Source of the DNA: Daejeonella lutea
Lineage (GTDB): Bacteria > Bacteroidota > Bacteroidia > Sphingobacteriales > Sphingobacteriaceae
Direction of reading: 5' to 3'
Length of the DNA: 64,000 bases
NCBI RefSeq assembly: GCF_900168015.1
Contig: NZ_FUYR01000003.1
Location: 248,001-312,000 of the forward strand
A program made the position numbers and the translations under genes. The notes beneath the pieces were generated by a model. That model saw only the letters and a program-made list of their open reading frames with translations, searched no databases and was not told the DNA's origin. Shown one piece after another: positions 1 to 64,000 of the stretch; within the stretch, counting starts at the first letter, position 1, and each line of letters opens with the position of its first letter.

Positions 1-447
1 CTGGCTTTTCAAATACAGTGCCAGTTACTCGGGTTTAGATTGAAAATTTTCGTTATAGATAATAATTGTATAACGGCGGTTAAGTCATTAACGTATATCG
101 ATTTATTTTAAATCGAAATTACCAAGCTACATTCTGTGAGGGTTCAATTAAAATTTACGATGAAATAGGGCGGGGACAGGACCGCTGGAACTAAATGTGT
201 GGCTGCGCTTTACTAAAGCTGCGAACAAACTTATCGGAGGCCAATAATAAGGTTTGCCAAAGCCCCTTTTAGGCAATACTTTCAACGGCAAATGAACGGC
301 AAATGAACGGCAAATGAACGGCAAATGAAATTGCCTTAATCAATGGGAAATACAGGCTTTTACAAGGCCTCTTCGAATTTTCTTATTTCGAATGCTTATT
401 TTCATTAAATTGCTAAATTTCCATTATCAAGTATTCTACTAGAAATT
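1..447. other. Intergenic region at window start
   Basis: No convincing gene is seen. The stretch holds the 4 x 11 bp tandem repeat, a small palindrome at 207-219 (GCTTTA-C-TAAAGC), and a near match to the Bacteroidota -7 box (TAAATTTC, about 413) upstream of the acyl-CoA ligase. A gene cut off by the left edge cannot be excluded. Confidence 0.5.
284..327. repeat. Tandem repeat, 4 x 11 bp
   Basis: The unit aacggcaaatg is repeated four times without change. It lies about 120 bases before the acyl-CoA ligase start. No coding sense is visible. Confidence 0.9.
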
Positions 448-2220
448 ATGGCCGAAATAACCCGGGTTTTTGATCTTCTGAAGCACTCACTGGACAAGTT
501 CAAGAAGGACGATCTGGTAGCGGCGAAAAGGAACGGCGAGTGGATAAAGTATTCAACTGAATATTTTGTTAAGCAAGTTGATGCGTTGAGCCTCGGCCTG
601 ATTGCAAAGGGAATTAAGAAAGGCGATAAGGTAGCTATCATGTCGCCCAACCGGCCGGAATGGAATATCTGTGATTTCGGGATCATGCAGATCGGGGCTA
701 CCCAGGTTCCCATGTATCCGACGCTGGCGGAAAATGATATCAAGTTTATCGCGAAAGATGCGGATATACGGATTGTCTTTGTGTCAGATAAGACCCTGTA
801 TGAAAAACTAAACACGGTAAAAACCCGCGACGCAGCGAATTTTGAGATCTATACTTTTGATGAAGTTCCAGGTCTTCCTAATTGGGAGGATGTAATTGCC
901 CTGGGCAAGGAAAAGGAATCGGTGGACCTGGAAGAATATCGCAGAGAAATAAAGCCAGAAGACCTTTTAACATTAATTTATACTTCAGGTACAACCGGAA
1001 CTCCAAAAGGAGTCATGCTGACACATAATAACCTGGTGAGTAATATTCGGGAGTCGTCAAAGCTCTATCCCGCAGGGTTTACCAAAGCCATCAGTTTTCT
1101 GCCCCTATCACACGTGTTTGAGCGGATGGTCATTTATATGTACCTGTACCTTGGAATATCAATTTACTATGCGCAGAGCATGGAAACTATTGCTGCCGAT
1201 ATAGCAGATGTTAAACCGCATGGATTTACTACTGTTCCAAGGCTCCTTGAAAAAGTATACGACCGGATTGTGGAAAAGGGATCGCAACTGACGGGGGTTA
1301 AGAGGAAGTTGTTTTACTGGGCATTGGATTTAGGACTTAATTATGAAATGGATGGTGCAAATGGCCCATGGTATGAGTGTCAGTTAAAGATTGCCAACAA
1401 GCTGGTGTTTAGCAAATGGCGGGAAGCATTGGGCGGAAATATTATGGCTATTGTCTCGGGCGGTGCGGCCTTGCAGCCAAGGCTTGCCCGGGTATTCTGG
1501 GCAGCAGGCATGCCGGTGCTGGAGGGTTATGGCCTTACCGAAACTTCTCCGGTTATCAATGTAAACGGACTGCGGAAAGGAGAGGCCAAATTCACTACGG
1601 TTGGCCGGACTATAAAAGACGTAGAGGTAAAGATTGCTGAGGACGGGGAGATCCTGTGTAAAGGTCCGAATGTAATGAAGGGTTACTATAATCGCCCAGA
1701 TCTGAGTGCCGAAGTCATTGATAAGGATGGGTTTTTCCATACTGGTGATATCGGAGAGATTGTTGATGGGCAGTACCTTCGAATCACGGATAGGAAGAAG
1801 GAAATATTCAAGACTGCGGGGGGCAAGTATATCGCACCGCAAATGCTCGAGAATAAGTTTAAAGAATCTATTTTCATCGAGCAGGTAATGGTTATCGGAG
1901 AAAACCAACGGTTTCCGGCAGCCCTTGTTTTACCATCATTTGCAACATTAGAGAAGTGGTGCGAAAGAAAGGAGATTCCATATACTACCAACGAGGAAAT
2001 GGTTAAAGACCCGCAGATCATTGAAAAGATCTGGTCTGAAATGGAGAAGTTTAATCAGGAGTTCGGGAATTGGGAACGTGTTAAAAAGATTGAATTACTT
2101 CCGGTAGAATGGAGTATCGATGGGGGAGAATTAACCCCGAAGCTTAGTTTAAGAAGGAAAGCTATTTTAGAGAAATATAAATCACAGGTTGAGAAATTAT
2201 ACAAAAATGCAAACGAATAA
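448..2220 (+). CDS. fadD: Long-chain fatty acid--CoA ligase (AMP-forming)
   Basis: This enzyme activates long-chain fatty acids to acyl-CoA with ATP, the entry step of beta-oxidation and of lipid recycling. It is probably peripheral to the inner membrane. The 590 residues show the adenylate-forming superfamily motifs in order: the phosphate-binding motif YTSGTTGTPKG from residue 178, the YGLTETSP motif near 361, the TGD motif, and the hinge motif beginning DRKKE at about 448, followed by the catalytic-lysine region GGKYIAPQ. Length is normal for the bacterial and eukaryotic-like FadD group (FAA1/FadD15 type). The ATG at 448 follows a long non-coding stretch. The next gene overlaps its 3-prime end. 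The fadNAE operon 3 kb downstream fits a fatty-acid catabolic role. Exact chain-length preference cannot be read from sequence. Confidence 0.92.
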   Translation: MAEITRVFDLLKHSLDKFKKDDLVAAKRNGEWIKYSTEYFVKQVDALSLGLIAKGIKKGDKVAIMSPNRPEWNICDFGIMQIGATQVPMYPTLAENDIKFIAKDADIRIVFVSDKTLYEKLNTVKTRDAANFEIYTFDEVPGLPNWEDVIALGKEKESVDLEEYRREIKPEDLLTLIYTSGTTGTPKGVMLTHNNLVSNIRESSKLYPAGFTKAISFLPLSHVFERMVIYMYLYLGISIYYAQSMETIAADIADVKPHGFTTVPRLLEKVYDRIVEKGSQLTGVKRKLFYWALDLGLNYEMDGANGPWYECQLKIANKLVFSKWREALGGNIMAIVSGGAALQPRLARVFWAAGMPVLEGYGLTETSPVINVNGLRKGEAKFTTVGRTIKDVEVKIAEDGEILCKGPNVMKGYYNRPDLSAEVIDKDGFFHTGDIGEIVDGQYLRITDRKKEIFKTAGGKYIAPQMLENKFKESIFIEQVMVIGENQRFPAALVLPSFATLEKWCERKEIPYTTNEEMVKDPQIIEKIWSEMEKFNQEFGNWERVKKIELLPVEWSIDGGELTPKLSLRRKAILEKYKSQVEKLYKNANE

Positions 2221-3910
2221 ATCACACTTCACTAGTCTGAGAGCGGTTATGCTTGCCGCTGTTTTCCTGTCATCATGCGTAGGTGGGCAAATAGGAAAGA
2301 ATAACAGTGGAGAATATAAGAACGGGATGGTTGTTTCTGCCCACCCGTCGGCTTCTAAGGTAGGACTTGATATCATGAAGAAGGGCGGCAATGCGGTTGA
2401 TGCAGCCGTAGCTGTACAGTTTGCACTGGCAGTCGTTTATCCGAATGCAGGCAATATCGGAGGCGGGGGGTTTATGGTTTACCGTTCTGCAGACGGTGAA
2501 GTTGCAGCCCTGGATTTCAGGGAAAAGGCACCTGGCAAAGCTTTCCGCGATATGTACCTGGATGCTGCCGGCAATCCAATAACAGATAAAAGTCTGTACG
2601 GGCACCTGGCTGCCGGCGTTCCCGGCAGTGTTGATGGGATGGTACAGGCACACAGCAAATACGGGAAACTTACCTGGGCCGAAGTTGTTCAGCCCGCCCT
2701 GAATCTGGCGCGCAATGGTTTTCCGATTACCGAGAACCAGGCTAGGGAGTTTGCCGGTCAGCAGTCTAGCTTTAAGAAATATAATCCTGGAAAAACTTAT
2801 TATATAAAAGATAAATGGGCAGCAGGAGAGCTTTGGGTTCAGGAAGACCTGGCCAACACCCTTGAACTGATTCGGGATAAAGGGCGTGAGGGATTTTATG
2901 CAGGAACTGTGGCAGATCATATCGTCGCTGAAATGCAGTCGGGTGGGGGATTAATAAGCAAAGAAGACCTTAAGAATTACCACGCGGTATGGCGCGAACC
3001 AATTGTGGGTACGTACCGGGACCATAAAGTGATAACTGTACCACCTCCGTCAAGCGGCGGCATCGCATTACTTCAACTCTTGAACTCAGTGGAACCATTT
3101 CCATTAAAACGCTGGGGTTATAATTCAGATTCAACTGTTCAGGTAATGGTTGAGGCAGAGCGGAGGGTATATGCCGACAGGGCATCGCACTTAGGGGACC
3201 CGGATTTCTACAAAGTGCCTCAGAAGTATCTCATTCTGCCTGTTTACTCTAAATTCAGAATGAGTAATTTCAATTGGGATAAGGCTACACTGAGTACTGA
3301 TATCAAAGCAGGTGAGGTGCCGAAGGAGAGCGAAGAAACCACCCATTTTTCCATTGTAGACCGGGCTGGAAATGCGGTGTCTATCACTACAACAATCAAT
3401 GGCAGCTACGGATCAAAGGTTTTTGTAAAAGGTGCAGGCTTCCTTCTTAATAATGAGATGGATGATTTTTCAGTGAAGCCTGGTTCGCCTAATATGTATG
3501 GTTTGCTGGGTGGTGAGGCTAACGCCGTTCAGCCTAACAAGAGAATGCTTAGCGCGATGACTCCGACCATCCTGGAAAAGGAGGGTAAGTTATTTATGGT
3601 GGTAGGCACCCCAGGTGGATCAACTATTATTACCTCGGTGTTTCAAACTATCCTGAATGTGGTGGATTTCGATAAGAGTATGCAGGCAGCCGTCACAGCA
3701 AAAAGATTTCACCATCAATGGTTCCCTGACGAAGTTGTCATGGAAAGGAAAGGTCTGGATAGTATGACGGTGGTCAGGCTCACCCAAAAAGGATACAAAT
3801 TCAAGGAAAGAGGTGCGATAGGTAGAGTGGATGCAATCCTGAAAACCAAATGGGGTTATTACGAAGGTGGTGCAGATCCAAGAGGGGATGATACCAAGCT
3901 TGGCTGGTAA
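2207..3910 (+). CDS. ggt: Gamma-glutamyltransferase, lipoprotein
   Basis: The enzyme hydrolyses or transfers the gamma-glutamyl group of glutathione and related peptides. It is an N-terminal nucleophile enzyme made as a precursor that cuts itself in two. The self-cleavage Thr is visible as the first Thr of ETTHFSI (about residue 378), followed by the family motifs SITTTINGSYG and NNEMDDFS and by TPGGS near the C-terminus. I chose the ATG at 2207 because it gives a signal sequence ending in the lipobox LSSC, so the protein should be a membrane-anchored periplasmic or outer-membrane lipoprotein. A TTG start at 2189 is possible but adds nothing to the signal. The gene overlaps the end of fadD by 14 bases in another frame, which suggests translational coupling. 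It is convergent with the next gene. Confidence 0.93.
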   Translation: MQTNKSHFTSLRAVMLAAVFLSSCVGGQIGKNNSGEYKNGMVVSAHPSASKVGLDIMKKGGNAVDAAVAVQFALAVVYPNAGNIGGGGFMVYRSADGEVAALDFREKAPGKAFRDMYLDAAGNPITDKSLYGHLAAGVPGSVDGMVQAHSKYGKLTWAEVVQPALNLARNGFPITENQAREFAGQQSSFKKYNPGKTYYIKDKWAAGELWVQEDLANTLELIRDKGREGFYAGTVADHIVAEMQSGGGLISKEDLKNYHAVWREPIVGTYRDHKVITVPPPSSGGIALLQLLNSVEPFPLKRWGYNSDSTVQVMVEAERRVYADRASHLGDPDFYKVPQKYLILPVYSKFRMSNFNWDKATLSTDIKAGEVPKESEETTHFSIVDRAGNAVSITTTINGSYGSKVFVKGAGFLLNNEMDDFSVKPGSPNMYGLLGGEANAVQPNKRMLSAMTPTILEKEGKLFMVVGTPGGSTIITSVFQTILNVVDFDKSMQAAVTAKRFHHQWFPDEVVMERKGLDSMTVVRLTQKGYKFKERGAIGRVDAILKTKWGYYEGGADPRGDDTKLGW

Positions 3911-3912
3911 GC

Positions 3913-4500
3913 TTAGCTAGCAGGAGTTCCCTTTTTAGATTCTAGCACTACTATCAAACCCGAAATGATAAAGTGGGCCAGCACGATACCAAGTAAGGTG
4001 AATTTTGTAGCAGCAAAGAAATAAGCCAGGTAAGCATAGATGTCTTCCGGCGGATAATAGATCAGCTTGATAAGGGAAAGGTTCTCGAGATAATCACACA
4101 AAACAGCTATGAATGTTAAGATGCTGATGTCTCTAAATCTGTTAAACATGTGCCCTTTAGGCAATTTATGACAAATCCATGCCGTGGCATAATAAAAGGT
4201 TGCGCCATATAACAGCGGAAAGATAAAATCAAGGAATATACTCCTGGTGAGCAAGTCTAACTGTCCTGAATCTCGTAAGCCTGCCAGAAAACTTATTGCA
4301 TTACTTGCTGTTCCGATATACTCGAAATCAATAATAAGCCCGGAATCCAGCGGCGCGGTCATAGTACGCATTACCATAAGCCAGGCTGCTGTTAGAACCA
4401 TAAAAATCAGGAAGCGCAAACCTTTATCTTTCATTATTATCCGATAGCTGTTTAACGACTGTGAAATTTCAAAACCTCCTTTAACCTGCCTATTTGGCAT
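3913..4500 (-). CDS. Integral membrane protein of unknown function
   Basis: I do not recognise a family. The protein (up to 195 residues) has about four hydrophobic segments: near residues 29-46 (FLIFMVLTAAWLMV), 85-105, 125-145 and 165-187. It is therefore an inner-membrane protein. The start is uncertain. The first ATG is at 4500, but the second at 4434 (MKDKGLRF) places the first membrane helix near the N-terminus and is the likelier start. An AGGAGG-like run on the coding strand lies about 40 bases before it, too far to be a normal ribosome site. The gene is convergent with ggt, the stop codons being two bases apart. Confidence 0.7.
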   Translation of the reverse strand: MPNRQVKGGFEISQSLNSYRIIMKDKGLRFLIFMVLTAAWLMVMRTMTAPLDSGLIIDFEYIGTASNAISFLAGLRDSGQLDLLTRSIFLDFIFPLLYGATFYYATAWICHKLPKGHMFNRFRDISILTFIAVLCDYLENLSLIKLIYYPPEDIYAYLAYFFAATKFTLLGIVLAHFIISGLIVVLESKKGTPAS

Positions 4501-4571
4501 TTACTGAACGATTTTCTAATCCTAAATTAGTATTAAATTATTAATTTTTAGGATTGTAACCCCAACCCGGC

Positions 4572-4973
4572 CTATTTTCTGAATGGGTATTGTTTAAACG
4601 AGACTTGACTCATTCCGCCCTTTTCATAAATAGCAATGCAGCTTTTTTCCATTTCAGCGGGTATATTATTATCGCCTAACGAAACGGTAGCAGGGTATGG
4701 TTTACCTGCCTCGAAAAAGTAAATCCTCGTTGTTCCGTATTTGGTATGAGGCATGTAATTGCCGTACTGCTCCATTTCTTTCCATACCTCGCCTTCAACA
4801 GTAACAGCGTAAACGCGAATAACCGGACCGCTATTCTGCTCGTTTCTCACAAATGCAACCTCTTTAAAACCGCCTTTAAGGTCTTTAATTCCCGGCTCGC
4901 TTACCGCATTCCAGATCATCGCGGCCACCAGCACTATCGCACCGATGATTATGTAGTTCTTTTTATTCTTCAA
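4572..4973 (-). CDS. Small membrane-anchored protein of unknown function
   Basis: The 133 residues start with a basic stretch and one hydrophobic segment (YIIIGAIVLVAAMIW, residues 7-21). A soluble domain of about 110 residues follows, with alternating strand-like segments and no motif I recognise. It is either a single-pass anchored protein or an exported protein with an uncleaved signal. It is separated by about 70 bases from the membrane protein downstream on the same strand and could share a transcript with it. No function is proposed. Confidence 0.65.
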   Translation of the reverse strand: MKNKKNYIIIGAIVLVAAMIWNAVSEPGIKDLKGGFKEVAFVRNEQNSGPVIRVYAVTVEGEVWKEMEQYGNYMPHTKYGTTRIYFFEAGKPYPATVSLGDNNIPAEMEKSCIAIYEKGGMSQVSFKQYPFRK

Positions 4974-5093
4974 TTCAGATTGATCTTTTGATTGCTGGCA
5001 AAGGTACTTACTATATGCAATTCATCTGCCTGTTAATTAAGCATTTCCTAAAGGAGAAAGTTCTCCGTCTATAGAGATTAATAAAATCAACAA

Positions 5094-5104
5094 TATGCTT
5101 GCAT
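5094..5104. promoter_or_regulatory. Second copy of the MarR site core
   Basis: The 11 bases TATGCTTGCAT are identical to the core of the palindrome at 5126-5145. This copy overlaps the TTG -33 element. A repressor bound to both would cover both promoter boxes. Confidence 0.5.
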
Positions 5105-5128
5105 CTTAAATTTCTATTCATAAATTTG
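5099..5128 (+). promoter_or_regulatory. Promoter of the marR/fad genes
   Basis: The sequence matches the Bacteroidota primary-sigma consensus: TTG at 5099-5101, a spacer of 19 bases, then TAAATTTG (TAnnTTTG) at 5121-5128. The start of transcription would fall near 5135, about 18 bases before the marR ATG. Confidence 0.7.
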
Positions 5129-5145
5129 TTATGCTTGCATAGCAA
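5126..5145. promoter_or_regulatory. Candidate MarR operator (main site)
   Basis: Two 9-base arms, TTGTTATGC and GCATAGCAA, form an inverted repeat around a central TT with one mismatch. The site covers the end of the -7 box and the expected transcription start of marR. Its core TATGCTTGCAT recurs at 5094-5104 over the -33 box, exactly 36 bases away. MarR proteins typically bind such palindromes to repress their own promoter; that this MarR binds here is inference. Confidence 0.6.
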
Positions 5146-5152
5146 ATATTGA

Positions 5153-5584
5153 ATGAAACCTGAAGAAACTGTAGACTATTTTCTAAAGATCGTTTGGCAA
5201 ACGGTAGCTAACAAATACAATCAGATTGCTTCTGAGTATGGGATCACCCAGGCTCTTGGATATATGCTGATAAACATCCACGAGGAAGGCACGGCTGTTT
5301 CACAGATTGCTTCCCTTTCTGGGGTGAAGTCTACCAGCCTATCCAGAATGTTGAATAATATGCAGGAACTCGGCTTGATCTATAGAGAAACAGATCCGGC
5401 AGACAAAAGGTCTGTAAAGATATTTCTAACGCCATTTGGTGTGGAAAAGAGACAGATTGCCAAGGATGTCGTGAAGAAGTTTAACGAATACCTTAACGCG
5501 CACATATCAGATAAGGAGCGTCTTCAGCTGATCAAAAGCCTGAACAAGATAAATCAACTAACCTTTGATTATAAACCTCAGTAG
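5153..5584 (+). CDS. MarR-family transcriptional regulator
   Basis: A 143-residue winged-helix regulator. The DNA-binding region is visible as AVSQIASLSGVKSTSLSRMLNNMQELGLIYRE (about residues 50-82), and the wing as DPADKRSVKIFLTPFG just after it; DKR is the usual wing signature of the family. MarR proteins usually act as dimers that leave DNA when a ligand binds. The gene sits 38 bases before fadN on the same strand, so the likely ligand is a fatty acyl-CoA or fatty acid and the likely target is the fad operon. That assignment rests on context only. Operator-like sites on its own promoter suggest autoregulation. Confidence 0.88.
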   Translation: MKPEETVDYFLKIVWQTVANKYNQIASEYGITQALGYMLINIHEEGTAVSQIASLSGVKSTSLSRMLNNMQELGLIYRETDPADKRSVKIFLTPFGVEKRQIAKDVVKKFNEYLNAHISDKERLQLIKSLNKINQLTFDYKPQ

Positions 5585-5622
5585 TTACTGTTCATGGTTA
5601 GGAAAACTTGAAATTTGAAAGA

Positions 5623-8028
5623 ATGAAACGAACGATAAGAAAAGTAGCAGTATTGGGTTCGGGGATAATGGGTTCCCGGATTGCTTGTCACTTTGCCAAT
5701 ATTGGGGCTGAGGTATTGCTGCTTGACATGGTGCCGAAGGACCTGACAGAAGAAGAAAAAGCTAAAGGTCTAAGCCTGGACAATAAGGTTCTGCGAAACA
5801 AGATAGTTAACACAGCGCTCGAGAGCACTCTGAAATCTAATCCGTCGCCAATATTCAGTAAAAAGGTTATCAGCAATATAACCACAGGCAACTTTCAGGA
5901 CAATATGAAAGATATTGCCGGATGTGACTGGGTAATCGAGGTCGTGGTTGAGCGTTTGGACATTAAAAAACTCATTTATGATGAGGTAGAAAAATATAGA
6001 ACGCCAGGTACGCTGATCAGTTCAAACACTTCAGGAATCCCTATCCATCTAATGGCCGAAGGGCGTTCAGATGACTTTCGGGCTCACTTCTGCGGAACCC
6101 ACTTCTTTAATCCCCCTCGTTACCTCCGGTTACTTGAAATAATACCGGGACCGGACACAAAACAGGATGTGATAGACTTTCACATGCACTACGGGGATAA
6201 GTTCCTCGGCAAGACGACCGTTCTTTGTAAAGATACCCCGGCTTTCATTGCAAACCGCGTAGGAGTTTATTCCATTATGGCTTTACTGCATCTGGTAGAT
6301 AAAATGGATCTTACGGTTGAAGAAGTTGACAAATACACAGGTCCTGCTTTGGGCCGGCCGAAATCTGCCACTTTCCGGACAACAGATGTCGTGGGTCTGG
6401 ATACAATGATCAATGTTGCGGGGGGGCTGTACAGCAATCTTCCTGACGATAAAGCTCATGATTTATTTGAGCTGCCAGCCTATGTGAAGAAGATGCAGGA
6501 GAATAACTGGCTGGGAGATAAGACACAGCAAGGCTTTTATAAAAAGATAAAAGGTGCGGACGGCAAATCCGAGATCCTCGCGCTCGATCTAAAGACTTTT
6601 GAATACAAACCACAGCAAAAGATAAAATCACAGACTCTTGAAGCTACGAAAGCCGTAGAGAATCTTCGCGAACGGATGAAAGTCTTTGCGAAAGGAACAG
6701 ATAAAGCCGGCGACTTTTTCCGGACATCGTTCTTTGGCTTGTTTGAATACGTATCCGATAGAATTCCCGAAATATCTGACGAGCTATACCGGATAGATGA
6801 CGCCATGCGAGCCGGTTTCGGCTGGGAACTTGGACCATTTGAAGTTTGGGATGCTTTGGGTGTAAAGGAAGCAGTTGAAGGAATGAATGCGCTGGGAAAC
6901 CAAGCTGCCCCCTGGGTACAGGAAATGCTTGAAGCCGGGAATACTTCCTTTTATAAAGTGGAGAATGGGGTTAAGAAGTACTATGACATCCCAACTAAAT
7001 CATATCTACCTGTTCCGGGGACTGATGATTTTATCGTTCTAGACAATATCCGCGACAGCAAAACCATCTGGAAGAATTCCGGCACCTCAATTATTGACCT
7101 GGGAGATGGAATATTGAACCTCGAGATTCACACCAAGATGAACACCATTGGAGGAGAGGTAATCCAGGGACTTAATAAGGCAATAGATCTTGCTGAAAAA
7201 GATTATCGTGGACTCGTAATAGGAAATGATGGAGCCAACTTCTCCGCTGGAGCTAATATTGGGATGATCTTTATGGCTGCCGTTGAACAGGATTGGGATG
7301 AAATAAATATTGCTATCCGGATGTTCCAGAACGCCATGATGAGGGTTAGGTACTCATCCATTCCCGTCGTTGCAGCGGCCCATAACCTTACTCTCGGCGG
7401 TGGTTGTGAGTTGTGCTTGCATGCAGACCACGTTCAGACCAATGCTGAAACCTATATGGGATTGGTTGAGTTTGGAGTTGGCCTAATTCCCGGGGGCGGA
7501 GGTTCAAAAGAATTCGCTCTGCGTATTTCCGACGAGTTTAAGGAAGGACAAATAGAGCAAATGGCTCTAAGAGACCGGTTTTTAACGATCGGTATGGCGA
7601 AAGTGTCGACTTCCGGTGCAGAGGCTTACGAACTTGGTTATCTCCAAAAAGACAAGTACAGCATAACTATGAACCGCAGCAGGCTGATAGCGGATGCCAA
7701 GGAAAAGGCGATTGAACTTGCCGATGCGGGTTATACCAAGCCGGTTCAAAGGAAAGATATCCGGGTGTTAGGCAAGCAGGGAATGGGAATTGTTTACGCC
7801 GGAGCTAATTCGATGTTCGCAGGAAATTTAATTTCCGAGCATGATAAGAAGATATCTGAAAAACTGGGTTACGTTTTATGCGGTGGTGATTTGTCCGCGC
7901 CTACACTCGTTACAGAGCAATACCTCCTCGATCTTGAACGGGAGGTGTTCCTATCGCTTTGCGGAGAAAAGAAGACTTTAGAACGGATTCAATCAATATT
8001 AACTAAAGGGAAGCCCCTAAGAAATTAA
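5623..8028 (+). CDS. fadN: 3-hydroxyacyl-CoA dehydrogenase / enoyl-CoA hydratase
   Basis: This bifunctional beta-oxidation enzyme hydrates enoyl-CoA and oxidises the 3-hydroxyacyl-CoA with NAD. The order of domains is that of Bacillus FadN, not E. coli FadB. The NAD-binding dehydrogenase comes first, with the Rossmann motif VAVLGSGIMGSRIA near residues 8-21 and the HFFNPPRY motif near 166. Dehydrogenase C-terminal domains follow, and a crotonase-fold hydratase lies in the last third, seen in SAGANIGM and HNLTLGGGCEL and the oxyanion-hole region LIPGGGGSKE. The ATG at 5623 places the Rossmann strand at the N-terminus; an upstream TTG at 5608 is less likely. The 801 residues match the family. 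fadA follows after 68 bases. Confidence 0.92.
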   Translation: MKRTIRKVAVLGSGIMGSRIACHFANIGAEVLLLDMVPKDLTEEEKAKGLSLDNKVLRNKIVNTALESTLKSNPSPIFSKKVISNITTGNFQDNMKDIAGCDWVIEVVVERLDIKKLIYDEVEKYRTPGTLISSNTSGIPIHLMAEGRSDDFRAHFCGTHFFNPPRYLRLLEIIPGPDTKQDVIDFHMHYGDKFLGKTTVLCKDTPAFIANRVGVYSIMALLHLVDKMDLTVEEVDKYTGPALGRPKSATFRTTDVVGLDTMINVAGGLYSNLPDDKAHDLFELPAYVKKMQENNWLGDKTQQGFYKKIKGADGKSEILALDLKTFEYKPQQKIKSQTLEATKAVENLRERMKVFAKGTDKAGDFFRTSFFGLFEYVSDRIPEISDELYRIDDAMRAGFGWELGPFEVWDALGVKEAVEGMNALGNQAAPWVQEMLEAGNTSFYKVENGVKKYYDIPTKSYLPVPGTDDFIVLDNIRDSKTIWKNSGTSIIDLGDGILNLEIHTKMNTIGGEVIQGLNKAIDLAEKDYRGLVIGNDGANFSAGANIGMIFMAAVEQDWDEINIAIRMFQNAMMRVRYSSIPVVAAAHNLTLGGGCELCLHADHVQTNAETYMGLVEFGVGLIPGGGGSKEFALRISDEFKEGQIEQMALRDRFLTIGMAKVSTSGAEAYELGYLQKDKYSITMNRSRLIADAKEKAIELADAGYTKPVQRKDIRVLGKQGMGIVYAGANSMFAGNLISEHDKKISEKLGYVLCGGDLSAPTLVTEQYLLDLEREVFLSLCGEKKTLERIQSILTKGKPLRN

Positions 8029-8056
8029 TAAAAAAGATGATCTGAGTGGTTGGAAA

Positions 8057-8091
8057 TTTCTCGAATCTCGCATCTCATTTCACAAATCTAT
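8057..8091. repeat. Heptad array (TCTCG dialect), 5 units
   Basis: Five consecutive 7-base units: tttctcg, aatctcg, catctca, tttcaca, aatctat. It fills the gap between the fadN stop and the fadA start. The same dialect occurs at 28927-28968. Confidence 0.7.
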
Positions 8092-8096
8092 CAAAA

Positions 8097-9275
8097 ATGG
8101 AAGAAGCATATATAATAGCGGCTTATCGTACAGCAGTTGGCAAAGCACCCAGGGGTGTATTTCGTTTTACGCGCGCTGATGAATTAGCAGCCGAAGTTAT
8201 AAGGAACTTAGTTGCAGCCGTTCCTAACCTCGATAAAGAAGAAATAGATGATGTCATCGTCGGGAATGCAACACCCGAGGCAGAGCAGGGTCTGAACGTG
8301 GCGAGGATGATATCGTTAATGGGACTTGACACCGATAAGGTGCCGGGAGTGACGGTTAACCGGTACTGTGCTTCAGGTTTGGAAACCATTGCTATCGCTT
8401 CAGCTAAGATCAGGTCGGGCATGGCAGACTGTATAGTTGCCGGTGGTGTCGAAATTATGTCGGGTATGCCTTTCGGCGGATGGAAGCTTGTGCCGAACGC
8501 AGACGTGGCTAAAAACCACCCCGACTGGTACTGGGGAATGGGGCTTACTGCAGAGGCTGTCGCCAAAGAATACAATGTCAGCAGGGAAGATCAGGATGAG
8601 TTTTCTTATAACTCCCATCAAAAAGCGATTGCTGCGATTAAGAATGGTCATCTTAAAGAAGGTGTTCTTCCGATTACCATAAAAGAAAACTACCTGGATG
8701 AAAATCTTAAAAAGAAAACCCGGGAGTATGTGGTTGATACCGATGAAGGGCCTAGGGCGGACACAGCTCTGGATAAGTTAGCCAAGCTTAAACCTGTTTT
8801 CGCTGCGGGCGGATCAGTAACGGCTGGGAACTCTTCCCAAACATCAGACGGAGCTGCTTTTGTCTTAGTTGTTTCAGAAAGCATGCTTAAAAAGCTGAAT
8901 GTGCAGCCAATTGCCAGGCTTGTTAGTTATGGAGTTGCCGGTGTACCACCAAGGATTATGGGCATCGGTCCGATCGAAGCCATTCCGCTAGCCCTTAAAA
9001 AAGCAGGCATGAAGAAAGAAGAGCTGGATCTGATAGAACTTAACGAAGCATTTGCTTCACAATCACTCGCCATTATACGCACTCTCGACCTTAACCAGGA
9101 AGTTTTAAATGTAAATGGAGGAGCAATAGCGTTAGGTCATCCCCTGGGCTGTACTGGAGCGAAACTCTCTGTGCAGCTATTTAATGAATTAAAAAGACGA
9201 GAAAAGAAGTTTGGTATGGTGACGATGTGTGTGGGAACAGGACAGGGGGCAGCGGGGATTTTTGAAATGCTATAG
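8097..9275 (+). CDS. fadA: Acetyl-CoA C-acyltransferase (3-ketoacyl-CoA thiolase)
   Basis: The enzyme cleaves 3-ketoacyl-CoA with CoA to give acetyl-CoA and a shortened acyl-CoA. The catalytic residues of the thiolase family are visible: the nucleophilic Cys91 in NRYCASGLE, the His in ALGHPLGCTGAK, and the second Cys in CVGTGQGAAG near the C-terminus. The 392 residues are the usual length. I chose ATG 8097 (MEEAYIIAAYRTAVGK) because thiolases begin with this strand; the longer reading from 8046 would translate the heptad repeat array. It is the second gene of a fadN-fadA-fadE operon and is followed by an inserted S23-family gene. Confidence 0.95.
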   Translation: MEEAYIIAAYRTAVGKAPRGVFRFTRADELAAEVIRNLVAAVPNLDKEEIDDVIVGNATPEAEQGLNVARMISLMGLDTDKVPGVTVNRYCASGLETIAIASAKIRSGMADCIVAGGVEIMSGMPFGGWKLVPNADVAKNHPDWYWGMGLTAEAVAKEYNVSREDQDEFSYNSHQKAIAAIKNGHLKEGVLPITIKENYLDENLKKKTREYVVDTDEGPRADTALDKLAKLKPVFAAGGSVTAGNSSQTSDGAAFVLVVSESMLKKLNVQPIARLVSYGVAGVPPRIMGIGPIEAIPLALKKAGMKKEELDLIELNEAFASQSLAIIRTLDLNQEVLNVNGGAIALGHPLGCTGAKLSVQLFNELKRREKKFGMVTMCVGTGQGAAGIFEML

Positions 9276-9280
9276 GTTAG

Positions 9281-9308
9281 AACCAGGAGCCAAGAATCAA
9301 GAACCAAG
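9281..9308. repeat. Heptad array (AAGAATC dialect), left arm around the S23 gene
   Basis: Four units: aaccagg, agccaag, aatcaag, aaccaag, beginning five bases after the fadA stop. Bases 9281-9299 pair with 9819-9837 over 19 bases, one of the pairs being G-U in RNA. After one bulged base, 9301-9304 pairs with 9815-9818. Confidence 0.85.
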
Positions 9309-9410
9309 ATGTGTGCCGTAAACTAAATAGTGTATAACTAAAAACATTGAATGTGGGAGTTTGTAAGAGAAGGCGTGTAAATCGTAATATTCTTTTATTT
9401 GAAATTCTCT

Positions 9411-9761
9411 ATGCACAACTTTAAGAAATTAAACATTTGGGTAGATGCCATGATTTTAGCAAGAGAGGTTTATTTTGTAACATCCAAATATCCAAAAGAC
9501 GAAAAATATGGTTTAGTTTCACAAATGAACAGAAGCGTAGTCTTTGTTCCATCTAATATTGCAGAAGGTTCTTCACGATCTTCAGCCAAAGAATTTTCGC
9601 ATTATCTAAAAATAGCATTGGGATCTTTATTCGAATTAGAAACTCAAACAATATTGTCTTATAATTTAAAAATAATGACAGACAGTGATCTTGATCATCT
9701 GTCAGAAAAAAATTCAACACTGCAAAAAATGATCAATGGATTTTTAACCAGTCTAAAGTAG
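9411..9761 (+). CDS. Four-helix-bundle protein, S23 / 23S rRNA intervening-sequence family
   Basis: The 116 residues show the family signature: KLNIWVDAMILAREVY at the N-terminus, the central YGLVSQMNRSVVFVPSNIAEG (close to the family pattern GLxxQxRRAxxSIxxNIAEG), and SAKEFSHYLKIALGSLFELETQ. Members are predicted four-helix bundles. The first were found as ORFs inside intervening sequences of 23S rRNA, and a relative (Avd) serves diversity-generating retroelements. The biochemical role here is unknown. ATG 9411 gives MHNFKKLNIWV, the usual start. The gene interrupts fadA and fadE, is more AT-rich than its neighbours, and lies inside an inverted repeat, which points to insertion. Confidence 0.88.
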   Translation: MHNFKKLNIWVDAMILAREVYFVTSKYPKDEKYGLVSQMNRSVVFVPSNIAEGSSRSSAKEFSHYLKIALGSLFELETQTILSYNLKIMTDSDLDHLSEKNSTLQKMINGFLTSLK

Positions 9762-9819
9762 AGATTTAAACGAGATGCATCTAATTAACCTTTCAGCTCA
9801 TAAAGAATAGGACTGTTCT

Positions 9820-9842
9820 GATTCTTGGCTCTTGGTTCTTGG
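9820..9842. repeat. Heptad array, right arm around the S23 gene
   Basis: Units gattctt, ggctctt, ggttctt plus gg, the reverse complement of the array at 9281-9308. With it the array can form a stem of about 23 pairs around the S23 gene. It ends 20 bases before the fadE start. Confidence 0.85.
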
Positions 9843-9861
9843 ATCAAAAAAACCAATAACA

Positions 9862-11652
9862 ATGGAAACACTAAATAAAAAAACTATCCGCGGCGGTGAA
9901 TTCATCATCCGCGAAACGTCTTGTGATGAAATTTTTATTCCTGAAGAATTTGACGAGGAGCAACTGATGATCCGGAAGACCTGCGAAGATTTCCTTGAAT
10001 CCGAGGTTTACCCGAATTTGGATCGAATCGACACCCAGGAAGAGGGACTGATGGAAAGCTTAATGAACAAGGCTGGAGAGCTTGGCTTGCTGGCTGTTTC
10101 AATTCCAGAAGAATACGGTGGGTTTGGGAAGAATTTCAATACCTCTATGCTTGTTGCCGATTCCATCGGGCCAGGTTGCTCGTTTGCAGTGGCACTGTCG
10201 GCGCATACAGGTATCGGCACACTCCCAATTCTCTACTATGGAAATAAGGAGCAAAAAGACAAGTACATCCCAAAACTTGCCTCAGGTGAGTGGAAAGCAT
10301 CCTATTGTCTTACCGAACCTAATTCCGGCTCAGACGCCAACTCTGGTCGGACCAAAGCGATGCTCAATGCCGAAGGCACCCATTACATTATAAATGGCCA
10401 GAAGATGTGGATCACCAACGGTGGCTTTGCTGACATCTTCATCGTATTCGCAAAGATAGATGACGATAAAAACCTCTCTGCATTTATCGTAGAGAAGGAT
10501 TTTGGGGGTATTTCGATGAACCCAGAGGAGCACAAGATGGGCATAAAGGGCTCATCGACCCGCCAGGTATTTTTCAATGATTGTCATGTTCCGGTTGCTA
10601 ATCTGTTGTCGGAAAGAGAGAATGGGTTTAAGATCGCGGTGAATATTCTGAATATCGGACGGATTAAGCTAGGTGTCGCTGCGATTGGCTCATCCCGTCG
10701 GGTTTTGAACCAGGCAATCAACTATTCCAACGAACGTATACAATTTAACCTTCCCATTTCGAAGTTTGGAGCAATTCGCTATAAGCTTGCAGAGATGGCT
10801 ACCAGGAATTTTGCTATAGAAAGTGCTGCCTACCGTGCGGGTCAGAATATTGATGATGCCTACGAAGCACTTGTAGCGGAAGGAATGGACCCTTCCAAGG
10901 CGAAACTAAAATCGACGGAAATGTTTGCTGTAGAATGTGCTATTCTCAAAGTTTGGGGATCGGAAGTGCTGGACTATATCGTCGATGAAGGTGTGCAAGT
11001 ATATGGAGGCATGGGCTATTCTGCTGATGCTCCGATGGATCGAGCTTATCGAGACAGCCGCATAAACAGGATTTTTGAAGGAACGAATGAAATCAACAGG
11101 ATGCTCATACTTGATATGCTCTTGAAAAGAGCAATGAAAGGCGAACTGGATTTGATGACGCCAGCACAGGCTGTGGCGGGAGAACTAATGTCCATTCCTG
11201 ATTTTGGTGACGAAGATGATACATTATTTGCGGCAGAGAAGAAGATATTGGCGAATTTGAAGAAAGCTGGTCTGATGATAGCCGGAGCTGCCGTCCAGAA
11301 ATTAATGATGACCTTGTCTAAAGAACAGGAGATCCTGATGAATATTTCAGACATAATAGGATTCGTTTACGTCGCTGAATCCACCATTCTAAGGGTTGAA
11401 AAACTTGTAAAAATGAGAGGTGAAGAAGCTTGCCGCGGACAACTGGATATGATGCGAATTTATTTGTATCAGGCTGTCGATAAAGTTGCTATTGCAGGCA
11501 AAGAAGCCTTGTACTCATTTGCCGAAGGCGATGAACTTAGGATGATGCTGGTTGGCTTGCGAAGATTTACGAAGACTGAGCCCTTTAATATCAAGGAAAC
11601 ACGGCAAAGGGTTGCAAAACAACTGATTGAGGCTAATAAATACTGTTATTAA
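9862..11652 (+). CDS. fadE: Acyl-CoA dehydrogenase
   Basis: A flavoprotein that makes the first, trans-2-enoyl-forming oxidation of acyl-CoA. The typical acyl-CoA dehydrogenase domain fills residues 40-420, with the FAD/substrate segment YCLTEPNSGSD, then MWITNGG, and the C-terminal domain motif QVYGGMGYSADAPMDRAYRDSRINRIFEGTNEI, here described by its ends QVYGGMGY and FEGTNEI. An extra C-terminal helical region of about 170 residues matches the long FadE of the Bacillus fadNAE operon (about 594 residues). ATG 9862 is chosen because the earlier GTG reading runs through the inverted heptad array. Electrons would pass to electron-transfer flavoprotein, which is not encoded in this window. Confidence 0.94.
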   Translation: METLNKKTIRGGEFIIRETSCDEIFIPEEFDEEQLMIRKTCEDFLESEVYPNLDRIDTQEEGLMESLMNKAGELGLLAVSIPEEYGGFGKNFNTSMLVADSIGPGCSFAVALSAHTGIGTLPILYYGNKEQKDKYIPKLASGEWKASYCLTEPNSGSDANSGRTKAMLNAEGTHYIINGQKMWITNGGFADIFIVFAKIDDDKNLSAFIVEKDFGGISMNPEEHKMGIKGSSTRQVFFNDCHVPVANLLSERENGFKIAVNILNIGRIKLGVAAIGSSRRVLNQAINYSNERIQFNLPISKFGAIRYKLAEMATRNFAIESAAYRAGQNIDDAYEALVAEGMDPSKAKLKSTEMFAVECAILKVWGSEVLDYIVDEGVQVYGGMGYSADAPMDRAYRDSRINRIFEGTNEINRMLILDMLLKRAMKGELDLMTPAQAVAGELMSIPDFGDEDDTLFAAEKKILANLKKAGLMIAGAAVQKLMMTLSKEQEILMNISDIIGFVYVAESTILRVEKLVKMRGEEACRGQLDMMRIYLYQAVDKVAIAGKEALYSFAEGDELRMMLVGLRRFTKTEPFNIKETRQRVAKQLIEANKYCY

Positions 11653-11678
11653 TTGAAAGCGGAGAGTTGACAGTTCTC
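11651..11678. repeat. Heptad array (AGTTGAC dialect), left arm
   Basis: Units aattgaa, agcggag, agttgac, agttctc, overlapping the fadE stop codon. Bases 11662-11675 pair with 12356-12369 (14 pairs, one G-U). Confidence 0.6.
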
Positions 11679-12350
11679 ACGTCTAGCATACAAAAATACA
11701 CTAAGCCTTATCTTGGCTCGTCCTTAAGGCAAGAAATTTAAGCCTACTGCTTGACTGAGTAAGTGACATATGTTTGTAACAGCTAATGACGTATGCCTTG
11801 GCTCCCGAAATCATCAGCCTTCAGAAGCAATAAGGCTTGTAGTGACCCGTACTTCTGTCTTAGTAGTTTAACTTATTGGTTTGGGGATGGAACTCTTCTC
11901 ACAAGGTCTGAGTCCAGCCCATAGGAGAATCTAATAGCGGTGTGTCTTCAAAAGAAGAAGATTGACGAGTTTTCATGTCTTCCTGATACATTTCATAGAC
12001 CAAGTAGGGGTCTGGTAGGGGTCTTCTTTGGCTATTCTTTGGCGAATGATGCCAAAAACGGCCTTTTACCCAAGCAAGACCCAAAGAAGACCCAAACAAA
12101 AGGCCTTTTTTATACTTATTCCCGATTTGGTACAAAAACCCGATTTAAAGTATAAAATTGATTCATGGGAATTTTAAGATTTCAGTCCGCAAAAGGTGCC
12201 GGTTCTGCAACGAAGCGCAGACTGACAAAGATCAATACACCTGGTTGATTACACTAAGCCGTCTGAAATTTAAATTAGTCGTTCACATGGACTTCCGCAA
12301 TTCTCGTATATAATGGTGGTGTTTTGAATCAGTTAAGTGCCGTTTACTAA

Positions 12351-12385
12351 CTTTCAACTGTTAACTCTCACCTCTCAACTACAAA
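12351..12385. repeat. Heptad array, right arm
   Basis: Units ctttcaa, ctgttaa, ctctcac, ctctcaa, ctacaaa: an exact 7-base period, reverse-complement dialect of the array at 11651-11678. Confidence 0.75.
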
Positions 12386-12467
12386 AAATACAATGCTGTA
12401 CCCACAGCACAGCATGTGTATTTTTTGTTAAATAATGTTAATCCTTACTTTTTCAACTTTAAAAGGA

Positions 12468-12475
12468 TAAATTTG
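12468..12475 (+). promoter_or_regulatory. -7 box of the FKBP operon
   Basis: TAAATTTG matches the Bacteroidota consensus TAnnTTTG exactly and lies 33 bases before the first FKBP start. No TTG is found at the expected -33 distance. Confidence 0.5.
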
Positions 12476-12508
12476 CAACTCTTGTAAAATACAGTAGAAT
12501 AATTTTGA

Positions 12509-12979
12509 ATGAGATTTAGATATTTACTATTAATTATCCTTCCCTTACTAATAGTGCTGGGCTCGTGCGGTAAGAAGTGCAACGACGAAAAACAGGTTAA
12601 TATTGACGATTCGATTATCCAGAAATTTCTAAGTGAAAAAGGGATAGCAGCTCAGAAACATTCAAGTGGCATTTACTACCAGATTCTTAGTCAAGGTTCT
12701 GGTAATATCGCGTATTCAGCCAATACCTCAATAACAGCTAAGTACACTGGTCGGCTTTTAGACGGAAAAATATTTGATAATGGAAGGGGAGAGGCAATTA
12801 CGTTCAAATTGGGGGGAGTAATAACAGGCTGGCAAATTGGTATACCACTTATACAAAAGGGCGGTAAGATCCGTTTGATTATACCTTCTGGATTAGCATA
12901 TGGCTGTGATGGCCGTGATGAGATTCCGAAAAATGCAGTTCTCGATTTCGATGTCGAACTGGTAAATGTTACAAATTAA
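12509..12979 (+). CDS. FKBP-type peptidyl-prolyl isomerase lipoprotein
   Basis: Peptidyl-prolyl cis-trans isomerase expected to help folding in the cell envelope. The 156 residues start with a lipoprotein signal (lipobox VLGSC, Cys at about residue 20). One FKBP domain follows, in which SITAKYTGRLLDGKIFDNG and VITGWQIGIPLIQKGGKIRL and PSGLAYGCDGRDEIPKNAVLDFDVEL are recognisable in part. An unusual cysteine sits in the AYG loop. The next gene begins 8 bases on and also encodes FKBP domains, so the two form an operon. Substrates are unknown. Confidence 0.88.
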   Translation: MRFRYLLLIILPLLIVLGSCGKKCNDEKQVNIDDSIIQKFLSEKGIAAQKHSSGIYYQILSQGSGNIAYSANTSITAKYTGRLLDGKIFDNGRGEAITFKLGGVITGWQIGIPLIQKGGKIRLIIPSGLAYGCDGRDEIPKNAVLDFDVELVNVTN

Positions 12980-12987
12980 CGAAACTC

Positions 12988-13860
12988 ATGAAGCAATTTT
13001 TTAAATACGCCTTGCCCGGATTTCTTTTACTAAGCATTTTCGTTGCTTGTGAAAAGGAATACGAATCCATTGAAAGCATAGACGATAAAAATGTGACAGC
13101 CTATATACAGGCAAATAAGTTGAATGTAGTAGAATATCAGGATAGTGGTATTTACTACCAGGTGACCAACCCGGGCTCAGGTGCTGACGTTGAATATTCT
13201 GATCAGGTTCCAATGATATTTACCATTAAATCCATTGACGGTAAATACTCAGCTCTTGATACTTTTAGCTCTTCAAACCGATATTACAATTATCTGGGTT
13301 ATTTCAACCCAGAAGGTGTTCGCGTCGGGATTAAAGAGGTTCTAAAAAAGAAATCTGGCACAATTCGAATGATCATCCCATCCCGTTCAGCTTTTGGTCG
13401 TAACGGCTCAGGTGACATTCCCGGAAATGCATCCCTTGATCTTACCGTAACAGTTCTAGACAAGAATAAGATGGCTGCTTACGAAGATTTTACCATTCAG
13501 AAGTATATTCAGGCTAATTCATTAACAGGCTTTACCAAAACCACATCAGGCTTATATTATAAAATAGATGTCGCAGGTACCGGAAGCCCGATAACTGCGG
13601 ATTCTACTGTGAAAGCGGAATATGAGGGAAAGCTTTTAAACGGAACTATTTTCGACAAAACAGGTGCCGGAAGCTCAGCGACTCTAGGTTTGACTGACGT
13701 AGTGAAAGGATGGCAAGAAGCAATTCCGTTGATTAAAGAAGGCGGGACTATTCGGATGATCCTTCCGTCTTCATTAGGTTATGGGTTGGAAGGTTCGACC
13801 GGAATCCCTGCGTTTTCGGCACTCTTTTTTACCGTGAAGGTTACTGAAGTCACGAAGTAG
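12988..13860 (+). CDS. Lipoprotein with two FKBP-type domains
   Basis: A 290-residue lipoprotein (lipobox IFVAC near residue 21) containing two FKBP-like domains. The C-terminal one, from about residue 175, is canonical, with VKAEYEGKLLNGTIFDK, VVKGWQEAIPLIKEGG and the loop LGYGLEGSTGIPAF. The N-terminal one, about residues 50-155, is diverged: the F-D-N strand is replaced by DTFSSSNRYYNY and the GW motif is missing, although RMIIPSRSAFGRNGSGDIPGNASLDL is retained. The first domain may therefore bind rather than isomerise. The gene is co-directional with the preceding FKBP lipoprotein. Confidence 0.85.
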   Translation: MKQFFKYALPGFLLLSIFVACEKEYESIESIDDKNVTAYIQANKLNVVEYQDSGIYYQVTNPGSGADVEYSDQVPMIFTIKSIDGKYSALDTFSSSNRYYNYLGYFNPEGVRVGIKEVLKKKSGTIRMIIPSRSAFGRNGSGDIPGNASLDLTVTVLDKNKMAAYEDFTIQKYIQANSLTGFTKTTSGLYYKIDVAGTGSPITADSTVKAEYEGKLLNGTIFDKTGAGSSATLGLTDVVKGWQEAIPLIKEGGTIRMILPSSLGYGLEGSTGIPAFSALFFTVKVTEVTK

Positions 13861-14166
13861 CTTTTGCCGATAGTTTAAAACTAATATTTCCTGCTTTAAA
13901 TCTCATTCATCGCTGCTGTAGGCGTAGGGTATTTGAACTTGTAACCCTTGCTACGCTTACGGCAGGAAACTTTTGCACGCCTAAGTATCATCAGGCTCAT
14001 CTCAGTTATCGCGATTTTCAGAGCGAACTATTCATCTCAGTGATTCGCTCAGCTTCCTATTCCGCCCATAACGAGTATTGTTTTAGTCATTTTTTGAGAG
14101 CACAATTACTATTTTTGATCAATCGTACTGCTTAGTTAATCCATATTCAGAAAAGCCCCCAAATTC
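13861..14166. other. Intergenic region with a strong potential RNA hairpin
   Basis: No gene is seen. Bases 13915-13927 can pair with 13951-13963 over 13 positions, two of them G-U, and the stem continues through GGGT/ACCC (13927-13930 with 13944-13947). Outside it TTTCCTGC (13887-13894) is complementary to GCAGGAAA (13962-13969). The whole fold covers about 83 bases. No T-run follows, so it does not look like an intrinsic terminator. Confidence 0.45.
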
Positions 14167-14481
14167 ATGATCTATAAAAAGCATATTTTCATCTGTACCA
14201 ATCAACGGCCTGAAGGTGCAAGAGTAAGTTGTGGGGAGGAGCATGGTTCGGCTCTTACCGCTGAATTTAAAAAGCTTATGAAAGAGAAAGGTTTGACAGT
14301 CGGGATGCGGGCCCAAAGAACCGGCTGTTGTGAGCTGTGTGAATACGGACCAATAGTAGTGGTTTATCCCGAAGGTGTATTCTATGGAAAAGTTCAATTA
14401 AGTGATGTGAATGAGATAATTTCTGAGCACCTTCAGAATGACCGTCCCGTTGACCGCCTATTAATTCCCAAATTATCTTAG
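14167..14481 (+). CDS. Thioredoxin-like [2Fe-2S] ferredoxin
   Basis: A 104-residue protein of the NuoE/thioredoxin-like ferredoxin fold. The four likely cluster ligands are Cys10 and Cys22 (ICTN...SCGEEHG) and the pair in GCCELCEYGP near residues 56-60, matching the family pattern C-x(10-12)-C...C-x3-C. Such proteins carry one [2Fe-2S] cluster and act as soluble electron carriers, but partners are not indicated here. The gene stands alone between the FKBP operon and a convergent CBS gene. Confidence 0.85.
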   Translation: MIYKKHIFICTNQRPEGARVSCGEEHGSALTAEFKKLMKEKGLTVGMRAQRTGCCELCEYGPIVVVYPEGVFYGKVQLSDVNEIISEHLQNDRPVDRLLIPKLS

Positions 14482-14548
14482 TTTAACCTAAAAGTATTCC
14501 ATCTGGGGTTCACTTCCTCGCAGATTAAGAACCACGATCCGCAATTAC

Positions 14549-14977
14549 TTAACTGCTAATATAACTCTGTAGCTGCTCTATGGTTTGCTTCTGATCTTCA
14601 ATTACAAATTTAACCAGATCGCCAATAGAGATCATACCCCCCACTTTTCCATCTTCGACTATCGGCAGGTGTCTGATGTGACGGTTAGTCATAATTTGCA
14701 TACATTGATCAATAGAAGAGCTAAACCTGATGGTTTCCAAATCTGCCGTCATAACTTCAGCAATTAGGGTTTCTCTGGAAGATTTACCCTGGAGAATTAT
14801 CTTTCTGGCATAATCGCGCTCCGTGAAAATTCCTTTTAACGCTTCGCCTTCCATGACAAGAAGCGCACTAATATTTTTGTCCATCATTACCTGAAGTGCA
14901 TCCAGTACTGAAGTCTCAGGGCTTACCGAATAAATTGAATTTGATTTGTTTTGGACGATGTGCTTTACGGTCTTCAT
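14549..14977 (-). CDS. CBS domain protein
   Basis: The 142 residues consist of a tandem pair of CBS domains. The first covers about residues 9-65 (VSPETSVLDALQVMMDKNISALLVMEGEALKGIFTERDYARKI in part). The second covers about 75-130 (MTADLETIRFSSSIDQCMQIMTNRHIRHLPIVEDGKVGGMISIGDLVKF in part). CBS pairs bind adenosine nucleotides and usually regulate an attached enzyme, but this one has no other domain. Stand-alone CBS proteins are common in Bacteroidota. Partner and ligand are unknown. Confidence 0.9.
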   Translation of the reverse strand: MKTVKHIVQNKSNSIYSVSPETSVLDALQVMMDKNISALLVMEGEALKGIFTERDYARKIILQGKSSRETLIAEVMTADLETIRFSSSIDQCMQIMTNRHIRHLPIVEDGKVGGMISIGDLVKFVIEDQKQTIEQLQSYISS

Positions 14978-15186
14978 AACATCAGGATTAGCTTTTACTA
15001 AATATAAGTATATTTCTTAAAATAATTTTTAGAAGCTTGCCTGGAAATTTATGAGTTGTAACAGTGTATTTGAAAATCTTACACGAAAATGAAGTAAATG
15101 TCATGGTTTAGGACGTAACTTGGTCAAGTTTTAACTTATCCCATAGCTGGCAGCCTTATCAGCGGCTATTACATAGCTAATAAAAT

Positions 15187-16605
15187 ATGAGCGGTAAAAC
15201 CATTCTAGTTTGGTTTAGAAAAGATTTACGAATTCACGACAACGAGATATTGACGGAAGCTGTACGGAAAGGCGATACCGTAGTTCCCGTTTATTGTTTC
15301 GATCCGCGGCAGTTTGAGACCACGTCTTTTCAAACACAGAAGACTGGCGCTATTCGGGCGAGGTTCCTGATCGAATGTGTGGCTGATCTTCAGCAATCCC
15401 TACAAAAACTTGGTGCTGATCTCATAATCCGAAAGGGCAAACCTGAGGATATTTTACCAGAGTTGGTAGGTAAATATAATGTCAGCGAGGTTTATCATCA
15501 TCGGGAGGTGGCTTCCGAGGAAACGAGAATCTCAGCCGATGTTGAGAACGCCTTATGGCGCTTGAAGATTAATCTCAAGCATTTTATTGGTCATACGCTA
15601 TATCATAAAGAGGATTTGCCTTTCCCGATAAATAACATTCCAGATGTATTTTCTTCCTTCCGGAAAAAGATTGAGCGGGATAGTTCAGTAAGAAAATGTA
15701 TAGAGTCGCCTGGCCCCTTCAAAATACCTCAAGATATGGAATGCGGTCTATTGCCTTCCTTACCTGATCTTGGATTTCAAGGAATTGGGGATGCCGAGGA
15801 ACGTTCTGTCATGAAGTTCAGAGGGGGGGAAACAGAAGCTTTAAAGCGCATGCATAATTACTTCTGGGAAACCGACGCAATTAAGAATTATAAGCATACC
15901 CGGAACAATTTATTAGGCCCGGATTATTCTTCAAAGTTTTCTGCGTGGATAGCTCTCGGTTGTCTTTCACCGCGTGAAGTTTATTGGGAGATCAAGAAAT
16001 ATGAACAGGAGCGGGGTTCTTCGGATTCTACTTACGCCTTGTATTTGCAGCTGCTTTGGCGGGATTATTTCCGGTTCATGTTTAAGAAGTATGGCAACAA
16101 ATTTTTCCAGAAAATAGGGTTTAAAGGGGTTGCTCCCGAGGAAACTGAAAATCAACAGGATTTCTTTGAGTTTTGGAGAGCAGGAAAGACTGGTATCCCA
16201 TTCGTTGACGCAAATATCCGAGAGCTTAACACCACGGGTTTTATGAGCAACCGAGGAAGACAGAACGCAGCAAGCTTTTTGGTAAGGAATCTCAAAGTTA
16301 ATTGGATGTGGGGAGCGTCGTACTTTGAAGAAAAGCTGATTGATTATTGTCCGGCAAACAACTGGGGAAACTGGGCTTATATAGCCGGAGTAGGGAATGA
16401 TCCTAAAGAGTACCAACATTTCAATGTTTTGAAGCAGGCGCGGGAATTTGATCCTAATGGTGATTATGTGCGAATGTGGATCCCGGAACTTGCAATGGTT
16501 CCAGGTGCTAAGATCCATCAGCCCTGGACCTTGTCAGATCAGGAAGTAAGGGAATATCATGTCGAGGATTATAAAGCACGGCCAGCATTTGCCCCGGAAG
16601 TATGA
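15187..16605 (+). CDS. Cryptochrome DASH / photolyase family
   Basis: A 472-residue FAD protein that in this subfamily repairs cyclobutane pyrimidine dimers, chiefly in single-stranded DNA, using blue light. The N-terminal photolyase domain starts KTILVWFRKDLRIHDNE and contains the DASH-type segment GHTLYHKEDLPF. The C-terminal FAD domain shows FMSNRGRQNAASFLVRNL, then WGASYFEEKLIDYCPANNWGNW and AGVGNDPKEYQHFNVLKQA, all described in part. This last block separates DASH proteins from class I photolyases. A heptad array overlaps the stop codon. No folate-synthesis or second photolyase gene is adjacent. Confidence 0.9.
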   Translation: MSGKTILVWFRKDLRIHDNEILTEAVRKGDTVVPVYCFDPRQFETTSFQTQKTGAIRARFLIECVADLQQSLQKLGADLIIRKGKPEDILPELVGKYNVSEVYHHREVASEETRISADVENALWRLKINLKHFIGHTLYHKEDLPFPINNIPDVFSSFRKKIERDSSVRKCIESPGPFKIPQDMECGLLPSLPDLGFQGIGDAEERSVMKFRGGETEALKRMHNYFWETDAIKNYKHTRNNLLGPDYSSKFSAWIALGCLSPREVYWEIKKYEQERGSSDSTYALYLQLLWRDYFRFMFKKYGNKFFQKIGFKGVAPEETENQQDFFEFWRAGKTGIPFVDANIRELNTTGFMSNRGRQNAASFLVRNLKVNWMWGASYFEEKLIDYCPANNWGNWAYIAGVGNDPKEYQHFNVLKQAREFDPNGDYVRMWIPELAMVPGAKIHQPWTLSDQEVREYHVEDYKARPAFAPEV

Positions 16606-16680
16606 TCAGTATTCGGTGGTCCGTAATCAGTATGCAGTAATTAGTGATCAGTAATCGGGTAATCGGCGATCAGGTAATCA
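16604..16680. repeat. Heptad array (GTAATCA dialect), 11 units
   Basis: Eleven units with exact 7-base spacing (gatcagt, attcggt, ggtccgt, aatcagt, atgcagt, aattagt, gatcagt, aatcggg and three more). It starts inside the cryptochrome stop codon. An inverted partner lies at 16742-16769. Confidence 0.85.
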
Positions 16681-16741
16681 TTGTCGAATCTTTGTAACTG
16701 TTGATTCCAAATTCTTTGTCGCTAAAGCATAACCGTTTGCG

Positions 16742-16769
16742 ACTGATTACTGATTACTGATTACCACTT
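16742..16769. repeat. Heptad array, inverted partner (ACTGATT x 3)
   Basis: Three identical actgatt units plus accactt. It is the reverse-complement dialect of 16604-16680, with a spacer of about 60 bases between them. The two arrays can base-pair in several registers of about 10 bases. Confidence 0.8.
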
Positions 16770-16854
16770 ACTTTTCCCTCACGCGGTCAACACAAGTGTT
16801 ACATGCTAATTTCAAATTAGCGCCTACTTATTACCGATTCTATCCTTAAAATCT

Positions 16855-16862
16855 TATTTTTG
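16855..16862 (+). promoter_or_regulatory. -7 box of sucAB
   Basis: TATTTTTG matches TAnnTTTG and lies 25 bases before the sucA start. No TTG is seen at the -33 position. Confidence 0.45.
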
Positions 16863-16887
16863 TGTCGCAAAAGATTTTGTTTTTTAA

Positions 16888-19677
16888 ATGGATAACTTAT
16901 CATACATCAGTAACGCGAATTCTGCCTACATCGATTCTCTCTACCAATCTTACAAAGAAGACCCAAATTCAGTTGATTTCGGCTGGCAGAAGTTTTTCGA
17001 AGGTTTTGACTTTGGTCGCGGTTCTGAGGCAGGCGTTGTAAGTGCTGAAACTCCTGATCATTTTTTTAAAGAGATTAATGTTTTAAACATGATCAACGGC
17101 TATCGCCAGCGTGGTCATTTATTTACGAAAACAAATCCTGTACGTGAAAGAAGGTCTTATTATCCTGGAAAAGAGCTTGAAACATTTGGCTTACAGGAAT
17201 CTGATCTGGAAACTGTTTTTAATGCGGGTGTGGAAGTAGGCCTCGGTCCTGCAAAATTGAAAGATATTATTGCTCTTATCGAGCAGACGTATTGCCAATC
17301 GATTGGCGTAGAATATAAATACCTTCGTAATCCTGAAAAGTTAAAATGGTTTGAGCAACGCATGGAAAGCGAGCGCAACACCCCGAACTTTAGCATTGAA
17401 ACGAAGAAGCGGATACTTGGGAAACTAAATGAAGCTGTTGTTTTCGAGAATTTCCTTGGTACAAAGTTTCTGGGACAAAAGCGCTTTTCACTTGAAGGAG
17501 CCGAAGCTGTTATTCCTGCGCTTGATTCGGTAATTGAAAAGGGTGCAGAGCTTGGTATTGAAGAATTTGTAATTGGTATGGCACACAGGGGACGATTGAA
17601 CGTTCTTGCCAATATCATGTATAAGACCTACAAGAATATCTTTTCTGAGTTCGAAGGAAAAGGGTTCGATGTTAACACTCCTTTCGGAGGTGACGTTAAA
17701 TACCACCTGGGATATTCGACAGACGTTGAAACGCAGTCTGGTAAAAAAGTTCACCTTAGCTTATGTCCAAATCCATCTCACTTAGAGGCAGTAGACCCAC
17801 TGGTAGAAGGTATGGTACGGTCAAAAATTGACTTTAAATATGGCGGGGATTACAAGCGGATTGCACCAATCTTAATTCATGGTGATGCATCTTTGGCTGG
17901 TCAGGGAATCACCTATGAGGTTTTGCAAATGGCGAAGCTTGAAGGTTACCGTACGGGAGGAAGTATCCATTTAGTCATAAACAATCAGGTCGGTTTCACT
18001 ACAAATTACAAAGATGCCCGCTCATCCACGTATTGTACCGACCTTGCGAAAACCACATTATCACCTGTATTCCACGTAAACGGGGATGATGTTGAAGCAA
18101 TAGTATATGCTATAAATATGGCGGTGGAGTATCGTCAGAAATATCATAACGATGTTTTCATTGATATTCTATGCTACCGTCGTTTCGGTCACAATGAAGC
18201 TGATGAGCCTAAATTCACGCAGCCTTTACTTTATAAAGCGATAGAGAAACATCCTAATCCAAGGGAGATCTACAACAAAAAACTACTTGAACAAGGGAGT
18301 GTTGATGCCAATCTTGCAAAAGAGATGGAGAAGAACTTCAGGGCATTATTGCAGGAAAGGCTGAATGAGGCGAAGGAGGATGAATCTTATTCTGCAATGA
18401 ATTCTGTTCTTGCCGGATCATGGAAAGGTCTTCGTTTAGCAACAAACTGGATCGGTTCGAAGTCTGACACCAAGGTGCCTGCCAAAAAGCTTTTGTCAAT
18501 AGCCAAAGCTATTTCTACGCTGCCAGGAGAGAAGAAATTTTTCAAGAAGATTGAAAAGTTATTTGAGGACCGTAAGCGAATGTCAGAAACGAAAGTTTTT
18601 GATTGGGCAATGGGGGAATTAATGGCCTATGGATCACTCCTTGAAGATGGTTTCAGAGTGCGTGTTAGCGGTCAGGACGTTGAGCGGGGTACTTTCTCAC
18701 ACAGGCACGCGGTTCTAACGCTTGAAGATTCAGAAGAAGAGTATGTTCCATTGGCACAACTAGACAAAGGGCAGGCAAAATTTGAAATATATAACTCCCA
18801 CCTATCCGAATACGGTGTTCTGGGATTTGAATATGGCTATGCCTTAGCTAATCCTATGGCACTGGTAATTTGGGAAGCTCAGTTTGGCGATTTTGTCAAC
18901 GGTGCCCAGATCATGATTGATCAGTTTATAACCAGTGCAGAAACAAAGTGGCAACGCTCTAATGGGCTTGTAATGTTGCTGCCTCATGGTTATGAAGGAC
19001 AAGGCCCGGAGCATTCGTCTGCAAGAATTGAACGTTTTATGGAAGCTTGTGCCGATGATAATATCCAGGTAGCTAATTGTACTACTCCTGCCAATTTCTT
19101 CCACCTGCTGCGCAGACAATTGAAACGTGATTTCCGCAAGCCACTGGTTGTGTTTACGCCAAAAAGCTTGTTAAGAAGTCCGCAGTGTGTTAGTAAGCTT
19201 GAAGAATTTACCGAAGGCGGATTCCGTGAGGTGATTGATGACAGCTACGTTAAAGCTTCTGATGTGAAGCGAGTGTTATTTTGTTCCGGTAAAATCTACT
19301 ATGATTTGCTCGAGAAGCAACAAGCTGATAAGAGAACGGATGTGGCAATTGTTCGATTAGAACAACTTTATCCGACGCCTTACGAACAAATGGATGCCAT
19401 CAGGACCAAGTATAAGAAGGCAAAAGAGTATGTGTGGGTTCAGGAAGAGCCAGAAAATATGGGTGTCTGGCCATATATCGCCAGGAAATTCCGCAAGTCG
19501 GAATTTGATTTTGATGTAGTTTCCCGTAAGGAGAGCAGTAGTACTGCTACAGGTTATGCCAAGCAGCACATCGCACAGCAGTTGTTTGTTGTCGGACAAG
19601 CATTTGAAACCTCTGCCGGCCCGGAAGTGAAGAAAAAAGTAGAAAAGACAACACAAAAAGTTGTTAATATTGACTAA
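16888..19677 (+). CDS. sucA: 2-oxoglutarate dehydrogenase E1 component
   Basis: The thiamine-diphosphate E1 subunit decarboxylates 2-oxoglutarate and passes the succinyl group to the lipoyl domain of SucB. The 929 residues are full length. The N-terminal segment YIDSLYQSYKEDPNSVDFGWQKFF is the usual E2-binding helix. The active-site region shows GMAHRGRLNVLANIM near 231, then CPNPSHLEAVDPLVEG and IHGDASLAGQG with VINNQVGFTTNYKDARSS (all in part), which bind ThDP and Mg. The C-terminal half carries the transketolase-like segment ending in the DFVNGAQIMIDQFI region. sucB follows 21 bases later. Confidence 0.97.
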   Translation: MDNLSYISNANSAYIDSLYQSYKEDPNSVDFGWQKFFEGFDFGRGSEAGVVSAETPDHFFKEINVLNMINGYRQRGHLFTKTNPVRERRSYYPGKELETFGLQESDLETVFNAGVEVGLGPAKLKDIIALIEQTYCQSIGVEYKYLRNPEKLKWFEQRMESERNTPNFSIETKKRILGKLNEAVVFENFLGTKFLGQKRFSLEGAEAVIPALDSVIEKGAELGIEEFVIGMAHRGRLNVLANIMYKTYKNIFSEFEGKGFDVNTPFGGDVKYHLGYSTDVETQSGKKVHLSLCPNPSHLEAVDPLVEGMVRSKIDFKYGGDYKRIAPILIHGDASLAGQGITYEVLQMAKLEGYRTGGSIHLVINNQVGFTTNYKDARSSTYCTDLAKTTLSPVFHVNGDDVEAIVYAINMAVEYRQKYHNDVFIDILCYRRFGHNEADEPKFTQPLLYKAIEKHPNPREIYNKKLLEQGSVDANLAKEMEKNFRALLQERLNEAKEDESYSAMNSVLAGSWKGLRLATNWIGSKSDTKVPAKKLLSIAKAISTLPGEKKFFKKIEKLFEDRKRMSETKVFDWAMGELMAYGSLLEDGFRVRVSGQDVERGTFSHRHAVLTLEDSEEEYVPLAQLDKGQAKFEIYNSHLSEYGVLGFEYGYALANPMALVIWEAQFGDFVNGAQIMIDQFITSAETKWQRSNGLVMLLPHGYEGQGPEHSSARIERFMEACADDNIQVANCTTPANFFHLLRRQLKRDFRKPLVVFTPKSLLRSPQCVSKLEEFTEGGFREVIDDSYVKASDVKRVLFCSGKIYYDLLEKQQADKRTDVAIVRLEQLYPTPYEQMDAIRTKYKKAKEYVWVQEEPENMGVWPYIARKFRKSEFDFDVVSRKESSSTATGYAKQHIAQQLFVVGQAFETSAGPEVKKKVEKTTQKVVNID

Positions 19678-19698
19678 TAGAAATAACCAAAAACCATT

Positions 19699-20931
19699 AT
19701 GAGTTTAGTGATCAAAGTTCCGCCAGTTGGCGAATCTATTTCAGAAGTAACATTGTCCCAGTGGATCAAAAAAGACGGGGACTATGTAGAAATGGATGAA
19801 GTAATTGCCGAATTAGAATCTGATAAGGCAACCTTCGAACTAACCGCTGAGAAGGCAGGGACTTTAAAGACAATTGCTAATGAAGGCGATACACTAGAGA
19901 TTGGTGCACCTGTTTGCAGCATTGAAGAAGGCGGTAAGTCTGAAAGCAAACCTGCAGCCCAGGAAGCTGCTCCTGCAAAGGAAGAGTCTAACGCACCTGC
20001 AGCTAAATCCGAAGAAAAGGGATCAACTTATGCATCCGGAACGCCCTCACCTGCTGCAGCGAAAATACTTGCTGAAAAAGGTGTTGATGCCGCCGGTGTT
20101 AAGGGGACCGGAGTAGATGGACGTTTGACCAAGGAGGATGCGCTTAAAGCAGAGGCCGGCAAAAAGGCCGCACCAGCTGCTACGCCTGCTGCTGCACCAG
20201 CTTCTCCTGCTAGAGCTGGAGTGCCTGGTTCACGGGTTGAACGCCGCGAAAAGATGTCTTCTCTGCGAAAAACGGTAGCTAAGCGTCTTGTGGCAGTCAG
20301 AAATGAAACTGCGATGCTAACAACTTTCAATGAAGTTGATATGCAGCCAATCATGGATATCCGTGCCAAATACAAAGATAAGTTTAAAGAAAAGCATGGA
20401 GTGGGTTTAGGATTTATGTCCTTCTTCACTAAAGCAGTTTGTGAAGCCCTTAAGGATTTTCCGTCCGTAAATGCCCGTATAGAGGGTGAAGAGATTGTGT
20501 TTAACGAGTTTGCTGATATTTCAATTGCGGTATCTGCCCCGAAGGGTTTGGTCGTTCCGGTAATTAGAAATGCAGAGTCAATGTCACTCGCTCAGATCGA
20601 AGCTTCCGTTATGGAACTGGCGGTTAAGGCCCGCGACAGTAAGTTGACTTTGGAAGAAATGACTGGAGGAACCTTTACGATCACCAATGGTGGGGTATTC
20701 GGATCTATGATGTCGACACCAATTATTAATGCACCGCAATCAGCGATATTAGGGATGCATAATATAGTCGAACGCCCCGTAGCTCTGAATGGTCAGGTTG
20801 TTATCCGACCGATCATGTATGTGGCTTTGTCATATGACCATAGAATCATCGACGGACGCGAATCTGTGGGATTCCTGGTGAGGGTTAAGCAGTTATTGGA
20901 AGATCCTGCCAGATTATTGTTGGGAATATAA
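19699..20931 (+). CDS. sucB: Dihydrolipoyllysine succinyltransferase (E2 of the OGDH complex)
   Basis: The core E2 protein takes succinyl from SucA to CoA. Domains in order: lipoyl domain, residues 1-78, with the lipoyl lysine in ESDKATFEL (about Lys43); a linker rich in Ala, Pro and Lys, about 80-108; the peripheral-subunit-binding domain, [23 protein letters not shown], about 114-148; a second Ala-Pro linker; and the catalytic domain from about 180 to the end, with the active-site His in [16 protein letters not shown]. The lipoamide dehydrogenase subunit may be LpdA encoded 8 kb downstream. A long hairpin follows the gene. Confidence 0.96.
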
Positions 20932-20939
20932 ATAGTGAT

Positions 20940-20967
20940 ACGTTGTACGTAATACGTTTTACGTTAC
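20940..20967. repeat. Heptad array (ACGTTGT dialect), 4 units
   Basis: Units acgttgt, acgtaat, acgtttt, acgttac, starting eight bases after the sucB stop. The same dialect flanks the lpdA-crtZ gap. Confidence 0.85.
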
Positions 20968-20970
20968 TGG

Positions 20971-21016
20971 CCTAACGCACAAAGCCCGCTGATCTTCAGC
21001 GGGCTTTGTGGTTAGG
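20971..21016. terminator. Long hairpin after sucB
   Basis: A perfect 15-base stem (CACAAAGCCCGCTGA, 20978-20992, with 20996-21010) closes a 3-base loop. It is extended by CCTAAC/GTTAGG (20971-20976 with 21011-21016) with one bulged base. It lies between convergent genes and probably ends transcription from both sides, although no strong T-run follows on either strand. Confidence 0.8.
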
Positions 21017-21099
21017 CTGTAATGTTGTCAGTCCAGACTTCAATAAGGTGGTACTTCGGAAGGAAATCCCAATCCTCCAATCCTACTCTTTGCTCTTAA

Positions 21100-21837
21100 T
21101 TAAAGTTTAGATATTCTACCCGAGCCGCTCTTAGACGACTTAACATCAGCACTTCCGCTGTATCTGATATTTCCAGATCCGCTCATGGCTGCTTCCAGTG
21201 ATTTATTCGCGTTAACAGAGATATCTCCTGAGCCGCTTACCCTGGCGCTCGTTACGTTGGTTCGGAGGCTATTACCCTCAAAACCTCCCGAGCCATTTAC
21301 ATTTATCTTCGCATTTTCGGCCCTGCCGCTTGCCTTAATTTCTCCAGATCCACTAATGGTGGCTAAATAGTTTGTTGCATCAACCGTAAGGGTAATACTT
21401 CCCGATCCGCTTAGAGTGGTGGTTACGTCAGACGATTTAACGGTGCCTTTGACATTTATGTCGCCAGAACCACTGAGTGTGATGCTTTTTAAGGATTTAG
21501 CGTTCACATAAATGTTGACCTTTCCACTCCAGCTATTTTTCCAGCTTCCGGTGCTTTTTTTATTCCTAATCTTCAGAATGCCATTTTCTACTACTGTTTC
21601 AATATCTGCTATCTGATCCGCATCTCCTTCAAGCTTCAAGCTTTCAGTATTTCCCATAGTTATGGTAACATTGTAGCTGCCGGCTGATGTGATTCCTGTA
21701 AAGCCGGAAACATTTCGGGTTTCATCAGCTACAGATTTTGTGCTATTTACCACCGTGATCAATGCGGCATAAGAGTCAACATGGGAACTGGCTACCAGTA
21801 GGGCCAGGATAGCGAGGTATGTTTTAAAAACTTTCAT
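21100..21837 (-). CDS. DUF2807 exported protein (head GIN domain)
   Basis: The 245 residues begin with a signal peptide (MKVFKTYLAILALLVASS, cleavage near residue 24). The rest is a DUF2807-type beta-helix, seen as repeated GSGDI, GSGSI, GSGEI and GSGNI turns spaced 15-25 residues apart. These secreted or periplasmic proteins are common in Bacteroidota. A role in adhesion or in the envelope stress response has been suggested but is not established. The gene is single and convergent with sucB across the long hairpin. Confidence 0.88.
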   Translation of the reverse strand: MKVFKTYLAILALLVASSHVDSYAALITVVNSTKSVADETRNVSGFTGITSAGSYNVTITMGNTESLKLEGDADQIADIETVVENGILKIRNKKSTGSWKNSWSGKVNIYVNAKSLKSITLSGSGDINVKGTVKSSDVTTTLSGSGSITLTVDATNYLATISGSGEIKASGRAENAKINVNGSGGFEGNSLRTNVTSARVSGSGDISVNANKSLEAAMSGSGNIRYSGSADVKSSKSGSGRISKL

Positions 21838-22086
21838 ATTATTAGTTTAGGTGTGTTTATGATCATAAGACGAGCCGTGGGAAGAAACGTTGCAGTAAAA
21901 TGATAAATATTTTTTAAAGCACTGATAATAACGGTATAATCACCCCGTTTTTGTTTCTTTAATTGCGGAATTAACCACCCTCAATTACAAGGACTAACCA
22001 TCCAAAACCTTATCCTTCGTTAGAATTTATTACGGCATTTGTCATGGGGATGGCATCTGTTCGTTTAGGCTTTGCTTATAAGTTTA

Positions 22087-25000
22087 ATGAGGAAACTTTT
22101 ACTGTTTGTGCTTTTAACCATGGCGTTTTCTGGGGTTTATTCACAATCTTGTGATGCACCCAAGGCAAACGGCGTAACGATATGTGCTGGTTCTACAACT
22201 ACACTCACTGCGTCAGGGGGTGGGGGTGAGTATCGGTGGTACAATTCGCTTTCTGATGGGACATTACTTGCCACAGGTGGAGAATTTGTAACTCCCGTTC
22301 TGAGCACTACAACCACCTATTTTGTTGAGGTAGTTAATAATGATTGTATAAGTCCGAGAACGGCAGTAACGGTAACAGTGGGGGTTAAGCCAACTGCTGC
22401 CGGAGCTAATATATGTGCAGGCACCTCGGTGACACTAAACGCCGGTGGAACAGGAGGAGTTTATCAATGGTTTGATGCGGCAACGGAAGGAAATTTACTT
22501 CATGAAGGGAGCTCATTCAAAACACCCGAACTTCTTACGTCGACGACATATTTTGTTCAGACAACAGTAGACGGATGCACGAGTTCACGAACCGCTGTTG
22601 CAGTTACAGTAAATGCAAGGCAGGACCCACCTGATGTCCCGGATCGATCAATTTGCGCTGGCTCAACCACCATATTGACGGCTTCAGGCTCATCCGGAGG
22701 CATTTATCAATGGTTCGATGTGCCGGAGGGTGGCCAGCCACTTATAATTAGTCCTGATTACACTACACCTGCTCTCAACACTACTACAGTGTTTTATGTT
22801 CAGTCGGTATTGAACGGTTGTACAAGTTTGCGTAAAGCCGTGACCATTACAGTAAACCCGATTCCTGCCGTGCCGGCAGTGTCTGGTATTACTATTTGCA
22901 GCGGATCAGTGACGACACTAAAGGCCAGTGGGGGTGATTCATACAATTGGTATGCTGTTCCTTCGAGGGGCAATCCTATTGCCACAGGAGCAAATTTCAC
23001 CACTCCGGCACTCAACAGAACCACTACTTATTACGTTGAAACGGTATCGAATGGCTGCGCAAGTCCAAGAACTGCAGTAACCGTGAATGTCACCCCAGTG
23101 CCAGAACCACCAAAAGTTTCCGGGCAGACAGGATGCCTGGGGACCGCTTTAACTCTGGTGGCGCCAAGTGTCGACGGTGTCACCTATTCCTGGTTTGATG
23201 CAGCTGAAGGCGGAACACTACTGGCTCAAACAACAACTTTTACTACTCCTATCCTAAATGCCAATACAACCTATTTTGTACAGTCGGAAAATAGTGGTTG
23301 TGTAAGCACCAGAACTGCGGTGAACGTAAATTTGGTTTCGGCTCCCAAGGCACCAGTTATAGCGGACATCACAACTTGCTCGGGCAATACAATAGTTTTA
23401 ACCCCGGATTCAGTGGAAGGGAGCGTCGAATGGTATGACGCTCCCGTTGGCGGAAATTTACTGCTAACCGCCCCTCAGTTTACAACACCCGTTTTGACGG
23501 CAAATACGACGTACTATGTACAGAACTCCTTAAATGGTTGCCCAAGCGAACGTGTTCCCGTTAAGATAACGGTTAAAGCAGCACCGCCAACACCGGTTGT
23601 TGCGGACTTAACGATCTGCCCCGGTAACACTACAGTCCTGGCAGTTGCTCCCTCGACCTCCTCAACGCAGGCAGGTAATGTGGAATATCATTGGTTCGAT
23701 GCGGCAGGTAACTTACTTGGAATTGCTCCGACGTATACCACTCCTGCACTGAATGCGGATATTACCTATTATGTTCAGGCTGTACTAGATGGATGTACCA
23801 GCGCAAGGATTCCTGTTACTGTAAAGATAGCCACACCACCCGGCAGATTATTCCGATATCCGTCCGGAACTTATTGCAAAGATAGCCGTGATCCAGTCCC
23901 AATCAAATTCACGACACTCACTGGTACGTTCAGCGCAATGCCGGCTGGTGTCGTATTTAAAAATACCGCTACCGGTGAAATCGACTTAAATGCGAGTGCG
24001 GTTGGAGATTATATTGTCACGTTCAAAGCGAATGCTCCATGCTCGCCATCCACTTTTGTGGAGTTACGGATAACACGCACAACAAACGCCGAATTCAAAT
24101 TGGAAGGACCGTATTGCCAGGGAGAGACAAATCCGTTTTTAACCTATCCCACAGGAGGAAGCGGTGGAGTAATTAGCGTCTCCACGAGCGGATTGTTCTT
24201 TGCAAGCGACGGCTCAATCGATCTCCAGAGAACCCGCCCGGGCACATATATTATTACGAATACAATCCCGTCTAACGGAGGCTCCTGCGTTTCGACGTCT
24301 GCATCAGATACTGTCGTGATTTTGCCATCAGTACTGGTAAATGCCGGAATAGATCAGGTAATTATACCCGGGTCTAATGTCAATTTAACAGGTACGGTCG
24401 GTTATAGTTCAAATCATTCATGGTCAGGTGGAAAAGGCACTTTTAGTGATGTTACGAGCCTTAAACCAACTTACACCCCAGCGCCCGATGAGTCGAACAT
24501 CAGGCTATTCCTTACCGCAAAAGGTGTTGCTCCCTGCCTTACAGAGAAAATAGATACCATTGATATTGCCGTTCTTTTTCCGCCGATAACGGCAGATCAA
24601 ACTATATGCTATGGTAGCACAGCAACTATCAGTTTGAATAGTGAATCGAATTATACCTATGAATGGTATGATTCGGCATCGGGGGGAACACCGATGTTAA
24701 GTAATCCCTCGTTCATTAGCCCTGCGTTAACCAGGAATACAACCTATTATGTGAGATCAACACTGGGAGGTTTGGCAAGTCCAAGAATGGCGGTTAGAAT
24801 TACTGTACTTCCGAGGATAGATGCACCCAAAGCAAATGGAACGGCAATTTGTGCGGGTGGTACAGCTAGCCTTAATGCCACAGGGTCAGGAGGGACGTTC
24901 AGATGGTACGATGATGCTGCGGGTGGGAATATATTGAGTACGGAAGCTGTATTTATCACTCCGGCACTGACTTCTACAACCACTTACTACGTACAACAGG

Positions 25001-27153
25001 TATCGGGCAATTGTGCGAGCTCGATGACGCCTGTTACGGTTACTGTTGCCCCAAAGCCAGTAGTCACGAGTGCTGCTTTGTTCACAATATGCGATTCCAC
25101 TTCCTTGAATTATCAGATTACCGCGAGCCTTCCAGGCACCAGCTTTTCATGGAGCAGGGCTGCAGTTCCGGGTATAATTAATGAAGCATCGACTGGACAA
25201 ACGTCACCGATCATTAGAGAAACTCTTAACAGTACTTTAACTTCACCGGTTGAAGTTACTTATGTGATAACCCCATCACTGAATGGCTGTATTGGAGACC
25301 CTTTCAACTTTGTGGTAACGGTTGACCCAAGCCCCAATGTACTAAGTGCTTCGTTCGGGCAAATTTGTAATAATTCAGCATCCAACTATACTATTGAGTA
25401 TAACATGGCGGGAACCAATTTCAATTGGAGCAGGGCTGCAGTTCCAGGCATAAGTAATCGTGCGATAGGCGGTCAGATGTCCCACACTATCAGGGAAGTT
25501 CTTACTAACACAACCAATGCTCCGGTAGATGTTACTTACATATTCCATCAATCATATGCCGGTTGCGCCGGTACTCCATTCAAATATGTTGTCACGGTGA
25601 ATCCGTCACCTCAAATTACCAGTAAATCAGCCGAGGTAATCTGCAATAAGTCGCCATTGAATTATACAATAACAAGTAATATTAAAGGCGCGACCTTTAC
25701 CTGGAGCAGAGCCGCCGTTGCAGGAATCAGTAATGAAGCAGCAGACGGAGTGGAAAAGTCTGATATTAGCGAGACTTTAATCAACACCACCAGATCTGCA
25801 ATTACTGTTACATACAGAATTACAGCAGTTTTTAATGGATGTCAGGCACCGATTTTCAACTATCGGGTTACAGTTAACCCAACTGCAGCTCCGGTTATTA
25901 AAGCATCGACCAAAGTTTGCGAAGGTGATAGGATTACCCTAAGTACGACACAAATTGCGGGAGCAACCTATTCCTGGAAAGGCCCTAATGGATTCCGATC
26001 AAATCATTTGAACCCTTTAATCAACAGAGCAACGGAAGCAAACGACGGCCGGTACAGCCTCGTGATCACCATCAACGGATGTGTCAGCGATACTGCATAT
26101 GCGGATATTGAAATTGTTGATCCCCCAACCGCAAATGCGGGTGCAAACCAAACCTTGTGTATCAGCACGAGCGGTGTTGTACTGAAAGGGATAATAGGAG
26201 GAGGGGCCTCGGCCGGAGCGTGGACCAGCAGCGGCAGCGGTGTATTTTCACCTTCGAACACGGATGTAAACGCAACATATGTCCCCTCTCAGAACGATAA
26301 GAATGCCGGGTTCGTTAAGTTGTCGTTAACTGCTACAAGTACTTGTGCTTCAGCTGTGTCTTCGGTTGATATAACCTTCGTTCCTATTCCGGTTGTAGAT
26401 GCCGGCGCAGATAAAGAAGTGTGTTCTCAAAGTCCGAATGTGACATTAAATGGCAAGATTTCGATTCCTCAAAATGTTATATGGGCCAGTTCAGGCACTG
26501 GAACTTTCCAGCCCTCAAACACAAGCCTGAACGCCATCTATGTTCCCAGCAGTAAGGATATCAATAAGGGGAGTGTGGTGCTGACGTTAACTTCTGCCGG
26601 CCTTAGTGTATGCCTACCGGTAATGGACGAAATTAATATTAAGATTGTTCCGCCGCCGTCTGTCAATACTGGTGCAGACATATTATTGCCGCTTGGTAGA
26701 ACAATCACACTAAACCCGAATGTTAACTATAAGGATGTTAAATATCTTTGGACCCCAGGCACGAACCTTAGCGATAATACTATTAAAAACCCTGTTCTAA
26801 CTGGCGTAGCCGACCAGGTTTACAAACTCACCGTAACCGATAGCCGCGGCTGTGTAACTGAAGACGAAATATTTGTGGATGTTTTAATGCCCATCGTTAC
26901 TTACAATACATTTAGCCCTAACGGTGATGGTATTAATGATCTGTGGAATATTCCTGAACTGACGACTTATCCCAATAATACAGTTACCGTGTTCAACAGG
27001 TATGGCGACAAAATTTTTAGTTCGGTGGGATACAAGAATCCCTGGGACGGGACTCACAACGGCTCCCCAGCGCCTGTGGGGACTTACTATTATGTGATCG
27101 ATACGAAATTCCCCGGACTTGTACATTCGGGCTATGTTACTATACTGAAGTAG
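22087..27153 (+). CDS. Giant Ig/PKD-repeat adhesin with type B T9SS sorting domain
   Basis: A 1688-residue secreted surface protein. A signal peptide (MRKLLLFVLLTMAFSGVYSQ) is followed by seven Ig-like repeats of about 80 residues. Each has the pattern ICAGS...L-A-G-Y-W-F/Y-D...TTYFVQ...GC-S-R-A-V-TV. Two unlike domains and a PKD-like one follow, then two more Ig-like repeats near residues 840-995. Three PKD_5-like repeats (FSWSRAAVPGI type) come next, then another Ig domain and two GVFSPSNT-type domains. The C-terminus is the gliding-associated type B sorting domain: TFSPNGDGINDLWNI, then NRYGDKIFSS and NPWDGTHNG. Export by the type IX system and surface attachment are expected. The ATG at 22087 starts the signal peptide. 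The ligand is unknown. Confidence 0.92.
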   Translation: MRKLLLFVLLTMAFSGVYSQSCDAPKANGVTICAGSTTTLTASGGGGEYRWYNSLSDGTLLATGGEFVTPVLSTTTTYFVEVVNNDCISPRTAVTVTVGVKPTAAGANICAGTSVTLNAGGTGGVYQWFDAATEGNLLHEGSSFKTPELLTSTTYFVQTTVDGCTSSRTAVAVTVNARQDPPDVPDRSICAGSTTILTASGSSGGIYQWFDVPEGGQPLIISPDYTTPALNTTTVFYVQSVLNGCTSLRKAVTITVNPIPAVPAVSGITICSGSVTTLKASGGDSYNWYAVPSRGNPIATGANFTTPALNRTTTYYVETVSNGCASPRTAVTVNVTPVPEPPKVSGQTGCLGTALTLVAPSVDGVTYSWFDAAEGGTLLAQTTTFTTPILNANTTYFVQSENSGCVSTRTAVNVNLVSAPKAPVIADITTCSGNTIVLTPDSVEGSVEWYDAPVGGNLLLTAPQFTTPVLTANTTYYVQNSLNGCPSERVPVKITVKAAPPTPVVADLTICPGNTTVLAVAPSTSSTQAGNVEYHWFDAAGNLLGIAPTYTTPALNADITYYVQAVLDGCTSARIPVTVKIATPPGRLFRYPSGTYCKDSRDPVPIKFTTLTGTFSAMPAGVVFKNTATGEIDLNASAVGDYIVTFKANAPCSPSTFVELRITRTTNAEFKLEGPYCQGETNPFLTYPTGGSGGVISVSTSGLFFASDGSIDLQRTRPGTYIITNTIPSNGGSCVSTSASDTVVILPSVLVNAGIDQVIIPGSNVNLTGTVGYSSNHSWSGGKGTFSDVTSLKPTYTPAPDESNIRLFLTAKGVAPCLTEKIDTIDIAVLFPPITADQTICYGSTATISLNSESNYTYEWYDSASGGTPMLSNPSFISPALTRNTTYYVRSTLGGLASPRMAVRITVLPRIDAPKANGTAICAGGTASLNATGSGGTFRWYDDAAGGNILSTEAVFITPALTSTTTYYVQQVSGNCASSMTPVTVTVAPKPVVTSAALFTICDSTSLNYQITASLPGTSFSWSRAAVPGIINEASTGQTSPIIRETLNSTLTSPVEVTYVITPSLNGCIGDPFNFVVTVDPSPNVLSASFGQICNNSASNYTIEYNMAGTNFNWSRAAVPGISNRAIGGQMSHTIREVLTNTTNAPVDVTYIFHQSYAGCAGTPFKYVVTVNPSPQITSKSAEVICNKSPLNYTITSNIKGATFTWSRAAVAGISNEAADGVEKSDISETLINTTRSAITVTYRITAVFNGCQAPIFNYRVTVNPTAAPVIKASTKVCEGDRITLSTTQIAGATYSWKGPNGFRSNHLNPLINRATEANDGRYSLVITINGCVSDTAYADIEIVDPPTANAGANQTLCISTSGVVLKGIIGGGASAGAWTSSGSGVFSPSNTDVNATYVPSQNDKNAGFVKLSLTATSTCASAVSSVDITFVPIPVVDAGADKEVCSQSPNVTLNGKISIPQNVIWASSGTGTFQPSNTSLNAIYVPSSKDINKGSVVLTLTSAGLSVCLPVMDEINIKIVPPPSVNTGADILLPLGRTITLNPNVNYKDVKYLWTPGTNLSDNTIKNPVLTGVADQVYKLTVTDSRGCVTEDEIFVDVLMPIVTYNTFSPNGDGINDLWNIPELTTYPNNTVTVFNRYGDKIFSSVGYKNPWDGTHNGSPAPVGTYYYVIDTKFPGLVHSGYVTILK

Positions 27154-27155
27154 GA

Positions 27156-28796
27156 TTACTCAACCTTCTTCACCGTAATAAAGAAATTCTCCAGATCAGG
27201 AGTGAAATCGGATTTTAACTTCATGGTCTTCCATTCGGTTGTAGGCTTGATCCATTGATGCTTAGAGCCGGAGAGAATCCTGACAGGCATATCAAAGTCC
27301 CGGACTTGTGATACCCAGCGATAGCTGACATTTCCGCCAGCAGCTTTGTATTCAAGCACCGGAATTCCAGTATAGCGGAGATACTGGTCAAACGTTTTTG
27401 TTAAGTTTTTGCCTGCCTTTCCATTGATGTATTTGACCACTTCTTCGGTTGTTGTGGTCTTCAAACCGAGATCTTTATTCAATCCGCGTAAGATTGAACG
27501 CCACTTCTCATCATTATCGATTATCGTGCGCAGAGTATGGACGAGGTTGGCTCCTTTATAATACATATCTCCAGAACCTTCTGTATTCACATCGTAGGGC
27601 CCAATGATTGGCTTGTCGTTCGATACACTCTTCCTCACTCCGGCAAGATATTTGGCTCCTGCTTTCTTTCCATCAATACTTTCCACGAACAGCCCTTCCG
27701 AATACATTGTAAATCCTTCATGAATCCACATATCAGCGATGTCCTTGGATGTGATATTATTTCCGAACCATTCATGTCCGGCTTCATGTATGATGATGTA
27801 ATCCCACTTCAGACCGTATCCCGTGCCGGATAAATCTGTGCCCATGTAACCGTTCAGGTATTTGTTCCCATATGCCACAGCACTCTGATGTTCCATTCCA
27901 AGGTAAGGGGCATCAATCAATTTAAATCCATCGCGGTAGAAAGGGTAAGGTCCAAACCAATTCTCAAACACCTTAAGCATTGGCTTAACATTCGCACCAA
28001 ACTGCTTCTTTGCTTTCTCAAGATTTTCCCTCAGGACGTAATAATCAAGTGTGAGGTTACCATTCTCGCCCTGATAAGAATCGTTGAAGTGTACATAGTC
28101 GGCGATATTGACGGTAACGCTGTAATTATTTATCGGATAAGAAACAAACCAGTTATATCGTGTATATCCGTTGTTGAGTTTTTCTGTGGAGCGAAGGCGG
28201 CCATTACTTACATCCATCAGGCCATCCGGCACAGAGATACTGATCATCATACTGTCTACCTCATCCGACTGATGATCCTTTGTTGGCCACCAGGAACTGG
28301 CACCAAAGCCCTGGCAGGATACTCCTACCCAAGGCTTGCCTTGTTTGTCCTGGGAAAAAGAGAATCCACCCTCCCATGGTGCACGTTTCGCAACTGTGGG
28401 CTTGCCGCTATAGAAAACAGTAAATTCTTCTTTACTAGCTTTTTTTATCTCGTTAGGGAAATCAATAAACACAGCGTTGAACTCCCGTTTGTAGGGAAGT
28501 TCTTGTCCATGATATAATACCTTATCTACAGTCAGATTTTCGAAAAGATCAAACTGCAGACGTTTGAGATTGTCAGTTGCAGTGAATTTAAACACGTTTG
28601 AGCCGCTAATAAATCTGTTTTCAATATCAATTTTCACATCAAGGTGATAAAAGTTTATATCATAAGAACTTCTTAAAGGAGTCAGTTTCCCGCGCAGGGT
28701 ATCGGCCTTTGTAAATACAGGAGCCTTCTGCTGGGCGAAGCTTGAAACTGCACCGATGAGCATAATAGATAATAGCAATAGCGACCTTAGGTTCAT
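27156..28796 (-). CDS. M1-family zinc metallopeptidase, exported
   Basis: A 546-residue aminopeptidase-like enzyme with an N-terminal signal peptide ending near SSFAQQ. The M1 signatures are clear: the exopeptidase-type motif LGMEHQSAVAYGN (a GxMEN variant) and the zinc site HEAGHEWFGNN, with the third ligand Glu in the following WIHEGFTMYSEGL. The N-terminal beta domain (NFYHLDVKIDIENRFISG) is also typical. The ERAP-like C-terminal domain of larger M1 enzymes is missing, as is usual in this Bacteroidota group. It probably trims peptides in the periplasm. It ends two bases from the convergent adhesin stop. Confidence 0.92.
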   Translation of the reverse strand: MNLRSLLLLSIMLIGAVSSFAQQKAPVFTKADTLRGKLTPLRSSYDINFYHLDVKIDIENRFISGSNVFKFTATDNLKRLQFDLFENLTVDKVLYHGQELPYKREFNAVFIDFPNEIKKASKEEFTVFYSGKPTVAKRAPWEGGFSFSQDKQGKPWVGVSCQGFGASSWWPTKDHQSDEVDSMMISISVPDGLMDVSNGRLRSTEKLNNGYTRYNWFVSYPINNYSVTVNIADYVHFNDSYQGENGNLTLDYYVLRENLEKAKKQFGANVKPMLKVFENWFGPYPFYRDGFKLIDAPYLGMEHQSAVAYGNKYLNGYMGTDLSGTGYGLKWDYIIIHEAGHEWFGNNITSKDIADMWIHEGFTMYSEGLFVESIDGKKAGAKYLAGVRKSVSNDKPIIGPYDVNTEGSGDMYYKGANLVHTLRTIIDNDEKWRSILRGLNKDLGLKTTTTEEVVKYINGKAGKNLTKTFDQYLRYTGIPVLEYKAAGGNVSYRWVSQVRDFDMPVRILSGSKHQWIKPTTEWKTMKLKSDFTPDLENFFITVKKVE

Positions 28797-28926
28797 TATT
28801 TTCGTTTTAATTGGTAGTTGGAGTATAAAATTAAGAAAAAAAGCGCTGTTTATATCGCATGCGTCATCGTCACTTTCCGGGCGGTAATGGTCATAATAAA
28901 AAACTTACCACCTAATGACTCAGGTG

Positions 28927-28968
28927 TCTCTCATCTCCAGCTTCTCGAATCTCGTTTCTCATACCTAT
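28927..28968. repeat. Heptad array (TCTCG dialect), 6 units
   Basis: Units tctctca, tctccag, cttctcg, aatctcg, tttctca, tacctat. It shares TTCTCGAATCTCG with the array at 8057-8091. It lies directly upstream of the lpdA -7 box. Confidence 0.65.
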
Positions 28969-28972
28969 TTCT

Positions 28973-28980
28973 TAACTTTG
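28973..28980 (+). promoter_or_regulatory. -7 box of lpdA
   Basis: TAACTTTG is an exact TAnnTTTG match 25 bases before the lpdA ATG. The -33 position falls inside the heptad array and lacks TTG. Confidence 0.5.
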
Positions 28981-29005
28981 CCTTATACTTAAAAATTATC
29001 CTTAC

Positions 29006-30409
29006 ATGCAATTCGACGTAATAGTTATTGGTAGTGGTCCGGGCGGATATGTTGCCGCGATTCGTTGTGCTCAGCTGGGCTTGAAAACAGCAGTTGTTGA
29101 AAAATATAGTACCTATGGCGGTACCTGTCTGAATGTTGGCTGTATTCCATCGAAAGCCCTTTTGGATTCATCTGAACATTACCATAATGCATTGCATAAT
29201 TTTAAAGAGCATGGTATTAACCTGAAAGATCTGAAGCCAGACCTTAAACAGATGGTTAAACGTAAAGATGATGTTGTTGCCCAAACAACCGGTGGAATCG
29301 CTTTCCTGTTTAAGAAAAATAAGATCACACCATACCAGGGTATGGGCTCTATGGTCGACAAGAACACAGTGAAGATCACGAAGGCGGATGGTACAACAGA
29401 AAATATAACAGGTAAGAATGTCATCCTGGCAACAGGCTCAAAGCCTACAGAACTACCATTCCTTAAAACGGATAAGAAAAGGATCATCACCTCAACAGAG
29501 GCATTAAACCTGAAAGATATACCTAAGCACCTGATTGTGATAGGTGGTGGAGTAATTGGACTTGAGTTAGGATCTGTATATGCAAGACTAGGTTCTAAAG
29601 TGACTGTGGTAGAGTTTATGGACTCGATCATCGGCACTATGGATAAAGGTCTAGGCAAAGAGCTGCAAAAAGTTCTTACCAAGCTGGGAATGGAATTCCT
29701 GCTTAGCCACAAAGTAACAGGAGCTACGGTTAAAGGAAGTAAGGTCACAGTAACCGCCGATAGTCCGAAGGGCGAAAAAGTTAGTATAGAAGGTGATTAT
29801 TGTATTGTTGCTGTGGGTCGTACGGCTTATACAGACAGCCTGGGCTTGGAAAATATCGGTATAACCCTTGAAGAGCGCGGCAAAAAGATCCCGGTGAATG
29901 AACATCTTGAAACTTCCGTTGAGGGAATATATGCCATTGGTGATGTGGTTAAGGGCGCTATGCTCGCCCACAAGGCTGAGGATGAAGGCACCTACGTTGC
30001 TGAACGTATTGCAGGACAAAAACCTCATATAAACTACAACCTGATTCCGGGCGTTGTGTATACATGGCCGGAAGTAGCCAGTGTAGGAGAAACCGAAGAG
30101 CAATTGAAAGAGCGCGGCGTTAAATACAAGTCAGGATCTTTTCCATTCAAAGCCAGTGGCAGGGCCCGTGCAAGTATGGACCTGGATGGATTTATCAAGG
30201 TTCTTGCAGATGTGGACACCGATGAAATTCTTGGTGTACACATGATTGGACCAAGAGCGGCTGATATGATTGCCGAAGCAGTAGTTGCGATGGAATTCAG
30301 AGCTTCTGCTGAGGATATTGCTCGCATCTCCCACGCACACCCGACTTTTACTGAATCGTTCAGAGAAGCGGCGATGGCAGCCACGGAGAATAGGGCGATC
30401 CATATGTAG
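29006..30409 (+). CDS. lpdA: Dihydrolipoyl dehydrogenase (E3)
   Basis: This flavoprotein disulfide reductase reoxidises dihydrolipoamide of 2-oxoacid dehydrogenase complexes with NAD. The 467 residues show the FAD motif VIGSGPGGYVAAI at the start, the redox disulfide in GGTCLNVGCIPSKALL (Cys40 and Cys45), the NAD motif VIGGGVIGLELGSVYARLG, the second FAD motif YAIGDV, and the catalytic His-Glu of the partner subunit in HAHPTFTESF. It is probably the E3 for SucA-SucB 8 kb upstream, and perhaps for pyruvate dehydrogenase. A heptad array follows its stop codon by four bases. Confidence 0.96.
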   Translation: MQFDVIVIGSGPGGYVAAIRCAQLGLKTAVVEKYSTYGGTCLNVGCIPSKALLDSSEHYHNALHNFKEHGINLKDLKPDLKQMVKRKDDVVAQTTGGIAFLFKKNKITPYQGMGSMVDKNTVKITKADGTTENITGKNVILATGSKPTELPFLKTDKKRIITSTEALNLKDIPKHLIVIGGGVIGLELGSVYARLGSKVTVVEFMDSIIGTMDKGLGKELQKVLTKLGMEFLLSHKVTGATVKGSKVTVTADSPKGEKVSIEGDYCIVAVGRTAYTDSLGLENIGITLEERGKKIPVNEHLETSVEGIYAIGDVVKGAMLAHKAEDEGTYVAERIAGQKPHINYNLIPGVVYTWPEVASVGETEEQLKERGVKYKSGSFPFKASGRARASMDLDGFIKVLADVDTDEILGVHMIGPRAADMIAEAVVAMEFRASAEDIARISHAHPTFTESFREAAMAATENRAIHM

Positions 30410-30413
30410 TTGT

Positions 30414-30441
30414 ACGTTATAAGTTATACGTTGTACGTAAG
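30414..30441. repeat. Heptad array (ACGTTGT dialect), left arm
   Basis: Units acgttat, aagttat, acgttgt, acgtaag, four bases after the lpdA stop. Bases 30423-30438 are the exact reverse complement of 30544-30559. Confidence 0.9.
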
Positions 30442-30543
30442 CACAGCGAACTATGCGCACCGTTTCTTGCAGTATAACATTATACCTGGAACAGCTTTTA
30501 GTAACATATAACAGAACCTAATACTTAGCACCGCGTTTAGTAA

Positions 30544-30571
30544 ACGTACAACGTATAACGTACAACGTAGA
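30544..30571. repeat. Heptad array, right arm
   Basis: Units acgtaca, acgtata, acgtaca, acgtaga. A perfect 16-base inverted match with the array at 30414-30441. It ends four bases before the crtZ ATG, so a stem in the RNA could reach the ribosome site. Confidence 0.9.
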
Positions 30572-30575
30572 ACTG

Positions 30576-31037
30576 ATGCATTTTATAACAAACCTATTCC
30601 TAATAATTACAACCGTCGCCGTCATGGAGGCGCTCTCCTGGTTCATTCACAAATACCTGTTCCACGGGCCTTTATGGTTTATTCACAAGACTCACCACAA
30701 ACCGCACCATTCCTGGTTTGAGTTTAATGATGTCTTCAGTATCCTTTTTGCCGGCATCTCACTTTATTTAATGTGGGATGGAAGGGAAAGTCTGAATACA
30801 GGTTTTTGGATAGGAGTGGGGATATCGGTATATGGTCTAATATATTTTATCTTTCACGACTGGTTCATACATAACCGGTTTAAGTCGTTCAAAACCAATA
30901 ACCGGTATCTGCTTGGGATACGACGAGCGCATAAGATCCACCATAAGTCTATGGAGAAAAATCCTTCAGAGGAATTTGGATTATTACTAGCTTCGGGGAA
31001 ATATTTCAGAAGAGACAAAAAAGATCAGGCGCTATAA
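30576..31037 (+). CDS. crtZ: Beta-carotene 3-hydroxylase (CrtZ type)
   Basis: A 153-residue membrane diiron hydroxylase that adds 3-hydroxyl groups to beta-ionone rings to make zeaxanthin. The four histidine motifs of the family are present in order: HKYLFH (about residues 25-30), HKTHHKPHH (about 37-45), HDWFIH (about 93-98) and HKIHHK (about 119-124). Hydrophobic segments lie at residues 4-22, 52-68 and 75-95. The length is that of bacterial CrtZ and shorter than that of sterol desaturases. murB starts four bases later. crtB and crtI are not in this window. The product is inferred from family and from the lycopene cyclase 2 kb downstream. Confidence 0.85.
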   Translation: MHFITNLFLIITTVAVMEALSWFIHKYLFHGPLWFIHKTHHKPHHSWFEFNDVFSILFAGISLYLMWDGRESLNTGFWIGVGISVYGLIYFIFHDWFIHNRFKSFKTNNRYLLGIRRAHKIHHKSMEKNPSEEFGLLLASGKYFRRDKKDQAL

Positions 31038-31041
31038 ATCT

Positions 31042-32055
31042 ATGAATGTACAGGAAAACGTTTCTTTAAAGCACCTGAATACTTTCGGCGTTGATGCCCA
31101 CGCCCGTTGGTTTATTGAAATTGATGCTGAAGATGACCTGAAAGCTGTCTTTGCCGACAAACATCTTAAGTCACTACCTCACCTTGTTCTTGGAGGCGGC
31201 AGTAATATGCTCTTCACTGGTGATTATGAGGGGCTGGTGATTCATATGAATATTCACGGGATTGCTAACAGGATTGACGGTGACGATGTGTACCTCACGG
31301 CTGGTGGGGGAGAAGTATGGAATGATCTGGTGAATTATGCGGTAGATCATGAATTTGCCGGGATGGAAAATCTAAGCCTCATTCCCGGTTCTGTAGGTGC
31401 ATCTCCCGTTCAAAATATAGGTGCTTATGGTGTTGAGTTGATGGATATTTTCCATTCCTGTCGTGCATTCGAGATTTCTACAGGCATTATGAGGGTATTT
31501 ACCCGTGAAGAATGTAATTTCAGTTATCGGGACAGCGTCTTTAAATCTGAATATAAAGGCAGGTTCATTATCACTGAGGTTACCTACAAGCTTTCAAAGA
31601 CCTTTATTCCTAATGTTAGCTACGGGGCCATCCAGCAGGAACTGGACAATCGCCATATTGTGTCGCCGACAATAAAAGATATCTCAACAATAGTATCATA
31701 CATTCGGGTGAGCAAATTGCCAGACCCTAAAACCATAGGTAATGCCGGCAGTTTTTTCAAGAATCCAATCATCCCGGTAGGCAAATTTATACAGTTGCAG
31801 TCCAATTTTCCAGACATAGTACACTACCCGTCAATACCAGGTTTTATCAAGCTGGCAGCAGGATGGATGATTGAACAATGTGGATGGAAAGGTAAGGTCT
31901 CAGGCAACACAGGCACATGGAAAAACCAGGCGCTCGTATTAGTCAATCATGGCAATGCTTCTGGTAATGAGATATTTAACTTTTCAGGCGAGATCATCAA
32001 GAGTGTGCAGGATCGTTTCGATATTGCCCTCGAACGAGAAGTTAATATCATATAA
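31042..32055 (+). CDS. murB: UDP-N-acetylenolpyruvoylglucosamine reductase
   Basis: Cytoplasmic FAD enzyme that reduces UDP-GlcNAc-enolpyruvate to UDP-MurNAc with NADPH in peptidoglycan synthesis. The FAD-binding segment LGGGSNMLF lies near residue 53. The loop LIPGSVGASPVQNIGAYGVE lies near residue 115. The catalytic Ser is in NAGSFFKNP (about residue 235), and the terminal Glu lies in EREVN. The sequence is of type I, like E. coli MurB, with the YGAIQQEL insert. The gene follows crtZ by four bases and is probably cotranscribed, an unusual pairing of a cell-wall and a pigment gene. Confidence 0.95.
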   Translation: MNVQENVSLKHLNTFGVDAHARWFIEIDAEDDLKAVFADKHLKSLPHLVLGGGSNMLFTGDYEGLVIHMNIHGIANRIDGDDVYLTAGGGEVWNDLVNYAVDHEFAGMENLSLIPGSVGASPVQNIGAYGVELMDIFHSCRAFEISTGIMRVFTREECNFSYRDSVFKSEYKGRFIITEVTYKLSKTFIPNVSYGAIQQELDNRHIVSPTIKDISTIVSYIRVSKLPDPKTIGNAGSFFKNPIIPVGKFIQLQSNFPDIVHYPSIPGFIKLAAGWMIEQCGWKGKVSGNTGTWKNQALVLVNHGNASGNEIFNFSGEIIKSVQDRFDIALEREVNII

Positions 32056-32231
32056 TTTCCCCTTTTTTTTCTTTCATCATCTTAATACCCGACTTACTAT
32101 GTCGGCAGGTTTTTTAGCTATGGCCTAAAAAGGCATAGACTTTGTCTGTTATAAAATGTCTACTTAAAAACACTTTGTTTTTTTGAATTGCGAAGAAATA
32201 ACTGATTTGTTTACTACTAAACCTAAACAAG

Positions 32232-32768
32232 ATGACCACGATCGAATTCAATACCCTCGTTACGCGTCAGGCGAGCTCTCTAAAAATGTACGCGTTACAC
32301 TTTACCCATGATTCTGACGACGCGAACGATCTGGTGCAGGACACCATGTTGAAAGCTATTACCTACTATAATAAATTTAAAGAAGGAACAAATCTGAAAG
32401 GATGGTTATATACCATCATGAAAAACACGTTTATCAATAACTACAGAAGATTCGTAAAGATCAGCTCTTTTGTAACTAAGTCTGACGATATATCTTCCGC
32501 CAACCTGATGTACAGTGCTACCAAGAATCAGGGTGAACCTAAGTTTGTCATGGAAGACATTAAAAACGCGCTGGGTAAACTACCTGATGAATATTATGTT
32601 CCTTTCACTATGCATTTTGATGGCCACAAATACCACGAAATTGCTGAACATTTAACTATCCCTATTGGAACCGTTAAAACAAGAATCCACGTTGCGAGGA
32701 AATTACTAAAGAAATCATTGAAACCTTACGATACCGATTTCCGTAACACACAATATGCTGTTAACTAA
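32232..32768 (+). CDS. RNA polymerase sigma factor, ECF type
   Basis: A 178-residue sigma-70 family protein with only regions 2 and 4. Region 2 is DDANDLVQDTMLKAITYYNKF with WLYTIMKNTFINNYRR (residues 25-75). Region 4 is LGKLPDEYYVPFTMHFDGHKYHEIAEHL with GTVKTRIHVARKLLKK (110-160), shown in part. No anti-sigma gene is adjacent, which is common for this conserved Bacteroidota ECF group. It sits between murB and the lycopene cyclase, so control of carotenoid genes is possible but unproven. A strong terminator follows. Confidence 0.9.
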   Translation: MTTIEFNTLVTRQASSLKMYALHFTHDSDDANDLVQDTMLKAITYYNKFKEGTNLKGWLYTIMKNTFINNYRRFVKISSFVTKSDDISSANLMYSATKNQGEPKFVMEDIKNALGKLPDEYYVPFTMHFDGHKYHEIAEHLTIPIGTVKTRIHVARKLLKKSLKPYDTDFRNTQYAVN

Positions 32769-33280
32769 TACGGCATACTAGTAAGCATCATCATAAACTA
32801 AACATCATATACTTTTACAATGAGAACACCGGGGGCAATTCCGGTGTTTTTTTATTTGTGGTAATCTCAGAGACTACAGAGCCTTATTATATTTAATGCG
32901 GTCGTAGAGTAATAGTACGGTGCGGGCAGGGAATGGGTACCCGGCATGCTGATGGTTATTGGTGTTAATCGATAAGAATTATGTTAGGGGAAGTGGTTTG
33001 TATATTAAGCAAAATGATTTGTGGAAGCAAAGATAGCTTATTGGAGTATTAGGAAGTACATTTTGGGCTTTGCGGCGGGAGCCGCACTGCGCTTTTCGCT
33101 TCAATATTTTGTCCTTCGGCCAAAATGATTTCTGCTGCAGTCGCTAACCCGGCACCTAAGATGTAGTTAATTGCTCAAAAATTATGCTTCCTAAAACAGA
33201 CTTCTAAAGTCTATGATGAATTTACACTTATATTTAAGCGTTCTGCATAATGCTTGTATTTTAGGAAACCATAACGAATA
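32769..33280. other. Gene-free region before the lycopene cyclase
   Basis: Besides the terminator it holds a structured block at 33060-33126. ATTTTGGGC is nearly complementary to GGCCAAAAT. Inside are the hairpin GCGGC-GGGA-GCCGC (33072-33085, GNRA-type loop) and ATTTTG/CAAAAT (33106-33111 with 33121-33126). Further on, TTCCTAAAA (33188-33196) is inverted at 33259-33267, flanking the likely promoter. No gene is seen. Confidence 0.45.
32825..32853 (+). terminator. Intrinsic terminator after the sigma factor
   Basis: AACACCGG (32825-32832) pairs with CCGGTGTT (32841-32848) around an 8-base loop, and a run of T follows immediately. Confidence 0.9.
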
Positions 33281-33961
33281 ATGAAGTCCGCTTATCTATT
33301 AATCAACTTCCTTACAATCTTATTTCCGGTGCTGTTGTCCTTCGACAAGCGTGTCCAATTCTTCAAAAGCTGGAGGTATATCTTTCCCGGTTTGTTTATC
33401 ACCGGGCTGGTTTTCCTGGTTTGGGATTATCTGTTTACAGTATTCGATGTGTGGTCGTTTAATCCGGACTATGTTACCGGTCTGTACATACTCGACCTGC
33501 CTATCGAAGAAATTTTGTTCTTTATAACCGTGCCTTTTGCTTGCATCTTTATTTATGAGTGTTTGAATTATTACATAAAAAAGGATTTGCTTCACGATCT
33601 TGCCCGACCGATTAGTATCGTGTTAATTATTGCCTGTATGGCTTTCCTAGTCCAGTTTTATGACAGGGTCTATACGCTTATAACTTTTGGCTTCCTGCTT
33701 GTAGCGTTGGTCTATGCGGAGTTTATTCAGCAAATTAACCTGGGAAGGTTCTATCTCGCTTACTTTGTATCCCTGCTGCCTTTCTATATTGTCAATGGTA
33801 TTCTTACTTCAATTCCCATTGTGATGTATAATGACGCGGAGAATATGGCCTTTCGAGTTGGGACAATTCCATTTGAAGACCATTTTTATTCCTTGTCGAT
33901 GCTCTTGATGAATATTATGTTATTCGAATATTTTAAAAAGCGCGATACTGCAGCACGTTGA
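33281..33961 (+). CDS. Lycopene beta-cyclase, fused heterodimer type (CrtYcd/CarR-like)
   Basis: A 226-residue membrane protein made of two lycopene-cyclase domain repeats, each with about three membrane segments. The first repeat carries the motif DLPIEEILFFITVPFACIF (about residues 69-87); the second carries IPFEDHFYSLSMLL (about 199-212). These acidic P-x-E-E/D motifs are conserved in the CrtYc/CrtYd and fungal CarRA cyclases. The enzyme closes the ends of lycopene to form beta-carotene, the substrate of CrtZ. The stop codon overlaps the next gene by one base. Confidence 0.88.
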   Translation: MKSAYLLINFLTILFPVLLSFDKRVQFFKSWRYIFPGLFITGLVFLVWDYLFTVFDVWSFNPDYVTGLYILDLPIEEILFFITVPFACIFIYECLNYYIKKDLLHDLARPISIVLIIACMAFLVQFYDRVYTLITFGFLLVALVYAEFIQQINLGRFYLAYFVSLLPFYIVNGILTSIPIVMYNDAENMAFRVGTIPFEDHFYSLSMLLMNIMLFEYFKKRDTAAR

Positions 33962-34194
33962 TGGAACTTCAGGAATACACACGTAATTACCTCGCGCTTA
34001 GAAACGGGCAGGATAAGCCTGAGATCTGGGTGGCTTATAAAGGCGTTATCTACGATGTGACAGCGAGCCGCTTATGGAAGAATGGTAAGCACTACGAGCA
34101 TTGGGCTGGTCAGGATTTGACAGACGAGCTGAAGGATGCGCCACATGCGGAGGGCGTGTTTGAGCGGTTTAAAGTTGTGGGGAAGCTTGTTTAA
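33961..34194 (+). CDS. Cytochrome b5-like heme/steroid-binding domain protein
   Basis: A 77-residue protein of the cytochrome b5 fold. It shows PEIWVAYKGVIYDVT, then SRLWKNGKHYEHWAGQDLTDEL and HAEGVF, the usual order of this small bacterial group. In these short members heme ligation is not assured: the second His of classical b5 is not clearly placed, though H38 and H58 are candidates. The start ATG shares its A with the TGA of the lycopene cyclase, so the two are translationally coupled. An electron-carrier role for the carotenoid hydroxylase is an attractive but untested idea. Confidence 0.85.
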   Translation: MELQEYTRNYLALRNGQDKPEIWVAYKGVIYDVTASRLWKNGKHYEHWAGQDLTDELKDAPHAEGVFERFKVVGKLV

Positions 34195-34419
34195 TTACGC
34201 ATCCACAGCAAATTAAACCTGCCTGCCGGCGTAGATGTCGTAAACTACTTACAGAGAGTGCAGATGGGATGTCAATTAGATGCGAACAGTCTAGAAAGTA
34301 ACATTTTCTCTGCGTTCACTACTGTAAGAAACAGTCGTCACGCAACAATTGTAAAATCTTCATGCCCTTTCCACTTAATCCCTTGGGTTTATTATATTTA
34401 GTAAACCAACCTTATCTAT

Positions 34420-34899
34420 ATGAATCGCAAGGAAATACTCACTGGTTTAACATTATTGCCTCTAGCAGGTGCGGCAGTATCGGCAGCGTCTCTTATGCCT
34501 CAGCCGCCAGCCGAGCCGGAAGAATGGCTGCCCAAAAAGCAGCTGATACGTGGAGCGAACTCCTCATGTCTTCGCTCAGGTCACCTGCTGTTTGTAGGAG
34601 GGATTGGCGGGTGGTATGCCAACCGTCGCGCTGAACCCGGCGACGCCAAAGTTCAGATCACAAGTGCTCTTAACACAATGAAAGAAGCACTTGAAGCAGC
34701 TGGCTCGGGTATGCACAATGTGCTCCAGATCTTTATGACGGTCTGCGAACCTAATAAGAACCTCGCGCGCCTTAATGAAGGCTATTACGAATTCTTTCCG
34801 AAAGATCCGCCGGTACGTTCCTTTAGCAGCTCGAAAGCATCGCAGATGGGCCGCGATGGAATACTCGTACAGGTGGGATGTATTGCTTATGTGGATTAG
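34420..34899 (+). CDS. Exported RidA-family protein, paralogue 1
   Basis: A 159-residue member of the YjgF/YER057c/UK114 (RidA) family with an N-terminal signal-like segment (MNRKEILTGLTLLPLAGAAVSA). Cytoplasmic RidA hydrolyses reactive enamines and imines. Here the fold is recognisable (RSGHLLFVGGIGGWYANRRAEPGD, then FMTVCEPNKNLARLNEGYYEFFP and PPVRSF in part). The arginine of the active site is kept in PVRS. The C-terminal strand, which reads IEAIAV in E. coli RidA, is VGCIAY, so the conserved Glu is Gly. Activity may differ. The gene is a tandem duplicate of the next. Confidence 0.85.
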   Translation: MNRKEILTGLTLLPLAGAAVSAASLMPQPPAEPEEWLPKKQLIRGANSSCLRSGHLLFVGGIGGWYANRRAEPGDAKVQITSALNTMKEALEAAGSGMHNVLQIFMTVCEPNKNLARLNEGYYEFFPKDPPVRSFSSSKASQMGRDGILVQVGCIAYVD

Positions 34900-34903
34900 A
34901 AGG

Positions 34904-34980
34904 AAGTATCAATATCAAGTAGCAAGTATCAAGTAGCAAGTATCTAGTATCAAGTATCTAGTATCAAGTATCAAGGAGCC
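34904..34980. repeat. Heptad array (AAGTATC dialect), 11 units
   Basis: Eleven units in exact 7-base register, mostly agtatca, agtatct and agtagca, starting four bases after the stop of RidA paralogue 1. The same dialect and orientation recur after paralogue 2. Confidence 0.95.
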
Positions 34981-35041
34981 AGACTGGTGCACTAACCAAT
35001 CGTTTAGACCCTAATGTCAAACTCCTAAAACCTAACCTAAT

Positions 35042-35581
35042 ATGAATCGCAGAAATTTACTAAAAAGCCTCACGCTGTTGCCGCTTGCCGGCGCTGCAGT
35101 TATAGCGCCGGTTGAGTTAAACGCGCAGAGCAAGAAGAAGAAAAATCAATGGACACCGAAGAAGGAGGTGGTCCGTAAAAGTAATAGTGGTGGAAATACC
35201 AATACTGTCGTTCAAACTCCCCAGGGACCGGCACCTGTTCTTTCCGGATGTGTTCGCTCAGGGCACCTGCTTTTTGTATCAGGAATTGGAGGGTGGTATC
35301 CGGAGCGCCGAGCTGAACCGGGGGATATCAAAGTTCAGATCAAAAGTATCCTGGATACCTTAAAGGAAGTGCTTGAAGGAGCAGGGTCTTCAATGGCAAA
35401 TGCCCTTAAAGTACACATGACGGTAGTTGAACCGAATAAAAATATCGCCGCGCTAAACGAAGCCTACCGTGGATATTTTCCTGATCCCGCTCCGGTAAGG
35501 TCGTATACAGGCACCAGTGCCGATTTGATGGGCAGAAGTGGGGTGCTGGTTCAGCTGGATTGCATAGCGTACGTGGACTAG
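35042..35581 (+). CDS. Exported RidA-family protein, paralogue 2
   Basis: A 179-residue RidA-family protein. The N-terminus MNRRNLLKSLTLLPLAGAAV carries a twin-arginine motif (NRRNLLK) and a hydrophobic core, so Tat export is likely. A basic linker (about residues 30-60) precedes the fold. The active-site Arg is kept in PVRSY, while the strand IEAIAV of cytoplasmic RidA reads LDCIAY, with Asp in place of Glu. It is about 60% identical to paralogue 1 by eye over the domain. Exported RidA proteins are poorly characterised, and the substrate is unknown. Confidence 0.87.
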   Translation: MNRRNLLKSLTLLPLAGAAVIAPVELNAQSKKKKNQWTPKKEVVRKSNSGGNTNTVVQTPQGPAPVLSGCVRSGHLLFVSGIGGWYPERRAEPGDIKVQIKSILDTLKEVLEGAGSSMANALKVHMTVVEPNKNIAALNEAYRGYFPDPAPVRSYTGTSADLMGRSGVLVQLDCIAYVD

Positions 35582-35584
35582 GTT

Positions 35585-35626
35585 AGTATCTAGAATCAAG
35601 TATCAAGAATCAAGAATCAAGACCAG
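35585..35626. repeat. Heptad array (AAGTATC dialect), 6 units
   Basis: Units agtatct, agaatca, agtatca, agaatca, agaatca, agaccag, three bases after the stop of RidA paralogue 2. Confidence 0.9.
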
Positions 35627-35777
35627 GGCGGTTTAACGACCAAAGGGCACGTAAGAGTTAATGCTTATTATATACCTCAGCGTAGGAAGAGCGTAGGACG
35701 GAGCCGGCTTAGTGAGGTCTTAATCAGTCCTAGACTTTAGTTTCACCGCTCATAGAAGATTCTAGTTGCTTTTTATG

Positions 35778-35814
35778 ATAAAAGGCCTTCCAATAGTCCT
35801 GAAAGGCCCTTTAT
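35778..35814. terminator. Bidirectional terminator-like hairpin
   Basis: ATAAAAGGCCTT (35778-35789) pairs with AAGGCCCTTTAT (35803-35814), 11 of 12 positions, with a 13-base loop. It lies between the convergent RidA and DUF4476 genes; T-rich flanks occur on both sides. Confidence 0.65.
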
Positions 35815-35838
35815 GTTATGTGACATTAACTGCTTTGC

Positions 35839-35880
35839 TTCAGACTTCCGACTTCTGTCCTCAGTCTTCAGACCTCAAAT
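35839..35880. repeat. Heptad array (TTCCGAC dialect), 6 units
   Basis: Units ttcagac, ttccgac, ttctgtc, ctcagtc, ttcagac, ctcaaat. It runs into the stop codon of the minus-strand DUF4476 gene. The same dialect sits at the same place after the minus-strand TonB receptor (55157-55198). Confidence 0.9.
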
Positions 35881-37874
35881 TAATTCCCCGCCACCTGATA
35901 GGTATTTACATACGCAGCAAGTTCGTCCTTACTAGCTTGTAGTTTGAACAGATCATTTAATTGTGTAAAGTTCGCAGGGTCAGTAATGCTTCTGTAAGAC
36001 AACTTGGCTAACTCCAGGCGGTTTGGCTCTGAGTTGATTAAGCCGATAAGTTGTTTAACCTGAGCAGTGGTAAAGAAGTTATTCGGGTTAGCAAATATAT
36101 CTCTCTCTGCCTGAACTTTAAGTAATTGCAATAGGTTACTTCTGACGGTTAATACCAGGACACTAAAGTCACTGTTTGACATTGGTGTTCTAACACCCGC
36201 ATTTGCCGATACTCCGGTTTGTGCTGAAGCATAGTTGTTAAATTCGGTTCTGTAGGTAGCATTGGTAAATAAATCGCCGAGCTGATAGAAAACGGCAGGG
36301 TCCATAACAGAACGGAATGATTGCTTAGCTAACTCCAACCTGTCGTATTCTGATGTTACAACAGTCAGCAATTGCCTGATTTGTGCCGTGCTGAAATAGT
36401 TGTTTGTATTTATAAAAACATCTCTTACTGCGTCAGTTTTAAGTGCCTGCGAATATTTAGCCTGGATGTTGTTCATCAGGATATTGAAGTTGGCAGCTGA
36501 CATTTGAGCTTTCACTCCTGTATTAACTACTACTCCACCTTTTGAGATTACAAAGTCGTTGAACTCCGTACGGTTTGCGGTGCTCGCAAAAACATCATAT
36601 AAGGTACCAAAGTTATTTACATCACTTACGGCAGGATATGATAACTTAACCAGTTCCATCCTGTCTGTTTCAGAAGTAACCGCTCCAAGCAATTGTCTTA
36701 CCTGGGTGGTTGTATAGTAGTTGTTGGTATTTACAAATGCATCCCTAACAGCTTCAGTCTTCAAGGCTTGTGACCATTTAGCCTGTATATTCTGCATCAA
36801 AATATTGAAGTTGCTCGAAGTTATCAGCGTTCTTACGCCGGTATTGACGGCAACACCACCCTTTGCGACAACAAACTCGTTAAATTCAGTACGGTTTGCA
36901 GTGCTGGCGAATACATCATACAAACCTGGAAAATTATTTGTATCAGACACTACGGGATAAGCTAGTTTTATCAGATCCATCCGGTCAGTTTCTGAAGAAA
37001 CAAGTCCCATTAATTGTCTTACCTGTGTTGAAGTATAGTAATAATTACTATTTACCAGAGCTTCTCTAATCGCTTCACCTTTTAACGATTGTGACCATTT
37101 GTTTTTGACGTTGGTTACCAGGGTGTTAAAGTTTGCATCTGTAATTGCAACACGAGTAGCAGGATCAGCAGTTACATCGCCTTTTGCCTGAACATACGCA
37201 GCGAATTCATTCCTTCTGGACGTACTGGTGAATATATTGCCAATAGCAGCATAATTCTGCGGGTCTGTTACCGTAGAGTAAGCAAGTTTAGCAAGGTCCA
37301 GCTTATCGCTCTCAGAGGTCACCATAACCAGTAATTGTCTAACCTGCGCGCTAGTGAAATGATTGTTGGTATTTATAAAAGCGTCCCGCACTCTTTCAGC
37401 TCTTACAGCCTGGGAGTTTTGTGCCTGTATACTTTGCTTTAAATTGTTAAAAGCAACGGTTGCCATGGGTGCAGAAGTTCCCGGGTTCATTCCTTCAGAC
37501 ATATCTTCACTGAATGCTACAGAACCATTAGCCCGAACTGTAATATTCATTTCATAACCTTCTCTCAGCACGAAGTTATTGGAATAGATAAGTGTGTTCT
37601 GGGTGCTGGCGTTAGTAGCTATGCTGTTATTTCTCAGTTTGTATACCTTCAATGCCCGGTTACCAGTAAGAATGTTGTTTACAGCTATTTTATATACTGT
37701 TGCACTATTATTCGTGTTAGTATTTGAAAAATAACGCCTATCGTCAATCCGAACCTCGTAATTGTTGGTAGTCTTGGTAATACCCCGGAATATAATATTC
37801 ACAGTGCTGGTGGTTTGTGCGATCCCTGGAATTGCAAGGAAGCAAACCATTATGGTACTTAATAACGTTTTCAT
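35880..37874 (-). CDS. DUF4476 repeat protein, exported
   Basis: A 664-residue protein with a signal peptide (MKTLLSTIMVCFLAIPGIAQ). A beta-rich N-terminal domain (to about residue 130) is followed by five tandem DUF4476 repeats of about 105 residues. Each repeat reads roughly R-D-x-F-N-T-N-N-Y-F-T-x-x-Q-V-R-Q-L-L, S-E-x-D-R-L-E-L-A-K, then LYDVFAS-TANRTEFN. Repeats 2 and 3 are closest to each other and share DVFASTANRTEFN, which suggests recent duplication. The function of DUF4476 is not known; members are found in Bacteroidota envelope proteins. Confidence 0.87.
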   Translation of the reverse strand: MKTLLSTIMVCFLAIPGIAQTTSTVNIIFRGITKTTNNYEVRIDDRRYFSNTNTNNSATVYKIAVNNILTGNRALKVYKLRNNSIATNASTQNTLIYSNNFVLREGYEMNITVRANGSVAFSEDMSEGMNPGTSAPMATVAFNNLKQSIQAQNSQAVRAERVRDAFINTNNHFTSAQVRQLLVMVTSESDKLDLAKLAYSTVTDPQNYAAIGNIFTSTSRRNEFAAYVQAKGDVTADPATRVAITDANFNTLVTNVKNKWSQSLKGEAIREALVNSNYYYTSTQVRQLMGLVSSETDRMDLIKLAYPVVSDTNNFPGLYDVFASTANRTEFNEFVVAKGGVAVNTGVRTLITSSNFNILMQNIQAKWSQALKTEAVRDAFVNTNNYYTTTQVRQLLGAVTSETDRMELVKLSYPAVSDVNNFGTLYDVFASTANRTEFNDFVISKGGVVVNTGVKAQMSAANFNILMNNIQAKYSQALKTDAVRDVFINTNNYFSTAQIRQLLTVVTSEYDRLELAKQSFRSVMDPAVFYQLGDLFTNATYRTEFNNYASAQTGVSANAGVRTPMSNSDFSVLVLTVRSNLLQLLKVQAERDIFANPNNFFTTAQVKQLIGLINSEPNRLELAKLSYRSITDPANFTQLNDLFKLQASKDELAAYVNTYQVAGN

Positions 37875-37953
37875 TGGTCTAATTTGTTTTAGTATTAGTT
37901 AGTTGGGGTATAGATAGCAATATCCTTGCCAGTTGGGAAGTTCTACCGTTGAG

Positions 37954-37981
37954 GGCGCGGAGATATGCGCAGGGAGCGCAG
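37954..37981. repeat. Possible heptad array (GCGCAGA dialect)
   Basis: Units gcgcgga, gatatgc, gcaggga, gcgcaga, upstream of the DUF4476 start. Four degenerate units only, so weaker than the others. Confidence 0.4.
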
Positions 37982-38110
37982 AGCTAAGTTTTTATCTCAC
38001 AAATAAATACCGTACTAGTTACCACCTTGCAGTGCATGACCCTCGCGACCTTTAGGTGTACTATGCGGTCTTTGCAATAAGATGAGTATGTTATGTAATT
38101 AGGATTTGGG

Positions 38111-38992
38111 TCAATGCAGGATCTCCGCCACATGCGCGCGGATATTCTCACCCATTTTCTCAATCGGGAGATCATCAGGGTCAACACCAAATGGATCTTC
38201 GATAGACTCGGCAATCAGTTCGAGGGATGCCATTACATAGAATATGAATGGTACAGCTGCAATTACAAAGTACCCCATTGAAGAAACGTACCCAACCGGG
38301 AGAGTGATCACATATATAAAAATGAATTTCTTAATGAATGAGCTGTATGACATGGGGATTGGAGTGTTCTTAATTCGTTCACAGGCACCGCAAATGTCTG
38401 TAAATGCCGTCAGCTCGTTATTTATCACGATCATTTGGTCACCGCTGATAATGTCTCCTTTGTAAAGGTTATTCGCGCGCTCTACGATCATCGAGGCAAC
38501 CTGGTTAGGCCCATGCTTTTGCTCGTCCAGGGATTCAAATTCAGGGTGCTCCACTTCGTCCAGCATGAAACGCGTTTTATTTGCACGCAGGTGGGCAAAC
38601 AGCGTATCAGCAAATAAAGGTATACTCTTTCTGAAAAAGCTGCGGTTAACCTTGTCGTCTTTATCGAGCATGGCATTCATCTTTATAGCAAGGTTACGGC
38701 TTGAATTGGTGAGGGAGCCCCATTGTTTCCTCGCTTCCCACCAGCGGTCGTAGGCAGTATTGGTTCGGAATACGAGGAGTATCGACATCACAAAACCTAG
38801 CAGGTTATGTACAAGTGTTACGTTTTTAATCCAACTGATCTCCGAAAGTTTAAGATACTCCAGCTCCCAATAGGCGATTGCTGCGGAATAAAGTGCCAGT
38901 GCTAATAGCAGAGGAAATAATTTCCGCGCGGTATCTGAACGATGCAGCGAAAAGGTAGAGTGGATCCAATCTTTTGGATTATAGACGATCAT
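38111..38992 (-). CDS. Bestrophin-family anion channel
   Basis: A 293-residue membrane protein of the bestrophin family (UPF0187). Bacterial members form pentameric channels, cation- or anion-selective. It shows the N-terminal HSTFSLHRSDTARKLFPLLLALALY segment, then FRTNTAYDRWWEARKQWGSL near residue 75 (the family hallmark, in part) and IPMSYSSFIKKF near 210, with the C-terminal EDPFGVDPDDLP acidic cluster typical of bestrophins. Hydrophobic segments lie near residues 25-45, 60-76, 215-235 and 240-262. The gene stands alone. Confidence 0.9.
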   Translation of the reverse strand: MIVYNPKDWIHSTFSLHRSDTARKLFPLLLALALYSAAIAYWELEYLKLSEISWIKNVTLVHNLLGFVMSILLVFRTNTAYDRWWEARKQWGSLTNSSRNLAIKMNAMLDKDDKVNRSFFRKSIPLFADTLFAHLRANKTRFMLDEVEHPEFESLDEQKHGPNQVASMIVERANNLYKGDIISGDQMIVINNELTAFTDICGACERIKNTPIPMSYSSFIKKFIFIYVITLPVGYVSSMGYFVIAAVPFIFYVMASLELIAESIEDPFGVDPDDLPIEKMGENIRAHVAEILH

Positions 38993-39095
38993 GCAACAAA
39001 CTTAGTGAAATGAGATTAAACAGGAAACTTACGGCAAAAAACGGTGTTATAAGATAATTGCAGATCGCTCGTTATTAAGTTAATAAACCAATTAT

Positions 39096-39980
39096 ATGAA
39101 AAAGATAGTGCTGTCGCTTTTACTATGTTCTCAGTTTGCCTTTGCACAGCAGACTAACCAGTGTGGGATTTTAATTCCGCCACCATCACTCATAAATAAT
39201 TTTCTGAACGTGTATGAGGCTGGGGCATATGTACGGACGATCCTTGATAGTGTAAACTGGCAGAAAAATTTCACCCTGCAGGAGCAGACCGGTATTAATA
39301 ATGCTTATGCGACAATTATAAATAACAGGCGATTTATCATCTATGATAACAGATTCCTGACTGCTCTGGATCAGTATTCAAATACCAAGTGGGCTTCAAT
39401 TAGCGTGTTAGCTCACGAGATTGGCCATCACTACGAAAATCACCTTGTATCCGGCAACGGAAGTACTCCAGCTAAAGAGCTTGAAGCTGATTACTTCTCT
39501 GGTTACGCTTTGGCCAAGATAGGTGCGAGTCTCAGCGATGCGACAGCGGCGATGTCGAAGATATCTCCTGTTCAGGGAAACTCGAGCCACCCGGGAAGAG
39601 CCGCACGGGTGGATGCCATTCAGAAAGGCTGGTACTATGCCAAAGGAGTCAATACTACAGCAACCACAAAAGCACGCCCGCCGGTGCCGCAACCGCAACA
39701 AAACCCACCACCGCCTGCCGCTGAAAGCGGATGGATCAATCTATCTTTATATGGCAATAACGCGATGACGGTATATCTTTCAGATGACGGCCGGAACTTT
39801 AGTCCGGTTGCGATGAAAACCACCCAGCCCTTTGTGTTTAAATATGAGATCTATAACTACGGGTTTTTGAGACTGGTAAACAGCCCGAATGCTGTAACCT
39901 ACAAATTGATGCACAATAAAGATTACTCGATCATCTGGAACAGGAAGACGAATAACTGGACGGTTGTTGAGGTTAAATAG
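39096..39980 (+). CDS. Exported M48-like metalloprotease
   Basis: A 294-residue protein with a signal peptide (MKKIVLSLLLCSQFAFAQ). The zinc site is SVLAHEIGHHYENHL, with His107 and His111, and the third ligand Glu lies in KELEADYFSGYALA (about 128-130). This HExxH...ExxAD spacing is that of M48 and related peptidases. No membrane segments are seen, unlike HtpX. A Pro-rich linker (about 195-213) leads to a C-terminal domain of about 75 residues of unknown type (GWINLSLYGNNAMTVYLSDD). The role is not known; it may be an envelope protease. Confidence 0.82.
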   Translation: MKKIVLSLLLCSQFAFAQQTNQCGILIPPPSLINNFLNVYEAGAYVRTILDSVNWQKNFTLQEQTGINNAYATIINNRRFIIYDNRFLTALDQYSNTKWASISVLAHEIGHHYENHLVSGNGSTPAKELEADYFSGYALAKIGASLSDATAAMSKISPVQGNSSHPGRAARVDAIQKGWYYAKGVNTTATTKARPPVPQPQQNPPPPAAESGWINLSLYGNNAMTVYLSDDGRNFSPVAMKTTQPFVFKYEIYNYGFLRLVNSPNAVTYKLMHNKDYSIIWNRKTNNWTVVEVK

Positions 39981-39981
39981 T

Positions 39982-40037
39982 AGTAAGTACTAAGCAGTAA
40001 GTATCAGGTATTAAGTATCAGGTATTAAATATCAAGA
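39982..40037. repeat. Heptad array (AAGTATC dialect), 8 units
   Basis: Eight units in exact register (agtaagt, actaagc, agtaagt, atcaggt, attaagt, atcaggt, attaaat, atcaaga). It fills the whole gap from the protease stop to two bases before the next start codon. Confidence 0.9.
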
Positions 40038-40039
40038 TT

Positions 40040-40237
40040 ATGCCATGGTATAATGGGGATTTCCCGCCACCATATAAGAACCAGCCAGTGAAGCTCAGAA
40101 ACAAGGCGGTTGAAATTGCCAATGCGCTTTTGGAGGAAGGGGCTGAAGAGGGGATTGCTATCGCCACTGGCCTTAAGCGGGCGAGGGAGTTTTTTATGAG
40201 AGAAAAGAGTAATAAAAAAGCAAAAAACAAAGAATAA
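40040..40237 (+). CDS. Small YdaT-like protein
   Basis: A 65-residue cytoplasmic protein. MPWYNGDFPPPYKNQPVKLRNKAVEIANALLEEG with EGIAIATGLKRAREFF (in part) closely resembles the small Bacillus YdaT family, whose function is unknown. The second half is helical and the C-terminus very basic (KSNKKAKNK). The overlapping minus-strand reading frames lack any family signature. A heptad array occupies its 5-prime leader up to two bases from the ATG. Confidence 0.75.
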   Translation: MPWYNGDFPPPYKNQPVKLRNKAVEIANALLEEGAEEGIAIATGLKRAREFFMREKSNKKAKNKE

Positions 40238-40298
40238 AGACGGGAAGTATAGTTCACGCCAAAGCGTAATCTTGTAAATCCGCAATCCTATATCCTAG

Positions 40299-40928
40299 TC
40301 AGTTCTCCAGTAAATATCCCTGTGGATACTCGAAATCTTTTACCGCCAACTTCATGGGTGTAATTTTCTGTGCAACTACTGTCCAGATGTATCCTTCCTT
40401 GGGGTAAGTTATGATGTACTTTAGTGATAATGCTCCGCCTGTGGCTTCAAGGTAAGCGTTGAAGTCGCCGAAGTTATGTTTAGAGAATCCTTTATAATCA
40501 ATGCGAAGTTCAGGTGTGTAATAATATATGGTGCTGGTATTATCAGTTTCAACTTGAATCCCCTCGCAATCATATCCCAGAATTTTTTCCTTTTTGTCGA
40601 GCCTGGTTATTTTATATTGCTGTGATGACCTGTAAAGGCCATCGATGCGGCGTGCAGTTTTGTTGTTATCAAATCCGTAATAGGTATTGGTTCGGCCGTT
40701 ATAAAGCTGTATGATATTATTGGACTCGTCGTAGGATTTATAGTTGCTGTCGTTTACAAAGTAATGCTGCTCTAGTCCTAACTTTGTTCCGAGCTTATCG
40801 GTGATATCGTTTCCCTGCAGATCCGTGAATGAGTATTTATACTGAATCTTTCCCGTAAATTTAGAAGAGCCGGGGATTGCAGAACTACAAAAAAAGGCTA
40901 AAGCCAGTAATAGAAGACAGTTTTTCAA
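40299..40928 (-). CDS. Exported protein of unknown function
   Basis: The 209 residues begin with a signal peptide (MKNCLLLLALAFFCSSAIPG). The remainder resembles the loosely defined Bacteroidota DUF4412/GLPGLI-type envelope proteins: a FTGKIQYKYSF strand at the start, a KKEKILGYDCEGIQVE core (the I-L-G-Y-x-C pattern) and a YYYTPELRID strand. I infer an outer-envelope or periplasmic beta protein and cannot assign a function. Confidence 0.7.
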   Translation of the reverse strand: MKNCLLLLALAFFCSSAIPGSSKFTGKIQYKYSFTDLQGNDITDKLGTKLGLEQHYFVNDSNYKSYDESNNIIQLYNGRTNTYYGFDNNKTARRIDGLYRSSQQYKITRLDKKEKILGYDCEGIQVETDNTSTIYYYTPELRIDYKGFSKHNFGDFNAYLEATGGALSLKYIITYPKEGYIWTVVAQKITPMKLAVKDFEYPQGYLLEN

Positions 40929-41050
40929 GATATGAGAGCTTGACCTAAAGTAGCTAATATCGAAGGAATTGGCAAGTTTATCTTCGACATGTAGCCCCCG
41001 GAATTTAATATCAGGAGTAACCAGATATTCAATTACAAGAATTAAAATAG

Positions 41051-41794
41051 TTAGGTAGCAAATTCTGAAAGCAGTCCAGCAGAATGCTGATCAAGATATA
41101 ACTCGCAACTCCCATGCTGTTGTAAAATACTGGAGGGGTACATGTTACTAACTTCCTGTTCCACACAGTTCCTCACGGCCTCAGCCTTTCGTTTATCAGG
41201 AACCGAACAGATAATGTGTTTTGATTTCATGATTTGACGTACCGACATACTGATTGCCTGAGCAGGAACTTCGTCAATAGTCTTAAACCAACCCTCGCCA
41301 AGCTGCTGCTGACGGCATTGTGCATCGAGGTTAACAACCATGTAGGGTTCTTCTGTCTCAAAGTCAGCAGGCGGATCATTAAAAGCCAAATGACCATTCT
41401 CGCCGATACCGACCAATGCTACATCGATTGGGTTCCGAGTTATCAAATCACCCAGGCGCCGGCATTCTGTTTCAGCGTCAGTTTCACCGTCAACAAGATG
41501 TACCGCCTTTAAAGGCCCTACATTGGCAAGAAACCTCTCTTTCAGATACTTTCTAAAACTTGCCGGGTGAGACTCGGGTAAACCAATATACTCGTCGAGG
41601 TGGAACATAGTTACCTTACTCCAGTCTACATCTTCTTGTATGAGTTGATTGAGTGTTTCAAACTGGCTTGCCCCGGTCGCGAGGATAATATTTGCTTTGC
41701 CGGAATCGGAAATTGATTTTCGTATTAATTGTGCGGCTGTTTTTCCGGCAGCTAGACCAAGTTCGAGCGGGTTGGCTTTGATTATGATATCCAT
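41051..41794 (-). CDS. nagB: Glucosamine-6-phosphate deaminase
   Basis: Converts glucosamine 6-phosphate to fructose 6-phosphate and ammonia, linking amino-sugar use to glycolysis. In 247 residues the family motifs are complete: [14 protein letters not shown] (phosphate loop, about 38), [20 protein letters not shown] with the catalytic Asp-Glu (about 72), and [16 protein letters not shown] with the catalytic His (about 137). The allosteric lid of E. coli NagB is less clear. No nagA is adjacent. Confidence 0.92.
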
Positions 41795-41879
41795 GGAGGG
41801 AAGTTACAGGTTTGCGGCAAGTTTCCAGCAAATTAATATCTATCCGTGAGGGGTATTTAAATCCTTTTAGCTTTAGGAA

Positions 41880-43577
41880 CTAATTCTCATCAGGTATAGT
41901 AAACCAAAATGTGCTTCCGTTGCCAATCTGGCTTTCTACCCCAATTTCACCACCGTGTTGCCTGATAATCTCTGAACAAATGTATAAGCCAATACCAAGC
42001 CCACTATATTTTGAACCGGAATGGTCGGCACGCCAGTATCGGTCGAATAAGCGGGTCTGATGTTCAGGCGGAATCCCTGGACCAAAATCCTGAACTGATA
42101 TTTTGGTGCTGTGCTCCAACTTTTCGACATGAAGGATTATCTGGCCTGATCCCGGGGCATATTTAACTGCATTGTTCACGAAATTAACAATTACCTGATC
42201 TATGCGATGCTCATCGGCATAAAGAATCACATCCTTATCACCCGTCGTGATCAGGTCATACTTTCCGCCAAAGCGTATATGGTTACAACAAACGTCAAGC
42301 ATCTCCGCAACGTTGAAAAGGGTTTTATTCAGTCGTAGGTGTCCCTCTTTAAACTGGTGCATGTTCAGCAGATCTTCCACCATCATTTCCAGCTTATCCA
42401 TGCTATTATTTGATGCCTCAACTAAGCGGGGTATAAGCTGACTGTTTGGGTTGTTTTTCAGCCTGTCAAGCATTTGTAGATTAGCTTTTAAACTGGTAAT
42501 TGGTGTTTTGAGCTCATGGCTGGCAATACCGATAAAATCATCTTTTCGCTGCTCAAACTCCTTGCGCTCGGTAATCAGTAATGTGACACCAATCATACGG
42601 TTTGCACCGGTTTCTCGATCCTTCATTAACTTACCCGATGCGCTTATCCAATGTCTTGAGCTATCCGGCCAAAGGATTTCGTATTCGGCAATATATGTTT
42701 TGTTGTTTTTGACTGCATCGTTAATTTTCTCCTGAACATAGTCACGGTAATCTGGAAGTATGGAATTTAAAAACTCTTTAAAATCGAACTGAGCATCGGG
42801 TGTCAGCCCGAAGTTCTGTTTACATAGTGGAGTGCAAATCATTCTTCCTGTCTCGAGGTTCAGATTATATGACCCGAGTCGGCCCGCCTCTAAAGCCAGA
42901 TCAAGTCGGTCCATACTCTCTTTCACTTCATCGTGTGCAACAGCCAGTCGGTTTTGACTTAATGCAAGATCTTCCAATGTAGAGCTTAATTCTTCGTTCG
43001 TGGAAGTCATCTCCTCATTAATCGCCGTGAGTTCTTCATTTACTTCCTGCTGGCGGGCTATTTCGGTTAAGGACGACAATCTTAACTCCACTTCATCCAT
43101 GACTATTTTTGCCATACCGGACAGGATCTTCTGCTCATCTTCACCAAAAGATCGGGGCTGTTTGTCTATTATACAGAGTGTTCCAATGAGGAAACCATCG
43201 TGTGTAGTTAGAGGGGCACCTGCGTAAAACTTTAAACCGAATGAGCCGGTGACATTCGGATTAGTCAGAAGGCAGGGTTCATCTCCGGCATTCTCGAAAA
43301 CAGTCACGTCAGGTTTCAGAACTGCCAATGAGCATAAGCTAACGCCGCGTGAAGTCTTCTTTGCGTTGCCCATTCCCACATTGGCTTTAAAATAAACTTC
43401 CTCTTTATCAACCAGGGAAATTAATGAGATTGGAACATTAAATATCTGTGTGCACAACCGGGCAACATTGTCAAATGCATCTTCTGGTGGTGTATCCAGA
43501 ATCTGGTAGCGGCGTAATGCGCCTATCCGTTTTACATCATTATCAGGGATAATGTTAATTCCAAAGGTATTCTCCAT
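41880..43577 (-). CDS. GAF-PAS sensor histidine kinase
   Basis: A 565-residue soluble kinase. A GAF domain (about 25-165; RYQILDTPPEDAFDNVARL start) is followed by a coiled coil rich in Glu and Asn (170-225, NEELTAINEEMTSTNEELSS). A PAS domain lies at about 235-345. The HisKA domain has the phospho-acceptor in GIASHELKTPITSLKANLQML (about 355). The ATPase domain shows NFVNNAVKYAPG, DFGPGIP and GLGIGLYICSEIIRQHGG. The ATG at 43577 (MENTFGINIIPDND) is preferred over the upstream frame to 43682, because GAF kinases of this group begin here. No response regulator is adjacent. The signal is unknown. Confidence 0.88.
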   Translation of the reverse strand: MENTFGINIIPDNDVKRIGALRRYQILDTPPEDAFDNVARLCTQIFNVPISLISLVDKEEVYFKANVGMGNAKKTSRGVSLCSLAVLKPDVTVFENAGDEPCLLTNPNVTGSFGLKFYAGAPLTTHDGFLIGTLCIIDKQPRSFGEDEQKILSGMAKIVMDEVELRLSSLTEIARQQEVNEELTAINEEMTSTNEELSSTLEDLALSQNRLAVAHDEVKESMDRLDLALEAGRLGSYNLNLETGRMICTPLCKQNFGLTPDAQFDFKEFLNSILPDYRDYVQEKINDAVKNNKTYIAEYEILWPDSSRHWISASGKLMKDRETGANRMIGVTLLITERKEFEQRKDDFIGIASHELKTPITSLKANLQMLDRLKNNPNSQLIPRLVEASNNSMDKLEMMVEDLLNMHQFKEGHLRLNKTLFNVAEMLDVCCNHIRFGGKYDLITTGDKDVILYADEHRIDQVIVNFVNNAVKYAPGSGQIILHVEKLEHSTKISVQDFGPGIPPEHQTRLFDRYWRADHSGSKYSGLGIGLYICSEIIRQHGGEIGVESQIGNGSTFWFTIPDEN

Positions 43578-43771
43578 TGCGTTTATATAAGCAAAAACGC
43601 TAAATATAGTTTTAATTACTTTTTCATAACAGATGGCACAACTTGCTGGAATGGGATTACTTATGCCGGTATTAAGTAACAAAAGTTTATCTTTTACGAT
43701 AATAATTCTGCCTATTTCAAAGGCGCGATTTGAGGGATTTTACCCGATATTTAAAGCTAGAAACATTAATC

Positions 43772-44092
43772 ATGATCGATCTATCCACTCTGCAAGAAAA
43801 AGAAGTAATTAAGGGATTCCTAGGAAGGTTTGTCCATACACCAACCATGACATTGGGTTACTGGAATATCTCCTCGGGTGCAATCTTACCGGCACACAGC
43901 CATGTACACGAACAAGTTACTCAGGTAGAAGAAGGTGAATTTGAACTTACTGTTGATGGGATCACGAATGTCTACACAAGGGGCATGGTGGCTGTAATAC
44001 CTCCCAATATTGTCCACAGCGGTAGGGCACTAACCGACTGTAAGGTGTTTGATATTTTCCATCCGGTGAGAGAGGATTATAAGGCTTTGTAA
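43772..44092 (+). CDS. Cupin-domain protein
   Basis: A 106-residue single-domain cupin. Motif 1 is [24 protein letters not shown], with three His and one Glu as likely metal ligands; motif 2 is [15 protein letters not shown], with the final His. Such proteins bind a metal and range from isomerases to dioxygenases; the substrate here is unknown. ATG 43772 is chosen because the upstream TTG reading adds an unrelated segment. Confidence 0.85.
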
Positions 44093-44135
44093 CCTTATTT
44101 AGCCAAATCTAACCTTCAGCATAGGATATTTCCCT

Positions 44136-44864
44136 TTAGCAAAACTGACTTACACCTTCATAGTCGATCCGGGTCGTTATGTCGTTTCTGTCGGACTGAA
44201 CTTTACTTGAATTCACGTCTTTGCTGACAGTATAGGCCGCCATTTCTTCATCAGCATGGGGTTGCATTAAGTCGATGATACTTTGACGGGGTAGAGTAGG
44301 ATCGATCCAGGTATCGACATCAGATTGCTTCAAAATTAAAGGCATACGCTGTTTCACGTTATGGATCTGGGTCATTAGTTCATTCGATGGCGTAGTGATA
44401 ATCGAAAAGGTTTTTATGGTCTCATCCGTATCTTTATTTTTCCATGAACTATAAATACCTCCTACCAAAAAGTAATCAGAGTTTCGCGGGTATATGAAGT
44501 ACGGATATTTTACTCCATCAATATCCCTGCTTTCGTAAAAACCGGTCAATGGGATAACACAGCGCTTAGAGCTGATGGAAGTTTTGAAAGAGGCCAGGTC
44601 AAATATGGTTTCAGACTTTGCATTCAGTGTATTGTTGCTCAGTTTCCTGGCATCAGAAGTCGTCTTTACCCAAAACGGAATGAGTCCCCAGTTAAATAGA
44701 TGCAGCGCGTCCACACCCTCAATGTTAGCTATTACGGCGAAGTTTTTATGACTAAATCCGTTCGAATGATGCTGTTCTTCATAGCTCTCGGTATTGATCA
44801 TTGTTCGTTTAAAGTCATTCTGCAGCTTTTTTGCCGAAGCTTTTTGTTGGGCATGGTAACACAT
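44136..44864 (-). CDS. SOS response-associated peptidase (SRAP, YedK/HMCES)
   Basis: This protein covalently traps abasic sites in single-stranded DNA through its N-terminal cysteine. The 242 residues start MCYHAQQ, so Cys2 becomes N-terminal after Met removal. The other active-site residues are visible: Asn in NTLNAKSET (about 80), Glu in PLTGFYESRD (about 105) and His in QIHNVKQRMPLIL (about 160). The family is often linked to SOS genes; here it stands alone, though the window also holds ImuA-ImuB-DnaE2 and a DASH protein. Confidence 0.93.
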   Translation of the reverse strand: MCYHAQQKASAKKLQNDFKRTMINTESYEEQHHSNGFSHKNFAVIANIEGVDALHLFNWGLIPFWVKTTSDARKLSNNTLNAKSETIFDLASFKTSISSKRCVIPLTGFYESRDIDGVKYPYFIYPRNSDYFLVGGIYSSWKNKDTDETIKTFSIITTPSNELMTQIHNVKQRMPLILKQSDVDTWIDPTLPRQSIIDLMQPHADEEMAAYTVSKDVNSSKVQSDRNDITTRIDYEGVSQFC

Positions 44865-45037
44865 CTTCTGTTATTTATTGCTTTTTTATCATGCCAACTT
44901 AGGGCGGGTTAAAAGGCTATCCTAACGATTGGGGTAAATTTGTTTCTCGATAAGACTAATTTACAAAATTATCCAGGCTGAAAAGTCATTTTGTACAGTC
45001 ATCCCGAAAGTTTATGATGCAACAGATTTGTATTCAT

Positions 45038-45066
45038 AAAAAAGCCGCAAGCGTGGAACTTGCGGC
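45038..45066 (-). terminator. Terminator of the PfkB gene
   Basis: GCCGCAAG (45044-45051) pairs with CTTGCGGC (45059-45066) around a 7-base loop. Read on the minus strand it is followed by six T, so it serves the gene ending at 45114. Confidence 0.85.
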
Positions 45067-45113
45067 GGTATGATTATTCGATATATGATCAGGCATCAAC
45101 TGACACCCGATGG

Positions 45114-46034
45114 CTATTTTTCTATAATAAAGCTGCTTAGGTTTACAAATTGTTCAACCCTCTTGGAAATCTGAGCCTTTGTAAGATCTTTAATCTTTTC
45201 AGTGCCAAATTTCTCAACACAGAATGAAGCTAATGCAGAGCCATAGATGATTGCGTTCTTCATGCTCGCGAAGTTTATCGTGCCTACCTGAGCAAGGTAT
45301 CCAATGAATCCGCCCGCAAATGTATCACCCGCGCCCGTCGGGTCGAATACTTCTGCCAAAGGCAAAGCCGGTGCAGAGAAAATAAGGTCATCATGGAATA
45401 AAAGTGCTCCGTGCTCACCTTTTTTAATGATCAGATACTTTGGTCCCATCTTTAATATTTTCTTGGCCGCTTTAACTAAGGAGTACTCGCCTGAAAGCTG
45501 ACGTGCTTCGGCATCATTAATCGTTAAGACATCAATGTTTTTGATAACTCCCAACAGATCATCCAGAGCAATATCCATCCAAAAGTTCATGGTGTCCAAG
45601 ACGATCAGTTTAGGACGTTTTTTAAGTCGACTGATAACGGTTTGCTGAACCTGTGGAGTTAAATTTCCCAGCATCAGGTACTCACAATCCTGGTAACTGT
45701 CTGGTATGATCGGATCGAAATCCGCTAGCACATTAAGCTCTGTTACCAGCGTGTCACGGCTATTCATGTCGTTATGATATTTGCCAGACCAGAAAAACGA
45801 CTTCTCACCTTTCTTTATCTGAAGGCCTTCTGTGTCGATACCGTGATCGTTAAAGCTTTTGATATCACCGGCATGGAAATCTTCGCCGACTACACCGACG
45901 ATCTTAACCTTGTTATAGAAGTATGAAGCTGCAAGGCTCGCATAGGTAGCCGCGCCACCCACAATTTTCTCTGTTTTCCCGAAAGGAGTTTCAATTGCAT
46001 CGAAGGCAACGGTACCAATTATTATAAGGCTCAT
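45114..46034 (-). CDS. PfkB-family sugar/nucleoside kinase
   Basis: A 306-residue ribokinase-like kinase. The substrate-side glycine pair is in GGAATYASLAASYF (about 25) and the ATP-side signature is DPTGAGDTFAGGFIGYL (about 236-252), with Asp248 (GAGD) as expected catalytic base. The start MSLIIIGTVAFDAIETPFG is typical of the adenosine/ribokinase-like group of Bacteroidota. The substrate cannot be told from sequence. It is transcribed away from the tRNA-Asn gene. Confidence 0.9.
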   Translation of the reverse strand: MSLIIIGTVAFDAIETPFGKTEKIVGGAATYASLAASYFYNKVKIVGVVGEDFHAGDIKSFNDHGIDTEGLQIKKGEKSFFWSGKYHNDMNSRDTLVTELNVLADFDPIIPDSYQDCEYLMLGNLTPQVQQTVISRLKKRPKLIVLDTMNFWMDIALDDLLGVIKNIDVLTINDAEARQLSGEYSLVKAAKKILKMGPKYLIIKKGEHGALLFHDDLIFSAPALPLAEVFDPTGAGDTFAGGFIGYLAQVGTINFASMKNAIIYGSALASFCVEKFGTEKIKDLTKAQISKRVEQFVNLSSFIIEK

Positions 46035-46096
46035 ATTTATTTTAAAAAATTTTGATGCAAATATTGGATTAATAATTTAAAATCCCGAATATTGCA

Positions 46097-46154
46097 CTCC
46101 CGAAAGGGAGAAACGTATACTCGTTTCTAAAACCGGAGACCATGATAATGGTCT
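46097..46154. other. Three small hairpins before tRNA-Asn
   Basis: CTCC/GGAG (46097-46110), AGAAACG/CGTTTCT (46109-46128) and AGACCAT/ATGGTCT (46137-46154) follow each other in the 60 bases before the tRNA. They may belong to the tRNA leader or to the divergent PfkB promoter. Confidence 0.4.
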
Positions 46155-46161
46155 GAGAAAT

Positions 46162-46235
46162 TCCCGAGTAGCTCAGCCGGTTAGAGCATCTGACTGTTAA
46201 TCAGAGGGTCGCTGGTTCGAGCCCAGCCTCGGGAG
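46162..46235 (+). tRNA. tRNA-Asn (GTT)
   Basis: A full cloverleaf: acceptor TCCCGAG/CTCGGGA, D stem GCTC/GAGC, anticodon stem TCTGA/TCAGA around the loop CTGTTAA with anticodon GTT at 46196-46198, T stem GCTGG/CCAGC with TTCGAGC loop, and discriminator G at 46235. The 3-prime CCA is not encoded. A hairpin terminator follows at once. Confidence 0.97.
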
Positions 46236-46242
46236 CAAAATG

Positions 46243-46270
46243 AAAGCCTTACAGAGATGTAAGGCTTTTT
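46243..46270 (+). terminator. Terminator of tRNA-Asn
   Basis: AAAGCCTTAC (46243-46252) pairs with GTAAGGCTTT (46259-46268) around AGAGAT, followed by a T-rich tract. An almost identical copy lies at 46387-46414. Confidence 0.85.
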
Positions 46271-46334
46271 CTTTTTAAGACTTTTCGTAGCGACATGGAT
46301 TAGGACATTTGTATTTGTTCCTGCACTTGCGGCA

Positions 46335-46478
46335 TTAATCAGAGGGTGGCTGGTTCTCCCGTATCTACGGGATCGGAAGCAAAATGAAAGCCTTACAGAG
46401 ATGTAAGGTTTTTTCGTTTCAAGGATTTTCTTAGCGACGTGGATAAGGTCATCGGTATCCAGTCCCGCACGTGTGGGA
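46335..46478. repeat. Decayed copy 2 of the tRNA-Asn 3-prime half and terminator
   Basis: Begins TTAATCAGAGGGTGGCTGG, as in the anticodon loop and arm of tRNA-Asn. It carries the same AAAATGAAAGCCTTACAGAG terminator and a diverged tail. The T arm is broken by a substitution (TCTCCCGTATCTACGGGATC), so no tRNA can form. It lies 138 bases after copy 1. Confidence 0.85.
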
Positions 46479-46519
46479 TTAATCAGAGAGTGGCTCGTTC
46501 GAGGCCCAACTCGGGAGAT
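46479..46519. repeat. Decayed copy 3 of the tRNA-Asn 3-prime half
   Basis: Begins TTAATCAGAGAGTGGCTCG and ends in CCCAACTCGGGAGA, matching the tRNA-Asn 3-prime half with scattered changes. It lies 144 bases after copy 2. The terminator copy is missing. Confidence 0.75.
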
Positions 46520-46550
46520 TGTTTAAAGGCAATTCAGCATCACCTTGTCA

Positions 46551-47618
46551 TTAGGCATGTTCACCGCCTTCAATAGCGCTAATCTTATCATTAATGAGTC
46601 GAACCATTCCGTCTAATTCATCAGCGCATTTACCAATCAAATTAATAAACTCTTCCTTTTCGGATGGGTCGGCAGATTCTCTTATCAGGTCCATTAAGCC
46701 CAGGATCGAAGCGACCGGCCGACGGACTTCGTGCGAACTGGTCCATGATATTTCCCTCAGGACAGTATTTTGCCGAAGAATTTCGTTTTCGTACGCAACA
46801 CGATTGGTGATATCACGGAAATTACAGACGATCGCATTGATGTGCTCATCAGCTAGTAAATTCGTGAAAAGGCATTCTAGCCAAATGTAATTCCCGTCCC
46901 GGTGAAGTGATCGATAGACAATAATTACGGGCAGAGCCGGATTTTGAACCATTTTTTCGAAGGAATCTTGCACCCTTTCCCTGTCTTCCGGGTGAATGTG
47001 AGCATTGATATCCTTGTCAATGTTCAGCTCATTACTCCACCCAATGATGCGTGTAGCAGATGGACTATTATAGAAAACCCTAAATTCCCTGTCTAACAAG
47101 GTAATGCCATCATGACTATGTTCAATGAGTTTGCGAAAGCGCAGCTCATTTGCCACAACGCGGCTCGTTTGTTGTCTAACACGTTGTTCGAGTTCTCGAT
47201 GCATTGCCTCACGCTGTTCCTCGATTATTTTACGCTCAGTTTGGTCACGGGTCATTTTCGCAAATCCCACATGCTTGCCGTCATGATATAAGGGAGTAAA
47301 AACGATATTAGCCCAAAAGCGTGAACTGTTTCTCCTGATACGCCAGCCCTCACTTTCATAAATACCATTTTGAAGTGCAGCGTCGAGATTGTGTTGAGGT
47401 AAATTGCTCAAGATGTCTTCGGGCAAATAGAAAGTAGAAATATGCTTGCCAACAATATCTTCTTCTTTATAACCTTTAATTCTTTCTGCTCCAGCGTTCC
47501 AGGTGAGAACATAGCCCTGGGGATCGATCATAAAAATTGCGTATTCTTTAACACTGGCAATGAATAATTTGAACAGCGTCTGATCTACAACAGGAGCTTT
47601 GTTGGTAATAGTCTGCAT
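46551..47618 (-). CDS. PAS-PAS protein ending at the DHp helix, no ATPase domain
   Basis: A 355-residue soluble protein. PAS domain 1 lies at about 12-130 (YVLTWNAGAERIKGYKEEDIVGKH), a coiled coil at about 130-160, and PAS domain 2 at about 165-280 (HDGITLLDREFRVFYNSPSATRI, PEDRERV). A DHp-like segment follows with the phospho-acceptor context TSSHEVRRPVASILGLMDLI (about 292-311) and a second helix. The protein then stops: there is no N, G1 or G2 box of a histidine kinase ATPase. It may be a phosphotransfer or dimerisation partner, or a pseudokinase. A second protein of this design is at 58088. Confidence 0.82.
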   Translation of the reverse strand: MQTITNKAPVVDQTLFKLFIASVKEYAIFMIDPQGYVLTWNAGAERIKGYKEEDIVGKHISTFYLPEDILSNLPQHNLDAALQNGIYESEGWRIRRNSSRFWANIVFTPLYHDGKHVGFAKMTRDQTERKIIEEQREAMHRELEQRVRQQTSRVVANELRFRKLIEHSHDGITLLDREFRVFYNSPSATRIIGWSNELNIDKDINAHIHPEDRERVQDSFEKMVQNPALPVIIVYRSLHRDGNYIWLECLFTNLLADEHINAIVCNFRDITNRVAYENEILRQNTVLREISWTSSHEVRRPVASILGLMDLIRESADPSEKEEFINLIGKCADELDGMVRLINDKISAIEGGEHA

Positions 47619-47880
47619 GGTTCCCAGAGGTAATTTGCTTAAGCAAGTTAATATTTCTCCAATACTTTATTATCAATATAACGAATTCTCTTACATCATT
47701 TTGTACTAGAATCCTTTTTTTCTCCTGGTCCCGGATGCAGGCTTCACCTCGAATGCCTATAATCGAGGCAGATAAACATGGTTCATGGGAATGAATAATC
47801 CCTGAACTCTTAGAGAAGGCAGCATAGTGAATACATCCGACTAATCCTTCAGAAAGTTCTTTCAAAATAAAATTTAGATT

Positions 47881-47896
47881 TGGAATATTCATTCCA
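47881..47896. promoter_or_regulatory. Candidate TetR operator upstream of tetR
   Basis: TGGAAT and ATTCCA are separated by four bases, and on the minus strand the site reads TGGAATGAA, shared with the larger palindrome at 48489-48510. It lies 18 bases before the tetR start. Confidence 0.45.
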
Positions 47897-47914
47897 ATTT
47901 CTCACCTTTGTCCT

Positions 47915-48472
47915 GTGGATAAGAAAGAACAGATAATCCTTGCTGCCATGCGTTTGTTAACCGAACGCGGGGTTCAGGCAACCCCCATGTCGGCTATTGC
48001 GAAAGCTGCTAACACCGGTATGGGCACGATTTACAATTATTTCGCGACTAAAGAAGAACTGATCAACGCGATTTATCTCTACATCAAACGGTCCGAAATT
48101 CACCTGGTTGCCAAAGCACTGGAATCGGATTCTTCGCTTAAATCCCGCTTCTTTAGCTTTTACACAGCGTTTATAAGTTTCTATTTCAAATACCCTGAAA
48201 GTTTTGCTTTTATGGATCAGTTCCACAGTTCTCCAATTATTACTCAGTCGACTCGTGATGCCGGACAGGCTGATTTTATGCCAGTCATATCACTTATTCA
48301 GCAGGGGCAACAGGACGGGATCATTAAAAACATGGATCTGGATGCGCTACTGCATTTCCTGGCTGGAACTATTACTACCTATGTACGATGGGTGAAGGGC
48401 AGTGGGAAAGATAATGATCAGGCTTTGGTTGATCAGCAGCTTCGCCTGGTGTGGGATGCAATAAAAGAGTAA
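47915..48472 (+). CDS. TetR-family transcriptional regulator
   Basis: A 185-residue regulator. The N-terminal DNA-binding domain is KEQIILAAMRLLTERGVQATPMSAIAKAANTGMGTIYNYFATKEELINAIY (in parts), with the TIYNYF recognition-helix signature at about 43-48. The C-terminal ligand domain is diverged. The GTG at 47915 is taken as start because the next ATG would delete part of the first helix. It is followed by an NAD(P)-binding protein with a large palindrome between them. The ligand is unknown. Confidence 0.9.
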   Translation: MDKKEQIILAAMRLLTERGVQATPMSAIAKAANTGMGTIYNYFATKEELINAIYLYIKRSEIHLVAKALESDSSLKSRFFSFYTAFISFYFKYPESFAFMDQFHSSPIITQSTRDAGQADFMPVISLIQQGQQDGIIKNMDLDALLHFLAGTITTYVRWVKGSGKDNDQALVDQQLRLVWDAIKE

Positions 48473-48488
48473 AAAAATTTAACATAGT

Positions 48489-48510
48489 ATGGAATGAACG
48501 TTCAGTCCAT
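48489..48510. promoter_or_regulatory. Candidate TetR operator, 22-bp palindrome
   Basis: Two 11-base arms, ATGGAATGAAC and GTTCAGTCCAT, are complementary at all but one position and meet at a CG centre. It sits between tetR and the NAD(P)-binding protein gene and overlaps an in-frame ATG at 48494, which argues that translation starts at 48524. Confidence 0.6.
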
Positions 48511-48523
48511 TAGACAAAACATT

Positions 48524-49171
48524 ATGAAGAAATTAAAAGTGATTATTACAGGTGCTACGGGAATGGTTGGTGAAGGGGTATTGCTACATTGCCTGCAAAG
48601 CGAAGAGATCGAAAAGGTGCTAATGATCAACCGTAAGTCATACAAATTTTCCCATCCTAAGTTACGCGAGCTCTTGGTTCCTGACTTTAATAATTTGGCG
48701 GATTATAGCGAGCAGCTGACAGGATTCGACGCGTGCTTTTATTGCGCCGGGGTAAGTTCTCTGGGGATGAAGGAAGCTGAATACACCCGTATTACATATA
48801 CTACTACCCTCAATTTTGCAAAGGTGCTATATGCCTTAAATCCGCAAATGATCTTCAATTTTGTAACCGGTACTCTCACCAAAACCAATGGTTCTCAAAT
48901 GTGGCAGCGCGTAAAGGGCAAAACCGAAGAGGATCTGATGGCAATAGGTTTTAAGGGCCAGTATAATTTCCGACCAGGTTTGATGAAGCCGGTTGCCGGA
49001 CAGCGAAACGTTAAGGGTTTTTTCAAACCCGTTATTGCAGTCCTCTCCATTCTGATCCCGAATCAGACACTTACATTACATCAGGTCGGCGAAGCAATGA
49101 TCCACACGATTACAAAAGGCTACGACAAGCAGGTGCTGGAAATCAGCGATATAAAAACACTGGCAATTTAA
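48524..49171 (+). CDS. NAD(P)-binding epimerase-like protein
   Basis: A 215-residue Rossmann protein of the atypical short-chain reductase type. The cofactor loop is VIITGATGMVGEGVL (residues 6-20), and a CAGVSSLGM segment lies near 80, with a Tyr (YTRITYTTT) region after it. The catalytic YxxxK is not obvious, so enzymatic activity is uncertain. The start at 48524 gives MKKLKVIITGATG. It is probably under the control of the adjacent TetR protein. Confidence 0.85.
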   Translation: MKKLKVIITGATGMVGEGVLLHCLQSEEIEKVLMINRKSYKFSHPKLRELLVPDFNNLADYSEQLTGFDACFYCAGVSSLGMKEAEYTRITYTTTLNFAKVLYALNPQMIFNFVTGTLTKTNGSQMWQRVKGKTEEDLMAIGFKGQYNFRPGLMKPVAGQRNVKGFFKPVIAVLSILIPNQTLTLHQVGEAMIHTITKGYDKQVLEISDIKTLAI

Positions 49172-49226
49172 TTCAGACAAACTGTAAACGTCCCTGGTCC
49201 CTATTCTTTGTCCGAATTTACATTCC

Positions 49227-50360
49227 ATGAAGCGAGTTTATAAAATATTGAAATACATTATGATCACATTAATTTCACTGGTGGCTCTGTTGAGCCTGGT
49301 TACCTTCTTATTCCTGCAGCACCCTCAGTTTCGCCAGGCGGAATCAACCGGGCGTTTTGAGCGGATTAAACAATCCAAGCACTACAAGGATGGTGCTTTC
49401 GCGAACCTTAGCTTTACTCCTAATCTCACGGAAGGCTATTCGATGACAGGCGTTCTTTATGACTTCATTTTTAACAAGAACCCGAGGAAAAAGCCATCAA
49501 AGGCGATACCGCATGTACAAACCGATCTGAAAAGCCTACCTGCCGACAGCAATGTGGTGATCTGGTTCGGGCACTCGTCCTATTACATGCAGGTCGACGG
49601 CCTCAAAATCCTGGTCGACCCGGTATTTAGCGGTAATGCATCCCCATTACCGGGTACAACCAAAGCTTTTGAGGGGACGAACACCTATGGCGTAAAAGAT
49701 CTTCCAGAAATTGATTATTTGCTGATCAGTCACGACCATTACGACCACCTCGATTATAAAACTATAAAAGAATTGAAGGGAAAAGTTAAGCATGTGATCT
49801 GCGGTCTCGGAGTAGGTGCCTATTTTGAGCAATGGGGATATAATGCGGAAATCATTTCAGAACGTGATTGGAATGAAACCATCGATCTGACAAACGGTAT
49901 CAAGATCCATACGCTAACAGCACGCCACTTCAGCGGCCGCACCTTTAAACGCAATAATACCCTGTGGCTGGCTTATCTGCTGGAAACTCCTGAGCAAAAG
50001 ATCTTCATTGGAGGTGATGGCGGTTACGATAAACACTTTGCTGAGATTGGAAAGCGCTTTGGTTCGATCGATTTAGCTATACTGGAAAATGGCCAATATA
50101 ATGTCGCCTGGCGAGCCATTCATTGCCTTCCGGAAGAAGTTGTCCAAGCTGCGAAGGATCTGAATGCTAAACGGGTGATGCCAGTGCATTCAGGCAAGTT
50201 CTCCCTGGCCCAGCATAGCTGGGATGAGCCGCTTAATGAAGTGTCGCGTTTGAGTAAAGAGGCGAACATCCCATTGGTTACACCAACTATTGGTGAGGTG
50301 GTTTGGATGGAAGATGAGGGGCAAGTGTTTAGGGAATGGTGGAAGGGAGTGGAGAATTGA
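49227..50360 (+). CDS. Metallo-beta-lactamase-fold hydrolase, NAPE-PLD/UlaG-like
   Basis: A 377-residue protein with one N-terminal membrane helix (IMITLISLVALLSLVTFLFL, about 11-30). The MBL fold starts at WFGHSSYYMQVDGLKILVDPVFSG. The metal motif is LISHDHYDHLDY (HxHxDH, about 170-181). Further ligands lie in TARHFSG (about 231) and GGDGGYD, and the last His in MPVHSGKFSL. The family includes NAPE-specific phospholipase D and UlaG; members are often membrane-bound and act on lipids. The true substrate is unknown. It may share a transcript with the gene 56 bases upstream. Confidence 0.88.
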   Translation: MKRVYKILKYIMITLISLVALLSLVTFLFLQHPQFRQAESTGRFERIKQSKHYKDGAFANLSFTPNLTEGYSMTGVLYDFIFNKNPRKKPSKAIPHVQTDLKSLPADSNVVIWFGHSSYYMQVDGLKILVDPVFSGNASPLPGTTKAFEGTNTYGVKDLPEIDYLLISHDHYDHLDYKTIKELKGKVKHVICGLGVGAYFEQWGYNAEIISERDWNETIDLTNGIKIHTLTARHFSGRTFKRNNTLWLAYLLETPEQKIFIGGDGGYDKHFAEIGKRFGSIDLAILENGQYNVAWRAIHCLPEEVVQAAKDLNAKRVMPVHSGKFSLAQHSWDEPLNEVSRLSKEANIPLVTPTIGEVVWMEDEGQVFREWWKGVEN

Positions 50361-50891
50361 GGTTGGGAGTGGAGAATTAGAGCGTGAAATAGTATTGGCT
50401 CTGGCCGTTCGCAATTGCCATGCTCAATGGATTATGCTCATTGCACCTTCTCTGAATAATATTTCTCAAATATTATATTCCTCTCTTCGGGGAGCCTAGT
50501 AACTGACAGGTGGAAACACACAACACTTTTCTAAAAACCGCACGAAAACCGCAAAATTTATCTCATCTCTCGGGTACTCTCTAAATACTGCTTTAACACT
50601 GAGATCACACTCTCTAAGTACTGAGATAAGAACTCAGTGTGGCTGCAATCTTTTGCTGTTTTGATAGAAGTTTAGTGATTTTTGCTGTTTTTTGCGCCCC
50701 CTGAAAAACATGCTGTTTAATGGTTTTAAAAATGGATGGCAAGCGGGTGAATTAGTTGCCACTTTTCTCACGCAAAAGACCAAAATTCTAAGCTCATCTT
50801 CTCGTTTTGCTTGATGCCACAGAAAATCTATAACTAATTAATAATCAGAGATATAAATATCATTAAATCCTCAAAAATCTGTCTTTTTTTC

Positions 50892-50922
50892 TTGTGATTA
50901 TCAATCGTTTTTTGTATCTTAT
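50892..50922 (+). promoter_or_regulatory. Candidate promoter of the structured leader
   Basis: TTG at 50892-50894 and TATCTTAT at 50915-50922 are 20 bases apart. The second is a partial match to TAnnTTTG, so this is a tentative call. Confidence 0.3.
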
Positions 50923-51060
50923 AAGGTGCAGGATTGCCTGCTCGTTCTTTGAAATCTTGGAATTTTATCACCTTAAGGGAGGTGCATTTATCATAAGGCG
51001 AAAGCCTTTCTATCATATTTGAAAGCACCGGATGTTTCCGGAAACTTCCGGTGCTTTTCA
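50922..51060 (+). promoter_or_regulatory. Structured leader or small RNA with competing hairpins
   Basis: Segment TAAGGTG (50922-50928) pairs with CACCTTA (50969-50975) around a hairpin GCAGG/CCTGC (50928-50941). The same CACCT can instead pair with AGGTG (50980-50984). GGTGC (50981-50985) can pair with GCACC (51026-51030), which is the foot of a long terminator-like hairpin, 51023-51033 with 51048-51058, with an inner GTTTCCGGAAAC palindrome. A hairpin AAGGC/GCCTT lies at 50995-51009. The T-tract is only four bases. Switch-like behaviour is inference; it could also be an independent small RNA. Confidence 0.45.
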
Positions 51061-51074
51061 AGATTACCTTACTC

Positions 51075-51097
51075 TTATTTATAATTATTCTAAATAA
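51075..51097. promoter_or_regulatory. Fur-box-like palindrome
   Basis: Arms TTATTTATAAT and ATTCTAAATAA around a single T match at 10 of 11 positions. TCTAAATAA recalls Bacteroidota Fur boxes, and a partial second copy (ATCTAAATAAG) lies just before the start codon near 51145. The downstream siderophore receptor supports an iron-dependent role. Confidence 0.55.
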
Positions 51098-51159
51098 TTT
51101 GCATTTGTCAGATGACTCTCTTTTCTTTGTCGCTGTTTATAATCAATCTAAATAAGAAA

Positions 51160-53547
51160 ATGAGAAAGATACTTTTACTTTTATTATGCGTAATCACACT
51201 GGGGGTAGATTCCCTCACAGCTCAGCAGCTCTTAGGTGAGCTTCGCGGCAAAATCACCACGTCCGATGGACTTCCTGCAGGATTTGTTTCTATTGGGATC
51301 AAAGGATTAAATACGGGCACCCTTTCTAAAGAGGACGGAACCTACAGGTTAGTCAGGTTAAGACCCGGAAGATACACCATCAAGGTAAGCGCTCTTGGCC
51401 TGGAAGCACGTGAACAGGAAGTTACCGTTCAGGCGGGTAAAACCATTCAGACAGACTTTGTATTGACTGAGAATGCCCAGCGCTTGAAGGAGATTGTCGT
51501 TACCGGATTTCAAAAGCCCTATAACACTGATGTTCCTTCATCAAGCTTAAGGCTCAATCAGCCGCTAAAGGAAGTTCCTCAAAATATACAGGTAGTTACC
51601 TCGGGTACCTTGTCTGATCAGCAGGTCATCAGCATGAGCGATAACCTGATCAGAAACGTCAGTGGTGCTACCCGGCTTGAGCACTGGGGCGATATGTACA
51701 CCAATATCACCATGCGGGGCTCGCAGATCCAGGCGTTCAGAAATGGTTTCAATGTGGTGAGTTCTTTCTGGGGGCCCCTTACCGAAGACATGAGTTTTGT
51801 TGACCGCATTGAATTTGTTAAAGGCCCTGCGGGCTTTATGCTCTCTCAGGGTGATCCAAGCGGATTGTATAATGTAGTTACTAAAAAACCTACCGGCCAG
51901 ACAAAGGGAGAAGCCAGTCTAACTCTTGGAAGCTACGATCTGTTTAGGACCGCGCTCGACCTTGACGGGAAGCTCAGCAAAAGCGGAAAGCTCTTGTATA
52001 GGCTCAATGTAGCTGCTCAGAACAAGGGATCGCACAGGGCTTATGAGTATAATAATCGCTACAGCTTTGCACCCGTGCTATCCTATCAGCTAGATGAGAA
52101 AACCAAGCTTACCGCTGAATACACCATGCAGTACGCTAAAATGTCAAATGTGGGCTCGTACTATGTATTTGGAACAAATGGCTATGCAACTCTTCCTGTT
52201 GGCTTCACCATGATGGCTCCCGGACTGGAACCAACCAGGATCAAAGACCATAGCGGATTGCTTTCACTGGAGCATGCTTTCAGCAGCAAGTGGAAACTGA
52301 ATGCCCAGGCAAGTTATTTCAACTACGGGCAGGTTGGTTCATCCATGTGGCCTGTATCGGTTGCTGCAGACGGGAAAATAGTTAGAGGTCCCAGTATTTG
52401 GGATGCAAAGAGCGAAATGGCTATGGGTCAGATGTTTCTTACGGGAGATGTAACTACCGGAGCAGTACGTCACAGAATTCTGTCGGGATTAGACGTAGGT
52501 AAAAAAGATTACATGGCCGATTGGGGACAGTACCACAACCTTGACGAAGCAGGAGGGGAGTTTGATGTGAACAACCCGAATTATGGTGTTCCTAGTAATG
52601 GTTTTCCGGTATGGGATCGTTCAAAAGGCATTGAAGAGCGGGCTGTATTGGCTGGCGGCTTAATGGATCAGAGGTATACTGGATTGTACCTGCAGGATGA
52701 ACTGGGCTTCCTGGAAAACAAGCTGAGGCTGACATTAGGCGGGCGCTATACCTTTGTTTCCCAATCATCCTGGGGTGGTGCAGCTATTGAAGCAAAGCAT
52801 TTTACACCACGATTGGGGATCAGTGCATCAATTGATAATCAGACATCCATATATGGCTTATATGATCAGGCCTTTACGCCGCAAAACGGTCGTTTGGCAG
52901 GTGGCGGCGACGTGAAACCTATTACGGGAAACAATATTGAATTTGGAATAAAGAATGATTGGTTTGGAGGTTCATGGAATACAACCCTCGCAGCTTATCG
53001 AATACTTAAAAATAACGAGCTAACAGCGGATCCGAATAGTCCGCCAACCTCGGGTTTGAGTATCGTACTTGGTGAAAAGAAATCAGAAGGAATTGAATTC
53101 GACCTACGGGGCGAAGTGTTTAAAGGACTGAATCTGGTGGCAAATTATGCCTATACCAATGCGCGTGTCACTGAAGTTTCCCCAGGTGTTACCTCGGTAA
53201 GTGTGGGAGATGTGATACCAGGATATGCAAAACATGTAGTCAACAGCTGGCTCAACTACCGCATCCAGTCAGGCTTTTTAAAGGGTGCGGGAGCTTCGGC
53301 TGGCTTCACCTATCTCCTTGACCGGGCAACAGACACATGGAGTGATACCGATGTAAGGCTACCTGATTTCTTCAGGCTTGATGCCGGATTGACCTGGCAG
53401 AAGGACCGTATCAACATCACTGCTAATGCATTCAATGTGTTGGATAAGTACTTATATAGCGGCTCGTATTATACCTGGTTGAACGCCTTTTACTGGCAAA
53501 CCGAAGCTCCGCGGAATTTCCGTATGAGCGTTGGCTACAAGTTCTAG
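51160..53547 (+). CDS. TonB-dependent siderophore receptor
   Basis: A 795-residue outer-membrane receptor for ferric siderophores. A signal peptide (MRKILLLLLCVITLGVDSLTAQ) is followed by a CarboxypepD_reg-like domain (about 25-108) that is common in Bacteroidota receptors. The plug domain starts near LKEIVVTGFQKPY (TonB-box-like) and contains ITMRGSQIQAFRNG and FVDRIEFVKGPAG. The beta-barrel ends with the C-terminal aromatic residue in FRMSVGYKF. The start is placed at 51160 to begin the signal peptide. The PepSY gene follows after one base. Confidence 0.92.
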   Translation: MRKILLLLLCVITLGVDSLTAQQLLGELRGKITTSDGLPAGFVSIGIKGLNTGTLSKEDGTYRLVRLRPGRYTIKVSALGLEAREQEVTVQAGKTIQTDFVLTENAQRLKEIVVTGFQKPYNTDVPSSSLRLNQPLKEVPQNIQVVTSGTLSDQQVISMSDNLIRNVSGATRLEHWGDMYTNITMRGSQIQAFRNGFNVVSSFWGPLTEDMSFVDRIEFVKGPAGFMLSQGDPSGLYNVVTKKPTGQTKGEASLTLGSYDLFRTALDLDGKLSKSGKLLYRLNVAAQNKGSHRAYEYNNRYSFAPVLSYQLDEKTKLTAEYTMQYAKMSNVGSYYVFGTNGYATLPVGFTMMAPGLEPTRIKDHSGLLSLEHAFSSKWKLNAQASYFNYGQVGSSMWPVSVAADGKIVRGPSIWDAKSEMAMGQMFLTGDVTTGAVRHRILSGLDVGKKDYMADWGQYHNLDEAGGEFDVNNPNYGVPSNGFPVWDRSKGIEERAVLAGGLMDQRYTGLYLQDELGFLENKLRLTLGGRYTFVSQSSWGGAAIEAKHFTPRLGISASIDNQTSIYGLYDQAFTPQNGRLAGGGDVKPITGNNIEFGIKNDWFGGSWNTTLAAYRILKNNELTADPNSPPTSGLSIVLGEKKSEGIEFDLRGEVFKGLNLVANYAYTNARVTEVSPGVTSVSVGDVIPGYAKHVVNSWLNYRIQSGFLKGAGASAGFTYLLDRATDTWSDTDVRLPDFFRLDAGLTWQKDRINITANAFNVLDKYLYSGSYYTWLNAFYWQTEAPRNFRMSVGYKF

Positions 53548-53548
53548 T

Positions 53549-54676
53549 ATGACTATCAGAAAGGCAATTGGAAAAGTTCACTTATGGCTCGGACTGGCGT
53601 CCGGGCTGTTTGTATGCTTTCTTGGAATTACAGGCTGTATCCTGGCATTTCAACGTGAGATTGAAGATGCGACGCAATCGTATCGGTTTACGGAAGTTCA
53701 AAAAAAGCAGGTACTTGCTCCATCTGCTTTAAAAGCAATCGCCGATAAGGAATTACCTGGCAAATCAGCACACAGCATTGGCTATGAGCCCGGCAGATCC
53801 TCCATGGCGGTTTATTACGATGCCCTTCCCGAAGAATATTATTATATAGTTTATCTGGATCCTTATAGCGGGAAAGTTCTTAAAGTAAAGAACATGGAAG
53901 ATGACTTCTTTCGAATCGTCATTATGGGCCACTATTATCTCTGGCTTCCACCTGAGATCGGTCAGCCTGTACTTACAACCGCCACCCTTATCTTCCTGAT
54001 CCTCATGATCAGCGGAATTATACTTTGGTGGCCGAAGCATAAGGCCGCAGTTAGACAGCGGTTTTCAATTAAATGGAATGCAAAGTGGAAGCGAGTCAAT
54101 TACGATCTGCATAATGTTTTTGGTTTCTACATGACCTGGGTAGCCATCTTTGTTGCCTTAACTGGTATGGTGATGGGCTTTCAGTGGTTCAGAACTTCGG
54201 TGTACTGGGCTGCATCAGGCGGAAAGCCTTTAGTGGAATATTATGAGTCTTTTAGTAAGGCGCCCGCAACTAAGACCGAAGCGCCGATACCTGCGGTAGA
54301 CAGGCTTTGGTACCAGGTGCAGCAAGAGTTTCCAGGCTTTGAGGGAAGCATTGAGATGCACCCTCCGGAGGATGATAAATCGGTACTTGAAGTGGCGATG
54401 AACCCCACTACAGATACGTACTGGCGCTACGACTACAGGTTCTTTGATCAGCATACTTTGCAGGAATTAAAAGTAGACCATGTGTACGGCAGGTTCGCAG
54501 ATGCTACAGTTGCTGATAAATTACTTCGCATGAACTACGATATCCACGTTGGTGCAATAGGAGGACTTACAGGTAAGATCATTGCATTCTTTGCAAGTTT
54601 GATCGCAGCTAGTTTACCAGTGACCGGCTTTTTGATTTGGCTGGGTAGGAGAAGGAAAGCCAGACTCTCAACTTAG
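53549..54676 (+). CDS. PepSY-associated membrane protein (iron-uptake reductase type)
   Basis: A 375-residue inner-membrane protein with four membrane segments: about 9-33 (HLWLGLASGLFVCFLGITGC), 130-155 (TATLIFLILMISGIILWWP), 190-212 (FYMTWVAIFVALTGMVMGF) and 335-360. The His residues HLWLG and HNVFGFYM are typical of the PepSY_TM group, which is thought to reduce ferric siderophores at the membrane. Its coding sequence begins one base after the receptor stop, so the two are surely one operon. Confidence 0.9.
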   Translation: MTIRKAIGKVHLWLGLASGLFVCFLGITGCILAFQREIEDATQSYRFTEVQKKQVLAPSALKAIADKELPGKSAHSIGYEPGRSSMAVYYDALPEEYYYIVYLDPYSGKVLKVKNMEDDFFRIVIMGHYYLWLPPEIGQPVLTTATLIFLILMISGIILWWPKHKAAVRQRFSIKWNAKWKRVNYDLHNVFGFYMTWVAIFVALTGMVMGFQWFRTSVYWAASGGKPLVEYYESFSKAPATKTEAPIPAVDRLWYQVQQEFPGFEGSIEMHPPEDDKSVLEVAMNPTTDTYWRYDYRFFDQHTLQELKVDHVYGRFADATVADKLLRMNYDIHVGAIGGLTGKIIAFFASLIAASLPVTGFLIWLGRRRKARLST

Positions 54677-54677
54677 T

Positions 54678-54902
54678 TCAGTTGTTTTCAATCTGCCCAC
54701 TAATAAACGCCAGTTCTTCAACAGTAAGGGCTTTGCCTTCTTTATTCTGCCACCTCCCGTTCTGATGCCGTTGAATGACAGATAATAAGTCTCCATCCTT
54801 TATGAGATGAAATTCGGAATGGTCAGTTTGGTGTTCAGCGAACACATCTATACGGTCACAGCTATGAAAAGACTGTGGGCAGGCAATTTCGAAGGAAGTC
54901 AT
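54678..54902 (-). CDS. Small protein of unknown function
   Basis: A 74-residue soluble protein without signal or membrane segment. Features: two Cys in ACPQSFHSCDRIDVF, a DGDLLSVIQRHQNGRW core and a helical C-terminus (VEELAFISGQIENN). It resembles short conserved Bacteroidota proteins, but I cannot name a family. It ends two bases after the PepSY stop on the opposite strand. Confidence 0.65.
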   Translation of the reverse strand: MTSFEIACPQSFHSCDRIDVFAEHQTDHSEFHLIKDGDLLSVIQRHQNGRWQNKEGKALTVEELAFISGQIENN

Positions 54903-55004
54903 TTAATTGAGCGTTAATGCTCAATGATAGTGAAATAAAGCTTACAGCGATAAGCAAGCGTGAAAAAGATATACACACTTTATCCACTAAGAGTATTTCG
55001 TACT

Positions 55005-55032
55005 AAGTAGCAAGTATCAAGTATCAAGTATC
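55005..55032. repeat. Heptad array (AAGTATC dialect), 4 units
   Basis: Units aagtagc, aagtatc, aagtatc, aagtatc in exact register, the same dialect as 34904-34980. Confidence 0.9.
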
Positions 55033-55104
55033 AAGATCGCCGTACCTGATGTGATAAAGGAGTGGTCAGCGGAAGAGAATGTTGCCGGACATAAGGGATT
55101 AATC

Positions 55105-55132
55105 AAAAAGCCCTGCAATTACAGAGCTTTTT
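55105..55132 (-). terminator. Terminator-like hairpin after the TonB receptor
   Basis: AAAAAGC (55105-55111) pairs with GCTTTTT (55126-55132), and CTG (55113-55115) with CAG (55122-55124), around CAATTA. T-runs occur on either strand, so it may work in both directions. Confidence 0.65.
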
Positions 55133-55156
55133 AATCATTCCAAGTGTCGGAATCCC

Positions 55157-55198
55157 ATCAGACTTCCGACCTCCGACATCTGGCTTCCGACCTCAGAC
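55157..55198. repeat. Heptad array (TTCCGAC dialect), 6 units
   Basis: Units atcagac, ttccgac, ctccgac, atctggc, ttccgac, ctcagac, two bases from the stop codon of the minus-strand TonB receptor. Confidence 0.9.
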
Positions 55199-55200
55199 CT

Positions 55201-57630
55201 TTACCCCCCATTCGAAACGTCATCGTTACTGATACCCCTCTTGTTCTTCTTGATGGCTTCCTTAAGTTTGCCAAAGCGATAGTTCAAACTTGTGCTTACG
55301 CCTCTGAAATACGTCTGGTTATTATCGGTTTGAGTGAAATTAGGTCCAAAGGACTCAACGCGGTTTGTTCTGTATTTGCTGAACGGATTATTTACGGAAG
55401 CTGAAAACGATAATTTATCCTTGACAATATCTTTGTTGGCACTGAGCGATGTAGCGATATACGCATTTGATGTTCCCTGAATGGATAAGTTAGGGCCATT
55501 TAAATAAGCGTTCCCGCCTAACCGCCAGCCTTTCTCCAGGCGATAGGTTGTGGATACAGAACCACCGTACATCAGTCCGCTATTCCTGATCTCTACATTA
55601 TTTACCAGACCGCGTACTTGTCCGTGGATCAATCGCCCGTTAGCACTAAGCGACCATACTTTGTTGACTGGATAGTTTACATTAAAATCTGCTCCATAGG
55701 CCAGTGCCTTGCCAGTATTCCCAAAGCTGCTCCGCGTGATATTGGTTGCCGGATCGAATGCTGATGTCGGCATGATCATCGTTTTAATCCAGTTTACACG
55801 GAAAGAAGCATTGAACGATACCTTTTTAGACTTGTTGTAATTGATCCTGAAATCATTGCCCACCGACGGACGCAAATTAGGGTTTCCGGTTGTTTCAAAG
55901 CTTGGGTTTGAACGGTCAACAAAAGGGTTAAGCTGATAGATACCCGGACGTTGTATACGAAGCGAATACGCTACATTCAGACTGCTCCGGTCTTTGAATG
56001 TGCGGTTTACATTTATCGAAGGCGTAACATTGAAATAGTCCTGCTTAACCGATGATGCGGTAGAGATAAAGTCGGCATCTATAACTGTTTCCTCAATTCT
56101 CACACCTGCTTTGAATCCCCAATTCTTCAGATTGTACTGGTAACTATTATAAGCACCGAATACATTCTGGCTGTTATTAAAGTTGTTTGTACGTGACGGG
56201 TCGAGTTCAAAGAGTGAGTTACCTGAATTGAACGCCAGATATTGGAAATCACTGTTGTTTTTCCTCAAAATTCCTTTAACACCTGCTTCAATATTAAGCT
56301 TCTTGACAGGATGAACATAGTCAATCTGGAAGGTTTGCTCAGAGGCTTTACTTTCATTGAACTGCCTGTAATCGGGGGTAGCATAGTTCAGTCGGTTAGA
56401 AACACCAAGACTAGATTGTTGCTCATTATTAAACTCAAAGTAGCGGTAGGAGAAAGTCAGCAGTCGTGCTTTGTTTTTCTTAAAACCTAACTGATAATTT
56501 AAGGCACCATCCAATCCCCTTCCATGTCCGTTATTGACATTCGCCAGGTCATAAGTTTGCATAATCCCCCCTGAATTGTTGAGCAATGAATTCTGACTGC
56601 TTAAGCCATCTGAATTATTTCCATTGACGTTAAATTGAGCAGAGATCAGGTTAAGACTATCGATCTCATAGCTTAGCTCAGTTCCAAAGTATCCACTTTG
56701 ATTGTCAGATTCTCGGCCATTGTTCTGACTTAAGCTTGTTGATGTACTTCCGGTTGTTGTTCTAACTATCGATGCTCGGGTGGCCGGCGAATGCGAGGCA
56801 TTGGCACCACCGAATCCCGACATGCCGAACTTGCCTTGTTTAAAAGAAAATGAACCTCCCACGCCTGGGCCGCCTACTGGAAATCGGTGACTGGCATTTA
56901 GTGAAGCGTTGTAACCGTTATCTACTTTTTTGTTGGTAATGATATTTATGATACCAGCGATGCCTTCTGAATCGTATTTCGCAGGTGGATTGGTAATCAC
57001 CTCAATACTTTGAATGGTTGATGCGGGCATACTTTTCAGGATGTTCTTCGCATCACGCTCCATCATGCTTGAAGGCTTACCGTTAATCAAAATTTTATAT
57101 CCCGCCTGACCCTTTAACAGAATGTTGTCCTCGGCATCTACAGAAATAAGTGGTACTTTCCGCATCATATCAAGCACAGTATTGCTTTTGCTTTCCGGGT
57201 CAGCCTGAAGATCGTAAGAAATCTTGTCAACTTCCTGTTTGATAATGGGCTTATCAGCTACCACCACTACCGCTGCAAGCTGATTAACTTTTGGAGATAT
57301 TAAAACAGTACCCAGGTCTGCTACCTGTTTCGTATTATCCGTAAGATCAACTGATAAAACTTTCGGGACATATTCTACACTGATAATTGTAACCGTGTAT
57401 TTCCCGGCATTAAGTTTATCAAAGGCAAATTTGCCATCTTCTTTTGTGGCTAATGTCCTGACAACTTGCTTCGCCGCATTTTTTAAGCTTACAGTGATAT
57501 AATCCGCAGGTTTTCTGCTCGCAGAATCACTTACAATTCCTTTAACAGAATATGCAGCCGGAGTTTGTTGAGCGTAGCCGTTCAACAATGCGAAGCTTAA
57601 GAGTATAAGGAGTAAAGATTTTAATTTCAT
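55201..57630 (-). CDS. TonB-dependent receptor, outer-membrane beta-barrel family
   Basis: An 809-residue outer-membrane protein. A signal peptide (MKLKSLLLILLSFALLNGYAQQ) is followed by a CarboxypepD_reg-like domain (about 25-110), a plug domain (ILLKGQAGYKILINGKPSSMM, then SIEVITNPPAKYDSEGIAGIINIITNK in part) and a beta-barrel of the OMP_b-brl_3 type. The plug sequence NPPAKYDSEG is characteristic of this group, which differs from SusC and from siderophore receptors. The C-terminus is unusual for a barrel: after SLNYRFGKLKEAIKKNKRG there is a basic tail. The ligand is unknown. A palindrome overlaps its promoter. Confidence 0.9.
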   Translation of the reverse strand: MKLKSLLLILLSFALLNGYAQQTPAAYSVKGIVSDSASRKPADYITVSLKNAAKQVVRTLATKEDGKFAFDKLNAGKYTVTIISVEYVPKVLSVDLTDNTKQVADLGTVLISPKVNQLAAVVVVADKPIIKQEVDKISYDLQADPESKSNTVLDMMRKVPLISVDAEDNILLKGQAGYKILINGKPSSMMERDAKNILKSMPASTIQSIEVITNPPAKYDSEGIAGIINIITNKKVDNGYNASLNASHRFPVGGPGVGGSFSFKQGKFGMSGFGGANASHSPATRASIVRTTTGSTSTSLSQNNGRESDNQSGYFGTELSYEIDSLNLISAQFNVNGNNSDGLSSQNSLLNNSGGIMQTYDLANVNNGHGRGLDGALNYQLGFKKNKARLLTFSYRYFEFNNEQQSSLGVSNRLNYATPDYRQFNESKASEQTFQIDYVHPVKKLNIEAGVKGILRKNNSDFQYLAFNSGNSLFELDPSRTNNFNNSQNVFGAYNSYQYNLKNWGFKAGVRIEETVIDADFISTASSVKQDYFNVTPSINVNRTFKDRSSLNVAYSLRIQRPGIYQLNPFVDRSNPSFETTGNPNLRPSVGNDFRINYNKSKKVSFNASFRVNWIKTMIMPTSAFDPATNITRSSFGNTGKALAYGADFNVNYPVNKVWSLSANGRLIHGQVRGLVNNVEIRNSGLMYGGSVSTTYRLEKGWRLGGNAYLNGPNLSIQGTSNAYIATSLSANKDIVKDKLSFSASVNNPFSKYRTNRVESFGPNFTQTDNNQTYFRGVSTSLNYRFGKLKEAIKKNKRGISNDDVSNGG

Positions 57631-57687
57631 AACCAATTGTGTTAAATGTGATGCTAAATAAAAGGACTCTTGTCTATTGAGTCAATA

Positions 57688-57695
57688 CAAAGATA
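57688..57695 (-). promoter_or_regulatory. -7 box of the TonB receptor gene
   Basis: On the minus strand the sequence is TATCTTTG, an exact TAnnTTTG match, with TTG 21 bases upstream (57717-57719) inside the palindrome. The leader would be about 50 bases. Confidence 0.55.
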
Positions 57696-57709
57696 TATAG
57701 TTAAGATAT

Positions 57710-57728
57710 TACTATGCAATACATAGTA
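57710..57728. promoter_or_regulatory. Palindromic operator upstream of the TonB receptor
   Basis: TACTATG and CATAGTA are perfect 7-base arms around CAATA. The site covers the -33 region of the promoter. The shape recalls PadR-type operators, but no PadR gene is in the window. Confidence 0.55.
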
Positions 57729-58087
57729 TTGTTATTTTACGTAAATAATTTTATTAATCTGTATGTCAGTATATTAAATTATGCTTGCTAGAAATTTAGA
57801 TCTTGTTTCTAAGCAGATTATCGAGAATTAAAGTTTAAACTTGCTAATAGGACTACCAGAAAGTTACCTAGGTTACTAAATGCAGAATTAGTTTAGGGTA
57901 CAGAGTTGTAACTCCCCAAATTCAATTCCATGGGACAGTTAGGATTATAAAGTCGTACAGGAAAATATTAGGGCAAAGCCTTTTTTTCTTCTGGTATCTT
58001 ATTTGTTGTGTTTCAATAACACCAGCTCTCAGCAACACCGATCTCTAAAAGAGATATCTTTTTCCTCTTATTCATCGTACTAGGATT

Positions 58088-59374
58088 ATGCGTTTAAGAA
58101 GCCTGTGGATACCTATTATATTTCTCTTGCTGGGATTTTTCTGGGCGCTAACGAGTGAGCCATTAGTTAATTTCCTTTATTCCAATTACACTAGTGTTTC
58201 AGAATCCACTATCAGAACTTTAAACAGATTATACTTTGTTATCATAACTGGAATACTGCTCTTTTATTTAATCTGGAGACAACAGCGCAAGCGTGAAAGG
58301 TCTGATCAGCAGTATCGTGATCTTTTCTTTGCTAATCCGAATCCCATGGGAATTTACGAGTTAGAATCGTTGCAAATTATAGAAGTTAATAATGCAGCTA
58401 TCAATAAATACGGCTACACCAGAAGTGAATTTCTAAATATGTCGATTATGGATATCCGTTCCGGCGAACAGGAGACACTTGTAAAGTCTATAGATTTCGT
58501 AGAGAGCCAGATTGCAGATGACCAGGTTTGGGAGCATAGACTGAAATCCGGAGAATTGATCACAGTCTCTGTTGCTTCACATCGATTGACGTTTAACGGT
58601 AAAAAGTGCAACATGGTAATGATTACTGATATAACCCCGATTATACGCGCTAAGCAGCAGTTAGAAACTGCTTATCGTGTAGAAAAGCAGCTTAATAAGG
58701 AACTCGATCATAATTTGAAACTGATCGAACGAAGTCACGAGGATAGCCGGAAAATGGGTGAGGTAATCGATAAGGTTAGTAATCTCATAATAATATTTGG
58801 TCCTGACGACACCATATCATGGGTCAACAAGGCATTTATTGATTTTACTGGTTATTCGCTGGAAGAATGTGTGGGAAAGAATCCTGGAAAGTTACTCACT
58901 GGTCCCGCAACAAGTCCTAAAACTCTTGCTACATTAATTCAAGCTTTAACCATCAGGAAGTTCGTTACTACAGATATTATAAACTATAAAAAAGATGGTA
59001 CACCTTATTGGGCTGAGCTCAATATATCTCCCATTTTTGATCGTAATGGCGAGTTTGAGTTCTTCATATCCATTGAAACCGTTATAACAGATCGTATGGA
59101 AAAGCAGGAACGCCTCGACAGGCAGTATCAGGCTTTTCGGGAGATAGCCTGGACAAACTCCCACGAAACCCGCAAACCACTTGCAACACTTCTTAGTGTG
59201 GTGGACCTTATGAAGCATGCAGTTAGTGAAGCTGAACGTATCGAATACACAGCCATTATTGAGCAATGCTCTTTAGAACTTGATGAGATTATCAGGGACA
59301 GCGCATTGAAGATAAACAATCTTGAGGATGAGATGAACCCAGCATCGGAAAAGGAAGTAAAAATTGACACATGA
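58088..59374 (+). CDS. Membrane PAS-PAS protein ending at the DHp helix
   Basis: A 428-residue protein with two membrane helices (IPIIFLLLGFFWALTS, about 8-23; LYFVIITGILLFYLIW, about 48-63) enclosing a short periplasmic loop. PAS domain 1 lies at about 75-190 and PAS domain 2 at about 230-345 (ISWVNKAFIDFTGYSLEECVGKNPG). A DHp-like segment follows with AWTNSHETRKPLATLLSVVDLM (about 358-379, in part). The protein ends about 50 residues later with no ATPase domain. It has the same architecture at its end as the protein at 46551. Confidence 0.82.
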   Translation: MRLRSLWIPIIFLLLGFFWALTSEPLVNFLYSNYTSVSESTIRTLNRLYFVIITGILLFYLIWRQQRKRERSDQQYRDLFFANPNPMGIYELESLQIIEVNNAAINKYGYTRSEFLNMSIMDIRSGEQETLVKSIDFVESQIADDQVWEHRLKSGELITVSVASHRLTFNGKKCNMVMITDITPIIRAKQQLETAYRVEKQLNKELDHNLKLIERSHEDSRKMGEVIDKVSNLIIIFGPDDTISWVNKAFIDFTGYSLEECVGKNPGKLLTGPATSPKTLATLIQALTIRKFVTTDIINYKKDGTPYWAELNISPIFDRNGEFEFFISIETVITDRMEKQERLDRQYQAFREIAWTNSHETRKPLATLLSVVDLMKHAVSEAERIEYTAIIEQCSLELDEIIRDSALKINNLEDEMNPASEKEVKIDT

Positions 59375-59416
59375 TTATCTTTTACACCCTAACATAAATA
59401 CTAATATTTTTAGCAT

Positions 59417-59424
59417 TATATTTG
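59417..59424 (+). promoter_or_regulatory. -7 box of imuA-imuB-dnaE2
   Basis: TATATTTG matches TAnnTTTG and is only 15 bases from the imuA ATG, so the leader would be very short. No LexA site was recognised. Confidence 0.45.
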
Positions 59425-59439
59425 TGGTATTATTTCAAT

Positions 59440-60183
59440 ATGTATTTACCACAGACCAAAAAAGATATCATCAATCAGCTGCAAAAGAGCATTTTGCTGA
59501 TGCAGGGGTTTACACCTCCTGTTTCTGCTGCGGCTGATTCTGTGGGTCTTGGTGCTATTGAAGCAGCATTTCCAAACGGAGTCTTTCCACGTGGTGCTAT
59601 TCATGAATTTCTTAGTGCTGCACCGGAACAGGCAGCAGCTAATGGAGGCTTTATAAGCGGAATACTGAATACTCTTATGCAGCAAGGCGGGGCCTGTCTC
59701 TGGATCAGTATGTCGCGTACACTATTCCCACCTTCATTGAAAATTTTTGGTGTAGAGCCCGACCGACTCATCTTCGTTGACCTCAAACGTGAGAAGGACG
59801 TGTTATGGGCTATGGAAGAAGCACTGAAATGTAATGGACTGGCGGCAGTAATTGGAGAATTGAGTGAGATCAGCTTTACTCAGACACGCCGGTTGCAATT
59901 AGCGGCAGAACAAAGCCGGGTAACAGGTTTTGTATTACGGAGTAATCCCAAAAAGCTAAGTGCCACTGCTTGTGTGGCCCGATGGAATATTAGCTCTTTA
60001 CCCAGCGAACTTGAAGAAGGGATGCCTGGGGTAGGTTTTCCGCGATGGACTGTAGAATTATTGAAAGTACGCAATGGTAATCCCGGAAGTTGGGGTATTG
60101 AATGGTCTGATGGGGGTTTTAGGTCTATACGTAGCCAACCAAAGGTAGCATTGCTGAAAAGGGAAAGACTCAAAGTCGGGTAA
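59440..60183 (+). CDS. imuA: ImuA-like RecA-fold protein of the mutasome
   Basis: A 247-residue RecA-like protein of the translesion-synthesis cassette imuA-imuB-dnaE2. It has the typical start QLQKSILLMQGF, then GLGAIEAAFPNGVFPRGAIHEFLS, and a Walker-B-like strand RLIFVDLKREKDVLWAMEEAL. The P-loop is degenerate (no GxxxxGKT), as in other Bacteroidota members. It supports ImuB and DnaE2 during replication across damage. The ATG at 59440 begins the common N-terminus. imuB starts two bases after its stop. Confidence 0.85.
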   Translation: MYLPQTKKDIINQLQKSILLMQGFTPPVSAAADSVGLGAIEAAFPNGVFPRGAIHEFLSAAPEQAAANGGFISGILNTLMQQGGACLWISMSRTLFPPSLKIFGVEPDRLIFVDLKREKDVLWAMEEALKCNGLAAVIGELSEISFTQTRRLQLAAEQSRVTGFVLRSNPKKLSATACVARWNISSLPSELEEGMPGVGFPRWTVELLKVRNGNPGSWGIEWSDGGFRSIRSQPKVALLKRERLKVG

Positions 60184-60184
60184 T

Positions 60185-61687
60185 ATGTCAAAGCGGTTTG
60201 TTGCGATATGGTTTCGTCATTTGCTGACGGATTGGCTTGCCCTCCGCCGGCCTGATCTCCGTAATCTGCCATTCGTTATAGCAATTAAAGACCACGGCCG
60301 TCTCCTGATTACTGCAACGAACAATCTGGCTGAAACTGAGGGGATTTATCCGGGTATGCTTGCTGCTGATGCAAAAGCACTCGTTCCTTCCCTGGAGATC
60401 ATAGATGACATTCCCGGCAAAGGAAATAAACTATTAAAAGGTATTGGAGAATGGTGTATCAGATATACACCAATTATCATAATGGATCCATCTGATGGGC
60501 TTATTCTGGATATTTCAGGCTGTGCACACCTTTGGGGTGGTGAGCATGCTTACCTTCAAGAAATAATTTCCCGATTAAAAGGTAACGGTTACGACGTCCG
60601 TGCTGCCATAGCGGATACAATAGGAACTGCCTGGGCTGTAGCCCGCTTTGGGAAGATTAATCCCATAATTGGATTTAATCAGCAAGCCGAGGCATTGCTT
60701 TCTCTACCTCCTGCTGCATTACGACTTGAGTCTTCAGTTCTTGAACGTTTACAAAAGCTTGGGCTCAAAACCATCAGCAGCTTTATGACCATGCCACGCT
60801 CAGTACTTCGTCGCCGTTTTGGTGAGGGTATATTGCTGAGGTTGGATCAGGCGCTTGGAAATGAGGACGAGTTTTATACAAGTCTGCTTCCGGTAAAGCC
60901 CTATGAGGAACGGCTACCATCATTGGAACCTATTCGAACTGCTGTTGGTATCGAGATAGCCGTCCAGAAGCTTCTGGAGATGCTATGCAAACGCCTGCAG
61001 CAGGAAGGAAAGGGTATACGAACAGCTGTTTTTAAAGGATACAGGATTGATGGTAAAGTAGTGCAGATGGCTATCGGAACAAACCTGGCATCACATAACA
61101 TCCAGCATTTATATAAGCTTTTTGAGCTCAAGATTTCAACACTCGAGCCTGCACTCGGCATTGAGCTTTTTACCCTTGAGGCTTCCAAAGTTGAAGATAT
61201 TCCACCACATCAGGAAGCTTTATGGACAGGGAAGCCAGGACTTGAAGACGGATCTCTGGCAGAATTGCTCGACAGACTGGCGGGTAAAGTAGGGGCAGAA
61301 ACAATCCACAGATACCTTCCCGACGAGCATTACTGGCCGGAGCGCTCAATAAAAACTTCTTGTTCTATTAAAGACAAACCCTCCATTCGGTGGCGGACAG
61401 ATAAACCCCGACCCGTACAATTGCTGGCCCAACCGGAGAAAATCGATGTAACGGCCCCAATACCCGATTATCCTCCTATGCTCTTTCGATATAAGGAAAA
61501 AGTCCACCATGTGAAAAAAGCTGATGGTCCTGAACGCATTGAGCGTGAATGGTGGCTGGATGCGGGACAGCATCGGGATTATTATCATGTGGAAGATCAG
61601 AACGGTCAGCGTTACTGGCTCTTCCGTTCTGGCCATTACAATGAAGATGGTGCTAATGAATGGTTTATACATGGATTTTTTGCATGA
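60185..61687 (+). CDS. imuB: ImuB, inactive Y-family polymerase-like protein
   Basis: A 500-residue Y-family polymerase fold. In active enzymes the first motif is DxDxFFASVE; here it reads AIWFRHLLTDWLALRRP, so the metal-binding Asp is missing. The second motif SxDE reads PSDGLILDISG, with Gly in place of the Glu. ImuB of other bacteria is inactive in the same way and works as a bridge between the sliding clamp and DnaE2. Little-finger and C-terminal regions follow. The stop overlaps the dnaE2 start (ATGATGA). Confidence 0.88.
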   Translation: MSKRFVAIWFRHLLTDWLALRRPDLRNLPFVIAIKDHGRLLITATNNLAETEGIYPGMLAADAKALVPSLEIIDDIPGKGNKLLKGIGEWCIRYTPIIIMDPSDGLILDISGCAHLWGGEHAYLQEIISRLKGNGYDVRAAIADTIGTAWAVARFGKINPIIGFNQQAEALLSLPPAALRLESSVLERLQKLGLKTISSFMTMPRSVLRRRFGEGILLRLDQALGNEDEFYTSLLPVKPYEERLPSLEPIRTAVGIEIAVQKLLEMLCKRLQQEGKGIRTAVFKGYRIDGKVVQMAIGTNLASHNIQHLYKLFELKISTLEPALGIELFTLEASKVEDIPPHQEALWTGKPGLEDGSLAELLDRLAGKVGAETIHRYLPDEHYWPERSIKTSCSIKDKPSIRWRTDKPRPVQLLAQPEKIDVTAPIPDYPPMLFRYKEKVHHVKKADGPERIEREWWLDAGQHRDYYHVEDQNGQRYWLFRSGHYNEDGANEWFIHGFFA

Positions 61688-64000
61688 TGAGCTATATTGA
61701 GTTACAGGTTACAAGCAATTTCAGCTTCCTGCGTGGTGCTTCTCATCCGGAGGAACTGGTTGAACAAGCTGCAGCATTTGGTTATAGTGCAATTGCCATC
61801 ACTGATCGTAATACATTTGCCGGAATCGTGCGGGCATTTGCTGCAGCTAAAATAAAGGGGATACGCCTGATTCCGGGTTGCCGACTGGATCTCTTAGATG
61901 GAACTAGTCTTTTAGCCTATCCCACTGATCAGGATGCCTATAGCCGGCTTTCAGGGCTACTCACCATTGGAAATCTTCGTGCAGAAAAAGGACAGTGCCA
62001 CCTATATAAATCGGATGTTTATGCACACAGCAAGGGCATGAAGTTTATTGCGATACCTCCCTCAAGCTTAACAGAAACATTTGAGTTTGAAACTTCCTTT
62101 CAGAGTGATATGAAAGAATATAGGAAGGAACTCGGGAAGGAGCTTTACATGGCAGCCTCGCGTTCATATCTTGGGGATGATCAGAAAAGATTTTACAGGC
62201 TTTCCGGTTTATCGGCGGAGCTGGATATTCCCCTTGCGGCGACAAATGATGTGCATTATCATCATCCCTCACGCCGTGAACTTCAGGATGTTCTAACCTG
62301 TGTTCGTGAAAAGTGCACTATACATAATGCAGGTTTTCGTCTCTATCAAAACGCTGAGCGGCATCTAAAACCCATGGAGGAAATGCTCCGGCTATTTAGG
62401 CAGCATGAAGAAGCTATACAGAATACACTTGCTATATCCGAGGCCTGCCAGTTTTCCCTCAGCAGTTTGAAATATGTTTATCCTCGTGAACTCACAACAG
62501 AGGGCCGAACACCAATTGAAGAATTAGAACACTTAACCCGTGAAGGTTTGATAGAGCGCTTTGGTGATGAAATTACTGATAAAATACAGAAACAGATTGA
62601 TGAAGAACTTGAATTTATACGGAAGAAGGATCTGGCTAGTTATTTCCTTACAGTTCATGATTTTGTTCACTTTGCAAGGGAGAAGAATATACTTTGCCAG
62701 GGACGAGGTTCAGCGGCAAACTCTGTAGTCTGTTATTGTCTTGGCATCACTTCCGTTAATCCAATGAAGATAAAGCTGCTTTTCGCGAGATTTATGTCGG
62801 ATGCCCGCGATGAACCGCCAGATATAGATGTAGATTTTGAACATGAGCGACGGGAAGAGGTGATCCAGTATATTTATGAAAAGTATGGTCGGGATCGTGC
62901 AGCAATAGTAGCCACAGTTACACAATTACATTTCAAGGGCGCTGTTCGGGATGTTGCGAAAGTAATGGGCTTATCAGTGGACACCATTAACAGATTGTCA
63001 TCTTCAGTTTGGCACCATGAAGAAGTTTTTAATGATGATCATATTGCTAAGCAGGGGCTAAATATTACTGACCCTCATTTGCGCAAAACACTTGAACTTA
63101 CCAGTCAGATGATTGGTTTTCCCCGTCAGCTGGGGCAGCATACCGGGGGCTTTGTAATTACACAGGGTAAGCTCTCCGAACTTTGTCCAATCATGAACGC
63201 CCGAATGGAGGAGCGGACCTGCATTGAATGGAATAAGGATGATATAGATGCACTAGGATTTCTAAAAGTTGACGTACTTGCTTTAGGGATGTTAACCTGT
63301 ATCCGCAAAGGATTTGAGCTTGCTCAGAAACATTATGGGCTAAATCTCACCCTGGCGAATGTGCCGCAGGACGATCCAGATGTGTATGAGATGATTAGTC
63401 ATGCTGATACTATTGGAGTATTTCAGATAGAAAGCCGTGCTCAAATGTCTATGCTCCCGCGCTTGAAGCCCAAAGAATTTTACGACCTGGTTATCGAAGT
63501 TGCTATCGTAAGGCCCGGGCCAATTCAGGGCGATATGGTGCATCCCTATCTAAGAAGACGGAATGGGGAAGAGCCAGTTGAATATCCATCTAAAGAACTT
63601 GAAGGCATATTGAGCAGGACTTTAGGGGTTCCATTATTCCAGGAACAGGCGATGGAAATAGCGATTGTTGCTGCTGGATTTACTCCTGCAGAGGCAGATG
63701 GCCTGAGACGCAGCATGGCCACATTTAAGGCTCACGGGCAGGTAACTCAGTATGAGAAAAAGCTTATTGAAGGGATGATAGCCAACGGCTATCAAGAAGA
63801 ATTTGCGAAGCGTATTTTCCGACAGCTGGAAGGTTTTGGAAGCTATGGATTCCCGGAAAGCCATGCTGCAAGCTTTGCCCTGCTTGTTTATGTATCATCG
63901 TGGATGAAATGCCATTATCCGGATGTATTTGCAGCTTCATTACTTAACAGTTTACCCATGGGATTTTATCAGCCTGCACAGATAGTTATTGATGCACGCA
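61684..64000 (+). CDS. dnaE2: Error-prone DNA polymerase DnaE2 (ImuC), partial
   Basis: The gene runs past the window end; 772 codons are visible of about 1050-1100. It is a C-family polymerase that copies damaged DNA together with ImuB. The PHP domain comes first (SNFSFLRGASHPEELVEQAA, ITDRNTFAGIVRAF, then NDVHYHH). The palm follows: CQGRGSAANSVVCYCLGIT, and the catalytic pair of Asp in PPDIDVDFEH, then KVDVLALGML and QIESRAQMSMLPRLKP, all of the DnaE2 type. The start is ATG 61684 or 61687; the former overlaps the imuB stop by four bases. Confidence 0.93.
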   Translation, partial: MMSYIELQVTSNFSFLRGASHPEELVEQAAAFGYSAIAITDRNTFAGIVRAFAAAKIKGIRLIPGCRLDLLDGTSLLAYPTDQDAYSRLSGLLTIGNLRAEKGQCHLYKSDVYAHSKGMKFIAIPPSSLTETFEFETSFQSDMKEYRKELGKELYMAASRSYLGDDQKRFYRLSGLSAELDIPLAATNDVHYHHPSRRELQDVLTCVREKCTIHNAGFRLYQNAERHLKPMEEMLRLFRQHEEAIQNTLAISEACQFSLSSLKYVYPRELTTEGRTPIEELEHLTREGLIERFGDEITDKIQKQIDEELEFIRKKDLASYFLTVHDFVHFAREKNILCQGRGSAANSVVCYCLGITSVNPMKIKLLFARFMSDARDEPPDIDVDFEHERREEVIQYIYEKYGRDRAAIVATVTQLHFKGAVRDVAKVMGLSVDTINRLSSSVWHHEEVFNDDHIAKQGLNITDPHLRKTLELTSQMIGFPRQLGQHTGGFVITQGKLSELCPIMNARMEERTCIEWNKDDIDALGFLKVDVLALGMLTCIRKGFELAQKHYGLNLTLANVPQDDPDVYEMISHADTIGVFQIESRAQMSMLPRLKPKEFYDLVIEVAIVRPGPIQGDMVHPYLRRRNGEEPVEYPSKELEGILSRTLGVPLFQEQAMEIAIVAAGFTPAEADGLRRSMATFKAHGQVTQYEKKLIEGMIANGYQEEFAKRIFRQLEGFGSYGFPESHAASFALLVYVSSWMKCHYPDVFAASLLNSLPMGFYQPAQIVIDAR

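What the first reader, a model, noticed from the sequence alone, without database searches (positions are those of the whole stretch)
8057..55198. A family of degenerate 7-bp-period arrays in intergenic DNA, with locus-specific dialects
Seen: at least seventeen arrays have an exact heptamer register (for example 16604-16680 and 34904-34980, eleven units each), in about six dialects: AAGTATC, ACGTTGT, TTCCGAC, TCTCG, GTAATCA and AGTTGAC. Units within an array vary but their length does not. Ten arrays start within ten bases of a stop codon. Known: heptamer tandem repeats (STRR) are reported in cyanobacteria; I know of no description of this stop-codon-linked, multi-dialect set. Inference: a templated or slippage-driven process writes 7-base steps at transcript ends.
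Basis: seen in the sequence. Interest (0 to 1): 0.75.

Follow-up and report, generated by a model that had tools for sequence, protein, structure and literature searches.

The report
Seven-base repeats frame IVP gene elements
The seven-base repeats between this bacterium's genes look like the matching arms of small, probably mobile DNA elements, some of which carry one little gene of unknown function (the 23S IVP gene), and the repeat's sequence and length go with that gene rather than with the host.

Summary
The arrays are real. On 27 evenly spaced stretches of this genome (a Daejeonella, Bacteroidota) period 7 gives 32 intergenic segments, neighbouring periods 0-1, shuffles 0. They are not free-standing repeats at transcript ends but arms: a G-strand array on the left of an intergenic region and C-strand arrays on the right, often its reverse complement. 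Among 153 loci with a 23S_rRNA_IVP gene (PF05635) from Bacteroidota and cyanobacteria, the dominant flank period is 7 in 110 and 8 in 19. In this genome 8 of 9 IVP genes have matched inverted heptamer arms, against 5 of 685 other genes. Dialect and unit length follow the IVP protein; seven genomes hold both 7- and 8-base elements. Most arrays lack the gene, but 84 of 115 match a dialect of the genome's own eight heptamer IVP elements. Six genomes without IVP genes had one array in 360 kb. At one locus in 14 genomes, arms match within each element better than in any of 10,000 permutations. Best reading: small IVP elements plus gene-less derivatives. Mobility and protein binding are inferred; no mobilising enzyme was found.

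The parts
8059..8089 (-). lone right arm (GAGATNN dialect on the minus strand) between the HADH-like and thiolase-like genes; no IVP gene
   Evidence: by eye; no IVP match in 8029-8096; most other Daejeonella have an IVP element at this place
9279..9309 (+). left arm, AAGAACC dialect, of the window's IVP element
9411..9761 (+). IVP gene (PF05635 23S_rRNA_IVP, TIGR02436 four helix bundle protein), 116 aa
   Evidence: 2gsc is the only solved relative found
9823..9845 (-). right arm of the IVP element, same dialect inverted
   Evidence: (L165)
12349..12380 (-). lone right arm, AGTTGA-type dialect
16604..16680 (+). left arm, AGTAATC dialect, begins at the stop codon of the gene ending at 16605
16742..16771 (-). 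right arm, AGTAATC dialect inverted (IR score 17 with the left arm)
20935..20965 (+). left arm, ACGTTGT dialect; a terminator-like hairpin follows
30403..30443 (+). left arm, ACGTTGT dialect
30533..30540 (-). box B (CTAAACGC on the minus strand) just inside the right arm
30543..30573 (-). right arm, ACGTTGT dialect inverted (IR score 24)
34904..34982 (+). lone left arm, AAGTATC dialect
35584..35622 (+). left arm, AAGTATC/AAGAATC dialect
35838..35877 (-). right arm, AAGTCGG dialect; does not match the left arm of the same region (IR score 6)
39979..40035 (+). lone left arm, AAGTATC-like
54993..55035 (+). left arm, AAGTATC dialect
55041..55046 (+). box C (CGTACC) just inside the left arm
55158..55200 (-). 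right arm, AAGTCGG dialect; does not match the left arm of the same region (IR score 5)

Best explanation
The arrays are the terminal arms of a family of small intergenic elements built as [array]-[IVP gene]-[inverted array of the same dialect], together with a larger number of gene-less, one-armed or mixed derivatives. Shown here: IVP genes lie between inverted, matched arms in many Bacteroidota and some cyanobacteria; unit sequence and unit length go with the IVP protein clade and not with the host; most gene-less arrays of this genome use dialects of its own IVP elements; the IVP gene is under purifying selection; presence differs between species at one locus. Inferred: (1) the elements are or were mobile, the IVP copy being the autonomous form and the gene-less pairs MITE-like; (2) the IVP protein, whose solved relative is reported to be a toroidal pentamer of four-helix bundles, binds the repeated 7- or 8-base units as RNA or single-stranded DNA, which keeps unit length and dialect in step with the protein; (3) units come and go by slippage, and the two arms stay alike because they are copied together or corrected against each other; (4) insertion after stop codons is where such a transcribed hairpin does least harm. 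The insertion step itself is unknown.
For: Period 7 or 8 dominates the flanks of 129 of 153 IVP genes (7 in 110, 8 in 19). Matched inverted heptamer arms at 8 of 9 own IVP genes and 64 of 153 IVP genes, but 5 of 685 other own genes and 0 of 97 small genes in stretches L337-L373. Arm similarity 0.773 within an element, 0.513 between, 0.518 without reverse complement; 64 of 86 above the 95th percentile of between-element values. At one locus in 14 genomes 0.843 within, 0.648 between, 0 of 10,000 permutations. In unrelated gene contexts close IVP proteins share the dialect (92% of 12 pairs under distance 0.5; 4% of 1783 beyond 3.5; Mantel 1 of 999). Unit length on the protein tree: 7 changes, shuffled 18, 0 of 500; seven genomes hold both lengths. 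84 of 115 gene-less arrays match own IVP dialects; 0 of 1000 random sets reach the own mean similarity. Six IVP-free genomes: 1 array in 360 kb. Orientation rule 55:10 and 9:46, again in G013. dN/dS median 0.105 in 26 pairs.
Against: No insertion enzyme and no target duplication was shown; presence/absence was seen only between species. 58 of 88 array-bearing regions have a single array, and 11 of 34 left-right combinations match poorly (score 9 or less). 31 of 115 gene-less arrays fit no own IVP dialect, and at least one random set reached a similar fraction (0.74 against 0.73), though none the mean similarity. 21 of 153 IVP loci have no clear period, and in the wider phylum only 9 of 48 show matched heptamer arms. 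Four of eight IVP-bearing genomes outside the genus showed no lag-7 or lag-8 array in 60 kb each. The boxes inside gene-less arms are rare inside IVP arms (6 hits in 196), so gene-less copies are not plain deletions of the IVP copies found. RNA folding of two window pairs is no better than shuffles (z -0.86, -0.98).
Confidence: 0.7

Rival explanations
1. Plain heptanucleotide microsatellites: replication slippage with a preferred 7-base step creates arrays de novo in unconstrained DNA after stop codons.
For: Unit numbers differ between orthologous arrays. MacGregor 2015 (PMC4679880, introduction read) cites a survey in which heptanucleotides were the most abundant long repeats in most genomes of that class, with slippage proposed. 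Many arrays stand alone.
Against: Fixed left/right orientation; arms matched across a gene; dialect tied to the IVP protein in unrelated contexts; 7- and 8-base elements in one genome; near absence in IVP-free kin.
Confidence: 0.1
2. The arms are host regulatory or processing RNA stems (RNase III sites, terminators or mRNA stabilisers) at gene ends, and IVP genes are passengers or regulators of them; nothing moves.
For: Arms covary at one locus; arms fill the space between stop and next start in IVP elements; rRNA IVS stems are cut by RNase III (PMC4990558, abstract and introduction read); one window array is followed by a terminator-like hairpin (z -9.3).
Against: 58 of 88 regions have one array only; two window pairs fold no better than shuffles; divergent regions hold pairs too; the same dialect recurs at many unrelated loci of one genome and is rare in its kin; presence differs between species.
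Confidence: 0.12
3. The arms belong to a non-autonomous element moved by another enzyme in trans (reverse transcriptase or Y1/RAYT-type transposase), and the IVP gene is a hitch-hiker.
For: IVP proteins resemble Avd, which serves diversity-generating retroelements (weak matches; passage of PMC10053308); gene-less arms carry their own short boxes and a 23-nt core is shared with G013.
Against: RVT_1 was found in 3 of 20 Daejeonella genomes (the window's own, G013, G015), not in G014, G017 or G011, which are rich in GAGTATT arrays. Y1_Tnp was not found in the window's genome nor in G017. Other transposase families were not searched.
Confidence: 0.08

Closest known systems
23S rRNA intervening sequence (IVS) carrying an S23/IVP ORF
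   Same: Same protein family (PF05635) between complementary sequences that can pair; the Coxiella IVS is 428 nt (PMC4990558, abstract and introduction read).
   Different: Here the copies examined lie between protein genes, the stems are tandem 7- or 8-base arrays, and there are many gene-less arrays. No rRNA insertion was looked for.
TAACTGA heptamer repeats (MacGregor 2015, PMC4679880) and cyanobacterial STRR / long heptanucleotide repeats
   Same: 7-base direct repeats in intergenic DNA of Bacteroidota and cyanobacteria, with 7-nt indels between strains of Cyanothece (section read). TAACTGA itself is doubled in the flanks of 3 of 153 IVP genes and occurs singly in 27.
   Different: That paper proposes translational control or rearrangement, and its text holds no 'intervening', 'S23' or 'four helix'. 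Inverted, dialect-matched pairing around an IVP gene is not described there in what I read.
Miniature inverted-repeat elements (MITEs) and REP/RAYT hairpins
   Same: Short gene-less inverted pairs dispersed between genes, sharing dialect with gene-bearing copies of the same genome.
   Different: No transposase gene; arms are variable-length repeat arrays; no Y1 transposase in this genome; target duplication not shown.
Avd of diversity-generating retroelements (PF22296, NF033474)
   Same: Weak sequence match of the window's IVP protein (E 8.9e-5 and 8e-4, both below the curated cut-offs).
   Different: RVT_1 in 3 of 20 Daejeonella only; no template/variable repeat was looked for.

Membership tests
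23S_rRNA_IVP protein family (PF05635) | profile match above the curated cut-off | tested here: met
   Window gene 114.3 bits against cut-off 33.8
23S rRNA intervening sequence (IVS) | location inside an rRNA gene | tested here: not met
   The window copy lies between two protein genes; the only Rfam match in the window is a tRNA. The other loci were not each tested.
23S rRNA intervening sequence (IVS) | ORF enclosed by complementary sequences | tested here: met
   Matched inverted heptamer arms at 8 of 9 own and 64 of 153 IVP genes
23S rRNA intervening sequence (IVS) | excision of the RNA by RNase III | not testable with these tools
   Needs RNA end mapping
Heptanucleotide microsatellite (STRR/LSSR) | tandem 7-base units beyond chance | tested here: met
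   32 segments, 0 in each of ten shuffles
Heptanucleotide microsatellite (STRR/LSSR) | no larger structure around the array (as I take the class; recalled) | tested here: not met
   Orientation rule, inverted partners and gene
MITE | gene-less copies sharing ends with an autonomous copy in the same genome | tested here: inconclusive
   84 of 115 gene-less arrays share a dialect with own IVP elements, but inner boxes differ
MITE | target-site duplication | not tested
   No strain-level empty site was available; only species-level comparison
REP/RAYT | Y1 (RAYT-type) transposase in the genome | tested here: not met
   0 matches to PF01797 in G000, 13 of 20 Daejeonella have one
Diversity-generating retroelement | reverse transcriptase beside an Avd gene | tested here: not met
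   RVT_1 in 3 of 20 Daejeonella; the own copy is at C10:8371-9093, while the window's IVP gene is on contig C7

The most novel reading that the evidence does not exclude
A widespread class of transposase-free mobile elements in which a small pentameric protein reads a 7- or 8-base repeat code in its own element's arms. The protein keeps unit length and dialect in register and drives copying of arm pairs, with or without the gene, to new sites after stop codons. This would explain both the heptamer repeats of Bacteroidota and cyanobacteria and the role of the orphan IVP family.
Probability: 0.33. Interest if true: 0.92.

Novelty: new variant of a known kind. Interest (0 to 1): 0.77.

Why it matters
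Two loose ends meet. Heptamer repeats have been reported in Bacteroidota and cyanobacteria without a source, and the IVP (four helix bundle) family, matched here in 52 of 60 near genomes and 75 of 99 drawn from the phylum (both counts include the window's own genome), has no known function according to the introduction of PMC4990558. If arms and gene are one element, the family's role becomes testable: does the protein bind its own dialect and unit length, and do gene-less copies depend on it? It would also be a natural case of a protein whose reading period is written in DNA as 7 or 8.

Tried and rejected
Rejected: transcript-end slippage as the whole story (orientation rule, IVP link, 7 and 8 in one genome). 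Not supported: mobilisation by a common RVT_1 reverse transcriptase or Y1 transposase in trans. Considered: terminators; one window array is followed by a terminator-like hairpin, not a general feature. Tried: homology of spacers between gene-less pairs gave short matches and led to boxes just inside the arms. The boxes were defined on this genome (44 of 120 arms inside, 1 of 120 outside) and then tested on G013: boxes A, B, C, D inside in 5, 5, 4, 2 and outside in 0, 2, 0, 1 of 76 arms; in 33 arms of eleven other Daejeonella-kin loci 0 inside and 0 outside. Tried: Rfam on the window, only the tRNA. Two of the ten paper searches gave nothing of use.

Limits of the counts. The gene caller is home-made and trained on this genome, also where I used it on other species. 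Thirteen of the 40 own-genome stretches were chosen partly near AAGTATC hits; only one search's grid figures and the own row leave them out, so over-represent that dialect. IVP loci came from the best-scoring listed matches, so the 153 are not a random draw and many are orthologues; cyanobacterial ones are 16 loci. L169 and L171 did not pass the coverage rule for the 153, and L161 and L114 are one place. Similarity thresholds (0.65, 0.70, 0.72) and the unit-length rule (best lag, score 10 or more, lead of 4 or more) were my choices. The tree is a quick one with few columns, and near-copies help labels to cluster. In one search the pair at 9276-9410 is a mispairing around the IVP gene. One search's outside control used L337-L373, not L374 as its printed label says.
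Full report
THE OBSERVATION. The window is G000:C7:248001-312000 of a 4.03-Mb genome in 10 contigs. Its nearest named relatives are Daejeonella; G013 has a contig of the same length as Daejeonella sp. JGW-45. On 27 evenly chosen 20-kb stretches outside the window, lag 7 gives 32 intergenic segments of score 14 or more; lags 3-6 and 8-10 give 0 or 1, lag 11 gives 6, ten shuffles give none, and 480 kb of coding DNA gives 5. Over all 41 records, density is 2.95 per kb in convergent, 1.38 in tandem and 0.50 in divergent intergenic DNA. Stop-codon proximity is real but moderate: 66% of 102 stop-side edges within 15 bp, null 43%.

THE ANATOMY. Arrays have a direction. In the left half of an intergenic region 55 are G-strand and 10 C-strand, in the right half 9 and 46 (Fisher p 2e-14; 8 of 128 undecided). 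The rule holds in convergent, tandem and divergent regions, again in G013 (30:9 and 3:34) and in 11 other kin loci (17:5 and 1:10). So an array is a left or a right arm. Of 88 regions with arrays, 21 are simple left-right pairs, 53 hold one oriented array, 5 a single undecided one and 9 other mixtures. Of 34 left-right combinations 23 pair with an inverted-repeat score of 13 or more and 11 with 9 or less: some regions hold arms of different dialects, as at 35584-35877 and 54993-55200.

THE GENE. In five kin loci the same inverted pair encloses a small gene. It is PF05635, 23S_rRNA_IVP, also TIGR02436 four helix bundle protein; the solved relative is 2gsc. The window has one, 9411-9761, between arms at 9279-9309 and 9823-9845. 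I gathered 153 distinct IVP loci: 11 from the window's genome and G013, 47 from the genus, 31 from other relatives, 48 from a wider draw of Bacteroidota, 16 cyanobacterial. Of 13 cyanobacterial genomes 8 had a match, 7 over the cut-off. The dominant flank period between 5 and 13 is 7 in 110, 8 in 19, 6, 9 and 11 in one each, none in 21. Arrays of score 12 or more upstream: lag 7 in 81 of 150, lag 8 in 10, lags 4-6 and 9-12 in 0-3; downstream 79 of 152, 18, and 1-6. Matched inverted heptamer arms occur at 8 of 9 own IVP genes, 50 of 89 in the nearer kin including these, 9 of 48 in the wider phylum, 5 of 16 cyanobacterial ones; at 5 of 685 other genes of this genome and 0 of 97 small genes of 37 stretches of other Bacteroidota.

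ARMS ARE MATCHED. Over 86 elements with both heptamer arms, similarity is 0.773 within an element, 0.513 between elements in unrelated contexts, and 0.518 when the right arm is not reverse-complemented; 64 of 86 exceed the 95th percentile of the between values. At one locus, upstream of a thiolase-like gene, 17 IVP elements were found, 14 with both arms, from 14 genomes, with units such as GAGTATT, GAGATGT, TAGTTAG and CAGATAA; within-element similarity is 0.843, between elements at the same locus 0.648, and none of 10,000 permutations reached it. Both arms have changed together.

DIALECT AND UNIT LENGTH GO WITH THE PROTEIN. Among pairs of IVP genes in unrelated gene contexts, 92% of 12 share a dialect (similarity 0.65 or more) at protein distance under 0.5, 76% of 25 at 0.5-1, 31% of 45 at 1-1.5, 4% of 1783 beyond 3.5 (5307 pairs, Spearman -0.187, 1 of 999 permutations). 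On the protein tree, unit length 7 against 8 needs 7 changes, shuffled labels 18, none of 500 as low; one starred clade of 10 has seven 8-base elements, three unassigned and no 7-base one. Seven genomes of the 14 that I grouped (G082, G092, G108, G135, G143, G160, G165) have both lengths, on different IVP genes. A host-set slippage step does not do that.

GENE-LESS ARRAYS. Of 115 oriented arrays of the own sample away from IVP genes, 84 match one of the genome's eight heptamer IVP dialects at 0.72 or more; random sets of eight from 57 IVP elements of other Daejeonella explain 44% on average (best set 74%), and none of 1000 sets reached the own mean similarity. The sample is enriched for AAGTATC by choice of stretches. 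31 are unexplained, among them AAGTCGG and CGAGAAA. A broken IVP copy (L169) has ACGTTGT-type arms and a fragment (L171) a GAATTAC-type array. The 14-base double unit GAGTATTGAGTATT (up to 1 mismatch, overlapping places counted) is found 128 and 115 times in G014 and G015, 2 in the own genome, 3 and 2 in the IVP-free G001 and G006, but also only 0-7 in five IVP-bearing ones (G004, G007, G008, G009, G013); the AAGTATC double unit 155 times in the own genome and 0-15 in the other 19 Daejeonella. Six genomes with no IVP match, two of them Daejeonella, have 1 lag-7 array in 360 kb; the own grid has 43 in 540 kb and G013 11 in 160 kb; eight IVP-bearing genomes outside the genus have 0-4 in 60 kb (20 kb for one), four having none of lag 7 or 8.

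PRESENCE AND ABSENCE. In 17 Daejeonella genomes the region before the thiolase-like gene holds an open or nearly full IVP gene in 13, a decayed one in 2 (G007, G008), a lone right arm in the window's genome, and no array in G001. Of 12 intergenic regions comparable between the window and G013, 6 have no array in either, 2 have one in G013 only, 4 in both, one of the four being a mispairing. In the regions at 16606 and 20932 both keep the dialect by eye and differ in number and make-up of units.

MECHANISM. Shown: arms and gene go together, and dialect and unit length go with the protein. The gene is kept by purifying selection (median dN/dS 0.105, 26 pairs, highest 0.24) and the proteins are mildly basic (median pI 8.7). 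Inferred: mobility, protein reading of the units, arm correction. Against a simple deletion-derivative picture: gene-less arms of this genome often carry short boxes just inside (44 of 120, 1 of 120 outside; defined on the same data), while IVP arms rarely do (6 hits in 196); a 23-nt core was found only in this genome (2) and G013 (8) of 20 Daejeonella. No enzyme for insertion was found among the two families searched.

KNOWN WORK. MacGregor 2015 (PMC4679880: abstract, introduction, the section on Cyanobacteria and Bacteroidetes, the section on roles, and passages seen) describes TAACTGA heptamers in these groups with 7-nt indels between strains, and suggests translational control or rearrangement. 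The Coxiella IVS paper (PMC4990558: abstract and introduction seen) gives the rRNA element, RNase III excision and the reported toroidal pentamer. Of PMC10910872 and PMC10053308 I saw one passage each; the second relates Avd and PF05635. Ten searches of the open library (listings) showed no paper that, from title and abstract, ties heptamer or octamer arrays to IVP genes; subscription papers and preprints are not held.

Noticed in passing
L322, L223, L315, L240, L255, L258, L249 (flanks of IVP genes): Octamer instead of heptamer arms at IVP genes of other Bacteroidota and cyanobacteria; some genomes have both lengths.
   Followed up: partly
window 284-329; 12004-12043 and 12068-12099: 11-base arrays; the pair at 12004 and 12068 looks inverted by eye. 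Lag 11 is the second most common short period in the genome's intergenic DNA.
   Followed up: no
window 46229-46500: A 144-bp tandem duplication starting at the end of tRNA-Asn (46162-46236).
   Followed up: no
window 34420-35581: Two neighbouring genes with similar proteins (by eye), each followed by an AAGTATC-type array.
   Followed up: no
L008:2613-3527: Several gene-less hairpins in a row with a common inner stretch, beside an IVP gene.
   Followed up: no
PMC10910872, a figure legend: 23S rRNA IVP is listed in a figure of a survey of CRISPR-linked systems; its arm arrays might be taken for repeat arrays by such searches. Speculation.
   Followed up: no
window 20966-21020: Strong terminator-like hairpin inside the region that follows an ACGTTGT arm (z -9.3).
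   Followed up: no
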